DNA of 64,000 bases from Utricularia gibba (lineage: Eukaryota; Streptophyta; Magnoliopsida; Lamiales; Lentibulariaceae): the NCBI GenBank assembly GCA_002189035.1, contig NEEC01000004.1, positions 806,001-870,000 on the forward strand, read 5' to 3'. This document shows positions 1 to 64,000 of this stretch, piece after piece. Made by a program: the position numbers and the translations under genes. The notes under the pieces are model-generated. The model was not told where the DNA came from and made no database searches. It saw only the letters and a list, made by a program, of their open reading frames with translations. The number at the start of each line of letters is the position of its first letter. Within the stretch, counting starts at the first letter, position 1.

Positions 1-227
1 TAGCCTTTTTTCGCTTGAATGTATCTTCCTCTCTTGGCAATTAATCTTGCAGATCCATGGTGTTTAGAGATGCTTCCTCCCAAAGCTTTCCTGGAGGAGA
101 ACCCCCTAAATGCAACAAGCTTCTACTGGAGAAATTTGCTTACATAATTCATACCGGTGCTTCTGATTCTCTTGTAGACCAAAACAAACTGTTCTGTCCG
201 CGCGACCGAAAAGATTCAAGTATATAG
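1..227 (+). CDS. Possible 3'-terminal exon of an unidentified gene
   Basis: An acceptor-like sequence (a T-rich stretch ending in TTGCAG at 47-52) is followed by an open frame. It contains an ATG at 57 and runs to a TAG at 225-227, giving about 57 codons. The frame encodes a polar stretch with the segment KCNKLLLEKFAYIIH. I do not recognise the family. It could be the last exon of a gene that lies upstream of the window, or a chance frame. The 5' side is outside the window, so this cannot be settled here. Confidence 0.25.
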
Positions 228-1058
228 GACTCGGTCCAAATGTTTAGATCGCAAGTAATGAAGATAGATTTTTTGTTTTAATATTTATGTTTCATTGTGA
301 AAACCAGTTTTTATTGTTTTTAATTTTGAAATTATTTTTAAAAGCATATTTATCTACTATGAGATACTGTTTCCTAAGTATTAAATAATTATGAAAAAGG
401 AATGTAATGGCTCATACTTCTTGAGTATGCCAGTATAATATTAAAATATATGAAAATTAATTATTTCTGTTTATTTGAATGTAATAAATAAGACATGGTG
501 ATTGTCATCATCAACACATGTCATTGAACTTAGGAATACTCACATGTCATTAACTGTTTTTTTAAAACAAATTATTAATATGTAGTTAGTATCTAATATT
601 ATAATGTTTTGTTGAGTATAAAATAATATAATATAAATACATGTAATAGATAATCATCACCAGTTAGATATCGAACCCTCACGTTATTTAGCATGAAATT
701 GTATTATTACCAATTTCACACCGGAAAAACAGGCTCTGTTGGCTCTGAATCTCAATTACATGTGGCGGGGATGAAGCCCGCCGTGCCGTGATCACGAGTT
801 CGGCCTTGATCTCAGAGAAGAAAGAACCAATGGATTATTGCCACATCAGACACAAGGAATCCCCAAGGCTGTGTGCGGATCTCACTTGACGGTGGTGAGG
901 CTGAACGCCGCCGCGGCAGTTTTGAGCTCCGCCTGCGCAGTCTGACTCCCAACTGCACCTTCCTCCTCCAAATTGGTGCTACTAACACATCATAAACCCC
1001 AGATTACACCCACCCAGATCGCCATTTTGCTAACAAATTACTGCTGCTACTACTACTC
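228..1058. other. Intergenic, AT-rich, no gene seen
   Basis: The left two thirds are strongly AT-rich with no long frame. From about 770 the composition becomes GC-richer; this side probably includes the 3' UTR of the LBD gene on the minus strand. I see no RNA gene or transposon ends. Confidence 0.5.
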
Positions 1059-1633
1059 CTACCTGGAAAGACAGGCATCCGCGTCTAAGAGAATCTGGTT
1101 TGCTTCATGATCGAGCTGGGCGGCGTCGTAGGCCTTGAAATTATCATTCTCAGAGGCGGTCGGCATCATCCTCATCATCCTAGGGTCATTAGAATGATCG
1201 ATGTTCATTCCCATCACATCACTACTAAGCTGGGTAATCATTTGGGTGTGTATCATACCATCATCACCAACACCGCGGCTGTTGTTTTTGTAGTACTCCA
1301 GCTGGGCGTAAACGTGTTGCAGCTCAGCTACCGCGCACCACGTGTCCTGCATCAGCTTGTTGATAACGTGTTTGCAACCCAGAACCGGGAACCTCCGGCG
1401 GATCTCCGCCTCGTAGATCATCGACTTTATCGCGTCGTGCTTGTGGTCCTCTCTTGTGAGGCTGTCCAGCGTCTTCGTCACTTTGGAGACGCCGAACAGA
1501 CGGTGGACGTTCTGGAAGTTCTGGAATCAGAGGCTGGGAAATAAGGGGCCAGCGTACAGTCGGGCGTGCATTTTCGGCGCTGATATTTGCAGGCAGCGCA
1601 GGCGGGGGCCGCGCCTCCTTTGTTTACTGTCAT
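1059..1633 (-). CDS. LOB-domain (LBD) transcription factor with a single-base frameshift
   Basis: Plant-specific nuclear DNA-binding protein of the LATERAL ORGAN BOUNDARIES family. The start is taken as the ATG at 1633 (MTVNKGG), just before the zinc-finger-like C block CAACKYQRRKCTPDC (CX2CX6CX3C). Next come APYFP, then the GAS block FQNVHRLFGVSKV, and a Leu/Val/Ile heptad region near residues 85-110. The C block and the GAS block lie in different frames. The shift falls at about 1521-1528, where one more C (GATTCCCAG instead of GATTCCAG) would restore the family spacing of six residues between YFP and FQNV. No intron borders explain it. The restored protein would be about 191 residues, a normal LBD size. 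The C-block type resembles the LBD7/22/27 group, but I am not sure of the subgroup. It is either a pseudogene or a real gene with an assembly error. Confidence 0.75.
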
Positions 1634-2880
1634 CGGCGTTTTCGACCAGAAAATCGCGGCGAGCGCATTATATTTTGGGTTTGCTTCTACGAAAAAAGGC
1701 ATACGTGGCATCCGGATAAGGCATCTTGACCAAGTTTTAGTATGATTTTTCCTTTTTTAATAATAAAAAGTTGGACTGTTGCCGAGTCTTCCGTACAACT
1801 ACTATAAAATTTAAATCACTCACCATTTTGTTAAAATTGATTGTTACAACCACCACAAGGTCATTATCTTTTTTTAAAAAAATATTTACAATTATTTCTA
1901 AAATTCCCAAATCCAAAATTAACTCAAAACCCTATATAAATATATTTATTAATTGCATATTTTCTCTGTAGAATTCATATTTCAAGAATGCAAAATATAG
2001 GCCCTCTTCTATAATCAAGTGGAAATAATTTCAAATTATATAAAATAGAATTAGTTTTGAAATTTGTAAATTTTTTTTAAAAAATATAAATTATATTATA
2101 GAGTTAACAAAAAATATTGTAAATTTGATATAAATGTATTTTTTTAAGTAAATAATATATTTTTTCTATTTAATCACTAAAACAAATATTCAGAAATTCA
2201 ATAATTTATGAAGTTAATCAATAAAATATTATATATGCGGAACAAGTTCATAAATTATAGATGATTCAAGATTTAAAAACTACAAGTAAATTATATAGCA
2301 ATATATGTATTTATTTAATAAAAATTTAGTTTTAAATGAATAATTTCTAAATTTAAAATGTTACTATAATAATTATTTAATAAACAAACTTGTTTAAGCA
2401 CCGTTGTACTAGAAAAGAAAAACATGAATATTTTTATTAGAAAAAATTGAAAAGCATAATCGGACAAGAATCATTTACCTGTGCCTTTTTGAGGGAGAAA
2501 AAGGGGTGCTTTTTTGGGGGGAGGATCTAAAGAAGAAAACATTGCAGAGGCAGAGACGGGGCCTTGTGGCTGGAAAGTTCTCTTTTTGCTGCTTACGTGG
2601 CATCCAACGACATCTTTTCGCTCCGCCAGCCACGTTTGTTGTGCTGTCCCTACGGAACATATTTTTACAACATCACCCCGGAGAAGAGCTAAGCTTGGAA
2701 GAAAAGCGCACCCACACCCGTCACTGTGTGTGTCAGATCTGTGCCGTTTATTTTTCTCTCTTCCCGATTACACGGTGGTTGGCTGTTTTCGCTATTTTTC
2801 TGTTGTTCGTTTCGGATTATATGTATGGGAGGGAGCGGTTTAGGGAGGGTTGAGTTGAGTTGAGATAAAGAAAGGGCAGA
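1634..2880. promoter_or_regulatory. Divergent intergenic region between LBD and CDF
   Basis: This 1.25 kb stretch separates two divergently transcribed transcription factor genes. The centre (about 1740-2470) is extremely AT-rich. The CDF-proximal part is GC-richer, with open frames that I regard as 5' UTR or chance. A TATA-like AAATATAATG on the minus strand lies about 30-40 bases before the LBD ATG. An ACGTGGC ABRE/G-box-like core occurs near 2595, and three TTGAG repeats lie just before the CDF start (about 2849-2864). Confidence 0.4.
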
Positions 2881-4663
2881 ATGTCAGACCCTAGGATAAA
2901 GCTGTTTGGAAGAACTATTCGGCTTCCGGAGCGGTTTTCCGCCGATTCGGGAATCGATAGTAATCAAAACGGATGTTTCAGTGGGAATCCCCAAACAGGT
3001 GAACTGGTGGAGGTGAGGTTCGATTATGTTTCTCTCTTCACTTGGATTTCGTTCCTGATATGGAAATTGGGTTGATGGGTTTTGGATTTTAGGTTTCCAA
3101 GTTGAGTGAAATGACCCGCGCATACGTACATGTCTTGATTGCTTCTTCTTGTCGTCAGTAGTTCCATGGTTATAATTTGGTAGCTCGGGCATTAAATCTT
3201 AGCTGTTGAGATTGAGTTTCTGCTTTCAACCCCTTCGCTACAGATGCTGTTGTCCTTAGAAAAGCTCAAGTATCCGTCTTTCCAAGGCTTTCATTGGGCA
3301 GAGAAATGCCCTGTTTTTCATATCACTGCTTCTTCGCAACCCGTAAGAGAATGCTATATGTGCCCTTTTAACTGTTTGAGGACTGTGACTGCAGGAACAG
3401 TCTCTCAAGTCACGATGTTTTGAGATGAATGGTCACTCCCAGCCTCTTGCGCAAGTGGATTTGAAAGGTAATAACTTGGAGACGCCATTAACCGAAGACC
3501 TAAGTGGCCCCTTCTCTGGAAACCATCAACCTTCTAAAATTGATGAACAGCAAGAGGTTGGGGTGTCGCAGGAGAAAAGCTTCAAGAAGCCAGAGAGAAT
3601 TCTCCCATGCCCTCGATGCAATAGCATGGATACGAAATTTTGCTATTACAATAATTACAACACCAATCAGCCGAGACATTTCTGCAAAAACTGCCAGAGA
3701 TACTGGACTGCTGGTGGCACCATGAGAAATGTTCCTGTAGGTGCTGGTCGCCGCAAGAACAAGAGTGCAGTTTCCCAGTTTCGTCAAGCCATCCCAGAAG
3801 CTCTTCAGAAAGTGAGGGTAGATCATTCAACTGGACTTAGCCATCCTGGCCTTAAGGCAAATGGCAATGGCCTTAAGTTTATATCAGATGCTCCTCTATG
3901 CGAGTCCCTGGTGTCTTCTCTGAGTATTGGTGACAAGAAAAGCGTAAGCGGTGGTTTCAGTCAAACTGGAGAACAAGAATGTTCTGTTTCTCCTCGGAGT
4001 AAAGAGGGCAGGCATGATCATCCTGTCGAATCGTCCATTGCAATTCTAAAGGGTGTGATCGGAAAAAGGGATTTGCAAGAACAAGTTCCAAGCCATCCTT
4101 TTCCATCACAGGTCGCATGCTTCCCAGGAGCCCCATGGCCTTATCCATGTCATTCCGTTGGGTGGAATTCCCCAGCATCTGCAAATACATTTGCTTTTGC
4201 GGGCTTCCCTATGCCATCATCTTACTCTACCACTCCACAGTTTATGCGGTGCTCGATTCCCAGTTGTTGGACGGGTCCTTGGATCATACCGTCAGCACCC
4301 ATGCCCCCATGCTCTGGGGCTTCATCCCCAACTCTCGGAAAGCATTCAAGAGATGACAGGATAATGAAATCTGCCAACTTCGGAGAGGAAACTCTGAAAG
4401 AAAACACCTCGGAGCAGATATTATGGGTCCCAAAAACATCAAGGATTGATGACCCAGCGCAACTTTCTAAGAATTCCATCTTGTCAAATTTGGGCATTAA
4501 GGACGATGGAGCAGATTCAATAGGTGTAAGCAGCAGCAGCCTTTTCAAATCTTTCAAGGGCCAACCAAAAAACAAGGGAACACAGGACACGAATTCCTCC
4601 GCAGTTTTGCAGGCAAATCCAGCAGCATTGTCGAGGGCATTAAGCTTCCATGAGACCTCATGA
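2881..4663 (+). CDS. CDF: Cycling Dof factor (CDF-type Dof zinc-finger protein)
   Basis: Transcriptional repressor of the CDF group, which in Arabidopsis represses CO and FT and is degraded through FKF1/GIGANTEA. Two exons: 2881-3012 and 3395-4663. The donor GAG|GTGAGG and the acceptor CTGCAG|GAA join in phase 0, giving about 466 residues. The N-terminus has the CDF hallmark IKLFGRTI. The Dof domain follows ([18 protein letters not shown] with [11 protein letters not shown]; four zinc cysteines in CX2C-X21-CX2C). Near the C-terminus are the CDF motifs [13 protein letters not shown] with NLGIK, and [14 protein letters not shown]; the first belongs to the region reported to contact FKF1/GI. I cannot tell CDF1, 2 and 3 apart. 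The frame is intact. Confidence 0.93.
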
Positions 4664-5208
4664 AAAGATTCATCTATGCCTCTCCCGACTGCTGGTTGTC
4701 GTCAATCAACTTTCCAGTTTTTATCATCCTCTATCTGGGACTCTCGAAGCAGTTGGTTTCAAGTTGAGGCTGCAATATCTGGATCTCTACCTCATTTTTA
4801 GTTTCCCCACTGCATGTAATCAGTCACAGAGGAGCTCGGTGCATGATAGATGTTATTTAGTATGTGTGGGGTTGGTTTTGTTTGGTGCATATATATATGG
4901 ATAAATGAATATATTGCTAAGCAGTGAGATTTTAGGAGTGTTGAAATAAGTGGGGACTTCTGTCCCTGTTATCTTCCTCTGGCTCTCTGTGCACAACAAC
5001 TAGGTCCTCTTGGGGATCTTGACTTGTTTTACAACACATACCTGTGTAATACATGATAAAGTTCATCAAGGAAAAAAAGCAGACTACAAAACCTAGCTTT
5101 CATCTTGTAGAAGGCGGAGGAGAATGCGAACTTTATTTATCGTTCCTTCCAGTTTTCTAAGGCGAGGCTGCGAGGGAGAGCCTTTCCCATACTCGTTCAT
5201 TGAGTCGA
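4664..5208. other. Intergenic: CDF 3' UTR and promoter of the long PPR gene
   Basis: No gene-like frame. The first part is likely 3' UTR (ends in an AT-rich stretch near 4890-4920). The last 100 bases before 5209 are GC-richer and probably hold the PPR gene's 5' UTR. No clear regulatory element was recognised. Confidence 0.4.
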
Positions 5209-8200
5209 ATGCTCATTACCTTCTCTGGAAAGTACCTTCCCAGCCAATTTGGTTTCCGACTCCTGAGTCGATGTTTTTGTTATTCGCGACGGGTTTTTGA
5301 ACGCTCAATTTGTAATGCCGAAGCAGCTCCATCTTCCAAGGCGAATCCCGCTCAAGGTGAAGACTTTGGGTGTATTTCGCTGAAGGATCACCTTTTGAGA
5401 CTCTCTAGTGTATCCCCGGAATCTGTAAGAAAGTTTTATAGAGTTTCTTTGTTGACACCGCAAGATGTTTTCGAAATATTGCATGCTTTCGAATCGATCC
5501 ACGGTGCAAAGGTTGAATCTTTATGGGGAATTTTCAAATTGGCAACTGAAAAAAATCCAGACTTCGAGCATCTTCCTCGTTCATGTAAGATCATGGGTTC
5601 GGTACTTGCGAGGTCGGGGTTTCACCAGGAAGCTGAGATTTTGTTATCAGGGATTGAGAACCAAGGAGTTCTCTTGGATTGTGATGATATTTTCAGTGAC
5701 TTGATTGAAGGGTACCTGAGTGAATTCGAACTAGACAAGGCTGTTTCAGTTTACGAGAAAATGAGACGGATGAAACTAGTGCCACGGATTTCATGCTATT
5801 GGTCTCTTCTCCAGCACTTGGTTGAATTGAATGAAACTCATCTGGCCTATAAGATTTATATGGAGCTAATCCATTTGGACATGGAAATGAGTTTTGAAAC
5901 AAAAGAGAGAGGCATTCACGAGAACGTGGTTGGGCTGCTATGCCTGGGAGGAAAAGTTCAAGAAGCTAGAGATGTTGTCAGAAATGCAATGACATATGGA
6001 CTCAGACCTAGCCATTTAGTTGTTAATTCCGTCACTTCTGGTTATTGTGATAAGAAGGATTACTATGATCTAATAAGTTTTTACGAAGAAGCTATGATTT
6101 CCCCTGATGTCGTACTTGGGAACAAAATCCTCTATTCTTTGTGTCAAAATTTGGGTTCTCATCAGGCAAGCATCTTCTTGGAAAAACTTCAACATCTTGG
6201 GTTTTGTCCTGATGAAACATCTCTCGGGATTTTGGTTAGTTTCAGCTGTCGTGAAGGGAATTTAAGGAGGGCCTTGTTTTATATCTCATGTATTTTGGCA
6301 AGAGGCCTCAATCCCCATCTGCTTTCTTACAATGCACTCTTAAGTGGTATGTTTAAGGAGGGAATGTGGATGCATTCTCAACATGTGCTTGCTGAGATGA
6401 AGGAGACAGGAGTAACTCCAAATATTTCTACATTCATAGTAATGTTAGCTGGTCTGTGTAGGGCTCGCCGTTTCAATGAAATGAAGACAATGGTCCATGA
6501 GATGTCACAGCTTAACTTGATTGAAATATCAACACTTGAAGATCCATTATCCAAAGCATTCATGCTCTTGGGACTCGATCAGAATGTGAAAATAAAAAGG
6601 GACAATGACAAGGCATCTTTCAGAACTGAGTTTTTTGATAGTCTTGGTAACGGTCTTTACTTAGACACTGATCTTGATGAATTTGAAAGAACTATCACTC
6701 AGGTTCTAGATGATGCCATTCTGCCCAAGTTCAAGTCATGTTTTATTGGTGAATGTGATGATCAAGGAATAGATGATGTTCTGGCATACGTGCAAGAAAT
6801 TGTCCAGTGGGGTCAAGAATTGCCTTTGTCTGCTTACTCTTCCTTGTTGAGTTACCTTTGTGGGAGCAAAGCCAGCATCAGTACTGTTGATCATTACTTG
6901 GGGTTCATGTGCAGACCAATTTTTGATCTTGAAGAGAGCATCTTGAATAAACTTGTTCAAAGATATACCAGCGAGGGACTTACTTTTAAGTCAAGGATTC
7001 TTGTCGATGGTATGGTGCATCGGGGTTTCATTGTGGATAATGATACTTTCTCTGTTTTGTTGTTGGGTACATGCGAGAAAGGTGATCTGAAAAGCTTTCA
7101 CTACTACTTGAAGGTTGCACAGAAGTATAACTGGTCACCAGATGTGAAAAATCTGAACACCATTGTCAGTCTTATGTGCCAGAAAAAATGGCTTAAAGAG
7201 GCTTTGGACCTCTTTGGAGGAATGATTTTTGTCAGTCATTGTGATTTAATGGAAAATTTGAGCTCGGAGCTTTCTTGTCAAGGATTCACAAGTACTTCTG
7301 GTCTTTGGATGCAAAAATTCCCATCTGAAGCCGCTGAGATGTATCATGAGGCTTACAACTCTTTTTTGATTGGTTTTTGTCAGGAAAAGAAGTTCAGTTT
7401 TGCTTTCAGAATCCTTGAACACATGCTCTCTCTGGGCCTTTCACCCCATGTCGATGCGGTGACTCAGTTGGTTTATCACTTGTGCAGGACTAAGAACTTC
7501 AAGAAGGCCATTGAACTCAAAAACGTGATCACAAGAGATGAATCTCTTGCATCACTTGATCTGCAGTGTGCTTTGATTAAAGGTTTCTGTAAATATGGGA
7601 ATGCAGAAGAGGCAGCTTGTATGCTTCAGGAGACATTTCTAATGGGCCCATTCCTTGATCATAGTGTATACAATGCCTTGATTGTGGGCTATTCTGGATT
7701 AAATAACTTCCAAAAAGTTAAGGAAACACTTGGATTCATGCTCCGGAAGAATGTCAATATCTTGGTTTCTAGTTATAGCCATCTGGTTCGCCTGATTTGT
7801 GCTCAAGGGAATATTTCTCTTTGCCTCAGACTCAAAGAACTCATTCTTCAAGTGACTAATCTCCCAGAGCTTGCCTTATACAACATAATGATATTTCACA
7901 TTTCATCAACAAGAAACAGGTTTCTACTGGATTCAGTAGTGAACTCATTGCTGAATAAAGGACTACAGTTTGATTCAACCACTTACAATTTTTTGATTCA
8001 CGGATTTGCAAAGTGTGATGATTTGTCAGGTTCTCTTAGATATCTGAGCACCATGTTGAGACATAACCTTTCTCCCAGTAATCGAAGCTTGCGGGTCGTT
8101 ATATCCGGCTTTTGCTGCAATGGAGAGATTGAGTTGGCCTTGAGTTTGAGCCAGGAGATGCAGTCAAGGGGTTGGATCCATGGCTCAGACATTCAGACCA

Positions 8201-8829
8201 GTATCGTGACGGCGGCGCTTAAAAACGGCATGTTTCATGAAGCGATGGAGTTTCTTGCTCGCATGGCTGCGAACCAGCTGACTCCCAGAAACATAAACTA
8301 TGACACTCTGATAAAACAGATGTGCTCCCTTGGTAAACTGGATAAAGCCATTGATCTCCTGGACATCATGCTCAAGAAAGAAAGCTCCCCTGAGTCTACC
8401 AGCTACGATTGCATAATCCAATCCTTGTGCCAAGGCCGTAAGCTGGATATGGCCATGGACTTCCACGCAGAGATGCTCTGTAGGAAGCTGGTACCGAGCA
8501 TGATCACCTGGGAGTCACTGATATGCGCATTGACGGAATCGAACCGGGTGGAGGAAGCCAAGAAGCTTCTCGAATCCATGATTCAGCTCGGCGAAACCCC
8601 TCCACGGCATATCTTCTGCAGAGTGATGAACAAGTACAGGTCCTTGAGCAGCAACAGCACAGCTGCTTCTCAGGTGTTGAAGATGATGCAGCAGGCAGGC
8701 CACACCCCCGATTTCGACACGCATTGGTCCCTTGTAACTAACCTCAGCAGCTCCAGTAAGAAAGCCGACAAGGGTAGCGGTTTTCTATCAAGGCTTGTCT
8801 CAGGGTTCGGCTTCTCCACCAAGAAGTGA
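5209..8829 (+). CDS. Long P-class pentatricopeptide repeat protein, probably mitochondrial (At5g15280-like)
   Basis: Intronless gene of 1206 residues. The start is the first ATG (5209); the frame reaches nine bases further upstream only through non-ATG codons. The N-terminus is rich in R, S, F and C and poor in acidic residues (about residues 1-40), consistent with an organelle presequence. The body is a long run of about 35-residue helical repeats with PPR signatures such as YNALLSGMFKEGM, YNFLIHGFAKCDD and YDTLIKQMCSLGK. No E or DYW domain is present, so it is P-class, typically acting in organelle RNA processing, stability or translation. Length and C-terminal region agree with my memory of Arabidopsis At5g15280 (about 1200 residues). 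The specific RNA target is unknown. Confidence 0.9.
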   Translation: MLITFSGKYLPSQFGFRLLSRCFCYSRRVFERSICNAEAAPSSKANPAQGEDFGCISLKDHLLRLSSVSPESVRKFYRVSLLTPQDVFEILHAFESIHGAKVESLWGIFKLATEKNPDFEHLPRSCKIMGSVLARSGFHQEAEILLSGIENQGVLLDCDDIFSDLIEGYLSEFELDKAVSVYEKMRRMKLVPRISCYWSLLQHLVELNETHLAYKIYMELIHLDMEMSFETKERGIHENVVGLLCLGGKVQEARDVVRNAMTYGLRPSHLVVNSVTSGYCDKKDYYDLISFYEEAMISPDVVLGNKILYSLCQNLGSHQASIFLEKLQHLGFCPDETSLGILVSFSCREGNLRRALFYISCILARGLNPHLLSYNALLSGMFKEGMWMHSQHVLAEMKETGVTPNISTFIVMLAGLCRARRFNEMKTMVHEMSQLNLIEISTLEDPLSKAFMLLGLDQNVKIKRDNDKASFRTEFFDSLGNGLYLDTDLDEFERTITQVLDDAILPKFKSCFIGECDDQGIDDVLAYVQEIVQWGQELPLSAYSSLLSYLCGSKASISTVDHYLGFMCRPIFDLEESILNKLVQRYTSEGLTFKSRILVDGMVHRGFIVDNDTFSVLLLGTCEKGDLKSFHYYLKVAQKYNWSPDVKNLNTIVSLMCQKKWLKEALDLFGGMIFVSHCDLMENLSSELSCQGFTSTSGLWMQKFPSEAAEMYHEAYNSFLIGFCQEKKFSFAFRILEHMLSLGLSPHVDAVTQLVYHLCRTKNFKKAIELKNVITRDESLASLDLQCALIKGFCKYGNAEEAACMLQETFLMGPFLDHSVYNALIVGYSGLNNFQKVKETLGFMLRKNVNILVSSYSHLVRLICAQGNISLCLRLKELILQVTNLPELALYNIMIFHISSTRNRFLLDSVVNSLLNKGLQFDSTTYNFLIHGFAKCDDLSGSLRYLSTMLRHNLSPSNRSLRVVISGFCCNGEIELALSLSQEMQSRGWIHGSDIQTSIVTAALKNGMFHEAMEFLARMAANQLTPRNINYDTLIKQMCSLGKLDKAIDLLDIMLKKESSPESTSYDCIIQSLCQGRKLDMAMDFHAEMLCRKLVPSMITWESLICALTESNRVEEAKKLLESMIQLGETPPRHIFCRVMNKYRSLSSNSTAASQVLKMMQQAGHTPDFDTHWSLVTNLSSSSKKADKGSGFLSRLVSGFGFSTKK

Positions 8830-9322
8830 AACAGAGCAGCTGTCTGATAAATTCATTTTTTTTAATATTTATCAATCAAATATATTATTTCTAAAACTCA
8901 CTTATCAAATACAATTTTTAAATGATATTTATCTAATATTATAGTATATTTTATATATAAATTATTATTTGATTAATTAGTATATGTTAGTGTTGTATGG
9001 TCATGTTATTCAAATATTTATTTTTTAAGGTGCTGTACACAAATGAAGAAATGATTAAGTATATCAAATATTAGATATAATTGAGTATATATATTTAATT
9101 ATATTATATTTAAAGATACTAATGATGTTTAAATCATACTATACAGTCAAATGGAGAATGATGATAGTAGTTGACAAATAAGTGGAGATTTTTTTTTTCA
9201 CATTTTATTAATAAATAAATAATAGGACAACCGTTTTTCTGAGATTTGAAAACCGATTGGAGAGGGAAATAGTAAATTAGGGCTTTAGTATCCGCGGGGT
9301 GATTGCTGTGGAGGGAAAAATT
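8830..9322. other. Intergenic between PPR and MRG genes
   Basis: Very AT-rich, no open frame of note. Contains the PPR 3' end and the promoter and 5' UTR of the MRG gene. Nothing else recognised. Confidence 0.4.
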
Positions 9323-12300
9323 ATGCGGACGAAAATGGTGAGCAGTTCGAACAGAGTTTCAGCGACTGACGATGGTAATTCCTCCGGGGAAGAGCCGGTA
9401 TCCATGTCTAAGAGTACGTTCTCTGAGGGCGAGAAGGTCCTCGCCTATCATGGACCTCGTATCTATGAAGCCAAGGTATTCTCAAGTTTACACTATCCAC
9501 GCACCCACCCTAGGACTGTATTTATGGTTACCTCAGGTAGTTTTTTTTTTTAAAAAAAAGAAGGATGGAGGTACTAAGTATCGGGTTCTTTATACTCATC
9601 TGCTGACGAATTATTAAACTCACGGATATGGATGCGCTGTTTTAGCAGCGCCTTCCGGCATTCATGGTTTTAACATGCGGGATGTATCTGTTTTTATCGT
9701 AATGATCGTGCAGTAAGAATCAGTTGCCCGTTGTATGTGTTAATATTTAACTTCATTTTGACTTTCTGTGTAAGGTGCAAAAAGCTGAGGTCCGGAAGAA
9801 CGAGTGGAGATATTATGTTCATTATCTTGTGAGTTTGAAATTGCTGTTCTTATTTTCCAATAATTTTAGCAACATAATCACTCTAAACCACTTTGTGGGA
9901 CCTTTTCTAGTTGGCAATGCACCCTATTTTTTTTTTCTCTGTGTTCGAGTATTTTTCTTGCTTTTTCGTGGTGTTCAATCCTCCCTTTTTTTGTTTCTTG
10001 TAGGGTTGGAATAAAAAGTGAGTATACATCTTCGTGTGTCATGTTGGATTAGCTGGCCGATGAGATCAAGCACTTTACTCTTCATCCCCATTGAGCTCTA
10101 CAATTCTTTTAGAGTATTTTATTACAATTTGGATGCCTTCATCACATTCATCTTTGCTGGTATGTCACCGGAATTGCATGTTTTCATGCTGCGCCCTCTA
10201 GTGCAGAATTACTGAGACATAATTTTTGAACTGATTTGCTCTGTTTATCATATTTATTCTGGGGTTGGCCAGATCCGGTTCCCTCACAGACGAAGTTGTG
10301 TTGTGAATGTTGGAGGACCATGGTCATGTTTGTGCTCTTCTTGTTCATTTTGGGTCCTCTTAAATCTGTTCATGGAAAGGATTCTACACTACTTTTCGTC
10401 ATTCCTAGCTCATTTTTTAGTTTTCAGAGCAGTGGATCTTCATCTCTCTCTCTTTTTTTTTTTTAATTGGACGTTCTTGTTTTGTATAGAAAGTAGTCAT
10501 GATATTTCATTTATTCATTTTCTAGAGTTTCTGGATAAGTAATTAGCTGAAAACAAAACATACAATGATGGCCATAGACATATGAAATTGACCTACTGTC
10601 TTGTCAACATAGTTGGGATGAATGGGTAGGCACAGATCGCTTGATGAAACATACCGAGGAGAATATCTTGAAGCAACAGGATCTGGATAAGAAAGCTGGG
10701 GTTGACAAAAACGTTAGGGCTGGACGCTCATCACAAACAAGGGGCAAGAGTTTTGCTGGTATATCTGAACTTGGCCACATTATTATCTATGGATTGTGTT
10801 CAATGTACTGACCAGGTGTCATTTTTATGAATTTCTCCTGTTCTGAAGCTGATAAAGAAGAGACAAAGGGCGTAGGTACAGTTTTTTTATTCCTCTCTTC
10901 ATATGCTCCTTAATTTTTGTAGGTTTTATCCTTTTCTCTCTAATAACGTGAAGTCTGCAGTAGCAAAAGGGAAGAAAAGAAAGCCTGATGTAAGCATTCA
11001 GGTATTTTCTGACAAGGGTTATTTCATTTTTCTTTTTACTGTCTACAGTTTTTTGATACTTTGGTGTTCGTCTTTGTGCTTGGATAGGAGAGCCCAGCAA
11101 CTGAGAAACACATTAAGATTCAAATTCCATCAAATTTGAAAAAGCTTTTGGTTGATGACTGGGAGTTCATTACACAGCAGAACAAGGTAATATGATTTTC
11201 AGCTCGAAAAGTTATCTGCATCACACTCTTTTCCAAATAGCTGAGAAAAATTGGAAAAAATTTCAAGAAATTCATTAGCTTATTTGAAATGAATATAATT
11301 ATATGTTGGACCTAAAGTCATGCCTTGTTTTTACGAATTAATTTTTCCCTTATTGAAATACCTGGATAATTTTAAGTGCATCTAATTATCATTTTAATGT
11401 GTTGAGAGTTGGCGTTGATCTTCATGATGCATCAGCTGTGTGGATAGGGCGATAAATTGTTACTTTAAAGGTCCTAGCATTTTCATGTACTCTGCTGGTG
11501 TGATCGATGGTTTGTTTACATCCTGAATTTCGTCTGACCTACAATGATTTTTTTTTTCCTTCATATCCTTGGTTTCTTGTGTTTGTGTTTGAACCATTGT
11601 AGAGTCCCTTAACTTTTTCTTCATATGCAGCTTGTGAAACTTCCGAGATCTCCAAGTGTTGATGATATATTGACCAAGTATCTGGAATATAGATCAAAAA
11701 AGGACGGCATGTAAGTTTCCAACCCACCCTTCGGATGAAAAAAATTTGCTTCTGTGATTCCTTAAAGCTTGCAAAATTTCAATGGGGTAGCCTTAGTGTG
11801 ATATGTAAAGTCCCATTGGAATACATGCTTTGCCAAAATGTGCTCTGTTAAAAAATATGAGATTTTCTTCATGGAAATAGGGTGACTGATGCAGTTGGGG
11901 AAATTTTAAATGGTTTACGATGTTACTTTGACAAAGCTCTCCCCGCTATACTCTTGTACAAAAAGGAGCGCCAACAATGCCGTGAGGCAATTAAAGGTGA
12001 CATTGCCCCATCAAGCATCTACGGGGCTGAGCATCTGTTACGCCTCTTTGGTATACATCTAGTCTCTTTCTTCCCCTTTAAACCTGGAAACTGATTGTTC
12101 ATGAGATTTGGAACTCCTACTGATGCTCTAAACATGGCAGTAAAATTACCCGACCTGTTGGCTTACGTGAAAGTTGAAGAGGAGACAACAGCTCGGTTGC
12201 AGCAGAAATTGGTCGAATTTCTCAGGTATTTTTGTGCTGGCTTTCCCGACGCATGTATCCATATCCTTTCGCTTACACTGCCTTTGGTTGTCGTGCTGGC

Positions 12301-12387
12301 GCGATGTGCCGTTGCCTCAGGTTTCTTCAGATCAACCAAAGCATTTTCTTTCTCTCGGAATACGATGCCCCTGCAGTTGCCGAATGA
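9323..12387 (+). CDS. MRG2: MRG-family chromatin protein (MRG1/MRG2-like)
   Basis: Chromatin reader of the MORF-related gene family. Plant MRG1/2 bind H3K4me3/H3K36me3 and work with histone acetyltransferases, including at FT in flowering control. Eleven exons join in phase: 9323-9475, 9775-9828, 10004-10017, 10613-10758, 10849-10875, 10961-10989 (or to 11001), 11088-11186, 11631-11710, 11881-12050, 12141-12225, 12321-12387; about 307 residues. The chromo domain (residues about 20-85) reads GEKVLAYHGPRIYEAKV then NEWRYYVHYLGWNKNWDEWV. A basic linker (GKKRKP) leads to the MRG domain (IQIPSNLKKLLVDDWEFIT, GAEHLLRLF, and the terminal FLQINQSIFFLSEYDAP). The ATG at 9323 is chosen because the frame further upstream starts at GTG; 9335 is an alternative. 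Exon 3 is a 14-base micro-exon. The choice between MRG1 and MRG2 is uncertain. Confidence 0.9.
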
Positions 12388-12820
12388 GGTTGAAATACCA
12401 TGCTGTCTGTATACTAGAAGACTAGCTTCCCCCCCTTGAGCACAGCAAAGAAGGCATTCTATGTATCCTGAGGTTGAAAAATTTTGATGTAGCCGAGGTG
12501 CCCACGGAACCATTTCCTAAACTATTCTTAAGGCAGTCATTTTCAAACACTAATTGATTGTAACTCAGTCAAATGTTCCATTCTGTGTTGTAAAAAAACC
12601 TTAACAAGCGGTGGAAAAAACAGGACAGGCTCATCTCCATGAGAAACAAAGTCGCTTCATTGTGTTGATGATGTTCTAGTCCCTTAACTGCCACGAATAC
12701 AGGATCAAAGCGATGACAACAACCAGACATGGCTCTTTTGTAGAAAGAGCTCCATTCCTTTTTGTGACATAACCAGTGTGCAGTGCCAAAATGGGAATGA
12801 GGTCAACAGGGAGGTAGACC
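12388..12820. other. Convergent 3' intergenic region (MRG / TMEM230)
   Basis: The two flanking genes point towards each other, so this is probably the two 3' UTRs. On the minus strand, open sequence continues after the TMEM230 stop but in the wrong frame. No other gene was recognised. Confidence 0.4.
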
Positions 12821-13401
12821 TCAGTAGGCAGGAATGGAGGCAAAGCGGTATCCGGCGGCGCCCCTCCAGGAGTAGTAGGCAATCCGTGTCTCGTAAAAAC
12901 CTGCACCCATTTCACAACAGATGATTCCAGTTCCTGCATCGAATGAATGAATACAGGCACGAAGCATCTCGGTGATGGCAGGGAGCACAGTAAATCAAAC
13001 AAGAACATGCCGGCCAAAAGAATTCGGATTGCAGAACCATTACCATTATCAGGAGAAACAAAAAACAAGGCTCAGGGCAAGTGATCAACTGTTGCGTAAT
13101 TCAAAATAGAAGACAGCAGGGAAGATAACAACGTGCCTGGTATGAAAGTAAGGAGTCCGAGCCCCAAGAGGCCATACGCTTGAGAGCGATCTCCTTGCAT
13201 GTGACCAGTTAAGATAAAAAGCGCAAGCAAAAGAAGCAGGCACCCCAGTACGAGCAAAAAGATAGCCAGAGCTATCGACTTCCAAGGCACCTTATCATAA
13301 ATTTTAGGGGTGTAATCAAATCTAGGGTCATATCGGTTTCCTCTATCATCATCCTCATCCGGCGGGAGAGGCGTATACCGCACATTTCTTCTAGACGCCA
13401 T
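12821..13401 (-). CDS. TMEM230-like (DUF872) small membrane protein
   Basis: Small integral membrane protein of the conserved TMEM230/DUF872 family. Animal TMEM230 is linked to vesicle trafficking; the plant role is not established. Two exons, 13401-13137 and 12900-12821, encode 114 residues. The N-terminus is cytosolic-looking and proline/aspartate rich (PLPPDEDDDRG). Two hydrophobic segments follow (about residues 41-62 and 74-90). The second exon carries the family's signature tail FYETRIAYYSWRG and YRFASIPAY. The phase requires the donor CCAG|GCACGT, a GC-AG intron, because no GT donor at this place keeps the frame. The frame is otherwise intact. Confidence 0.88.
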
Positions 13402-13912
13402 ACGAGAGGATCTTCACGAAGACCAAACAAAAGGAATAGACAAAAAAACGAACAACCACCGGAGTAATCGGCCGCGAATTTGATACCGGAAACAAAATTC
13501 GACAGAGCTGTGATGCCTTCTGATTCCACACGAAAATCCAGCTCTTAACGGCTTCAAACAGGTATGTCCGAATTGATTCGAGATATCGAACCCGGGTCGG
13601 GTCTGGAGCCCCGTCCGCCGCTGTCAGAATTTAGGCTATGTAACGGATTTTATCCCTTATTCTTTTATTTTGATTGCATAATTCTTTTAGAAGTTTTATA
13701 TGGCTTCGATCTATCCTAAAATCAGATATTCTCGAAACTTCTTCAAAATTTTGAATATTTCCTTTGAACTCACAAAACCTTTACCCCTCTCTCCAAGACA
13801 CCCTGATGCAGGGTTGCCAAAGTATATATACATCCAAGTATAGTGGAACCAAATTCCATGTGATGGTTTCCACTGCGAGGGGCTGGTAAGCAGGTAAAAG
13901 GCCAGGCGCTGC
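13402..13912. other. Intergenic: TMEM230 promoter and ClpB3 3' region
   Basis: Both flanking genes are on the minus strand. The right part is likely ClpB3 3' UTR and the left part the TMEM230 5' UTR and promoter. No distinct element recognised. Confidence 0.4.
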
Positions 13913-16900
13913 TCAACTCGTCTGGGACAAGGCTTCCTGGTTTTCAGGAGAAGCATCTGATGCACGTACCAATCTTTTGAAGACGAGTTTTTGCTGGGGA
14001 AGCTGACCGTTGGAGAAAGCGGTGACTTCAGTGTCCACCAACACAGTGTCCTCATCTTTGAAATCTCCTCTGAGTATCCCCTTGGCAAGCTGGTTCTCAA
14101 CATGTTGCTGGATCACCCGCTTCACCGGCCGAGCCCCGTAGTTTGGATCGTACCCGAGATTCCCAAGAAGTTGGATTGCAGCTTCACTCACCTCGATCCT
14201 CATCTTCCGATCAGCTATTCTCTTGCGTATGCGCTCCAACTGCATGGAGAGTTCAACATGTCATCTGATGAAAGACTCAAAATGGGTTAAATAGGGTGTT
14301 TGTTGTGTTACTCACCTGTAACTTGACGATGCTACTGATCTGATCACGATCAAGGGGTTGGAAGACTATGTATTCGTCGACCCGATTCATGAATTCAGGA
14401 CGGAATACTGACCTTGCAGCCTCCATCACTCTGCGCTTTATAGTTTCATAAACCGTCTCCTTAGCTGGTGCTTCGTTGTCTTCTGAGGTGCTGCTGCTGA
14501 GTATGTACTGGGAGCCAACATTGGATGTCATAATGATTACTGTGTTCGTGAAGCTCACAGTGCGCCCCTGTGAGTCAGTTACCCTGCCATCATCCAGGAT
14601 TTGAAGGAACACATTGAACACATCAGCATGAGCCTTCTCAATCTCATCAAACAGTATTATTGCATATGGCCTCCGTCGAACCGTCTCTGTCAATTGGCCC
14701 CCTTCTTCGTAGCCCACATAACCTGGAGGAGCTCCTATCAAACGGGAAACAGCATGCTTCTCCATGTACTCACTCATGTCAATTCTTACTAGAGCTTCTT
14801 CAGTGTTAAACAAGTAGGAAGCAAGCGCCTTGGCAAGCTCTGTCTTACCAACCCCAGTAGGACCCATGAACATAAAGCTAGCAATGGGGCGGTGAGGATC
14901 TGAAAGACCGGCACGTGACCGCTGTATAGCCTCTGCTACTGCTCGGACTGCGGGGTCCTGACCGATAACACGCCTGTGAAGCTCCTCTTCCAAATGCAGA
15001 AGCTTCTCTCTCTCTGTCTGTTGCAGTTTTGAAACTGGTATTCCAGTCCATTTGCTCACAATTTCAGCAATATCACTCCCACTAACTTCTTCTCTAAGCA
15101 TTGATTTCCCAGACCTCATATACTCGTCTAGTTCCTTCTCTGCCTGATCAAGCTGCCGCTGAAGGGAATTCAAGCTTCCATATTTGAGTTCTGCTGCACG
15201 ATTGAGATCATAGACTCGCTCAGCCTGCTGGATCTCCAGATTCACTCTATCAATCTGTCGCAGAATTTTGCAATAAATCTCTTCATCTGGGAACATATAA
15301 TTTCCATTAAATACAAGAATTCAAAAATTAGGTATATACCTCCTCTTTAATAGATTGCAAGCTGGTCATGACAGCTTTTTCATGTTCCCATTGCTCAGTT
15401 AATTCAGCCTGTCTCTGCTTCAAGAGAGATAGCTCCGTCTCAAGGCGATTCAGCCTATCTTTAGATGCTTTATCAGAATCATTTGTCAGAGAAAGTCTTT
15501 CCATTTCAAGTTTAATGACAGCACGATTGATTTCGTCAAGTGCTGTAGGCTTTGACGTTATCTCCATCTTCAACTTCGCAGCAGCTTCATCTACCAGGTC
15601 AATGGCTGCAGTAAAAAAAAACTGGTCAGCAGCTTCTAGGGCCAAACACATTTCACTGCAACTAAAGCATAAATCATAGGGGCTAGTTTCAACGTGTCAA
15701 ATTTGATATTGATGACAAGAGCTCGTCGGAAAGTAAATCCTAGCCGCAATAATCCCCATGTGATAAAAAAAAATTAGCAAGTTCACATCAAGCAGGAGAT
15801 CCTTACCTTTGTCAGGAAGAAAACGACCACTGATATATCTATCAGATAAAATGGCAGCATCAACAAGTGCATTGTCCGAGATGCGAACACCATGATGTAG
15901 CTCATATCTTTCACGAAGCCCACGAAGTATGGATATGGTGTCTTCCACCGTAGGCTGGTCAACATAGACCTGCTGGAACCGTCGTTCCAAAGCAGGGTCT
16001 TTCTCAATGTACTTACGGTACTCATCTAAGGTTGTTGCCCCAATGCAGCGGAGTTCTCCACGACCAAGCATGGGTTTCAACAGGTTTCCAGCATCCATTG
16101 CACCATTTGTAGCACCTGTAATATAAAAGATCATTATCCTTTGATCTGCAAATAAAATGGCTGAACAACAGTAACTACCTGCACCAACAACCGTATGGAT
16201 CTCATCAATGAAAAGAATTATCTCGCCATCTGAGTCAGTCACCTCCTTGAGAACAGCTTTAAGCCTGTCTTCAAATTCCCCACGGTATTTAGCACCGGCA
16301 ATTAGTGCTCCCATATCAAGAGATATCAACTGCATCATAGAAAAAAACGCTAATGTTTACTCAAGCTGAGCTGCTAATATCACAAGCAATTTACTCACTC
16401 TGCGGTTCATCAAGGCCTGAGGAACATCTCCTTGTACAATTCTTTGTGCAAGCCTGCCCATTCATCAAATAGTTACAACCATAGCAACACAATATTTTGT
16501 TGTTGATCCCAATCATAAAAATGTTCGTGGATTCATTTTGTGATTAAAATGTATTTCCTCGTGTACAGCAGCACTGAGACATTACCCTTCAGAAATCGCT
16601 GTTTTTCCTACACCAGGCTCGCCAATCAAAACAGGATTATTCTTGGTTCTCCTTGAAAGTATTTGTATACATCTACGAATTTCATCATCTCTTCCAATAA
16701 CAGGATCTAACTTTCCTGCTCTTGCCATAGCTGTCAAATCTTTTCCATATTTCTCTAGAGCTTCATACTTTCCTTCTGGATCTGTGGAAAATGATAAAAC
16801 AAGATATTTCACATACTCATCGTCTAAGAAAACACAAATCCAGCATACCCTATTTTTACGTGCACAGCAATATTCGGTCCAATATTCTGAGGATTTTTTT

Positions 16901-18067
16901 TGAAACCAACGAAACACTGATATTTTTTACTTCGTTATTACTGAAAAGTGAAAATCCTTTTTAAAACTAACTTTGGTCAAAGGAAAAACAAGTGAAAAGT
17001 GTAAATCCTTGAATAGCATCCTTCAGTTTTTTAAAGCAAAAATAAGTGAAGGACAAAAGTAACCTTGGTCAGTAACTGTTTGGTTTCCCCTTATACTCTG
17101 AACAGCATCCTTTAGTTTTTGCAAGGAAAGTTGAAAATCCTTGAACAGCTGCTTTCCAAAACGGTTATCTTGAACGAAACCAAGAACAAGATGCTCCACA
17201 GAGACATATGAATCACCAAATTCCTTTTTGTAATCTCTGGCACGTTGTATTAAGCCATCTAGATCACGCCCCAACATGGTTCCCGCTGAGTCACCAACAA
17301 CCTGGTATGTTTCATGTAAGATATAAAAAAATACCACCCATTTCCAACGAACACCATCAAATAAACCGAAATTTATTGAGGGTATGCAGCCGGAGTTCAA
17401 AATGAGGAAAGCGAATGAACGCATGATCATATTTCTCGTCCTGGTCAGATTCTTAAAACAACCTTGCGACAGATGAAAAAAGAAACACTTTGGAAGGGGT
17501 AAAAAGCAGTGCATGGGACAACCTTTGGCTGGCGTTGGATGTACTTATCCGTAGCCTCAAGAAGCCGAGTATTATCCACGCCCGCCTTAGAAAATATACG
17601 ACGAGCAAGTCCATTCTTCTGCTCCAAAAGGGCTTTCATCAAATGTTCCGTCTCAACTATTTGATTCTTATTCTCCTTCGCCACTTCCGGCGACAAGACG
17701 ATCGCCTGCCATGCCATTTCCGTAAAATCCGCCTGTGTTATCTGGAATAATGAAAAAAGAAAGGTTAGCTCTTTGATAGCTGACATTAAACTTACTCTAC
17801 CACTCGAAATGGCGGTGCACTTACTCTACCACTCGAAGATGCATCACAACTAACAGTAAACGATCTGTTAATCATAGAATTGTTCGATTTCCTAGAAACA
17901 CCCAACTCTTTTCGCCCAAGTCTAGATACACCGAAATTCTTTATGATTCTTGTAGTCCCTGAAAAGTGAAGACTCGACGGTGACCGAGCGAACATGGCGG
18001 CTCTACCGGAAGATCCCACAGGAAGCGCATTGAGTGTAACCGCCGCTGAGAGCGCCGTCGACGCCAT
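13913..18067 (-). CDS. CLPB3: Chloroplast ClpB disaggregase (ClpB3 / APG6)
   Basis: Hsp100 ATP-dependent disaggregase that rescues aggregated proteins in the plastid stroma with Hsp70; Arabidopsis mutants are pale or albino. Ten exons all join in phase: 18067-17825, 17741-17523, 17301-17064, 16781-16586, 16453-16399, 16329-16179, 16115-15807, 15605-15340, 15254-14316, 14239-13913; 980 residues. Residues 1-75 form a Ser/Arg-rich transit peptide. The Clp N-domain follows, then AAA domain 1 (Walker A GEPGVGKT near 290, Walker B ILFIDEIH). A coiled-coil M domain precedes AAA domain 2 (Walker A GPTGVGKT near 695, Walker [10 protein letters not shown], sensor-2 GARPVKR). The transit peptide points to ClpB3 rather than cytosolic Hsp101; mitochondrial ClpB4 is less likely. 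Exon 1 ends at a donor that is duplicated 29 bases downstream (see findings). Confidence 0.96.
17791..17837 (-). repeat. Direct repeat duplicating the ClpB3 exon 1 splice donor
   Basis: The 18-base word CTTACTCTACCACTCGAA (plus strand) occurs at 17791-17808 and again at 17820-17837, period 29. On the gene strand each copy carries the donor context GGTAGA|GTAAGT. The upstream copy (17825|17824) keeps the ClpB3 frame. The downstream copy would add 29 bases and shift it. Confidence 0.9.
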
Positions 18068-18830
18068 TCAGACTTACTTCACGGAACTGGAAAATTGAAC
18101 GAAAAAAACTCCTCGAATCGCTACGAAACTTGCAGGAGCGGGAGCCGATTCCTCTGGGAGATTCCAGTGCATTTTGCGTACAAAAAGAGCCAACGATATC
18201 GTTCGAGCAGGCCTCGGTACACAAACTCGTGGACACGTGGGCCAAAAATGAAGACTCCCGTTTTATTATTATTTTATTTTCATGGGCCAACCACCATTGG
18301 GCCCAAATTTTTGGGCCTAAAATTGGGTTGTGTTGATTGTAGATCTATAAGCTGGGGCCCAAAGTTTAGTAATCTCACCCCCACTAAAGTTGCCCCCTGG
18401 GTGACCCGCATCTTCATTTGACAGCCTAATGACAGCGGACAGTGCAATAGAACAATCGAAAATCCATGGCGACAGTGAGCTGATGGCAGAATTAGCGGAA
18501 GACGACGACAAGGAATTGCTGAGCTTTGCTTTGAGGCCTGAACATCGATCTATTTCTCTCCTATTCGGACTTCGCCCCTTCGGATTTCGATCAATTCGTG
18601 CTGATTCGTTTCATGGAGTACTTTTTACGTTGTGTTATAGAAGCTGATGCCACTGGTGACTTATTCATTGGACGGCATTGTATTGTCGTTTGAATGAATC
18701 TGTTGTTTCGTTATCGAAGATTTATTCTTCAATTGGGATCTCATTCAGGGGGTGAAGCTCTGGGCCTTCTGTGGAATCCTGGAGTTGTTTATCTTTCTCT
18801 TTGTCTTTTTGTTTTTGAGTTTTGGGATAA
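18068..18830. promoter_or_regulatory. Bidirectional promoter ClpB3 / FURRY-like with G-box and site II cluster
   Basis: Divergent genes share this 763-base region. A palindromic G-box CACGTG lies at 18234-18239. TGGGCC words occur at 18283-18288, 18298-18303 and 18312-18317, and on the minus strand at about 18356-18361. Such TGGGCC/T site II elements are known TCP-bound elements of housekeeping and organelle-biogenesis genes. I looked for a heat-shock element (alternating GAA/TTC) on the ClpB3 side and saw no perfect one. Confidence 0.55.
18429..18647 (+). other. Possible upstream ORF in the FURRY-like 5' leader
   Basis: An ATG-initiated frame of 72 codons lies 180-400 bases before the main ATG (18831). 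It begins with an acidic segment (ELAEDDDKELL) and has no family that I know. The transcript start is not visible, so it may not be transcribed as leader. Low confidence. Confidence 0.25.
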
Positions 18831-21800
18831 ATGAAGGCAGGGAGTGCAGCTAAGCTTATTGTCGATGCGCTGCTGCAGCGGTTCCTGCCTCTTGCCAGGC
18901 GTCGTATTGAAACTGCTCAAGTTCAAGTAAGTATTCGTGTAATGATATGAAATTTTAATTTTCATGGTGCCGTACACTTGCATTCTTTGACCTAGTAGTG
19001 GGTAATTAGATCATTCTAACTCAGGGAACTCTGTTGTCTTATACGTAATTCCTCTCTATAGGGTACTGCCTGGCATGATTTCATTAGTATTTCTTAGACG
19101 GAAAGATGAATTAATGAGCTATCTTTTTACATTAGCTTTAGTTTCAGCACCACCAAGTTGAAAAATGAAAGATAATGTCAGCTCATTTTCGTTAATATGG
19201 ATGGGTTAATACATGCTTGAATGAGGTGTTTTTATCTGATCAAGTAATTAACTGCTGTCATCTAAAAGTGCAATTATCTTTTATGTTATTCACTATAGGA
19301 TGGCCAGTACCTTCGACCGTCAGACCCAGCTTATGAGCAAGTACTAGATTCTTTAGCAATGGTGGCCCGGCATACACCAGTGCCATTACTTGAAGCTCTT
19401 TTAAGATGGAGAGAAAGGTTTCTTGTGTTTCATCTGAATAAAATCTTAGTAATCCGCTTTGGTTGGCCAAATTGATCCACAAATTTGCAGAGTTATATTT
19501 CCATTTATTTTCCTAAAGAATTTTTTTTTTTTTTTTACTGCAGTGAATCACCAAAAGGTGCTAATGATGCGTCTACATTTCAAAGAAAGGTTTGTCTCCT
19601 AATAGCTGTTTTCTCGTGAAAGTTCAGATGGATATTCATCTGGTAATTTATGAACTTTCTGCATTATGTTACAGCTTGCAGTCGAATGTATTTTCTGCTC
19701 GGCATGCATTCGCTTTGTTGAGTGTTGTCCTCAAGAAGGGCTTACAGGTTAAACCTGTGGTTACTTTTCCATAGCCACCACCAGCTAACCCCATTTTGAA
19801 TTTCCGTAGATTTTTATAATCTTTGGCTGGCAGCTATGCTATTGATTGGTTTTGATTTTTGTTTGGGCACTCTACATGCAGAAAAGCTATGGAATGGGCT
19901 TGAAAATTTTGTCTTTGACTGGTTAATCAACGCAGATAGGTAATGTTAGTTTTTTTGGCTTCGTCGTCAATTTTGTAAGTTCAATTGAAAGATATGCTAA
20001 CCATTAAACAGCTAAGGAACGTAGTCACCGTCTGATGATTCACATGTATAACTTTATGATTTCAATTTGCGCATTCCCAAATTTCCAAGATGTGATGGAC
20101 ACATTGATAATGCTGTTGCTGTCATTTATCTCTTGCAAATTACTATCCAGTAGGATCAATTCTTCAATCCTTCTTTACTTGAGTAATATCCATGGATTTT
20201 TAAACCCGTACCTGGTTGTCATTAAATTATTGTAACGTATTTTAGTATGAGCTGGAGTGATATCACATGCATCGATTACACCCATTGATGTGGTTATCTA
20301 TTTTCTTTCTTTTTCTTTTATGATGATCGCATGAAACTTTTATTTTGAACTACAGGGTTGTTAGTCAAGTTGAATATCCCTCCCTCATTGACTTGAGAGG
20401 GCTTCTGCTGGACCTTGTTGCACAGCTTCTCGGTGCCTTATCACGTATCAGGCAAGAAATAATTCTTCCATCATGGAAACAGCTAATTCTTTTCTTTGAT
20501 TTGTTTAAGGTTTGAGCCATGTTGTTATTTAATATAGCTTATTACTAAGCAATGCGTTTCAGTTACTTCAAATTTGGTGGTCCTTTTTCTAATGTTGTAG
20601 ATTGTGAATACTTATGAGAAACCTGTAGAATTCAGTTGATGTTATATGGTGACATGCCCAGTACCTTTTATTTCTGTTTCCTGATTAGCTTAAAAGGACC
20701 CATGTTGACAAGTTTGTCTATATTCTGTTAAGCGTCGAGTCATGTTTAACTGATGTTTCCCCACGTTTTGCTCCACAGATTCAGTTCAGTGACTGAACGC
20801 TTTTTTATGGAACTGAATACTCGTCGCATTGATACGAGCTCAGCTCGTGGTGAAACACTAAGCATTATAAATGGGATGCGCTACCTTAAGCTGGGGGTAT
20901 GCAAATTGGAGCAATTGATTGTATTTCTGCAGAGGCACTTATGAAGTAATATATTTTTCAGGTTAAGACAGAGGCTGGTCTGAATGCATCAGCATCCTTT
21001 GTTGCAAAGGCCAACCCCCTAATTCGTACTCCTCACAAGAGAAAAAGCGAACTATACCATGCACTCTGTAACATGCTCTCTAGCATACTGGCACCACTTG
21101 CGGACACTGGAAAGGATCATTGGCCTCCCTCTAGTGTTGAGCCAGCCCTATCCTTCTGGTATGAAGCTGTTGCACGAATAAGGATGCAGTTAATGCATTG
21201 GATGGAAAAGCAAAATAAGCATATAGCTGTAAGCTCCTTTATTGCCACTTGCAAGGGAGTTTGTCCTTTAATTTGTAACCCTGGTGTTTGCTTTATACAG
21301 TGTGGGTTTTATGCTTGGCATTACACGTGAAGTTTTTCTTTTATTTTTTTGTTTTGAGTTTTTGTTTCTCATTAGAAAAGGGGAATGGTCAGTATTCAAA
21401 TCATGCCACATAGTCTTCTCCTTCATTGAAACCTTACTAGATTTATAAAATTTTAGGAAAGTTAGATCCTGGAATTTTATGTTTGGTTAGAGAGCGCATG
21501 ATGATATAAATTTGTTTTTCATTTGCTCTAGGTTGGTTATCCTTTAGTGACTTTACTCTTGTGTCTGGGCGACCCCATTACGTTCCTCAATAGTTTTGGT
21601 CAGCACATGGAACAATTATACAAGCATCTTAGAGTAAGTTTTCAATGTATCGTGCACTCGTTTTAGTCATTTTTTTATAATTTGGGTGTCATCATTAAAG
21701 GTTTTTTAACTTCACTTTGTTTCCAGGATAAGAATAACCGCTTCATGGCATTAGACTGCTTACATCGCGTTCTAAGGTTTTACTTGAGTGTCCATGGGGA

Positions 21801-24800
21801 GGCACAACCTCACAATCGTGTGTGGGATTATCTGGACAGTGTCACCGCACAACTTCTTAATATCCTTAGGAAAGGAATGCTAACTCAAGATGTCCAACAT
21901 GACAAGCTGGTTGAGTTTTGTGTTACTATTGCTGAGCATAATCTTGAGTTTGCTCTGAACCACATGATACTTGAGTTGTTAAAGCAGGATAGTCCAGAAG
22001 CGAAAGTTATTGGGCTTCGTGCATTGCTTGCCATTGTCATGTCTCCAACTAGCCAGCATGTGGGCTTGGAAATTCTTCATGGTTATTCTAAGTTCACTAT
22101 AATTTTTCTTTACATTCAGTATTGTATATATCCTTAACTACTTAATTATATTCCTATTTGCAGCTCATAATATTGGACATTATATTCCAAAGGTTAAGGT
22201 TGCAATTCAAGTTATTCTGAGATCGTGTCATAAAACATATAGCCAAGCCCTTCTTACGTCATCAAGGACTACTATAGGTATATTCATAGAAGTGTTGCTG
22301 TTACATATGTATGCATTTTATACAAGAATTAGCCAATGCCATAGATGTGATCATAGCATGCTTAAAATGAAAGTTGTCAAAATGTGCACAAGTTATGCTG
22401 GCAGAATGAACCATAATTTTTTTCCTGAAGATATCCTCCTATACATATTAATTTTCATTTTTATCTTTATTGTTTTGAGAAATGTTTTAAATTATTATTT
22501 TATGTAGATGCTGTTACAAAGGAAAAGTCACAAGGGAATCTGTTTCGCTCAGTGCTTAAGTGTATACCCTATCTTATTGAAGAAGTTGATCGAAGTGATA
22601 AAATCACTGAAATAATTCCTCAGCATGGCATTAGCATTGATCCTGGTGTTCGGGAAGAAGCTGTGCAAGTCCTTAATAGGATCGTGAAATATCTTCCTCA
22701 TCGGCGCTTTGCAGTCATGAAAGGAATGGCAAATTTTGTTCTACATCTCCCAGATGAGTTCCCTCTTCTCATTCAAACTTCATTGGGACGCCTTCTAGAT
22801 CTCATGCGCTTCTGGAGAGGATGTCTATCTGATGAGAAGATGCAACATAGTGCTAGTGATTTGAAGCATTTACAGAGAAAGGATGGATTGAAAAGGGCAT
22901 CATATAACCAGCCTCATGAAGTAATTGAGTTTCATGCTTCAGAAATAGATGCAGTTGGTCTTATATTCTTGAGTTCAGTTGATAGTCAGATTAGGCATAC
23001 TGCCTTGGAACTACTTCGTTGTATTCGTGCTTTATGGCATGACATACGCGAAATTTCCATGCAAGACCTTAAAGATCATTCGTTAACATTTGATGCAGAA
23101 CCGTTATTCATAATTGATGTGCTGGAAGAGAATGGGGTAACGGATTCTGACTGTGTTGTAGCTATTATGCACATTTACATTATTCTTCTTTTTTCACATT
23201 AAGTTATGTGTTAATTTTATTATTTTACCAGGATGATATTGTGCGGAGCTGTTATTGGGATTTTGGCCGCCTTTTTGATATGAAGCGAGAATCTGATACC
23301 TTACCACCTGATGTTACTCTCCAATCTATACTATTCGAGAGCCCAGACAAGAATAGATGGGCACGATGTCTAAGTGAGATTGTAAAGTATGCTGCTGAGT
23401 TATGTCCGAACTCCGTTCAGCAAGCGAAGTAAGAAAAACTATCTATATTAAGAATCTTGCCAGTAGATATGCTAGAAATACCAATTCTTTAGCTGCATAA
23501 TGAGTCTTTTAGCAAGTGCACGTGAATTATCTCAGAAATGTAATGTTTCCAATAGTACTGTATGGCTGTTGTTTAGTGTGGGCTATTGTTCTAAATAAAA
23601 ATGCGAATTAGCATTAACAAGGATGAGCAAGTTCTCAATTCCTTCTCAGATGCGAACATTCTGCATTTTTTGTGATACAGTCTTAAAGTTCATATAATTG
23701 CAGGCTAGAGGTTATCCAGCGCATGTCTCATATTACACCTTCTGAGTTGGGTGGAAAAGCAAATCTGTCACAAGATACTGATGGTAAGCTGGATCAATGG
23801 CTCATGTATGCGATGTTCGCCTGTTCATGCCCCCTGATAGGCGAGAAGGTGGGGGTTCTGCAGCAGCAAAGGAACTATTCCATCTGATTTTCCCTTCCCT
23901 CAAGTCTGGATCTGAATCCCAAGTAGTAAGTTCCTGCTCAACAAGTTTCTTGTACTCTTGAGGTTTGAATTTTGAGTGTCTGTCCATTACTTCAAGCACT
24001 GGGTATGATTCATATAATAGAAAAATTTAGAGGTCCTACTGTTTTTTTTTTCCTCTTTTCGTGCATCCACACATAGGAACTATATAAGGTTCACAAATGA
24101 TTTGAAGTTCTGCATTGACTTTATAGAAGGAATGCAATGTCTAATCTCCATTTCCTCTGCTGCAGCATGCAGCCACCATGGCACTTGGTCACTCACATCT
24201 GGATATATGTGAAGTTATGTTCAGTGAACTTGCATCATTCATGGATGAGGTTTCGCTGGAAACTGAGGGAAAACCAAAATGGAAGGTATAATTTATGATA
24301 AATTAACTACAGAAATTGCTGGCCATGTCTGTCTTAATGTGCATCCGTTTGACGTGGGGCGTCTGGAAGTAATCCAACTGACTGAGTTCTGTAAATGGAA
24401 TCGTAAATTGTTTCTCCTGTTGACAACCTGGAAGTGTGCACTACTCTAGTTACTAATTTTTTAGTCTGATTGTGGAGCGACTATAAAGCTCTGGAATGAC
24501 ATCCATAGTCTCTCAAATGCTTCAGTCCATATTTGTCTTAATCTTTTGGATTTCACTGATTTTTTATTGCATTATTCTGGCTGCAGACTCAAAGATCACG
24601 CCGTGAAGAACTCAGAGTCCATATTGCAAATATCTATCGCACTGTTGCTGAAAAAATATGGCCTGGAATGCTAGTCCGTAAGACAGTTTTCCGCCTTCAT
24701 TACCTGAAGTTCATTGATGAAACACAAAGGCAGATTGCATCAGCAACTGCAGAGAGCTTTCAAGATGTGCAGCATCTCCGATATGCTCTTGCTACTGTTC

Positions 24801-27800
24801 TAAGATATTTGGCACCGGAATTTGTGGATACAAAGTCAGAGAAATTTGATATTAAAACTAGAAAGAGGCTTTTTGATCTTCTCCTCTCCTGGAGTGATGA
24901 CACGGGCAGTACATGGAGTCAGGAGGGGGTTAGCGATTATCGGCGTGAAGTTGAGCGATACAAGTCAAATCAGCATTCAAGATCAAAAGATTCCATAGAT
25001 AAGCTCTCATTTGACAAAGAGTTGAGTGAACAAGTTGAGGCAATACAACGGGCCTCCATGAATGCAATGGCTTCGCTGTTATATGGGCCTTGCTTTGATG
25101 ACAATGCAAGAAAGATGAGCGGTCGGGTAATATCTTGGATCAATAGCTTGTTCATTGAGCCTGCTCCCAGGGTACCTTTTGGCTTTTCACCTGCAGACCC
25201 AAGAACTCCATCTTACTCAAAATTTAATGGAGATGGAGTTAGAGGAGCAACAAACCGTGATAAGCAAAGAGGGTTTTATAAAGTTTCTCTTGCTAAATTA
25301 GCATTGAGGAACCTGCTTCTAACCAATCTGGATCTCTTTCCTGCCTGCATTGATCAGGTAATTACAGAAGAAAATGTTTACCTTATATGCAAAAATTTAT
25401 ACAGGAAGTTTATAATTCAATGGTACCATGATGAGAACACATGAAGGTTACTCATATCCACCTCTTATGTCGTTTTTAAAGCTGCATAAATCATTGCATG
25501 TTTTGTTTCCACTGGGATCATTGTTAATAGTTAATGTTTATGCAGTGCTATTATTCCGATGCCGCAATAGCAGATGGCTACTTCAGTGTGCTGGCTGAAG
25601 TCTACATGCGTCAAGAGATACGATGTGAGATTCAGAGGCTTTTGAGCCTTATCCTATACAAAGTGGTAGATCCATCAAGACAAATTCGTGATGATGCTCT
25701 TCAAATGCTAGAAACCCTTTCTGCTCGTGAATGGGCTGAGGATGGTGCCGAGGGCCCAGGAAGTTATCATGCAGCTGTTGTTGGAAACCTTCCTGATTCT
25801 TATCAACAATTCCAGTATAAACTATCGTGCAAACTTGCTAGAGATCATCCAGAATTGAGCCAACTTCTCAGTGAGGAAATCATGCAAAGGCAGCTAGATG
25901 CAGTGGACATAATTGCACAGCATCAGGTCTTGACATGCATGGCTCCTTGGATAGAAAATTTAAATTTTTGGAAACTGAAGGATTCTGGATGGAGCGAAAG
26001 ATTATTAAAGAGCCTATATTATGTCACTTGGAGACATGGAGATCAGTTCCCTGATGAAATTGAGAAATTGTGGAGTACAATAGCAAGCAAACCCAGGAAT
26101 ATAAGTCCCGTTCTGGATTTCTTGATCACCAAGGGTATCGAGGATTGTGATTCGAATGCATCAGCTGAAATAAGTGGAGCATTTGCCACATACTTCTCCG
26201 TTGCCAAGAGAGTTAGCTTATATTTAGCTCGAATTTGTCCGCAACGTACAATTGATCACTTGGTTTACCAACTGGCTCAGCGAATGCTCGAAGATACTGT
26301 GGAACCGCTGGGACCTGTCACGAGTAAGGTTGATGCTGTAGGGGGGATGGTTTTGGAATTTTCACAGGCTCCTGCAGTGCCCCAAATTACTTCACTCGTT
26401 GACAATCAACCTCATATGTCACCTTTGCTTGTCAGAGGATCTCTTGAGGCACCACTGAGGAACACCAGCGGAAGCTTAAGCTGGAGAACCTCTGCTGTTG
26501 GTGGGCGAAGTGCTTCAGGTCCATTGACACCCATGACTCCGGAACTTAATATCGTTCCTGTAACAGCTGGTCGATCTGGACAACTGCTTCCAGCATTAGT
26601 CAATATGTCTGGGCCCCTGATGAGCGTCAGAAGCTCAACAGGAAGCCTACGAAGCCGTCATGTATCTCGAGACAGTGGTGATTATCTCATAGACACTCCG
26701 AACTCTGGTGAGGACGGATTGCTTTCAGGAGTTGGAACACATGGTGTCAACGCTAAAGAACTTCAGTCTGCATTACAAAGCCATCAGCAGCACACATTGA
26801 CCCAGGCAGACATTGCACTGATCTTGCTTGCTGAAATTGCATACGAGAATGATGAAGACTTTCGGGGGCATCTGGCATTGCTATTCCATGTAACATTTGT
26901 CTCAATGGACAGTTCAGAGGATATCGTGTTGGAACATTGCCAACATCTTCTTGTCAATCTGTTATACTCGCTGGCAGGCAGGCACTTGGAACTGTATGAT
27001 GTTGAGAACAGTGATGGTGAAAATAAGCAGCAGGTTGTTAGCTTGATCAAATATGTGCAATCAAAGAGGGGTAGCATGATGTGGGAAAATGAAGATCCCA
27101 CGTTGATAAGAACGGAGCTTCCGAGTGCAGCACTTCTATCTGCTCTGGTGCAGAGCATGGTGGATGCCATATTTTTCCAAGGTGATCTTAGAGAAACTTG
27201 GGGTGCAGAGGCACTTAAATGGGCCATGGAGTGCACATCACGGCATCTTGCATGTCGGTCACATCAAATATACCGTGCACTGCGGCCCCGTGTCACCAAT
27301 GATGCTTGTGTTTCTCTTCTTCGCTGTTTGCACCGGTGCCTGGGTAATCCTGTACCAGCTGTTTTGGGCTTTGTCATGGAAATTCTGTTGACTCTGCAAG
27401 TGATGGTGGAAAACATGGAGCCTGAAAAGGTCATACTTTATCCCCAGCTCTTCTGGGGCTGCGTTGCAATGATGCATACAGACTTTATTCATGTCTACTG
27501 CCAGGTGCTTGAGCTTTTCTGCCGAGTAATTAGCCGTCTGTCTTTCCGTGACACGACCACGGAGAATGTCCTCCTTTCAAGCATGCCTCGTGATGAGCCT
27601 GACACAAATAGTTCAGATACCCCTGAATTTGAGCGGAGGAACAGCTTGGAAGCATCAACATCAGCTTCAAGGGTCCCGGCATTTGAAGGAGTGCAACCTC
27701 TTGTGCTCAAGGGCCTCATGTCCCACATCAGCCATGATGTTTCTATTGAAGTCCTCTCCCAGATAACAGTGCCTTGTTGTGATTCAATATTTGGTGATAC

Positions 27801-28608
27801 AGAGACACGACTCCTCAGACACATTATGGGCCTACTTCCCTGGCTTTGCCTACAGCTCAATAAGGACAACGTGGGGTCTGTTAGTCCAACTCAAAAGCAG
27901 CCTCAGGAGGCTCGCTCAGTCGCAGCAAATATCGCAATCTGGTGTCGAGCCAAATCACTAGACGAACTAGCGACCGTGTTCATTGCTTACTCCTCCGGTG
28001 AGATAAAAGGTACTGAAAACCTTCTTGCTTGCGTATCCCCGCTTATGTGCAACGCCTGGTTTCCAAAACACTCTTCTCTAGCCTTTGGACACCTCCTAAG
28101 ACTTCTAGAGAAAGGGCCGGACGACTATCAGCGTGTCATACTTGTGATGCTGAAGGCTCTGCTTCAGCACACTCAGGTAGATGCCGCCCAGAGCCCCCAC
28201 ATGTATGCTATTGTCTCCCAGCTGGTGGAAAGCACTCTCTGCTGGGAAGCTCTCAGCGTCCTCGAGGCACTCCTACAAAGCTGCAGCTCCTTGCCAGGGC
28301 TGCTCCCACTGGATGCAGCAGGATCAGGATCCATGGAGAATGGCTTTGGCACCATGGAAGAGAAGATAACTCTTGTTCCTCAGACCTCTTTCAAGGCCCG
28401 AAGCGGACCTCTACAGTTCGCCGGATTCGGGTTCGGATTCCCTCCTGGACAAGCTAGCAACCCGACAGAATCCGGTGTTTCTGCAAAAGAACAGGCCTTG
28501 CAGAACTCACGGTTGATGCTGGGGCGAGTGCTTGATGGCTGTGCTCTTGGTAGGCGTAGAGACTATAGAAGACTCGTCCCTTTCGTAAGCACCCTCGGAA
28601 ATGCATAG
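18831..28608 (+). CDS. FURRY-like giant ARM/HEAT-repeat cell morphogenesis protein, with a single-base frameshift
   Basis: Plant homologue of Furry/MOR2-PAG1 (At5g15680-like). Furry proteins scaffold NDR kinases in polarised growth; the plant role is little known. The start [15 protein letters not shown] is the family N-terminus. Seventeen exons: 18831-18926, 19299-19417, 19544-19589, 19675-19747, 19882-19939, 20356-20451, 20779-20896, 20962-21228, 21532-21633, 21727-22081, 22164-22277, 22508-23136, 23232-23428, 23704-23925, 24166-24285, 24587-25357, 25546-28608; about 2148 residues when complete. Intron 6 is GC-AG (ATCAG|GCAAGA). Exon 14 is one base short: a C5 run (23830-23834) should be C6 to read [10 protein letters not shown] and to match the phase of exon 15. 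As written, translation stops about 20 codons later, near residue 818. The final exon alone holds 1020 intact, highly conserved codons, which argues for a functional gene with a sequence error. Confidence 0.92.
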
Positions 28609-28788
28609 GGGCGCACGGTGGCAGTACCCAGGTTTTCCCTTCTAAGCTTTTGCCAGTAACTGTAAATAACATTAATGTAGCTGTGCTTATGTCCTCCTAC
28701 ACAAGCAATTTATCAAAATTTTGTCTATGTTGCAAGTAGCTTCATTACATGCTGTGTCTGAAAAGGTTTTCCACTGTTCCTCTGGTAT

Positions 28789-30385
28789 TTAGCCTTGAAA
28801 ACTCTCATGCATAGTGATTTCCCTCCTGAGCAGCTCTTGCAGGAAGTCATTCCAGGAATCTATGGGGCCTGGCAAGCACCAGTGCACACAGTCATTGGGA
28901 AATGACTCATTTGCCCCCGACCACCGTCCGTATTTACTCGGGTGCCCATCGGGTCTCAACAGCATTGCCCTCGTGACGTCGAATAGCTTGAACTTCCCGC
29001 TGTTCTTCTTCCCCTTGGCTTTCTGCGCGATTCTCAGCTCCTCCAGTTGAATCAGGTACATCTCTAGACTGTAGTCCTCCAGGACTACGTCGGTTCGCTT
29101 GAACGGCCTCGTTCGTACGCAATCGCCGCCCTTGTCCCACGCCGCCCCTCGAAATGCGACGGCGCGTAGGTCCTCAGAAACGTCACGCCGTTGAAATGCG
29201 ACTCCATGATCGCTCGGAAAGCTGTACGGAAGGCGCGGCGGTAACTGAAGAAGGATGTGAGGTGCGAGATGTTGGTTTCGGGGCAGTATAGGCAACCGAC
29301 GATGCGTTTTTTGTCGAAGAAATAGGTTGGCCGGAAGAACCAATGGCCGGCGGAGATGATCAGGAAGTCGTGGGACGCGATTTGCGCTCCCCAGTGCGTG
29401 TCGGATTCGTCTAGGTATAGTTTGAAGGGACGCTTTTCATCTTCGTCGTCTGTTCTCTCTGTTCTCACCAGATACGGCGCCCAGAACATCGAAATGTTGA
29501 AATCGTGTTCTGTGAATTCGTAGCGCTTGTTCTGATCCAACGGATGTGAATCGTCCACAGGATCTGCAACCTGAGAATTACATCAGAAAATAGTCTCCGT
29601 CTCAACGGAAAAGGTGGAAGAGAACATACCCCGGACAGGAGACAGATCAGTGACTGCATGTGATTCCGCGCAACGGAATCCCCAACGAACGCGATTGATT
29701 TACCCCTGACAAGACGAAGAAAGCGCTCCGCGTCAAACGCCGGCAGCTCGCAGCCGTCGGGCTTCCACCGCCATTTTAGGTAATCCCGATCCGGCCTACC
29801 GAACTTCAAGCAATTCTGATGCTCCTGAATCGCATTGCAGGTCTCGTTGGTGTAGTACGGCCCATCAAAATTCGGTACCCAGTCTCCAGAAAACAGGTCG
29901 CACTCCTTGTCATTCATCACCTTTGATCTCACCATAGCACGCTCATTGCTACTGCTTCTGTGATTGCTCCTTTTGATCCTAACCCTGACTTCATCTCTAC
30001 TTGATCTCTCCTCCTTTTTGCTTCCCTGTTTTATAAATTCTCTATGGGTTGTCATTGCGTGATTTCCTTGAATCTCCTCCTCTTGCTTCTCTGAATATGC
30101 CTTTGGGGATGGAACATCATCTGGTCCTTTCCCGGCCACCTCCATTTCGATATGGGGGACGACTACATCCAGCTGGTAGCTCGGGGTCTTCCCGGTTTCA
30201 AAAAGGTACGATTCTCCTTCCCCTGAAACTGAAGTTCTGTGCAATTTCTTTGAAGAATCTTTGAGTATTAGATAATACAATGGGAAAGTCACGAATACGG
30301 TGAGGGCTATAACGTGAGCAACTCTCAATGGCCTTCTTTTAGATTGAGTCTTTCCCATAGGAAGTTCAGCTGCCTGAAACTTCAT
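28789..30385 (-). CDS. TBL: Trichome birefringence-like (TBL) polysaccharide O-acetyltransferase, with a single-base frameshift
   Basis: Golgi type II membrane enzyme that O-acetylates cell-wall polysaccharides, usually xylan or mannan. Two exons: 30385-29630 and 29570-28789. The ATG at 30385 is chosen (the frame upstream begins only with TTG); 30358 is an alternative. A single membrane anchor lies at about residues 20-42, followed by a charged stem. The TBL domain has [11 protein letters not shown], the GDS esterase motif FVGDSVARN, and the DxxH motif in DCVHWCLPG. Exon 2 is 782 bases, one short of phase: in GAGGGGCGGCG (C4 at 29145-29148 on the plus strand) one more G would join SHFEG to AWDKGGDC as in the family. 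The restored protein is about 512 residues. It is closest, from memory, to TBL19/20/21. Confidence 0.88.
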
Positions 30386-30783
30386 TCCTTTTTGTCCTTT
30401 CTGGGTTGACACATGTTGAAGAAGGGGCGAACCCCTCTCCAAATTCAAAGGTCAAACCGTGAAAGAAGCATTGCCTAATTTTTGCCAAAAATGTGCGTTT
30501 AGGAGGAAATTATCATCAATATGAAGGAAATGTGTCATAAGTGTTTATTTCTCTCTATGAGATTCTTGCAATTGCTCAATAGGTGTTGTCTTATTCCAAA
30601 ACTTAATATATAATTTTTTTTAAAAAAAATAATATCCTTTTTTTCTTTTTATTTATAAGTTATTGTGCAATGGTAGTTTTATTTTATTAAGAAATGTCAT
30701 GGCTGACACGCCAGAAAGGAAATTGATCAACAGGCAGAGGTGAAGGGGAAAGCAGTCCAGTCCTTGTCGGTGGAACTCTGTTT
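30386..30783. other. Intergenic between TBL and COMT-A
   Basis: AT-rich in the middle, no gene. Holds the TBL promoter and 5' UTR on the left and the COMT-A 3' UTR on the right. Confidence 0.4.
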
Positions 30784-32457
30784 TCACTTCAAAAGCTCCA
30801 TGATCCAAGAGAGGTATGCGCAGCAGACTTTGCGGAAGTCTTTGAACCCGGCGGCGACGGCGAGGGCGTGATATTCCTCTTCTGTCCTCTCCCTGCCGCC
30901 GGGGTTATACCCCAGCATGATGATGTCAGCATGCGCGACGATTTGTGTAGCCAGGGAATGGTCAGGGGCATTTGGGAGAATGCACTCCACGAGGATCAGC
31001 TTTCCGTTGGCCGGAAGTGACTCATAGCAGTTCCTGAGGAACTTCTTGCAGTGCTCGTCGCTCCAGTCATGGCAGATCCACTGCATTGATTTGTAGGGAA
31101 GAGGTAAGTGCTCTGATCCATAGGGATTTTCAGTCACCCAGAAAATGCTTCATCCTTAAAGGAACATCATCAATGAAGAGGTTCACCTTCATGAAAATGG
31201 CGTCTCCTTTCGGGACACTCACGAACATGTCTCCACCAACATGTTCCACCCCTACGGAAATGACACAAAAACCCATGAAGAACAGTTTAAACTTCCGAAA
31301 GTAGAAGGGTATGTGGGGGAAATACCGGGATAGGGAGGGGCGTCACGAACAACGTGCTCCAGGTCGAAGTTGATGGCCCTGATGTGGGGGTACTTGGACA
31401 CAATCATGTGAAGGGAGGCGCCGGTTCCGCCGCCGACGTCCACGACGGTGGAGACGCCGTCGAAGCCGTCGTAGGAATCCAGGAGCTTTTTCATGGTGAT
31501 GGTGGAGGTGTTCGACATTGCGGCGTTGAATATCCTGTTGAACCTGGGATCGGTGCCGTGGTACTCAAACGCCGTCATCCCGTAGGCCTTGTTGAACGGA
31601 ACCCCACCCTCCAGCACCGCGTCTTTCAGATGATACCTTTTTTTGTAAAAAATACCTATTTTAGAAGTTGGAAATCATAAATGTAAATGGGCCCCCCAAG
31701 ACCCCATCAACACCGATAGGTGATGTGGTATTGTGGACGATGACTGCGCTGCACATGCACCAACATGCTAGTAAAATAAACTACATAAATATTTTTTAAA
31801 AAAAAATTAGGAAAAAATTATTGTCAATGAGTAATGAATAATTACAATTACGATCTGCACCTATCTCCAAAATCAAAGTCCAAAGCATGTAAGAAACCAT
31901 CACTAAATTTCACACTACGCAAAGTGCTCGCCTTCAATCACAAATGTAGCCAACGTTCTCATATGATATTATTTCTTTTTTTTTCGGAATAAAATATAGT
32001 TTTCTAATTGAAAATTGCGGAAAACCGAAGAAGCGTTACCAGCTCTCCATGAGGACTTTATCGTGATTCATGAGTAGCAACGGTGCCACAGATACTCCGT
32101 CCTCGTTCTTGGTCAGAAACTTGCAAACCGGCGCGAGACCGTAACGGCGCTCAACTCGGCCGTCGGTGAGCTCCGTCACCTCACAATCGAGCACCGAGTA
32201 GCACGCCAGGAGACGGAGGATCCTGTCGAGCATCACCGGAGCCAGGGGATTGACGGCCGGGATCTGCGCGGCGAGCTCCGTCGCGGAGACGAAAGCGCCG
32301 ACGCCAGATTTCTTGATGAGCTCCAGCAGATCCAGTTCCACGGCGCATTTGAGGACCATGGGGAGCACGGAGGCGCTGGCTAGCCGCAGCGCGTAAAAGA
32401 AAGCGTCTTCGTCCGAGACGACGTCGCATCGGGGGAATTCTTCTCGATCGAGCCCAT
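30784..32457 (-). CDS. COMT: Caffeic acid O-methyltransferase, copy A (frameshifted, divergent pocket)
   Basis: SAM-dependent class II plant O-methyltransferase. COMT methylates 5-hydroxyconiferaldehyde/caffeate-type phenolics in lignin synthesis. Exons: 32457-32040, 31636-31326, 31251-31187, 31080-30784; 363 residues when restored. The N-terminal dimerisation domain is followed by the SAM motif [10 protein letters not shown] and the catalytic His in HDWSDEH. The ATG (MGSIE) is out of frame with the rest: a G5 run at 32431-32435 (C5 on the gene strand) needs a sixth base. The position equivalent to alfalfa COMT His183 is Thr here (MSNTST instead of MSNHST). The intron 1 acceptor region carries a 19-base insertion, so the acceptor used must be AAAAAAAG|GTATC, a poor site. 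Substrate is uncertain; it could be a specialised OMT or a decaying copy. Confidence 0.88.
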
Positions 32458-33605
32458 GGGGATTTGGGTGTGATCCAGAAGAAGTTGATAACACTCCCTC
32501 CCTCAAGCCCTCTCCGATAAATAAAACTGGCGTAGAGCCGAGTGGGGCCCAGGCCCTCGACCCCAAACCAAACCAAGTGAACTCCACAGTAGGTAGGGGG
32601 CAGTATTATCATAACTACTTTTCCAAAATACTCTATTTTTGTGGTGATTTACATAAATACCCTCGCCAGAAATAGAATGTCCATCTTCTTCTTCCTCCAT
32701 CTCTTCTGATTTCCGACACGAATTTCGCCGTCTTTAAAGTCATTTTTACCTGAAAGACGACGGCGCGGGGAGCCAAATCATCTGCTGACGTCAGCAATCC
32801 ATCCAACGGCGTCCCCGTCAACCGCTTTCTAGATCAGATGCCGGCTCTCCCAAAAGCTTGGGAACCTCATGTACGATTTTCATATATTATTTAATTTATA
32901 GTATTAAATAGTATCAAACATATGATTAACATATATTATGGAGTTATGGGTGTTTTCACTTGGTTTAATGTCTATATTTATCATTAGTTTAATATCACGA
33001 GGCAGTCCACAAACCCCCGATGCGGCATGGTTAGCAATTGATCCGGTAAAACGTCACATATTTATAATTCTGCACGTGTATCATTTATTATATTTTCTTT
33101 TTAGAAGTCTTTAGATATATACAAACTTTTAAAGACTCCGCATGAATCACATGCACCCCCCAATTCAAAGGTCGAATCAGATGTGAAACCTAAAGCATGT
33201 TGTCAATGTTTATTTCTATGGAAAATTAAAGTAAAATTTTTTAAGTATATAATATATTATGAATTATTAGTAATCGATTGGATATAATTTTTTTAAAATG
33301 ATTTACTTGATATATTGAATAATTAATTTCAATATATGATATTATTGGCATTGCTCAATTGGGGGTTATGTTATTTTTATTTTAAAATTTAAAATATGAT
33401 TTTTTTTTAAGGAAAAATGTGATGAAACATATTACAAATTGTGTTGAAAAATAAAAGTCTTTTTTTTTTTATATATCGTGCAATGTAGTTGTACTTTATT
33501 AAGAAACGTCGGTTGCAAAGATGCGAGTGGGTGAACAAAGGAAGAGGTTGATCAACAGACAGAGGTGGAAGTGGGAAGCGGTCGTTGTCTGTGGAACCCT
33601 TTTTT
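32458..33605. other. Spacer between COMT-A and COMT-B
   Basis: About 1.1 kb. The first 250 bases are COMT-A promoter, partly similar to the COMT-C promoter (shared CGATAAATAAA/CATATAAATAAA context and GTGGGGCCCA). The rest is AT-rich and without a gene. Confidence 0.45.
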
Positions 33606-35143
33606 TCACTTGGAAAGCTCCATGATCCAAGAGAAGTTGTAGGCGCAGCAGACTTTACGGAACTCTTTGAACCCGGCGGCGACGGCGAGGGAGCGGAATT
33701 CCTCTTCTGTCCTCTCTTTGCCGCCGGGGTTGTGCCCCAACATGATGATGTCGACATGGACAACGTTTTGTGTGGCGAGGGAGTGGTCAGGGGCATTTGG
33801 GAGAATAGACTCCACCAGGATCACCTTTCCGGTGGCCGGAAGCGACTCATAGCAGTTCCTGAGGACCTTCTTGCAGTGCTCGTCGCTCCAGTCATGGCAA
33901 ATCCACTGCATCGATTGATGTTACTTGAGATTGTTGAAATCGTGAAAGGAAATTCAACTCAAGTAGACGCACCTTCATGAGAATGGCATCTGCTTTGGGG
34001 ACGCTCACGAACATGTCTCCTCCGACATGCTCGATACCTGGAGAAATGGCAAGAATGCCGCTCAAGCTCAAAACCTGCAGGGAAATGAACCAGAAGAGCA
34101 GCCATGTAACGCGAGAATGTGAGAACCTGGATACGGGGGGCGTCACGAACAACGTGCTCGAGGTCGAAGTTGATGCCCCTGATGTGGGGTACTTGGACAC
34201 GATCATATGAAGGGAGGCGCCGGTTCCGCCGCCGACGTCCACAACGTTAGAGACGCCGTCGAAGCCATCGTAGGAATCCAGGAGCTTTTTCATGGTGATG
34301 GTGGAGTGGTTGGACATTCCGTTGTTGAAGATCTTGTTGAACCTGGGATCGGTGCCGTGGTACTCGAACGCCGTCATCCCGTAGGCCTTGTTGAACGGAA
34401 CCCCACCCTCCAGCACCGCGTCTTTCAGATGATACCTGCAATCCAACTTCGACCATTAATTACTACAAGTAAACACCATCCCCACCTATCAGCTCCGGAT
34501 TCAGTGTTAACCATTAAATGACCTCTGCGCTGCGCTGAACTTTCAGAAGCATAAATGCCTCAGACCACCGACGGTAAAATTGTACCAAGTTTCTGATATG
34601 GATTTTCAAAATTTTTACAATGCTAACGAAACCCTAACCACAGCCCTTCAAACTGCATGTGTAAACCCAAACGAAGCTTTTTTGTTTTTCTGCTGTCAGT
34701 TTAGGGTTTGTTATTAAACCAGCGTACCAGCTCTCCATGAGGACCTTATCCTGATTCATGAGCAGTAACGGCACCAGGGAGACGCCGTCCTCGTTCCTCG
34801 TCAGAAACTTGCAAACAGGAGCGAGACCGTAACGGCGTTCGGTTCGGCCGTCAGGGAGGGCCTTGGCCTCGCAATGCAGCACCGAGTAGCACGCCAGGAG
34901 ACGGAGCATTCTATCGATCATCTCCGACGCCAGGGGATTGGCGGTGGCGATCTGCTCCGCGAGCTCCACCGCCGAGACGAAAGCGCCGGTGTCGGATCTC
35001 TTGATCAGCTCCAGCAGATCCAGCTCCACGGCGGCTCTGAGAACCATCGGTAGCACGGAGGCGCTGGCCAGCTTCTTGGCCAACAAGAAAGCCTCCTCAT
35101 CGGAAACGGAGTCGTCATGGAGGGAATACGCGATTGAACCCAT
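33606..35143 (-). CDS. COMT: Caffeic acid O-methyltransferase, copy B (two single-base losses in exon 2)
   Basis: Tandem COMT paralogue. Exons: 35143-34728, 34435-34127, 34037-33973, 33905-33606; 363 residues when restored. The start is [11 protein letters not shown]. It has the expected pocket residues ([26 protein letters not shown]), the SAM motif [11 protein letters not shown] and the catalytic HDWSDEH. Exon 2 is 309 bases against 311 in copies A and C. The two missing bases map to a G4 run at 34186-34189 (G5 in A and C) and a G6 run at 34135-34140 (seven needed to read DAPPYPG). Both are plus-strand coordinates. Exon 1 is the most diverged of the three copies ([19 protein letters not shown]), while exon 4 is almost identical to copy C. 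Probably functional if the runs are sequencing errors. Confidence 0.88.
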
Positions 35144-35730
35144 GCGAGTGAGCGAAGCGAGTGGTGCGCTTGTGCGAGAAACACGTCACGAGTCTTATAG
35201 CCCAATAGCTCACCTACCCGCCCACGTGGTCAACCGGTAGTCAACAAAACCCTGCACCCTATTTATTTACCAGATAAGCTTCCTTCATTTATCTACTTTT
35301 TTTCCACATATGAAATTTAACTCATTTTTCAGTTTATTTGTAATTTTGTATTGAATCTCTTGTAAATGGATGGAAGCCTATTAAACCATTTTAAAAACTT
35401 ATTTAAAATAAAAATAATTATAAATTTAATATTTCAAATTTTAGAATAATTTTAATTTTTTTATTGAAAATTATTGAATCAAATAAAAAATAATGAGAAT
35501 AATGCACACTATGACTCGCATTCGTGGATCATATTGACAAGCTGTATTTGATAAAAATTATATACATAGGAAAAAAACATAAATAGAGCTGTTAAAAGTT
35601 ATGGATTTTATGTTTTTGAAACCAAGACAATTTAACACGAAAAGCTTTTATTATTTTGGGGATATTTTATACATAAATATCTCAATATTTTATCAATGAA
35701 GGGCAAATTGGGAAAGGTGTATGCTCCTCC
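35144..35730. other. Spacer between COMT-B and COMT-C
   Basis: Very AT-rich; COMT-B promoter on the left, COMT-C 3' UTR on the right. No gene seen. Confidence 0.4.
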
Positions 35731-37427
35731 TCATTTGGAAAGCTCCATGATCCAAGAGAAGTTGTAGGCGCAGCAGACTTTACGGAACTCTTTGAACCCG
35801 GCGGCGACGGCGAGGGCGCGGAATTCCTCTTCTGTCCTCTCTTTGCCGCCGGGGTTGTGCCCCAACATGATGATGTCAACATGGACAACGTTTTGTGTGG
35901 CGAGGGAGTGGTCAGGGGCATTTGGGAGAATAGACTCCACCAGGATCACCTTTCCGGTGGCCGGAAGCGACTCATAGCAGTTCCTGAGGACCTTCTTGCA
36001 GTGCTCGTCGCTCCAGTCATGGCATATCCACTGCATAAATTTGTACGGAAGAGATCAATTCCACTTTGGATTCAGTCACCCAGAAATTGCTTCATCCTTA
36101 AAGGAACATTATCAACGAAGAGGCTCACCTTCATGAAAATGGCGTCTCCCTTAGGGACACTCACGAACATGTCTCCACCAACATGTTCCACCCCTACGGA
36201 AATGACACAAACACCCATCAGGATCAGTTTAAACTTCCGAAAGCAGGAGGGCATGTGGGGAAATACCGGGATAGGGAGGGGCGTCACGAACAACGTGCTC
36301 CAGGTCGAAGTTGATGGCCCTGATGTGGGGGTACTTGGACACAATCATGTGAAGGGAGGCGCCGGTTCCGCCGCCGACGTCCACGACGGTGGAGACGCCG
36401 TCGAAGCCGTCGTAGGAATCCAGGAGCGTTTTCATGGTGATGGTGGAGTGGTTCGACATTCCGTTGTTGAAGATCTTGTTGAACCTGGGATCGGTGCCGT
36501 GGTACTCAAACGCCGTCATCCCGTAGGCCTTGTTGAACGGGATCCCGCCGTCGAGAACCGCGTCTTTCAGATGATACCTATTTCACAAGTCGGAAAGTAA
36601 TAAAGTCAAGTCTCCCGTGGGGCCCACTACGACCCGACCTTGATGCGGTCTTGTGGATTATGACTGCACATGCACTAACGTAGTCGTAAAATAAGCCTAT
36701 GGGGGATCACGTAAATCGTTTTTTTAAAGTAAAAATAAATATTTTTTCATAAAAATCGTTTTTTAAATAACTATTTCATCACATAAATCATTTGAAAAAA
36801 ATAATAATAAATATTTTGTCACATAAATCGTTGTTTTCAAAGGAGGTGTGAAACCATTGCTAAATTTCACGGTAGGCCAAGAGTCAACCGTTTGTGGATC
36901 ATTTGATGACTTCTGCGGCCAATGCTCTCATGTGATATGATTATTCCTTTTTTTGGTATATAAAAAAAGCCTTTTTTAACTGAAAATTGGGGAAAGAAGA
37001 AGAAGCGTTACCAGCTCTCCATGAGAACCTTATCCTGATTCATGAGTAGCAACGGCGCCACCGATACTCCGTCCTCGTTCTTGGTCAGAAACTTACTAAT
37101 CGGCGCCAGAGCGTAACGGCGCTCAATTCGGCCGTCGCTGAGCTCCTTCACCTCGCAGTCGAGCACCGAGTAGCACGCCAGGAGTCGGAGGATCCTGTCG
37201 AGCATCACCGGAGCCAGGGGATTGACGGCCGGAATCTTCGCGGCGAGCTCCGCCGCGGAGACGAAAGCGCCACCTCCGGATTTCTTGATCAGCTCCAGCA
37301 GATCCAGTTCCAGGGCGGATTTGAGAACCATGGGGAGCACGGAGGCGCTGGCTAGCCGCAGCGCGAACAAGAAAGCTTCTTCGTCCGAAACGACGTCGGA
37401 TCGGGGGAGATTCTCGATCGAACCCAT
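35731..37427 (-). CDS. COMT: Caffeic acid O-methyltransferase, copy C (intact)
   Basis: The only copy of the array with an unbroken frame. Exons: 37427-37012, 36577-36267, 36193-36129, 36030-35731; 363 residues, close to the usual 360-365 of COMT. The start is [11 protein letters not shown]. Motifs: dimerisation domain, [20 protein letters not shown] with MSNHST (His183 equivalent kept), SAM site [20 protein letters not shown], catalytic His in HDWSDEH, and HNPGGKERT. Exons 1-3 and their introns resemble copy A, while exon 4 differs from copy B at only a few bases, suggesting gene conversion. Intron 1 holds an AT-rich degenerate repeat. Best candidate in the array for a true lignin-type COMT, though a phenylpropanoid or flavonoid OMT role is possible. 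Confidence 0.93.
36708..36840. repeat. Degenerate AT-rich tandem repeat in COMT-C intron 1
   Basis: Four imperfect copies of a unit beginning CACATAAATCGTT start near 36708, 36747, 36780 and 36821, spaced 32-41 bases, with AAATATTTT between them. This is intronic; no function is evident. Confidence 0.5.
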
Positions 37428-38570
37428 CTGGATTTCGGTGTGATTAAGTATTTGATAGACACTCTTGCCAAGGCCCCTCCATATAAATAAACCTGCGTAG
37501 CACTCGGGTGGGGCCCAGAAAGCCACCAGCTCATCAACCAACCATGTGGAGCCCACATTAGGTAGAGCAGACCAACCACAGGGTAATAGAGTCTATTCAT
37601 ATGTATAATGATTGGTTGAATTGCTTGTCACCCATACACACCTTATGCAACCAATTTACCTCCACATATGAAAAAAAAAACTAGACCAAGTGATAAATTT
37701 CCATTGAAATTACTAGCAATTTTGGTGGGAGACTCGAATTACGCCTCGACATTTCCGCACACTCACGTGTGTGCGCCGTAAGATTTAGGGTTTAAGATTT
37801 AGGATTTAGACCTAACTCTCGATATTGTATCCTATATTATAAAGTTGGTTCTACATTTCAATTCCATAAATTCTCATGGACTTGAAATATGCAACAGCCT
37901 AATGGGAATCAAAAGTTTAGTAGTGTGAATCCTCTTGCCACCCAAAAGTTCTAGAATATGATACCCCTATATTTACAAAAATACCCTTTAGGAGAAAATT
38001 GTGCTACTGCTGGGTTGCGAACGGTCATGGGCCTCTATTCATAGTACGCCCCATTTCAAAATAAAAGCGTATCATCTATTGGGCCTTTGTTGTCATAATT
38101 TTTTTATTTTAGTATTATTAGTAACCAATCAAACAAGTATAAGCAAGATATTTTGAAATTGGATTAAAATTAAATTTAAATCTGAAATGTTTTATAGGAC
38201 TTGAGATATTTTATGTAGCTATTGTGCCTCGTTCGTGTGCCTTGATAATTTAAAATTATGTTTGAAAAGGAACATATTTAAAAACAATTTTATTATCAAA
38301 TATATTCGTTTTTAATTGAACAAAATAATAATTTAAACATATCTATTATTTAAAAAAATGTAGAGATTCAATTTCTATTTTATAAGAAATATTTTATCAA
38401 AAAGTGATTTTTAAGAAGATAAATCAAAACTTAAATGAAGATAGTGCCTTTGTTTGTGCATTAATGTATATTGTCCGAAAACGTTAAACGAAGACGATGA
38501 AATATAGAAATGGAACCGACGAAGCATCAAAACGATATTTCTAGAAGGCATTGGCATGTTTCTTCTACAT
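37428..38570. other. Intergenic between COMT-C promoter and NHL gene
   Basis: The first 150 bases are the COMT-C promoter, related to that of copy A. Near 37780-37810 there are four TTTAGG(G)/TTTAAG-type words resembling degenerate telomere motifs. The remainder is AT-rich and without a gene. Confidence 0.4.
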
Positions 38571-39202
38571 TCAGATTTTTGTAGAGCATTGCGAAGCTTG
38601 TCTGGAGGTTAGAGGAAGGGAAGGCGTGTCCCCATACCGCATAACACTCACACAGTCTACTGTGAATCTGTGCCTCCCTGAAACCCAGCTCCCCACCTTC
38701 CATCTCAGCCGTCCGGCGACCTTGAAGCTCAGATTCATCTCTCCTGTGATGCGATCGCGTTCGACCTCGCCTTGGAAGGACGGCGGCACCGGCTGCCGAA
38801 CTCCGACCAGGACGGCGCTGATCAAGTTGGTCCCCTCGTGCACCTGGTAGAAGGGGGGACGTAAGTTTCCGGGGTGATGATCTGCCCATTGTAAGACGCG
38901 GAGACCGTGAACTCGTCGTAGTAGACACCCACTTTCTGGTTCGGGTTATCGGACTGGAGCGTCAGGTGGATGGAGGTGTTGAGCTGGGAGGGGGCGGTGA
39001 GGTTGAGGAGATTGAGCTGGGCTTGTTGGAGGGAGAATTTGGGGCTTTTGGGGTGGAGGATGAGCCAGAGAAGGAGAACCAGGAAGACCAATGACACAGT
39101 AAATGACAGAAGGTAGTACACACGCTTCTTGTTGAACTTGTGGGCATATGGGGACTGCTTGGCTGCACAGTGCTTGGGAGATCTCTCAGAGATTACAGAC
39201 AT
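38571..39202 (-). CDS. NDR1/HIN1-like (NHL, LEA_2 domain) membrane protein with a single-base frameshift
   Basis: Single-exon gene for a small plasma-membrane or ER protein of the NHL family, several of which act in pathogen or stress responses. A cytosolic N-terminus (SVISERSPKHC) is followed by one membrane helix (about residues 28-49) and a LEA_2 domain (LNTSIHLTLQSDNPN, YNGQIITPETYVPP). The family tail (FYQVHEGTNLISAVLVG, LRWKVGSWVSGRHRF, QCSTKI) lies in the next frame. The frames meet at a G6 run (38853-38858 plus strand, C6 on the gene strand); a seventh base reads YVPPFYQ as in the family. The restored protein is 210 residues, normal for NHLs. Either an assembly error or a recent loss. 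Confidence 0.87.
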
Positions 39203-40598
39203 TTTGCTGTTTCCAATTTCGGGAAGAAGGAGATGGGTATTGTGAAGAAGACGATGGAGGCCTTGAAAATGGTGGGGAGGTTATGAAGAAAAGCAGAAGC
39301 AGAGGCACCCACCAACGCCAATTATTTATGTTTCGTAGTGGAAAACTCAAGCGCTTTAGCTTTTCAAGGTGTTTGTTTAATTGAATGCATCAAAGCCACA
39401 CTTCACATCACAAAGTGGAATAGATGATTGTTTTGTTGGGACAACTACTGCTCAAAAGGTCTTCATACTTCGAGTGGGGTTTAGAGGAGATAGAGTGATG
39501 AAAATATTGTCCAATAAATCAAACTCAACTACAACTTATGGAATACACAATTATTTTTCATGTTAATTGACCATACCATCTTAATATTCGATGAGATATC
39601 AAATTTTTTTTCCAACTATTGATTTATAGATGACATTTCTTATAGTATTGTTGTAAGTATAATGTGATTGTGACCATATCTCACAAAAATGAAAAAAGAT
39701 GTGATCAAATAAATGAATCGTTCTAATTTTATATGATGTATTTTCTCAAAAGTTAAAAATATAAAATCGTAAAAATAAGATATTCAAAATGAATAATATT
39801 ACGAGAATAAATCGTTATAATTGTAGTATTATAAACCAAGCATTTGAGCAAAAGATCTCCCCTACATATTAAAAATGATCTCATTGTAGTATTATAAACC
39901 AAGCATTTGAGCAAAAGATCTCCCTTACATATTAAAAATGATCTCATTAGTATTTAATAATTAATGATAATGACAAGTTTAGTTCTATTTAGCATATCAA
40001 ATATATTTAGTCTTTAGTTTTTTTTATGCCAGGTATTTAGACTTTATCACAATTTAAAATAGTACAAACTATTTTTATTTGATTTTAAAATAATGATTGA
40101 TATATGGTTTTAAAATAGTAAATATAAAAAATAGTATCTCTGAAAATCAATTATATTATTTGGATATGCAATGTGGACTTTTGGTACACTCTTCCCATTA
40201 TGAATCCCAATGAAAAGGATTTGGCGATGGTGAAGAGGAATTAGTTGAGTGTGGGCAATAGTTTTGGTATAGTTTTGGCTTTTTCCTTGGCTTTTTGGGT
40301 CACCTCTCTTACCCCATGAATCCTGTGGATCAAAATGGTTCCTTAGTCGCTACTCAAAACTCAAGTTGTCTGCTGGTTTACTTCTTTATTTTACTTGCAA
40401 ATGATTATAATGGCATCTGCAAGATTTTGAAAGAAAATGAAGTTTCTTAGTAGCAGCCACACAAGAGTACTTTCAAAGATGTGCAACCATGTGAAGACCT
40501 ATGGAACATTGTAATTTACATAGAACGAGAAACAGAAACTCTACTGCAATTCATGGAAGTAGAAGGAACTCATTTGAAATATAACACCATCAACATGC
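39203..40598. other. Intergenic, AT-rich, with a 63-base tandem duplication
   Basis: Contains the NHL promoter (left) and PRR5 3' UTR (right, roughly 40440-40598). The middle is AT-rich and has the tandem repeat listed separately. No gene seen. Confidence 0.4.
39821..39946. repeat. 63-base tandem duplication
   Basis: Two head-to-tail copies, 39821-39883 and 39884-39946, each beginning TTGTAGTATTATAAACC and ending AAAAATGATCTCA. They differ at one base (C/T in the ATCTCCC[C/T]TACA part). Near identity indicates a recent duplication. Confidence 0.93.
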
Positions 40599-43221
40599 TC
40601 AAGCTCGAAGCTGGTCACCTGAAATCTCCCCATGTGTAGTAACACTAGCAACATGACGAACAAACTGTCCCTTCACACGCGGTCGCTGGTCAGCCAGCTT
40701 CTTTCGACTTTCGTATCGAATCTGGAAGAAGTTATGTATCGAAAATGGATTAGAATGTAAGCTTTTCCATAGAAGAAGAGTTAAGTGTCTACCTTCTTCT
40801 CAAAGCATCTGTCTTTCCGTTTCAGTCTGAACTTTGTTAGAGCTGCTTCTCTCCTGGAGAAGATGTGGAGATGACTGCTTTGAACTTGGTAGCCCTCTTC
40901 ATTGGAGCATTGCGGCGGGGCAATATTGATTGAAGTAGAGATGATGTTGCCGTTGCTTACAGAACATGTGCTCTGATGATGGCTCATGGCGCCACTGATT
41001 AAATTTACATCATCCCCTGTCTCCATGTTATCCAACTTGTCGCAGTGTTTGAGATCTGTATGATCAATGGAGTTGCTGCTGTGAAGTGAGCTCAGCGTCT
41101 GGCAGTCTGAAGGAAGAGATGAATCTTCATTGAAAGCATTCTCATATCTTATCCCTACACCACGAACCGTGTCAGATAGCTCTCTATTTGGAGAATGTGA
41201 TGATGTATTTTCACCCTGCCTTGTTCCAACTACCCCATCCATGGAAGCATGTTTCTGTTCCTCAGATGCTTGGTTGGCAAAAATGGCTGCATCGTCTGAG
41301 GTTCCCAGTTGCAACGCCTTATTGATGTACCTGAAGAGAAAATTTATTTGACGTGAGTTGAAAGAATTTCATACAAATGCTTACTACTCATTCAACATAA
41401 AGTTCGCAAATCCAGAGCCTTGAGCCATCATTCTGAGGAGATATTGTACTCACCTTGAAAAGGGTGATGACTCAGAGTGATTTAGCCGAGGTCTTTTATT
41501 AGTTGGCTCGTTCACCAAGCAGTTTTGTAGAGGTCTTCTAACAAGAGAATCCAACTGAGGTAAAACATCAACCTCTTTGGAACAAGAATCTGAAGCAGAA
41601 GTTCCAACACCAATTAAGGGGTGATTATTTGAGGCTGCAGTTGAGTTGATCACTTCTGTTGAAGAATTTCCAGAGGCATCACCAAGCTGAAGAGCCTTGT
41701 CTTCCTCACATCTATCTTTATTTGTGCATGCATCCGAGCATTTTGAACTTTCGAGGTGAGAAGAGGTGTGAAGATGATCGGCATCTCCATCATTCCCTGA
41801 TTCCGGTTTTGTGCATGAGCTCTGCAATAAAAGGAAACCTTTGTGAGAAGAGGAATTCATCCAGTCAAGAGCGCGTTATTGAAAACTAGACCACAGTTCA
41901 CTAAAAGAGAAGACATCCAGGCTAAACGGAAACACTTTACAGTTCCTAAGAAGCAATAAATAGCGAATAGAGTCTGCAAGTGCCTGAGCATCAGTGCTTT
42001 TCTTTGTAGATTCTCTTGATTGATGAACACACCCCACGCACTGACTTGAGTTATTATAACTCGCAGCCTTGTTTTCAGCTGTTCCTCTATCCATCTTCTG
42101 AACCACACTCCCATTCACTAGTCCGAGGCCGACAGCATTACTAGACTGAGATAATCACAGGACCGAAAAAAAAGCCAAGAATCAGTAATGATCCTGTGAA
42201 ATGAAGAGAAGACAGCCCGGATACTAAAATGTAAACAACATACAGCCTGCTTCCTCCAAACATGCTGCCACAAGTTATTCAGCTCGTTCTTTCTGACCGG
42301 CTTCACGAGGAAGTCGGTTGCACCTTTGGACATGCATTTGTAGACGCTACTCACTTTGTCATGTGGTGACATCACTGCAGACATTTGATAAAGAATCATA
42401 AGTCGAGAGAATAAACAGTGGAGGATGCTGAATAATTGACACGAGGATTGTTCCTTCGTACTTATTACTGAAATTTTTTTGCAGATTTCATGGTCCATAA
42501 TCAATGTGAGGAGTGCATATCCAGAGATCAGTGGTACATCAACTTCAGTCAAAATAAGATCTACACTACTTGGCCTTCCTCTCAGTATCTCCCACGCTGT
42601 TAAACCATCTCCGACTGCAACAACTGATACAGTAGAACATGTTAAACAGTAGTGTTCAAACGCATAAACTCAATCACCCGTTAACTCTTTCAGCATTGTA
42701 TTACCGAGACTCAAAAGAACATCCATGTACAAAAAAAGGCACCACAAGCAGTACGCATAAACCACACTTCTAAACAAGTTCAGATCTCAGAAAACAAAAC
42801 GACCCGACTACTATTTACTACAAACCAAGCACACAAAAAGAGTTCTCAGAGGAAAATATCGTAAATATGTAATGACAAACAATGTAATGAAACAAAAAAC
42901 TTCAAAAGATGATACCATACACCAAAACTCCCCCAATCAATAATTAAACAGAGCAGCAATTAAAACAAAACAAAAAAAAACATATTTCCCACCTCTGTAA
43001 CCGCATTTTCTAAGAAGTGCAGCTATAATCTGCCGGGTGGAATAGTCTGCTTCCACCAGCAGTACCCGTACGACCATTTTTGGAAGGAACCTTTCCCATA
43101 TCGCGGCCGAAGAAGAAACACTCCCTGTAGCCTTGTCCTGGTTCTCCATACGCTGAGCCATTTCCATACCCCCGACACGAAACACCATTTCACTTCCACC
43201 GCAGATCGCTACCTCACCCAT
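40599..43221 (-). CDS. PRR5: Pseudo-response regulator of the circadian clock (PRR5-type)
   Basis: Nuclear transcriptional repressor of the plant clock; PRR9/7/5 repress CCA1/LHY and CDF genes. Seven exons join in phase: 43221-42993, 42623-42462, 42374-42244, 42145-41984, 41821-41454, 41330-40793, 40721-40599; 570 residues. The N-terminal receiver domain (about residues 50-165) has [18 protein letters not shown]. Glu replaces the phospho-acceptor Asp in LILTEVDVP, the hallmark of pseudo-receivers, and [11 protein letters not shown] follows. The C-terminal CCT domain ([20 protein letters not shown], then [20 protein letters not shown]) spans exons 6 and 7. Intron 4 uses a GC donor (CTCAG|GCACTT). 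Length and the DAQ-SSCTKP junction fit PRR5 better than PRR9. The gene is divergent from PSRP1 and shares a promoter holding evening elements. The frame is intact. Confidence 0.93.
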
Positions 43222-43353
43222 TCTTCAAGAGTCTTGCTTCAGCAGGATAACTTCGCATGCGTTGAAATTAGAAGTAGAAACGTTGTGATCCCGGAATCAG
43301 CTCCAGAAGCCCATCCTTTTTGCCTTTATTACACACACGCACCTCCATCCCCC

Positions 43354-43362
43354 AAAATATCT
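43354..43362 (+). promoter_or_regulatory. Evening element AAAATATCT, 133 bases before PRR5 ATG
   Basis: Exact match to the evening element bound by CCA1/LHY/RVE MYB factors. It is the closest of three copies to PRR5. Confidence 0.65.
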
Positions 43363-43455
43363 GCCTGACTGGGAATCCATATCCGTACGTCTGCCTCACA
43401 TTTCAAATCCGATGGCTCATATTCGTTCGAGCATTTCGCAGATTTGGATTTGGCA

Positions 43456-43464
43456 AGATATTTT
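43456..43464 (-). promoter_or_regulatory. Evening element AAAATATCT (minus strand)
   Basis: AGATATTTT on the plus strand, i.e. AAAATATCT on the PRR5 coding strand, 235 bases before its ATG. Confidence 0.65.
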
Positions 43465-43740
43465 CGAGGGACCACCTGGGCGCATTGCATTTTACACCTG
43501 GCATATTTTCACATCATACCCCTGAAGAATTCAGAATTTCCTTTGTAAATTATCAAATTGAATAGTTGTCTAATTGAGAATTTTTTCTTTATTACATTTT
43601 AACCACGCATTGTTTTCTAAATATTCCTTTTTTCCTCATTGAAAAAAATACTGACTACATGTAGTGCCTTTCCTTGTGGGGCAACAATGCGAATAACAAA
43701 AAATGGAGGGGGTAAACCGAATGCGAGATTAAGATGACAC

Positions 43741-43749
43741 AAAATATCT
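43741..43749 (+). promoter_or_regulatory. Evening element AAAATATCT, third copy
   Basis: Exact word, 520 bases from the PRR5 ATG and about 440 bases before the PSRP1 ATG, so it could serve either gene. Confidence 0.6.
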
Positions 43750-43836
43750 AGATACCACGCGACGTGTGGCCGAAAATGGGTCAAAATAAAAAGAAAAAAA
43801 AACCGCGGGCTGTGGCGTTTGTGGCGGAGATGGTGA

Positions 43837-43842
43837 CACGTG
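43837..43842. promoter_or_regulatory. G-box CACGTG in the PRR5/PSRP1 promoter
   Basis: Palindromic bHLH/bZIP core (context GACACGTGGA), the type bound by PIF and HY5 factors. It lies near the third evening element. Confidence 0.55.
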
Positions 43843-44191
43843 GAAACTGTGGGTTTGGATATCTTCGAACGTGTGGCTGTCGTGGAGCTCAAATAATGGG
43901 GAAAAATAATTAAATATTTTTTATTGATGGATGCAGATATGGGCTTGTCTCGTCTTCACATGGAGGCCTGCCCCATGGTTGTTGATTTTGATGATGGCGG
44001 CGGGCTTACTTTTCAGGCCCATCGGCTCTGGATCTGATCCATTCTCCAAAGGCAAAGCTCGTGCAAAGGTCACCGGTTTCCTCGCACCTGTGTGTCGCTG
44101 CTCAAGGTTTAGGATATTCATTTCATACTTGTGTAGTGATAGATAGATAAAGCCCATCTCCCTCTTCGCTTGTTGTTCATCATTATCCGAA

Positions 44192-45579
44192 ATGGCTTCA
44201 CTCTCTACTGCCTCTGCGCCGGTTTCCCTGCACAATAGATCTAGTCGTCAACTAGGTGTAACGTGTGCCACTTCTTCATTTTGCTCCTCTTGTTTGGTTC
44301 CCAGCTCTCGGAGTTCAACGAAAACGAAACCCTTTTCATTTTCCTCGCGAAGTTCGGGGCTTTTCGGCCTGCCATTCAAGGCCCAGGAAATTTTTAGCGT
44401 TGGGGGTGAATATGGGACCAAGATGTCTTGGGATGGGAATCTCTCCTCGGTGAAGTTGATACTGCAGGGAAAGAATTTTGAGGTAATGGTGGCTAGTTTT
44501 TTTTTTTTTTTTTGTGAATGAGATTTATATAAGCAGAGTTGATTGGTGATCTGGGAACTTGGGGTATTATTAATTATCTCAAAATTGATGTTGTTTTCTG
44601 GGTGGAAGAGATGATGAATGTGTTCTACAGCATTGATTTAGAGCCATTTTGTATGTGCAATTTTGAGGTGAACAGTTGAATCAAGCAGTGAAGAGCCATG
44701 TGGAGTCAAAACTAGGAAAAGCAGTTCAAAAGCACAGCCATTTGGTAAGGGAAGTAGATGTTAGGTTGTCTGTTCGAGGTGGGGAATTTGGGAAAGGCCC
44801 TAAAGTGCGAAGATGCGAGGTTGGAACCTCTTTAAGGCTGTGCCTGTTTTCATTCTTGCAACCTTTTGCTCTTAAGGGTGTTAATGTTTTTACCAAATTT
44901 GTAGGCTACATTGTTCACTAAAAAACATGGAGTCATCCGAGCAGAAGAAGACGCAGAGACTGTGTATGGAAGCATAGATTTGGTGGCATCAATTATCCAA
45001 AGAAAACTTAGGAAGATCAAGGAGAAAGACTCTGATCATGGCCGCCACATGAAGGGCTTTGATCGACTGAAAGTCAGGGACCCTGCGCTGCTCTCTGTGG
45101 ATGTAAATACGGCCACGGATGAGTATGAGGATTCTGAGACGTTTACAGAAGAAGAAAGTCCTCAAGACGATGAGAATGCGATAAAAAAGGTGCTCTACTT
45201 GGAAGGAAAGAATACCTTCATTTCAGATTGGTTACATAACAAGACACTTGTGTTGCAACTCTTTGTGCAGATAGTCAGAACCAAGTACTTTGAAATGCCG
45301 GCATTAACAGTGGACGAAGCCATGGAGCAGATGGAGAATCTGGATCATGATTTCTACGGCTTTCGCAACGAGGAAACCGGTACTTAACAATACAGAGGAT
45401 GCATAAAAAATGGAACCTTAGCTACCTTGTGACCAAATGTTTTCGCACTTGCAGGCGAAGTGAACATCATCTACAAGAGAAAAGAAGGCGGGTATGGGCT
45501 TATAATTCCCAAGGGGAACCAGGAGCCGGTGGCTGTTGACTCAAAGGAGAAAACAGAACATGAAGTGGTGAATTCATAA
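44192..45579 (+). CDS. PSRP1: Plastid ribosome hibernation factor PSRP1 (long HPF/RaiA family)
   Basis: Chloroplast stress-response factor that binds the 30S decoding region and inactivates 70S ribosomes. Exons: 44192-44482, 44676-44819, 44905-45189, 45271-45379, 45455-45579; 317 residues. The N-terminus is a Ser-rich transit peptide (about residues 1-65). The S30AE/HPF domain ([69 protein letters not shown]) follows. After an acidic linker comes the C-terminal dimerisation domain ([40 protein letters not shown]). The piece 45190-45270 is treated as an 81-base intron because it interrupts the conserved C-terminal domain entry, but it is in frame and stop-free, so retention would give 344 residues. 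The gene is divergent from PRR5. Confidence 0.93.
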
Positions 45580-46710
45580 ATAGGTAAGGTAACAGCTCCA
45601 TCATGCTCTGTCTGTGCTTCGCCTTCCCTTTGAGAAAGGCTTTTGCTTCTTTATAAATACGAGCATTCAGAGAATCCCCACGGCATCACTCTTCCTCACC
45701 ACCTCCCCCGAAGTTGTCCATAGTGTGTGTCCCTTTGATTGAGAAATGCAGTACATTTGGTATAATATTTTAATGAATAATGTATTTGAATTATTTCTTT
45801 CTATAGGCATATGATTAAAATAATATTGTGTTTTGTAAATGTGTTTAGAATACATGTAAAAAAATAATTCATTCATATAATAAAAGAATTTTGAAAATTT
45901 AATAAATTGTAATTTTTGGTGTAGCTGGCCCTAACTGGATTGCATTCATGGACTCAGCCCAGGTGAATGGTGTGCATGAAAGATGGGCCGTTTCTCTCTA
46001 GGCCCATTATTGAGAAAGGAAGGGAAACGTGTGTTTTGACCGTACAATCAGAATCCCTGGTCAACACGTGTCCTTGCACCTCCGTGCGTGTCGGCAATTC
46101 AGCATTTCGACACGGCGACGCCTGAGGGTTTTCTTGAAACCATGCGGTTCTCGGTACGCAAGAGAACCTCAAGAGAACGAACTTATCATAAGTACGCCAT
46201 TTTGTGGAATAAAATTAAGATTGAATAAATTTTTTTCTACTAAAAAAATTAATTATGGTTGAATAATTATATACATAAATAGTTATTTTTATGGTAAAAA
46301 AAAAGAATATTTAAATAAAAAAATTCTGAAAAATAGGAAATTGGAATGGATAGTCCGATTGTGAGTGCTGCTCCAAAACCCCTCTCTCTCTCTCTCTGTC
46401 GTGCTTTTCAACGGAGACTTTGAGACAGAGATGATCTTCCAAGATGCCTTAAACAAAGCAGCAGGGGAATTTAATATTGCTTTGAAGGTCTCTGATTCAT
46501 TTGTTTTTTAGTGTTTCTTCTCTGCGTCTTTGCGTTTGGAGAGTTGTGGTGTATTTCCTCAAGTCATACGGCCGGTGTGTTGAAACAAATCCTGTTTTTG
46601 TAATTTTGTTTTGTCTGATCACTTTTATGCCAGACCTTGTAAGAGAATTTGAGTGAGATTTGAAGGGAAATCGAGGACAGGGACATCGCTAGATTGTCCT
46701 TTTGTTAGCC
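45580..46710. other. Intergenic: PSRP1 3' region and CID promoter
   Basis: AT-rich between about 45750 and 46330. A CT microsatellite (about 46382-46397) lies in the probable 5' leader of the CID gene, a common place for CT repeats in plants. An ATG at 46431 opens a 26-codon frame that may be a small uORF. No other gene. Confidence 0.45.
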
Positions 46711-48859
46711 ATGGTCTTAGTGGAGAAGGTCGCGGCGAACGCGCCGCCGCCGCATCGGGATTCTTCTCAGAATAACGACATCCTGGGAGATCACCATCAC
46801 CAGTTGGTCAAAGCCACTGCTAAGCCTACCGATCAGAATCTTGAATTGATGGAGCAGAAGATGTCCGATGGTCACTATCAGTTTAAAGGGGATGGGATTT
46901 CACAGAAGGAGAATTTGATGAGGGGAAATGATGACGACGATGCGGGTTTCTGTAGAAAAATGAAAGATTTGGAGGAAATGCTCTCTAAATTGAACCCCAT
47001 GGCTGATGAATATGTTCCATCATCAGTGGTGGCCATTGCCGGCAGTAATGGTCAGCAGGGGCTATTCGTGCATTCCCCGCATGCAGCTGCCGCTGTTGCT
47101 GGAGTGGTTCCCGGGCATTTTGGGTACAATCTTAATGGCTTTGTAGTGCAGCAACCAGTGAACTCTGAGGATAATTCCCTGAGAAAGGTTTGTACTCTGC
47201 TAGAGACGTGCAGGAACCATGTAGAATTCTTCATTTTTCTTCATTTTTTTCGATGTAATCATCTCTGGTTAATTGAGATAAATTTCAGTGTTGGATTATT
47301 GAGATTATGCGTGTAAGTGAAGGGGCTGTTTTTTTTTTAATTGTGGATAAGGTTCGATTTTTGGGTCATGAGATCCTCTCGATTGGTTTATGTATGATTC
47401 GCTGGTTATGTTTTAAGAGTGCTGTTTGTATGTTGTGATGAGTTGACTATGTGCAGAAGACAAGTGGCTATATCCGTGGAAAAAGACGGATAAATAGCAG
47501 AACCAGCATGGCTCAAAGGGAAGATGTGATCAGGAGGACAATCTTTGTCTCTGACATTGATCATCAGGTAACTAGAAATTTTCTTTGTGCATTGTGATGC
47601 ATTTCTCTCTTTATTGTGTTATCATTTTTCGCTTCATTTTAGGTTACTGAAGAGCAGCTTGCTGCACTTTTTAATGGCTGTGGCAGGTAGCCATTTATTT
47701 GGCATCTTGTGTATATATATATCACAACATAAAGATATAAGTTACATCATGCATAAGCTTGTGATTTTATGATTGGAAGGTTGTGGATTGTCGTGTTTGT
47801 GGTGACCCAAACTCTGTTCTTCGATTTGCTTTCATCGAGTTCACTGATGAAGGTATGCTGTTTTCATGATTATTTAGTTGCTGTTAAAATATTTTCTGTT
47901 TAACATCAACCTTCCTCCTCCTTGATATGCAGAAGCAGCAAGGAATGCTTTAAGTTTGACGGGAACCATGCTTGGATATTACCCAATCAGAGTACTGCCA
48001 TCTAAAACTGCAATTGCGCCTGTTAACCCGACATTATTGCCCAGGGTAAGAGTCTTCCCTGCATTTAGTAGATTGCAGTATTTCTTGTCTTCAGGATCAC
48101 AATGATTTTGTGTCTATTTTCTTTCTCAAGTCTGAGGATGAAAGGGAGATGTGTGCAAGAACTATATACTGCACAAACATTGACAAAAAGGTAGATTCTG
48201 AATTTTGTGTTGATTTACTAGAGGAAAGGTTTTTAAAACTTGATGCATCAGGTCACTCAAGCAGATCTCAAACTCTTCTTCGAATCAATCTGTGGAGAGG
48301 TTTGTTGTTTCCAAATGCCATATATGGAAATCTCACGCACGGCACTGAAAAAAAGGATTTGTGAACCAGGTACATCGTTTGAGACTCCTTGGTGACAATC
48401 ATCACTCAACCCGCATAGCATTCGTGGAGTTTGTCATGGTATGCACCTGAGACTGGTTACATCTGATGGTCTTATCTTCTTTAGGACAAGTAACTCCATG
48501 AAAATCTTGCTCTTACCAAGTTTATGCCTTTTAGTCACATCCTTATGGGGTAGTATACCCATGAAGACTAGCTTCCCAATGAAATGTTTTGACATTGGTG
48601 TGTGTTGCTAGTATCTGTATTACAACTAAGGATGTTCTCGTTGCCATTTTCAGGCTGAAAGTGCAATAGTCGCGCTGAACTGCAGTGGCGCCGTCGTAGG
48701 ATCGCTGCCTATAAGGTGAATCTTGTCTCTCGGCCTTCCTCTGTTAGTAGTGTCTCATCAGCTACTGTGTGTCTGTTTAGGGTTAGCCCATCGAAGACGC
48801 CGGTCCGGCCACGTAACCCACGTCCCGCCTCCAAATGCCCTGAACCCATCAACAGTTGA
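46711..48859 (+). CDS. CID8-13 type RNA-binding protein (PAM2 motif and two RRMs), with a single-base frameshift
   Basis: Protein that binds poly(A)-binding protein through a PAM2 motif and RNA through two RRMs; likely cytosolic mRNA regulation. Exons: 46711-47187, 47457-47567, 47643-47686, 47780-47852, 47933-48045, 48131-48190, 48252-48299, 48370-48438, 48654-48715, 48781-48859; about 378 residues. PAM2 is LSKLNPMADEYVP (about residue 95). A basic segment GKRRINSRTS precedes RRM1 (RTIFVSDID, RFAFIEFTDE). RRM2 has RTIYCTNIDKK and RIAFVEFVMAESAI. Exon 3 is 44 bases where phase needs 45: GGCAG|GTAG should be GGCCAG|GTAG, reading NGCGQ-VVDC as in the family. The true start is the ATG at 46711; the frame before it starts at TTG. 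Among family members I favour CID13 from context. Confidence 0.9.
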
Positions 48860-49180
48860 CCTCCGACCATTCTCCCACTGCTAATGCATGCATACTTTTG
48901 CTGGTCGCCACCCCCCTCGTCCCTTTTTTACGTAAACATTGCGTTTATCATTCCCAGTGCCCGAATCGTGATGACGATGGCTGCGTCGATGTATTCTGCA
49001 ACAGTGTTGTTGAGTTAATTTAGTGAAGAGTGGCGTGAAGCTTCTTCTGCCTGAACAAAGTTTTATGTTGCAGTGAAAGAATGTGCTTCTTGATCTCGTT
49101 GCTCACATAATAGGGAATTTCCGATGTGATTTATGTTGAAGACTAAAAAACGAAAGAAACTCAGAGAGGCTAGCTATACT
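48860..49180. other. Convergent 3' intergenic region (CID / GRF)
   Basis: Two 3' UTRs facing each other; no gene or clear element seen. Confidence 0.4.
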
Positions 49181-50643
49181 TCAGTTCAGCCGGTGGGCTG
49201 CGGCGGCGAAGGTGGGGCTATTGCAGACGCTGCCATCGGAACCGGAAAACAGTGCCCTCTGAAGAACGCCGGAGGGGGAAGAAACGGTGGTTGCGATTGA
49301 GGATTCATGCGGCGATCCCGGTGAAGGTCCCATTTTTAGCGCCTCCGCGAGCGGCCCACCTCCGACCATGAGCTCCCATGAAACGGGCCGACACCATTCT
49401 GAACCTCTTGGTTCATAGGCGTCGTCTCTGAATGGCTGTATGTTCATCGCTTGTTCATCCAGTGAATCCCCAACTGCCATTGCGATTGAGAGTTTAAGTG
49501 ACGTCGAGCGATCTTCTGGGTTTATGAAGCTGCGGCTGCTGCTACTGTATAGAAGATTGTTGGATGACAACAAATCCATGTCCATGGATCTGATCCCCAT
49601 CTCCGGAACTGGGAAATTGGAGGAGAAATGCGGCGGCTGTTGCTGAACACCGAATAGTAGATTTGATGTTTCCATCAAATTCTGCCATGGCTGTTGCTGC
49701 TGCTGCTGCTCAACCAAGTTATTTTCAACTCTCGGTTCCAGTTTCCTGTAACAAGCTCAAGTTACACACCAGGAGCACAATGAAACAGACAACAAGCGCT
49801 ATCCCACAAACTTGCCTGTTAGCAGGTGTGGGAGGAAGAGCAGAAACTTCATTCAAACTGGCGGGTTGATCAACTCTCGGTTTCTTGATATTGTTTGCTG
49901 TTGATTTGGTTTCCACAGGCTTTCTTGAACGTGGTCGCCCTCTGTGGATATGGCGCTCGCAGTACTTCTGGTGTGGAGCCACATCTCTTGAGCACCTCCA
50001 TTTTTTCCCATCTGTCCTCTTGCATCGCCCTGGCTCTAAATCCCTTCTCCTCACTTGAGAAAAGTAAAGCAATATCAAAAGATGAAGCATCAGAAGAAGG
50101 AGAAGAGGGCAGGGTTCGTTGAAAGTTTACAAGGATCCAGAGATTCAGTGTCCACGTTTCTGGAAATGGAATGAACAAGCTCAGGAGGAACTGGGAGAGA
50201 AGAGATCATGTATTTGTAAATGGTGGCTTGTCTTTCGAGCTCTTTCCATTGAGATACCGTGAACGGAAACCCAAATCCAGCGCCCATGGCTGCAACACAA
50301 CAAAAAACACAGAGTGACGAAATTTGAATCCAAACAAAACCAAAACCATTGAAAAACTCTTCTCCTCTCCCCACATTGAATATCCTCCACGTCTCCATCT
50401 CCATCCTCTCCCCACCCGAAGAACAAGAAATTTCATTAAATGTCTACCTGGGGATCCGTGAGGGAAAACGTCAAAAAGCTGTTTGTTCGTACTACCAGTA
50501 GCACCACTACTCCGAGGAGGAGCATCGGTGGCTCCGCCGGCGCCGAACCCCCCCGCCAGAACTCCTCCGCCAACCCCCAGAATCAGGGTACCCGTCGTTC
50601 CATTGCTGCTTTGAGAAGTAGAACGATGACCCCCGTTCTCCAT
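49181..50643 (-). CDS. GRF: Growth-regulating factor (GRF) transcription factor, miR396 target
   Basis: Plant transcription factor that partners GIF coactivators to promote leaf and organ growth. Exons: 50643-50448, 50289-50131, 50053-49816, 49745-49181; 385 residues. A Gly-rich N-terminus leads to the QLQ domain ([20 protein letters not shown], residues about 73-105), which binds GIF. The WRC domain follows ([20 protein letters not shown] then [21 protein letters not shown] zinc finger with nuclear-localisation basics). The tail has poly-Gln and the motif GGGPLAEAL typical of one GRF subgroup. Intron 3 needs the GC donor AACAG|GCAAGT; the neighbouring GT would put the tail out of frame. The miR396 site lies in exon 3. 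Confidence 0.94.
49911..49931 (-). promoter_or_regulatory. miR396 target site in the GRF WRC exon
   Basis: The gene strand reads CGTTCAAGAAAGCCTGTGGA followed by A, the conserved site where miR396 pairs in GRF mRNAs. It encodes RSRKPVE at the end of the WRC domain. The match to the known site is exact as far as I remember. Confidence 0.92.
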
Positions 50644-52170
50644 TCCAAATCTCCTTAAACCAAGAAACCTCCGTGACAAAATGCTAAAAGGGAACAAAAA
50701 ACAGCCCTTCAAAACCACGACTAACAAAAAGGGGAGTGCTTCAGAACTCTCAGAGTGCTGCTGCGTGGGAGAAGAAGCAGAGAAAGGAAATGAGTGGCGA
50801 GGGTTGCCTGCGTTTCCGGTCTTTTGTTTTATTCATTTGCCCTCCGTCGGTTGTCTGTGGGGCTGCAACTTGGTTTTTAGCATCGATACTCTGCCTCCAT
50901 TCTTCCAACATTCGCCTCCATCCCCTCTTTTAACATCCATCAATTGAAATTAATATTCAATTTATTCCAAATTCATTATTTTCATAACAATATTAAATAA
51001 AATACAGTGTATAAATTCAATACCATTTTAAATCTAATTTTTTGATTAGTTTTAAGAAAATTAATTTGGGGACATGGCACCTCGAGGGCGTGTGAACGCC
51101 GCAGTCAAATTGGAAAAACTTGAAACTGTAGGACATCGACAAGACGTGAGGAGCGACAAATGTAATAAATACAGAAATAAATAATTAAATTCCCGTATTT
51201 TAATTAATGTTTTTCAAAGATATTGTGCGCTTTTTAAAAAGAAATAAAATGAATATTTTTTTTTGTGGGGGGAGGGGTACGATAACCGAAGTGGGCCCAG
51301 GGAATTAATGAAGACAGCTGGCTGGATGGATGGAATGTCGCTGTCGAGGACGGAAATCAAAATGTGGAAAAAATGTCGAATTGGGGTTTAGTTTATACAA
51401 TTGGATTTGGCGTTCGGGCCCCCCAAATTCCTAATAATTTATCAAGGGCCCCAGCACTTGTGTTAAATTACAAATATCCACCCCATTCTGTTTGTTATAA
51501 AGGGAGAGAGAAAATCTCGTTACAATATATGAATTGTCGCATTTCAATAAATGTGCACTTCCAACGGCGCATCATATCGGGTATCATTCCGTCCACCGAA
51601 AAGGACGCCTCTGCTCCCGTTTCCTTTGTGGACTAAATAAAAATAAAAAAATTCATTTTTAATCACAAAAAATTATTGGAAAATGATCAACACGAACATA
51701 TTAAATACCATGAAAATGTGTGCATGTGGCACGTCACGGGGGATGAGGGTATTTTCGTCCATTCAAGGCGCATGGGGGGCCTATTTGACTTTCCCTCCAT
51801 GCGCACACGTACGAATCAAATCATTTAAAAAAGTGAACATATGTCGGAAATTAAATATTGAAAATGATTATTTTTCGATGATTCCAATTTTGGGTGACGG
51901 ATTTGCTACATTGTGCCAGCTGGATGGCACCAGGGATTCTGTTATTCTTTGCTATAATTGGAAATTAATTTAGAACGACACATCATTTAAGTACTAATTA
52001 AGCAACATGTGTACCCTAATTTTGCCCTAATAATTGATTGAGCACAACTGAATTAAATCCCAAATTAGGGCTTGCTATTGTCGTTGTGGTTCGAGGGGTG
52101 ATGGGCCGGGGCAGGCCCGGCCCAGGTGAAGTGGGCAGTAGTCGGTCATATGTCCAAATCGTCGTCTGGG
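50644..52170. other. Intergenic: GRF promoter and ELP5 3' region
   Basis: The first 300 bases are the GRF 5' leader and promoter. The rest is mixed AT-rich sequence. I see no coding gene; open frames at 51364-51636 and 51683-51973 have no recognisable family. Confidence 0.4.
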
Positions 52171-52192
52171 TCATATGTCCAAAATCGTCGTC
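52145..52192. repeat. Short tandem duplication at the ELP5 stop codon
   Basis: GTCATATGTCCAAATCGTCG (52145 on) is repeated from 52170 with one extra A, period about 25. On the minus strand each copy encodes or resembles the acidic ELP5 end and its stop. Confidence 0.85.
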
Positions 52193-54088
52193 AACTCGTC
52201 GTCCTCGTCTGAATCGGGCAACTCGTCGTCGGAATCACGGAGGTAGAAGATTTCGCCAGAGCCTTTCTCGGAACAACTGCATTGGGTCTCGGGTTTCCGA
52301 CCGTCGTATATCTGCACCTCTGCGCCGTTTCCTGAACTCAAAACATTCAACTTGGGTTAACATGTAAGGAATTATCAGAACAACAGTCTATGCTCCTGAT
52401 TGGTTGATTCCCTGCTACCTTGGTGTTCGAATGGAAGAACAACTTTCTCCCTCTCACGTCGCTCCTTTTCAGACAGTTGCAAGTTGAATTGGACCTGCAG
52501 AAGAGGGTTATACGATAAGCATTCTTCTTTGTCCGACAGAATGGAAAAGTAAACAAAACAAACATCTTACGGCGGGCGGTGCCACGCTCTGTGCAGTGAT
52601 AACATCGCCAGAAGAGACAGCTGAGAATTTGACCCCTGAGTTGGTTACGCAGAATTCTTCTAACTGAGAGTTAAGAGCCTGAAGGTGTAAGTAGGGAAAA
52701 GGGGTTTCTGCAAATGGATAAGAATGAGGAATTCTGAAAGTGTACCATCAGTTTAACACGTCCATTTCTACGCTTCGCTCGGACAAACAGCCTTCCCCTT
52801 CTTAAGTTCTGTTCCATCAGACTTGGGCTTGGAGATTGTCGCAGAAGTTCATCTGCGCCTGTGAACATTGTTTCTATGGTGGCCTTCATTGTGGATGCAT
52901 ATTCAAGAGCGGAAACGGCCTGAGGGTGCAAGAGATCCGTGTGCAGTGACCAAAACATGCTACATATCTGGACTGCAGTAGTCAAATGGGAAGACACAGA
53001 AGCATCCTTCAGTTAGGAGTACTTGTATGCAACTCTTGTACTTGTACAAGTGAACAACAAGACACCAGGCAGCACCACAAAATGGAAAAATACAGAAGAT
53101 GACATTGTAATAAAGGGACGGACACACATGATGCTTCACTACCAGCAACAAGAGTATAACCCTTCAAGACCATGAGAATCATACCATGACTACGAAGACT
53201 ACTAATAAGCGAAGAAACCCGGATGATGGGCGCATGCCTAAGCATCTCACTAGCCTGGAGGACAAGAATGGATACGAGTTAAGATCTCCGATCATGAGGC
53301 AACTGCATTATACTTGAGGACGAAAAAAAATTCAATCTTGAAAAGGTAAGGCATTAGAAAGTACAGAGTCTATTCCAACAATGAGCCCCTTCCCATGTAA
53401 AGAAACTTCTGCAAGACGGAACAGAATCCTATCATGAAACGATCAACTTCAACAGAAGAATGGCCCGAAGAACATAAGATGGGTACCTTTCCCAAGTTCA
53501 ATAATTGACGATAAAACTTCATCCATATCCTGGATACTTTTACATGAATTGACTGCTAATGCAGTTGCAATAGGTAAGTTCTTAACCGTCCCACATTCCC
53601 CGAGCTTGCTTTTCCAGCACAGTGGATCGGTGAAGCAATCCAAAACCCTTAACCTGGATCAAAGAAACTTTACTGTCGGATAAATTCTCATGAAAACGCG
53701 AAAACACCTCACAATTTAAGACAGACCATGCCCTCGATCCTTCAACGTCAATCCCATTTCTCTTCAACAGCTCTTCATAGTACAATGGGCTTCGAGATAA
53801 CGCGACCAGGACGATGCCTCTGCAGATGGGTAAAAGGAGCAAGTTTTGTCAACCTAAAAGTACCAATGAATGAAATTAAATTGCAGTAAGCATACGCCAA
53901 TTCAGAGTTGAACTAAACTTAGCCCCAGAAGATTTGGGTGACGAAACAAAAGAAGAGAGCTGCAAGAAAAAATGGTCGAAAGCGTAGCATCCCAATGAAC
54001 AGTCAATCGTATCGTTTATAGTGAGAGCGGGAGCTTGCTCGCCTTCCAACCCACCGTCGCGAAGCGTCCGGTAAAGTAACTCCGCCAT
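52171..54088 (-). CDS. ELP5: Elongator complex subunit ELP5
   Basis: RecA-fold subunit of the ELP4-ELP5-ELP6 ring of Elongator, needed for wobble uridine modification of tRNA. Nine exons in phase: 54088-53919, 53819-53727, 53653-53487, 53408-53365, 53254-53185, 52972-52746, 52678-52571, 52494-52419, 52331-52171; 371 residues. Features recalled from Arabidopsis ELP5: [20 protein letters not shown] at the start, [59 protein letters not shown] and an acidic tail ([14 protein letters not shown]). The exon 2 donor is GCATG|GTCTGT, chosen because it alone keeps the frame. The terminus is affected by a tandem duplication. It shares a 146-base divergent promoter with the 6PGL gene. Confidence 0.9.
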
Positions 54089-54234
54089 AGTCCGACAAAC
54101 GAAAGGGTGACGTATGTGCCGGCTCTTTTTCGTCCTACTTGGTTCTAGGGTTTCCTGATAAGCTCTCCAATTTCAGGCACGCCATAACCAACTCCGCGGA
54201 AGCAGCCAGCTCTAGTTGATCCCAATTATCCAGT
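54089..54234. promoter_or_regulatory. Compact bidirectional promoter ELP5 / 6PGL with telo-box
   Basis: Only 146 bases separate the two ATGs. The sequence TAGGGTTT (54146-54153; AAACCCTA on the minus strand) is a telo-box, typical of plant translation-related genes. No TATA box is obvious. Confidence 0.6.
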
Positions 54235-55772
54235 ATGACAATGGGCCTTAGCGGGTTACAGTTAATTTGTAAGCCCATGGTCGCAACACCTCACGGCGAC
54301 GTCAGCGAAGTCCGGAGCATCGGAGGTGCAAATACTTGCTCTCACGTGTTAAAATGCGCCATGGAAATCTGCCGTTCACCGTACGCTGATCTGCGCCTCG
54401 TATTCAAATCTTCATTGCACAACCATCAACCTACAAGAATTCATTTGAGTTCCCGAATAGCCACGCGCAGTTTCGGGGTGAGGCTGAATACTTTCAGGAG
54501 ATCGAGCTTGAAATCTTACATGGCTGCGCCAACAGCCGCGAGGGGTGAAAGAGAAGTTACCGTCTTTGATTCGGAGGAGGAATTAGCGGTTTCACTTGCG
54601 AAATATACTGCCGATCTGTCGAATAAAATTTGCAATGAGAGAGATTCGTTTACGGTGGTTCTCTCCGGTGGGTCTCTGATGAAATCTCTCAGGTAAGCGT
54701 GGGGTTCTTTGTAATTACTTTCAATTGCGTAAGTTACGGACCATAATTGGGTACCCAAATCTGTAGAATTGTTGTTTAATGTTTCTTTGTCGCGGATTCT
54801 AGGAAATTGCTTGAGCCTCCATTGTTTGAATCGGTGGACTGGGCGAAATGGCGTGTGTTTTGGGTGGACGAGAGAGTTGTGGCTAAGAATCACCCTGATA
54901 GCAACTATCTTCTTGCGTGCACTGAATTTTTGTCCAAGGTGCTTTTTTTCCTCCTGTCTTTTACATTGAAGAGCACCAAGTAACTCTGATCATAGCTTCA
55001 GTCCTTGTGGAAAAAAAAAAGGGGATTGCTCCTACGCAGAAAGCTGTTCACTTTCCAAACACTTGCATGGAGAAACATGTATTCACTTATGAGTTTCCTC
55101 TGTAAAGTAGCAAGGATTGGAATTTGTTTGTTATGATATGTTGATGCATGATCTTTTCTTGGCTGCTTCAAATACCACAGGCATCTTCATTTTGATTTGG
55201 GTGCCTTTCAATCATTTGTGAAACTTAGTCAAGCGATATATCACGTGTCTGAAATATGCTACATAATGGAAGAGGAGCTGATTATCTATCAACATTCTGT
55301 GCTGCAGGTTCCAATCCCAGGAGAAAATGTATATGCCATAAACGACACATTATCAGCCGAGGGTGCAGCAGATGAATATGAAGCCATCATTAAGCATTTG
55401 GTGACAGCCAAAGTGATCCATCAATCCCAGACGACTGGTCTCCCAAAATTTGATCTGATTCTTCTGGGAATGGGTCCGGATGGCCATGTTGCATCTTTGT
55501 TCCCTGGTCATCCTCTTGTTCAAGAAACGAACAAGTGGGTTACTTTTATCAAAGACTCACCTAAGCCTCCACCTGAAAGAATCACCTTCACTTTCCCTGT
55601 CATCAACTCAGCTGCTCATATAGCCATTGTCGTGGCCGGTTCTGGTAAAGCGAATGCTGTTTCCTCGGCACTTGGGCGTTCTCCTGATACCAATGTCCTT
55701 CCTGTCCAGCTAGTGGCGCCGGAGGGTGAGTTATGCTGGTTCTTAGACAAGGGAGCTGCTTCCAAGCTCTAG
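54235..55772 (+). CDS. PGL3: 6-phosphogluconolactonase, plastid type (PGL3-like)
   Basis: Hydrolyses 6-phosphogluconolactone in the oxidative pentose phosphate pathway. Exons 54235-54692, 54803-54938 and 55308-55772 join in phase; 352 residues. The first 95 or so residues are a Ser/Arg/His-rich presequence (LSSRIATRSFGVRLN), pointing to the plastid; the mature start is near SYMAAPTA. Catalytic-domain motifs: VVLSGGSLMKSLR (phosphate loop), VFWVDERVVAKNHPDSNY, LPKFDLILLGMGPDGHVASL, FPGHPL, and the tail APEGELCWFLDKGAASKL with a C-terminal SKL. SKL is a canonical peroxisome signal; Arabidopsis PGL3 is known for dual plastid/peroxisome targeting. A second ATG at 54241 could also serve. The frame is intact. 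Confidence 0.95.
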
Positions 55773-56846
55773 GTATGATGCATGATGAATTGTGAGTGTG
55801 TGCATTCACTTGAACTTTTGTGATCAGAATGAACCCGGTTTTTCTCAAATAAAAAAGGTCATGTACCCGGTTCTAGATTATTTTGCCTTTTGTTTTTTCG
55901 CGGCAATTGTGAATTTTGTAAACCGGGTTCAAGGCATAACTGGAATAAAAGCAGCCTGCTATCATGTGCCAATGAAACGACGCCGCATCGTTGCATCATG
56001 CTTTATCAGGGGTCTCTTTCATTCCAAAGTATGCCCTAAAACCCGATGGGGACTGAAAATATGAAAATAAATATACAGACGCAAATGGTGATGTCAGGAA
56101 GTTAATGACGACGGAAGGCATGAGGAAGAAGATGAAGCAGCAGCGTCGAAGAGTGTCCTCGCACTTTCCAGCAGGTTGTTCGAGAGCGCTGTTTCCAGGT
56201 TGCCTACCTTACCTTTTTTTAGCAGTGGAACGAAGTAGAGTGTTTTTGGCTTGAGTACGTCATCCCTGTGGGGATAGTTTACAGGTTTCCTAGTTTTACT
56301 TAGCTCAAGTCTCTAGGCTTATGGAACTAAATCGTCGTGATAAATCAAGTATTTGAAACGAAGGGTTCTACTGTAGTATCTCAATCTGTTTCGTTTGGCC
56401 TTATAGACTGCTATTGTTTATTGCCCCGTTGAGCAATCATAGACAATTAAACTTTATACGTTTTTCACTCATATACTGCATTCTTGCGTCAATCTGTGTG
56501 TACTTTGAATATGTTTAAGCCTTTATGCATTGATTATAACGTTCTTTTTCATTTTTTTGTAGATATGACCTTACAAGTACTAGAGAAGTAAGAAACGTAT
56601 TTTTAGTAAGAAAATGTGCACTACAAAACCTTAAACCTTCAGTTTTCCAGCAAACCTTCTATACTTCTTTACTGATTACACACAAGTCACCACAAAAAAA
56701 GGAAATGAAAACAGAAGAGAAAGGACGTTTATCCTATTTTATTTTAAGGCGCGTTTGTCATGCTTTTCCATTGTATGTAGTTCTATTTTATTCCCTTGTC
56801 ACGCATACCTAGTACTGAATATGTGGTCATTATAGCAATCCATGCA
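55773..56846. other. Intergenic, no gene seen
   Basis: Includes the 6PGL 3' UTR. Short open frames (e.g. 55792-56064) match no family that I know. It may contain further decayed parts of the TBC pseudogene, but I cannot align them. Confidence 0.35.
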
Positions 56847-57800
56847 GGAAAGAATACGAGAGATTATGGGGGCATCTAGCCACCTTCTTTTGGCTTAGCA
56901 GTAGTGTCTCAGGTGAAGGGGAGGGGTTAAAATACTACTGGTGTAGGAAGAAGTATCTATTCTGCTGGGATTCGGATTCTGGGGACATTGTTAGATCCAG
57001 GGAATTCTCTCCAGTTGAGGGTGGGATTCTGACCCCCCATCCAGTTCAATGGTAGATAGCTGTGATTCAGATTCCTTGGACACTGATTCCTCAGTTGATC
57101 TTTACATGAGCATTCATCCTCCCGCAGATGGATATCAAGTCAGAATCCCGATGTCTAGAAGATTTGTATTGACGCGATCAGATGCAATGGAGAATGGATG
57201 TCATACTCAGTGCTGGACACAGTTTCAGGTTTGCACTTGCTTCTGAGATTGCTGGATTAAATGACCGTGAACAGCTTGATCCTGCGAGGGATTTCGTATG
57301 GCCCTGAGATTGGCTGATGACAGCTTTGTTGGCTATATGAAAAAAGCTCGCCACATTTTAAGCTTGATGATGTTGGCATAAGAAGGTATCTGATGATTGT
57401 TTCTAAGATCATGAAGTTCAAAGACGTGCGCCTTTACAATCATTTGGAGAAACTCCAAGCCAATGATTGTTTCTTTATTTACCGAATGGTGGTGGCATTC
57501 TTCCGAAGGGAGGTTACTTTTGAGCAAACTCTGTGCCTCTGGGAGGTCATGTGGGCTATCAAGCTGCAATCAGGGCTGGAATAGGGAAGAAGGCTTGGAG
57601 AAAGATAAGTGAGTCCCTCCAGCATACGATCTTCTGCTCTATGCAATTGCTGCCTCTGTTTTGCAGAGGAGGAAACTAACCACTGAGAAGTACAACAGCA
57701 TAGATGTGATTTTGAGGAAATGCAATTCGATGGCAGGGCATCTTGATGTATGGAAGCTCCTCCATGATGCCCACGACTAGGTTGTGACCCTCCATGACAA
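56847..57800 (+). pseudogene. TBC-domain Rab GTPase-activating protein pseudogene
   Basis: Frame-broken remains of a plant Ypt/Rab-GAP. Recognisable pieces in order: RKEYERLW (about 56850), VDSCDSDSLDTDSSVD (57052), DAIRCNGEWMSYS in another frame (about 57172), EIAGLNDREQLDPARDF (57245), FVGYMKKARH (57323), KDVRLYNHLEKLQAND and CFFIYRMVVAFFRREVTFEQ (57420-57510) then TLCLWEVMWA, YDLLLYAIAASVLQRRKLTT (about 57627) and NSMAGHLDVWKLLHDAHD followed by an in-frame TAG (57777). The catalytic YCQGMSD-containing block is deleted. From 57323 to 57800 the parts run on without introns, though plant members of this family usually have several, which would fit a processed copy. No poly(A) tail or target-site duplication was seen. 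It cannot encode a working GAP. Confidence 0.82.
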
Positions 57801-59613
57801 ATGGAGGAGGTTCTGTGATTTTGTTGGCAGAAGTCTTGGCCCGTCACTGTTTCTGCACTTCATAGTTACCATTGGATAAGGGAGATTACTGTGGTGTACG
57901 CATAATCCTTTTCCGCGGCCATATTGAACCCCTGTCTTGAATAGACATGTTTTCCGTGGACGCTCGGTGATTGTCGTGCTCCAATATTTTTCATGCGTCA
58001 TGCCCTGTGCGAAGCAGCGTAGGTTGATTATTTGGTCCCCGCTTTCATTGAGGCATGGGATTTATGGCCGGCCGCTTTGGACATGAGTGGAATTCATTCC
58101 ATGGGGCCCGAGCAGTTGACACACTGCAAGTTAGCACACAGAAACTACTTCACTGCGCTACAAGTTCCAGGTAAATTCTATACTACTCTGATGCTGATTT
58201 TAAAAGGGGACCAATTGTGACCTTTCCAATCTGTCCGATTCCCCTTCCCCTTTATCCGCCACTTGCTCTCGTGGCATTTAAGTGACTTGTAACCATTGGT
58301 TCTTCATGCTCAAAGCATCTGCCCCTTAATCACTCCTCCGGTCCAACCATAGCCCTTTAATCAGCTCTTCCCTTGTAGCCCTTGGTTGATTTCACTTCTA
58401 CACACCCGTGAAACAAAACGAGGTGAAACTGCCATTTTGGTAAAGGGTGGTTTTCAAAAGTGACTTTCATATACTTTTTACTGTAATGTTCTCACTGGGT
58501 GTCTGTGACATCCAGGCAAGAACAGGAACATAGTGAATGAGCTATCTAACTTTGAACTCTTGTAGCCAGGGATGGGTGATCGTGAATCCACGTGAGATGC
58601 TGCATGTGCCCGCATCCCTTTCAATCATGGAGTTGTCCACTTCGTCCACCCCAAGATGCCTGCTCAAAGACCCACCCTTCCACACACATTCTGTGCTCTC
58701 CGATTCCTATCCCAGCCTCCGCCGTTCACTTCAAAGATGGCGAAGCGGGTCGCGGGCTGCCAAGACAGAAACTCGCGCATTCTATCAATGGGAAGAAGAG
58801 TAAAAGCCAGCCAGGCTGTTCAAAAAAAAGGGGAGGGAAAAGGTCTCCCTCCCCCGTACCGAGAATTTGCAGTTGTCGGTCCCGATTGCCGGAGACGAGA
58901 CGCGTGCCCACCGGATCTGGGTATTAAACGTCTCATTCATTGGCCATGCTCCATAAATAACCCCAGCAACCCCCCAGCGCCTCGATTAATCCTCACCGAC
59001 GCGCACCGCCGCATCATCGCAGTAGAGTGAATTATGAATATAATAAAGTCGAGTAGCATCGCAATATTCTTTTTATTAGACCCTATAATGAAGAAAATTT
59101 GATCATCTGTCAGATATTGTGTTAAAAAATAATTATTTTATATGTTTTTTTTATCTAAATTATAATGTAGTAGTATCCCTTCTAATTGATACAAAGATTT
59201 CATACTAAAAAAGAAATGAAATATTTTATTTCAACGGCCCCAATTTGGGATAATGCATCAATTTTCACTTAATTTCGACAAGAGATCGACTAATGGTGCG
59301 TTTGGCCATCCAACGGTGGAGATTCTTGCTGCCCACCCAATCGAGCGGACCACGCTTCACGATCCCATAAGCTGTAATTATATATATATAAATAATAACT
59401 AAATAAATAAAAGTACGGAAATGCTGTTGTGTTGTGTCTCACACACCGTAGCGTGTGTGCGTAACGATGCATTGATGTCGTTTGGGACTTTGGGGGGGTG
59501 CAGTGTGCGTATATAAATTAAACTATATAACGGAGGTTGCGCGTCTCCAACTTTGGAAGAGGCTTCGTTGTCGGCTGCGTTTTCGAGAGTGTGGGTGTTG
59601 GATCTGGTGAGGA
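57801..59613. other. Intergenic, no gene recognised
   Basis: Mixed composition. Overlapping open frames around 58537-59030 sit in a GC-richer patch but have low-complexity, Pro/Arg/Ser-rich translations without any family I know. The last 100 bases are the leader of the MFS gene. A short TA microsatellite lies near 59380. Confidence 0.4.
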
Positions 59614-62017
59614 ATGGAGATTTTCTACTATTTGGTGTTCGGAGTGTTGGCCGCAGTTGTGGCGGCGTTGGAGCTGAGTAAGAGTAACAAGGACCGGATT
59701 AATACGCCTACGGCTTTCAATTCGTTCAAGAACAATTACTTGGTGGTTTACTCGCTCATGATGGGTGAGTGAGTGGAATTTCTTTTGGGATCTCAGATCT
59801 GGGGTTGTTAGATTGCGCATTCCTGCCGTATGTGGGTTGTTCCATTCCTCATTGGTTGAAATGCTGCTGTGTTGTGTGAATCTATTGCAGTTGATTGACT
59901 GGATCTGTATCTTTAATGGGCTTCTCTTTTTGAGAGCGAGTTTATTAATGATTGCTTACTTCAGGTTTCTAATTTAATGTGCTTTATTCGGATGGATGCC
60001 ATTTGGATACCTAGTCATGTGTTGAAATCTTTGAATACCTTGATGTGATATTATGCTAGATTCGTTGCTCAAAACAAAATCTGGAATGTTGATTTTTGGG
60101 TTTACCATGCTGCACACAGCTGGTGATTGGCTGCAGGGTCCATACGTTTACTACCTGTACCAGACCTACGGTTTTGGAAAAGGTGAAATTGGGCAGCTCT
60201 TCATTGCTGGATTCGGCTCTTCCATGTTGTTTGGAACTATTGTTGGATCCCTTGCAGATAAACAGTGGGTTTTTTGTATTAGACTGTGAAGATTTCATTT
60301 TTATTGTGATTTTTGTGGTCATTCTTAATGTTGGCTTGAAATGGCAGGGGACGGAAGAGAGCATCCGTGACATACTGCATAACATATATTTTAAGTTGTA
60401 TCACCAAGCATTCTCCTCAATACAAAATTTTGATGATAGGACGTATATTAGGTGGCATTGCTACATCTCTTTTGTTTTCTGCATTCGAATCATGGCTTGT
60501 GGCAGAGCACTTCAAGGTGAGACATCCCTTGGTTGAGAAGGGAAGAGTTCCCTGATGCTAGTCTTCTTGCTTTACCAAACATTGGATTACCTGACAACTT
60601 TTATTTGCAGAGGGGTTTTGATCCGCAATGGCTCTCCATAACTTTTTCCAAAGCAATATTTCTGGGAAATGGACTTGTTGCTATTGTCGCTGGGCTGTTC
60701 GGAAACTTGCTTGTTGATACTTTGAATCTTGGACCTGTATCACCATTTGATGCTGCTTCGGTATTCCTTGCTATTGGAATGGCCGTAATATTATCATCAT
60801 GGACTGAGAACTACGGAGATCCTTCTGAAAGCAAGGACCTTCTGACGCAATTCAAGGGAGCAGCTGTGGCTATTGCTTCAGGTACTTATATATTATTTTT
60901 TTGAACAGGGGCTCATATTAAGTAATTGGGATATACTCAATGTGTGAAGAATCTCTAAAAAATACTGCATTAGCAATTTTCAACCTGTGTTGTAATTTGG
61001 ATCTCTATTTTTATTCACTCGGACTATGTACATCCCTTCTTCCTGTTTATTGAGTTCGATTTGGAGGCTTGACATAAATGCTCTGGAATGTTACCGTTAT
61101 TATTTTTTTCCAGATGAGAAGATTGCATTGCTTGGTGCTATACAGTCTCTGTTCGAGGGGTCAATGTATACGTTTGTGTTCCTGTGGACCCCTGCTTTGA
61201 GTCCTAATGGTGAAGACATTCCTCATGGTTTCATTTTTGCCACTTTCATGTTGGCTTCAATGTTGGGCAGCTCAATTGCTGCTCGTTTGTTAGCACGCAA
61301 CATGGTTAGAGTGGAGAATTACATGCAGATTGTATTCATTATTGCTTCGGCCTCCCTCTTGCTACCCATTGTCACAAATGTATGTTCTACGAACCCTTGA
61401 TGTGTACATTCCCGCTTCACTAGGGAACTTGACATCTCACTCCTCTATGACAGTTCTTCATTGGTCCTCCAAAGGTGAAAGGGCATGGAATTTCTTTTAT
61501 TGGCTGTCTTCAACTCCTTGGATTTTGTACATTTGAGGCTTCCGTAGGGATTTTCTGGCCTTCCATCATGAAAATGAGATCCCAATACATCCCCGAGGAG
61601 GCACGGAGCACCATCATGAATTTCTTCCGCATACCGCTCAACATCTTTGTCTGCATTGTGCTATATAATGTACGCATGTTTCCAGGGCATTTTTCCCGCA
61701 ATGCTTTCATTCTGTCTTGCCATATAGTCACTTTTCCATTGATCTGTTTCTGTGTTTGTAGGTTGATGCATTCCCCATAACCGTGATGTTTGGAATGTGT
61801 TCAATCTTCCTCTTTATAGCATCCATTCTGCAGAGGCGGCTCTCAGTTATTGGTGACAAACCAAGTGTGTATCCTATAATGCTGCTTCTCCTATTCTTTT
61901 CCTTTCATCATATTCCACATTGAATCGATTCTCCTGTCTCCTGTTGCTTCCACAGAAACTGAAGAAAGGAGTATGATGGAGAAAGATAGTGAAGTTGAGC
62001 CATTGAACACCGCATGA
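59614..62017 (+). CDS. MFS transporter, molybdate-anion transporter type (MFSD5/MOT2 family)
   Basis: Major facilitator membrane protein (about 12 helices) of the family that includes algal MOT2 and animal MFSD5; likely an anion (molybdate) transporter, with substrate unproven in plants. Eight exons in phase: 59614-59764, 60120-60264, 60348-60516, 60611-60881, 61114-61379, 61454-61669, 61762-61864, 61956-62017; 460 residues, the same length as my recollection of Arabidopsis At4g27720. Landmarks: MEIFYYLVFGVLAAVVAALE, DWLQGPYVYYLYQTYGFGKG, the MFS loop motif GSLADKQGRKRA, FSAFESWLVAEH, PHGFIFATFMLASMLGS, and QYIPEEARSTIMNFFRIPLN. The tail is hydrophilic. The frame is intact. Confidence 0.93.
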
Positions 62018-62322
62018 TTCATAAGCTTCAGTTGACACATCCGTTACCTTGCAGGCTACAGAAGATTGGGAAGTTTTGATCAGCTTCATTCATATGTTAA
62101 TTGTTGCAAAGCCAGCATAAAACCATGGCTGTCGATGCAGTAATGAATTTTTTTTTTTTCATTTGTTGTTTTAGGAAGCATTGTGTGCTCGCTTTTGTTG
62201 AATCTATATAATATAGCAATGTAAGAGCCCCCATGCAACTAAGCTTTATTGTTATCCTTCATTTTATTACTTGAGGTGTTATTTATTTCAATTCCTTTGT
62301 GTCCTGAAACCATAGCAGAAGA
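62018..62322. other. Convergent 3' intergenic region (MFS / PPR)
   Basis: About 300 bases of 3' UTR sequence from both sides. No separate element seen. Confidence 0.4.
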
Positions 62323-64000
62323 TTATAACCAGATGGAATCCATTAGATTATCTTCTAATCTCATTTCTGCTGTTAAATGATCCAAAACCTTATAAATCTC
62401 TTGTGTTCTCACATGAGATGTGTCGCAGGCTGCGAACACATGCCTTGAATCTCTACCTTCAATCCAACTGCACCCTGGAATTTTGTGCAGTTCCCTCGCC
62501 TTCATTTGCTGTCTAATTTTGCTTAATTCATTCCATTTCCCTGTAGAGGCATACAAGTTTGCTAACAGCACGTGGTTCATAGGCTCTTCAGGTTCCAACT
62601 CGATGAGATTATGTGCTGCCACTTCTCCAACATCTGCATTCCGGTGGATGATGCAAGCTCTGAGCAATGTGCACCATGTAACCGCATCTGCTTTCATTGG
62701 CAGTCTCCTGATCATCCCGTATGCTTGCTTCAGCAGGCCAGATCGACCAAGTACGTCGATCATACATGTATAGTGCTTCAAAGTTGGAGTCACACCATGG
62801 TATTTCATCAATTCAAAGAACTCATATGCAGCATGAAATGATCCCGTGTGCACACATGAAGAAAGGACAGCAAGGAAGGTTATATCATCAGGTTTGAATC
62901 CATTTATGAGCATTTCACGGAACAACAAAAGTGTTTCCTCCCACTGCCCGTACATGGCATATGCACTGAGCATTGCATTGTGGCTCATAATATTATGTCT
63001 ATCTATCATGTTGTACACCAGAACTGCATTCTTCATAATCCCACACTTGCCGTACATATCTATCAGAGCAGTTTGAATGTACCTATCTGATTCAAATGCA
63101 TGTCTTATTGAATATGCATGAAGCTGCTTGCCCCGACCATTAGCTGCTATTCTTGAGCATGCTGTTAAAGCTATTCCTACTGTGTATATATCCGTCATGG
63201 AATTCATACCCTGCATGTTCGAAAACAACTGCATGGCCAATTCATGGTGGCCATTTTCTACGTATCCTGCAATTATTTCATTCCATGTATGCACATTATC
63301 TTCGAATCCATCGTCTCTCATACACTGTAAGACATACTTGAGCTCTGTGATACGGTTGCATCTAGCATAACCAGCAACAAAAGCATTCCAGATTACTATA
63401 TCCTTCTTGGTTACCTGGTTAAATGCTTTTCGTGCACCTTCCGGGTCACAGTTTTGGAAGTACATGTCAACCAATGCTGCGCCTATGAAGGTATTTGATT
63501 GGAGCCCTCTTGCAATGCAATATGAATGTATAGCTTCACCCAGCCTCAGTGACTGTGTATCAGCAAAAGCACGAAGGGCACTGCCTAATGTAAATGAATT
63601 AGGCTCATTTGCGTCGTTGTTCATTATCTCTATCAGTATTTCTAAAGCCTCATGATACATGAAGTTATCAACATATCCTGAGAGCAGTGAGTTCCAAGTA
63701 ACCAAGCTCTTTTTCTTACCCTCGTACTCCATTGCATCAAAAAGTTCTTTTGCCTTTAGAATTTCACCATGATCACAATATCCTGCAATCATTATGTTAT
63801 AGGAGACTTCATCCCTACTTGAAAATTTGGAGAACACTTGTAAGGCATTTCCCATGTCGCAGCATCTTCGATACAGGTCTATTAATCCATTCACAACATA
63901 TGGACTGGACTTATACCCATGCCTCATTACGTACCCATAGACTTCTTTCCCCAGCTTAAGCTTCCCCAATCGACCACAAGCAGAAAGAATGCAGTTTGAT
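62323..64000 (-). CDS. PLS-class pentatricopeptide repeat protein (5' end outside window)
   Basis: The open frame reaches the window edge (first whole codon at 63999), so the N-terminus is missing; 558 residues are visible. There is no ATG start here: the first M-like position at 63969 is a TTG. Repeats of PLS type are clear (VVNGLIDLYRRCCDMGNALQ, YNIMIAGYCDHGEILKAKEL, WNEIIAGYVENGHHELAMQL, ALIDMYGKCG). The C-terminus has E-type motifs (WCTLLRACIIHRNADVGEVA, HVLLANLYASTGKWNELSKI, IPGCSWIE) and ends at DSIWL with no DYW domain. Such proteins usually act in organelle RNA editing, with a separate deaminase partner. The organelle cannot be told without the N-terminus. Confidence 0.93.
   Translation of the reverse strand, partial: SNCILSACGRLGKLKLGKEVYGYVMRHGYKSSPYVVNGLIDLYRRCCDMGNALQVFSKFSSRDEVSYNIMIAGYCDHGEILKAKELFDAMEYEGKKKSLVTWNSLLSGYVDNFMYHEALEILIEIMNNDANEPNSFTLGSALRAFADTQSLRLGEAIHSYCIARGLQSNTFIGAALVDMYFQNCDPEGARKAFNQVTKKDIVIWNAFVAGYARCNRITELKYVLQCMRDDGFEDNVHTWNEIIAGYVENGHHELAMQLFSNMQGMNSMTDIYTVGIALTACSRIAANGRGKQLHAYSIRHAFESDRYIQTALIDMYGKCGIMKNAVLVYNMIDRHNIMSHNAMLSAYAMYGQWEETLLLFREMLINGFKPDDITFLAVLSSCVHTGSFHAAYEFFELMKYHGVTPTLKHYTCMIDVLGRSGLLKQAYGMIRRLPMKADAVTWCTLLRACIIHRNADVGEVAAHNLIELEPEEPMNHVLLANLYASTGKWNELSKIRQQMKARELHKIPGCSWIEGRDSRHVFAACDTSHVRTQEIYKVLDHLTAEMRLEDNLMDSIWL

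Follow-up and report, generated by a model that had tools for sequence, protein, structure and literature searches.

For the consensus sequence of one bacterial genome obtained with PacBio and Quiver, alignment of Illumina data has been reported to reveal 561 single-base deletions (PMC4888979), and homopolymers of nine G residues are described as a known weak point of Quiver, the frameshifts at such places being mostly gone after re-polishing (PMC4853030). One benchmark of raw PacBio reads lists polyT and polyA, and not C/G, as the most over-represented homopolymers (PMC7671305), a result that counts against interpreting breaks in C/G runs as consensus errors. The long-read assembly of Utricularia gibba is described as an 82 Mb HGAP assembly with a contig N50 of 3.4 Mb and a coverage of 88x (PMC5793159). 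The lesions presented here resemble the PacBio/Quiver homopolymer deletions in being one-base deletions that are bound to runs and break the reading frame (PMC4888979, PMC4853030). They differ from these reports in that a bias for C/G over A/T was measured at equal run length, by comparison of two assembled copies of one locus (contigs C316 and C412), and in that 16 of 45 GRAS places in the genome, about one third, carried a frame shift. Frame breaks in conserved genes are also seen in the pseudogenes of reduced plant genomes. However, unlike pseudogenes, the present loci showed no stops in aligned codons, their shifts are of one sign and close to C/G runs, and the COMT copies are under constraint. 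In the literature listings searched, such errors were not described for this assembly.

The window, i.e. the whole stretch of 64,000 nucleotides that was analysed, had been claimed in an earlier note to contain eight frame breaks in seven genes. A break was indeed present at each of the eight places, always belonging to the -1 (or +2) class. These places are the following:

1521-1528, minus strand: LBD, a LOB-domain gene; -1-class break at a C/G pair adjoining a 9-base tandem repeat.
23830-23834, plus strand: FRY, a FRY/MOR2-PAG1-type gene; -1-class break at CCCCC, the sole break found in the gene.
29145-29148, minus strand: TBL, a PC-Esterase gene; -1-class break at a run of four.
32431-32435, minus strand: 5' end of COMT-A; start codon and body in differing frames, the position of the lesion not being unique.
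34135-34140, minus strand: COMT-B; -1-class break at a run of six close to an exon end.
34186-34189, minus strand: COMT-B; -1-class break at a run that is four long here, compared with five in both COMT-A and COMT-C.
38853-38858, minus strand: NHL, a LEA_2-type gene; -1-class break at a run of six.
47682-47686, plus strand: CID, a gene that we take to be CID-type; the exon ends one base too early, at a GG pair.

The same note had placed all of these breaks in C/G runs. This view is upheld for five of the eight, in FRY, TBL, NHL and twice in COMT-B, where C/G runs of 4 to 6 underlie the break, but not for LBD and CID, where the breaks sit at C/G pairs rather than long runs, nor for COMT-A, the break of which could not be pinned to the C run. 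In LBD, where the pair is GG 1523-1524 in plus-strand letters, two overlapping LOB matches were found in different frames, with the downstream frame matching LOB 28-96, and the shift was seen against a profile built on six LOB-domain paralogs. The CID exon ends in frame in all three paralogs (L075, L076 and L077), as judged by reading three-frame translations; positions 47683-47686, originally assigned to this lesion, spell GCAG, and the GG pair is located at 47682-47683. FRY displayed matches to Pfam MOR2-PAG1_mid 135-182 and 179-213 in overlapping frames, and its alignment to a plant FRY protein placed a single shift along this otherwise well conserved gene, at 23831. A DNA search did not reveal its 3' part (23000-28608) a second time in the genome; a search for further copies with 23000-30500 retrieved TBL-type places and, apart from these, just the query region, and 25534-28608 had no relatives among solved structures. 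In TBL, two overlapping frames matched PC-Esterase, one at 51-186 and the other at 181-283, and the shift was placed identically against two paralogs; the break point was read through by all three fetched paralogs, one of which, L074, has a separate -1 shift some 24 codons beyond it. For NHL, the shift was identical against three unbroken paralogs, a fourth fetched paralog (L079) having an intron nearby; the LEA_2 match of this gene spans only positions 1-32 of the 98 in the profile and lies under its cut-off.

The COMT genes require separate consideration. In the alignment, COMT-A has the same CCCCC as the unbroken COMT-C, and its break can therefore not be assigned to the C run, loss from which would be one option among several. 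COMT-A is also two bases longer than COMT-C just upstream of this run and may bear a real two-base change; it is the least certain of the eight lesions. In the three-copy alignment, both break places of COMT-B are unbroken in COMT-A and COMT-C; at 34135-34140, an in-frame alternative donor that would cost a few residues was spotted by eye and may account for the apparent break. The dN/dS values between the COMT copies (0.24-0.31) indicate constraint, albeit for one family only and with very recent loss being invisible to this measure. For L069-L071, the COMT loci located on C414 and C430, the comparison was by BLAST only.

C/G runs of 6 to 7 are also retained in the window, for example at 26341-26346 within FRY, which implies that an under-calling effect would be probabilistic. 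Among the neighbouring long genes, ClpB (854 codons) has no such lesion, and a PPR gene (1,222 aa) and a Dof gene (424 aa) are single frames. The assertion that no A/T run was affected could not be secured, since the unbroken genes were for the most part assessed by eye and since an open reading frame at 17970-18333 is shifted within a stretch of A/T. For the latter reading frame, neither a Pfam match nor a paralog was found.

Frame shifts were also recorded in GRAS and BAHD loci elsewhere in the genome. The sequence searched comprised 100.09 Mb in 516 contigs, the N50 being at least 3.446 Mb (ten contigs of 3.446 Mb or more total 50.53 Mb). The 20 BAHD loci were hand-picked (9 split-looking and 11 full-length), and the GRAS sample left out one fragment on C321 and 5 of the 25 full-length places, among which one locus is included twice (C316/C412). 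L032, an assembled duplicate of L033, and the fragment L020 were dropped before counting. Altogether, 54 loci contained 22 shifts, 21 of them of the -1 (or +2) class, when four GRAS loci with at least three shifts each (L008, L015, L016 and L018) were left out; for all 58 loci, the corresponding number was 30 of 35. These shifts were spread across many contigs and not confined to one locus. The longest C/G run at most 9 nt from the shifts was 3.86 versus 2.31 for random positions (sd 0.18), with none of 5000 draws being as high, whereas the longest A/T run near the same shifts was 2.10 versus 2.35, showing no association. Nevertheless, 9 of the 21 -1-class shifts had no C/G run of at least 4 within 9 bases. 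One conserved GGPP motif is the site of the break in five GRAS paralogs, which lie on contigs C244, C375, C142, C2 and C1. In the aligner output, the 21,743 aligned codons from 59 loci contained no stops, but a true stop could be hidden there, because stops may be taken up by the aligner into modelled introns or past-shift reading; indeed, the raw family matches list stops in several GRAS and BAHD loci that the aligner assigned in this way. The score per codon was lower in broken than in unbroken loci (2.31 versus 2.64 for GRAS, 1.92 versus 2.44 for BAHD), in part because only unbroken loci had gone into the profiles.

The two assembled copies on C316 and C412 allowed a direct comparison. Over 29,286 columns they differed by 23 substitutions, 35 one-base indels (20 in C/G and 15 in A/T) and 8 longer indels. 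With numerators assigned by the longer copy and denominators counted in C412, the copies disagreed at 7 of 1554 C/G runs of two, 3 of 392 runs of three, 5 of 99 runs of four and 4 of 13 runs of five, so that the chance of loss climbs with C/G run length between two and five; the 1 of 3 for runs of six is too few to weigh. The corresponding numbers for A/T were 1 of 356 runs of four and 1 of 113 runs of five. The C/G excess was largely due to losses in the small contig C316 (16 C/G and 10 A/T), while the main contig C412 alone had 4 C/G and 5 A/T losses. It should be noted that C316 and C412 could be alleles or repeats, and hence that some of the indels between them may be real.

The pattern of lesions exceeds chance. 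We are confident that, as judged from the sequence, the breaks represent deletions of one base each that were left in the consensus at C/G runs when noisy long reads were assembled, and that the living plant very probably has intact versions of the seven window genes. The recurrence of the shifts, their dependence on C/G run length, the lower rate of loss in A/T runs of equal length, the -1 sign and the absence of aligned stops would all be predicted from consensus under-calling, and are not predicted from gene decay. The systematic homopolymer under-calling proposed earlier is indirectly supported by recurrence on multiple contigs, the sign of the shifts, the C/G bias, the rise with run length and the disagreement between copies. 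In such a scenario, a base in a C/G run would be dropped with a likelihood that grows with run length, polishing would keep the shortened call, and the genes in the plant itself would stay intact. The cause would then lie in base calling or consensus and not in mutation, the platform probably being PacBio long reads with HGAP/Quiver and the species probably U. gibba. A census of run lengths in 223 kb of the genome against 80 bacterial control loci did not reveal any abrupt limit to the length of C/G runs and is, therefore, by itself no proof of under-calling.

Mass gene decay, in which true mutations would be abolishing gene function in a lineage whose genome has shrunk, would fit the four GRAS loci with multiple shifts, the lower scores of broken loci and the truncated DCL3 reported for U. 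gibba (PMC8333044). However, decay had been expected to bring stops, none of which appeared in the aligned codons beside 35 shifts, even if the aligner may hide some. The shifts are, moreover, almost all of one class and close to C/G runs, one motif is broken in five GRAS paralogs, the COMT copies show constraint and not relaxed selection, and FRY is otherwise well conserved, with no second copy of its 3' part in the DNA search. We consider this explanation very improbable. Even less credible is the view that the short C/G runs are real and widespread in working genes, with full proteins arising through slippage of RNA polymerase or the ribosome. This would reconcile broken frames with conserved proteins; against it, C/G pairs and places devoid of runs give little to slip on, and the C316 and C412 copies of one locus differ.

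A compatible refinement of the consensus-error interpretation is that most breaks are consensus errors and one or two of the eight, namely COMT-A and perhaps LBD, are real mutations. COMT-A shares its C run with the unbroken COMT-C and has two extra upstream bases, and the LBD break is at a pair adjoining a 9-base repeat. On the other hand, C/G pairs also lost bases between the C316 and C412 copies, and the COMT-A body is otherwise conserved. This refinement is possible, but on balance rather unlikely.

The DCL3 of U. gibba has been reported to lack the helicase and Dicer-dimer domains, with support from RNA-seq and 5' RACE (PMC8333044). Four Dicer-type RNase III loci were found in the genome, three of which had a Dicer_dimer match. 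The fourth, on C213, best matched Dicer-like 3, by a narrow margin, and gave no helicase match in ten frames scanned or in others judged by eye, although a missing match is no proof of absence. We asked whether base loss of this kind could also have affected DCL3, and detected no frame-broken helicase in about 12 kb upstream. The reported truncation does not seem to be a case of this error.

Errors of this type are already known as a kind of artefact, but they are common enough here to affect claims of gene loss. If the observed rate holds, about one base would be missing per 3 kb, based on 22 shifts across 62.8 kb of coding sequence from a GRAS/BAHD sample enriched for broken loci, and on 9 one-base losses over 29.3 kb of C412. 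Since single letters appear to be dropped from C/G runs both in the window and elsewhere, gene-loss claims from this assembly need checking. At such a rate, the numbers of gene losses, of truncated proteins and of contracted families derived from it would be inflated.

The window, positions 806001-870000 of contig C413, has what appears to be a plant gene content. Seven of the 19 genes counted in the window are broken, and the frame breaks are present in the assembled sequence at eight places. Pfam matches back the Dof, PPR, MRG, TMEM230, S30AE, WRC, 6-phosphogluconolactonase-type, MFS_5, O-methyltransferase and LOB genes, as well as the MOR2-PAG1 and PC-Esterase genes; the CCT and LEA_2 matches are under their respective Pfam cut-offs, and the scanned frames of CID and ELP5 gave no Pfam match. 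The gene names FRY, TBL, COMT, NHL, CID, PRR and ELP5 are in part presumed. Among the unbroken genes, PPR and Dof each form one long uninterrupted frame and ClpB showed no shift across 854 codons relative to a cyanobacterial profile, while the intactness of the others was assessed by eye alone. Frames at 57336-57859 resemble transposase remains by eye and had no match in the Pfam scan.

The earlier note had attributed the breaks to eight losses, all in C/G runs. In FRY, two Pfam matches (MOR2-PAG1_mid 135-182 and 179-213) lie in overlapping frames, and alignment to a presumed plant FRY protein sequence placed a single shift along the gene, at 23831, with identities of 610/744, 402/562 and 953/1139 codons in three overlapping parts. 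TBL is divided between overlapping frames (PC-Esterase 51-186 and 181-283), and the place of its break is crossed in frame by three paralogs. The NHL shift was identical in alignments to each of three unbroken paralogs; a fourth paralog (L079) has an intron close to this place. Both break places of COMT-B are unbroken in COMT-A and in the third, unbroken copy COMT-C, and at 34186-34189 the COMT-B run has four C where the other two copies have five. In LBD, compared with six LOB paralogs, the shift falls at a C/G pair, and the CID exon, which ends in frame in three paralogs, is one base short at a GG pair. COMT-A has its start codon in one frame and the gene body in another; its lesion cannot be pinned to one place, because its C run is the same as in COMT-C and because it is two bases longer than COMT-C just upstream of that run. 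The claim for C/G runs is therefore well supported at five sites and holds in a weak sense at two, LBD and CID, whereas the place in COMT-A is not unique. Among the three COMT copies, dN/dS in the COMT-C frame was 0.24-0.31 and the copies were therefore under past constraint, a measure to which a very recent loss is invisible.

Some further irregularities were seen. As judged by eye, the FRY intron 20445-20778 probably has a GC donor; under a GT-AG model it is interrupted by a 7-base exon. Directly upstream of FRY, the reading frame at 17970-18333 shifts within an A/T stretch; it had no Pfam match in the two frames scanned and the paralog search was empty. In the third TBL paralog (L074, C304:2156300-2158500), a separate -1 shift lies some 24 codons beyond the place of the TBL break in the window.

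A GRAS search was grouped into 20 split-looking and 25 full-length places, two of the latter being one locus assembled twice. All 20 split loci, 20 of the 25 full-length loci and 20 BAHD loci selected by hand were fetched and aligned with a program that allows frame shifts and introns. Of the 20 split GRAS loci, 16 contained shifts; introns account for three of the other four, and the last is a fragment. One GGPP motif is the break point of five GRAS paralogs (contigs C244, C375, C142, C2 and C1). With four loci carrying three or more shifts set aside, 54 loci contained 22 shifts, 21 of them of the -1 (or +2) class; this class accounts for 30 of 35 shifts once those four are added back. The GRAS loci L008, L015, L016 and L018, with three or four shifts apiece, may be genuine pseudogenes or regions of poor sequence quality. 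The 21,743 codons aligned over 59 loci contain no stop; stops that appear in raw family matches of several loci are assigned by the aligner to introns or to positions beyond a shift.

On average, the longest run of C or G no more than 9 bases from a shift measured 3.86, compared to 2.31 (sd 0.18) for randomly drawn coding positions; a mean of 3.86 was never reached in 5000 draws. A/T runs showed no such enrichment (2.10 versus 2.35 at random, with 4694 of 5000 draws as high). Against consensus errors as the cause speak the 9 of 21 shifts that lack a nearby C/G run of four or more, the stops in the raw matches of several loci, and the somewhat lower per-codon score of broken loci. Contig C316 (38 kb; L041-L044) duplicates part of C412 (L045-L048, C412:821501-861500) with 99.6-99.8% identity over two blocks, the middle between them being divergent. 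The two may be allelic copies. Yet their 29,286 aligned columns contain 23 substitutions, 35 one-base indels (20 C/G, 15 A/T) and 8 longer indels, and we infer that such an excess of indels over substitutions would be expected of consensus errors but unusual between alleles. Counting indels from the longer copy and runs in C412, the rate per C/G run rises with length (7/1554 for two bases, 3/392 for three, 5/99 for four, 4/13 for five and 1/3 for six) and is lower for A/T runs (1/356 for four, 1/113 for five). The C/G excess comes mostly from C316, which misses 16 C/G and 10 A/T bases, compared to 4 and 5 in C412. In C412, three losses of a single G and one of GC are clustered in a stretch of about 150 bases.

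Dicer_dimer matches were found in three of four Dicer loci. The best match of the fourth (L168-L169, C213:2748501-2764000) is Dicer-like 3, though only narrowly, and the frames scanned upstream had neither a Dicer_dimer nor a helicase match. In the scanned frames it thus agrees with the truncated DCL3 lacking both domains that PMC8333044 reports for U. gibba.

The assembly around the window comprises 100.09 Mb in 516 contigs, with an N50 of at least 3.446 Mb from the contigs seen; PMC5793159 describes a U. gibba long-read assembly made with HGAP (88x, contig N50 3.4 Mb). The sizes of C1, C2, C505 and C507 are exact multiples of 2,500 (8,500,000; 6,192,500; 3,452,500; 642,500), a regularity suggestive of manual cutting. 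Nine-G homopolymers are described in PMC4853030 as a weak point of Quiver, where re-polishing removed most frameshifts. In raw PacBio reads, polyT and polyA are the most over-represented homopolymers according to a benchmark giving error rates, the examined parts of which contain nothing on a consensus C/G bias (PMC7671305). Our literature search, which did not extend to the assembly's own paper, found no report of such errors in this assembly. Homopolymer under-calling, which the earlier note had proposed as the cause, is supported with the corrections made here to the claim on runs, and it applies to other gene families elsewhere in the genome as well. The frame breaks are real in the assembly file but very probably absent from the living plant.
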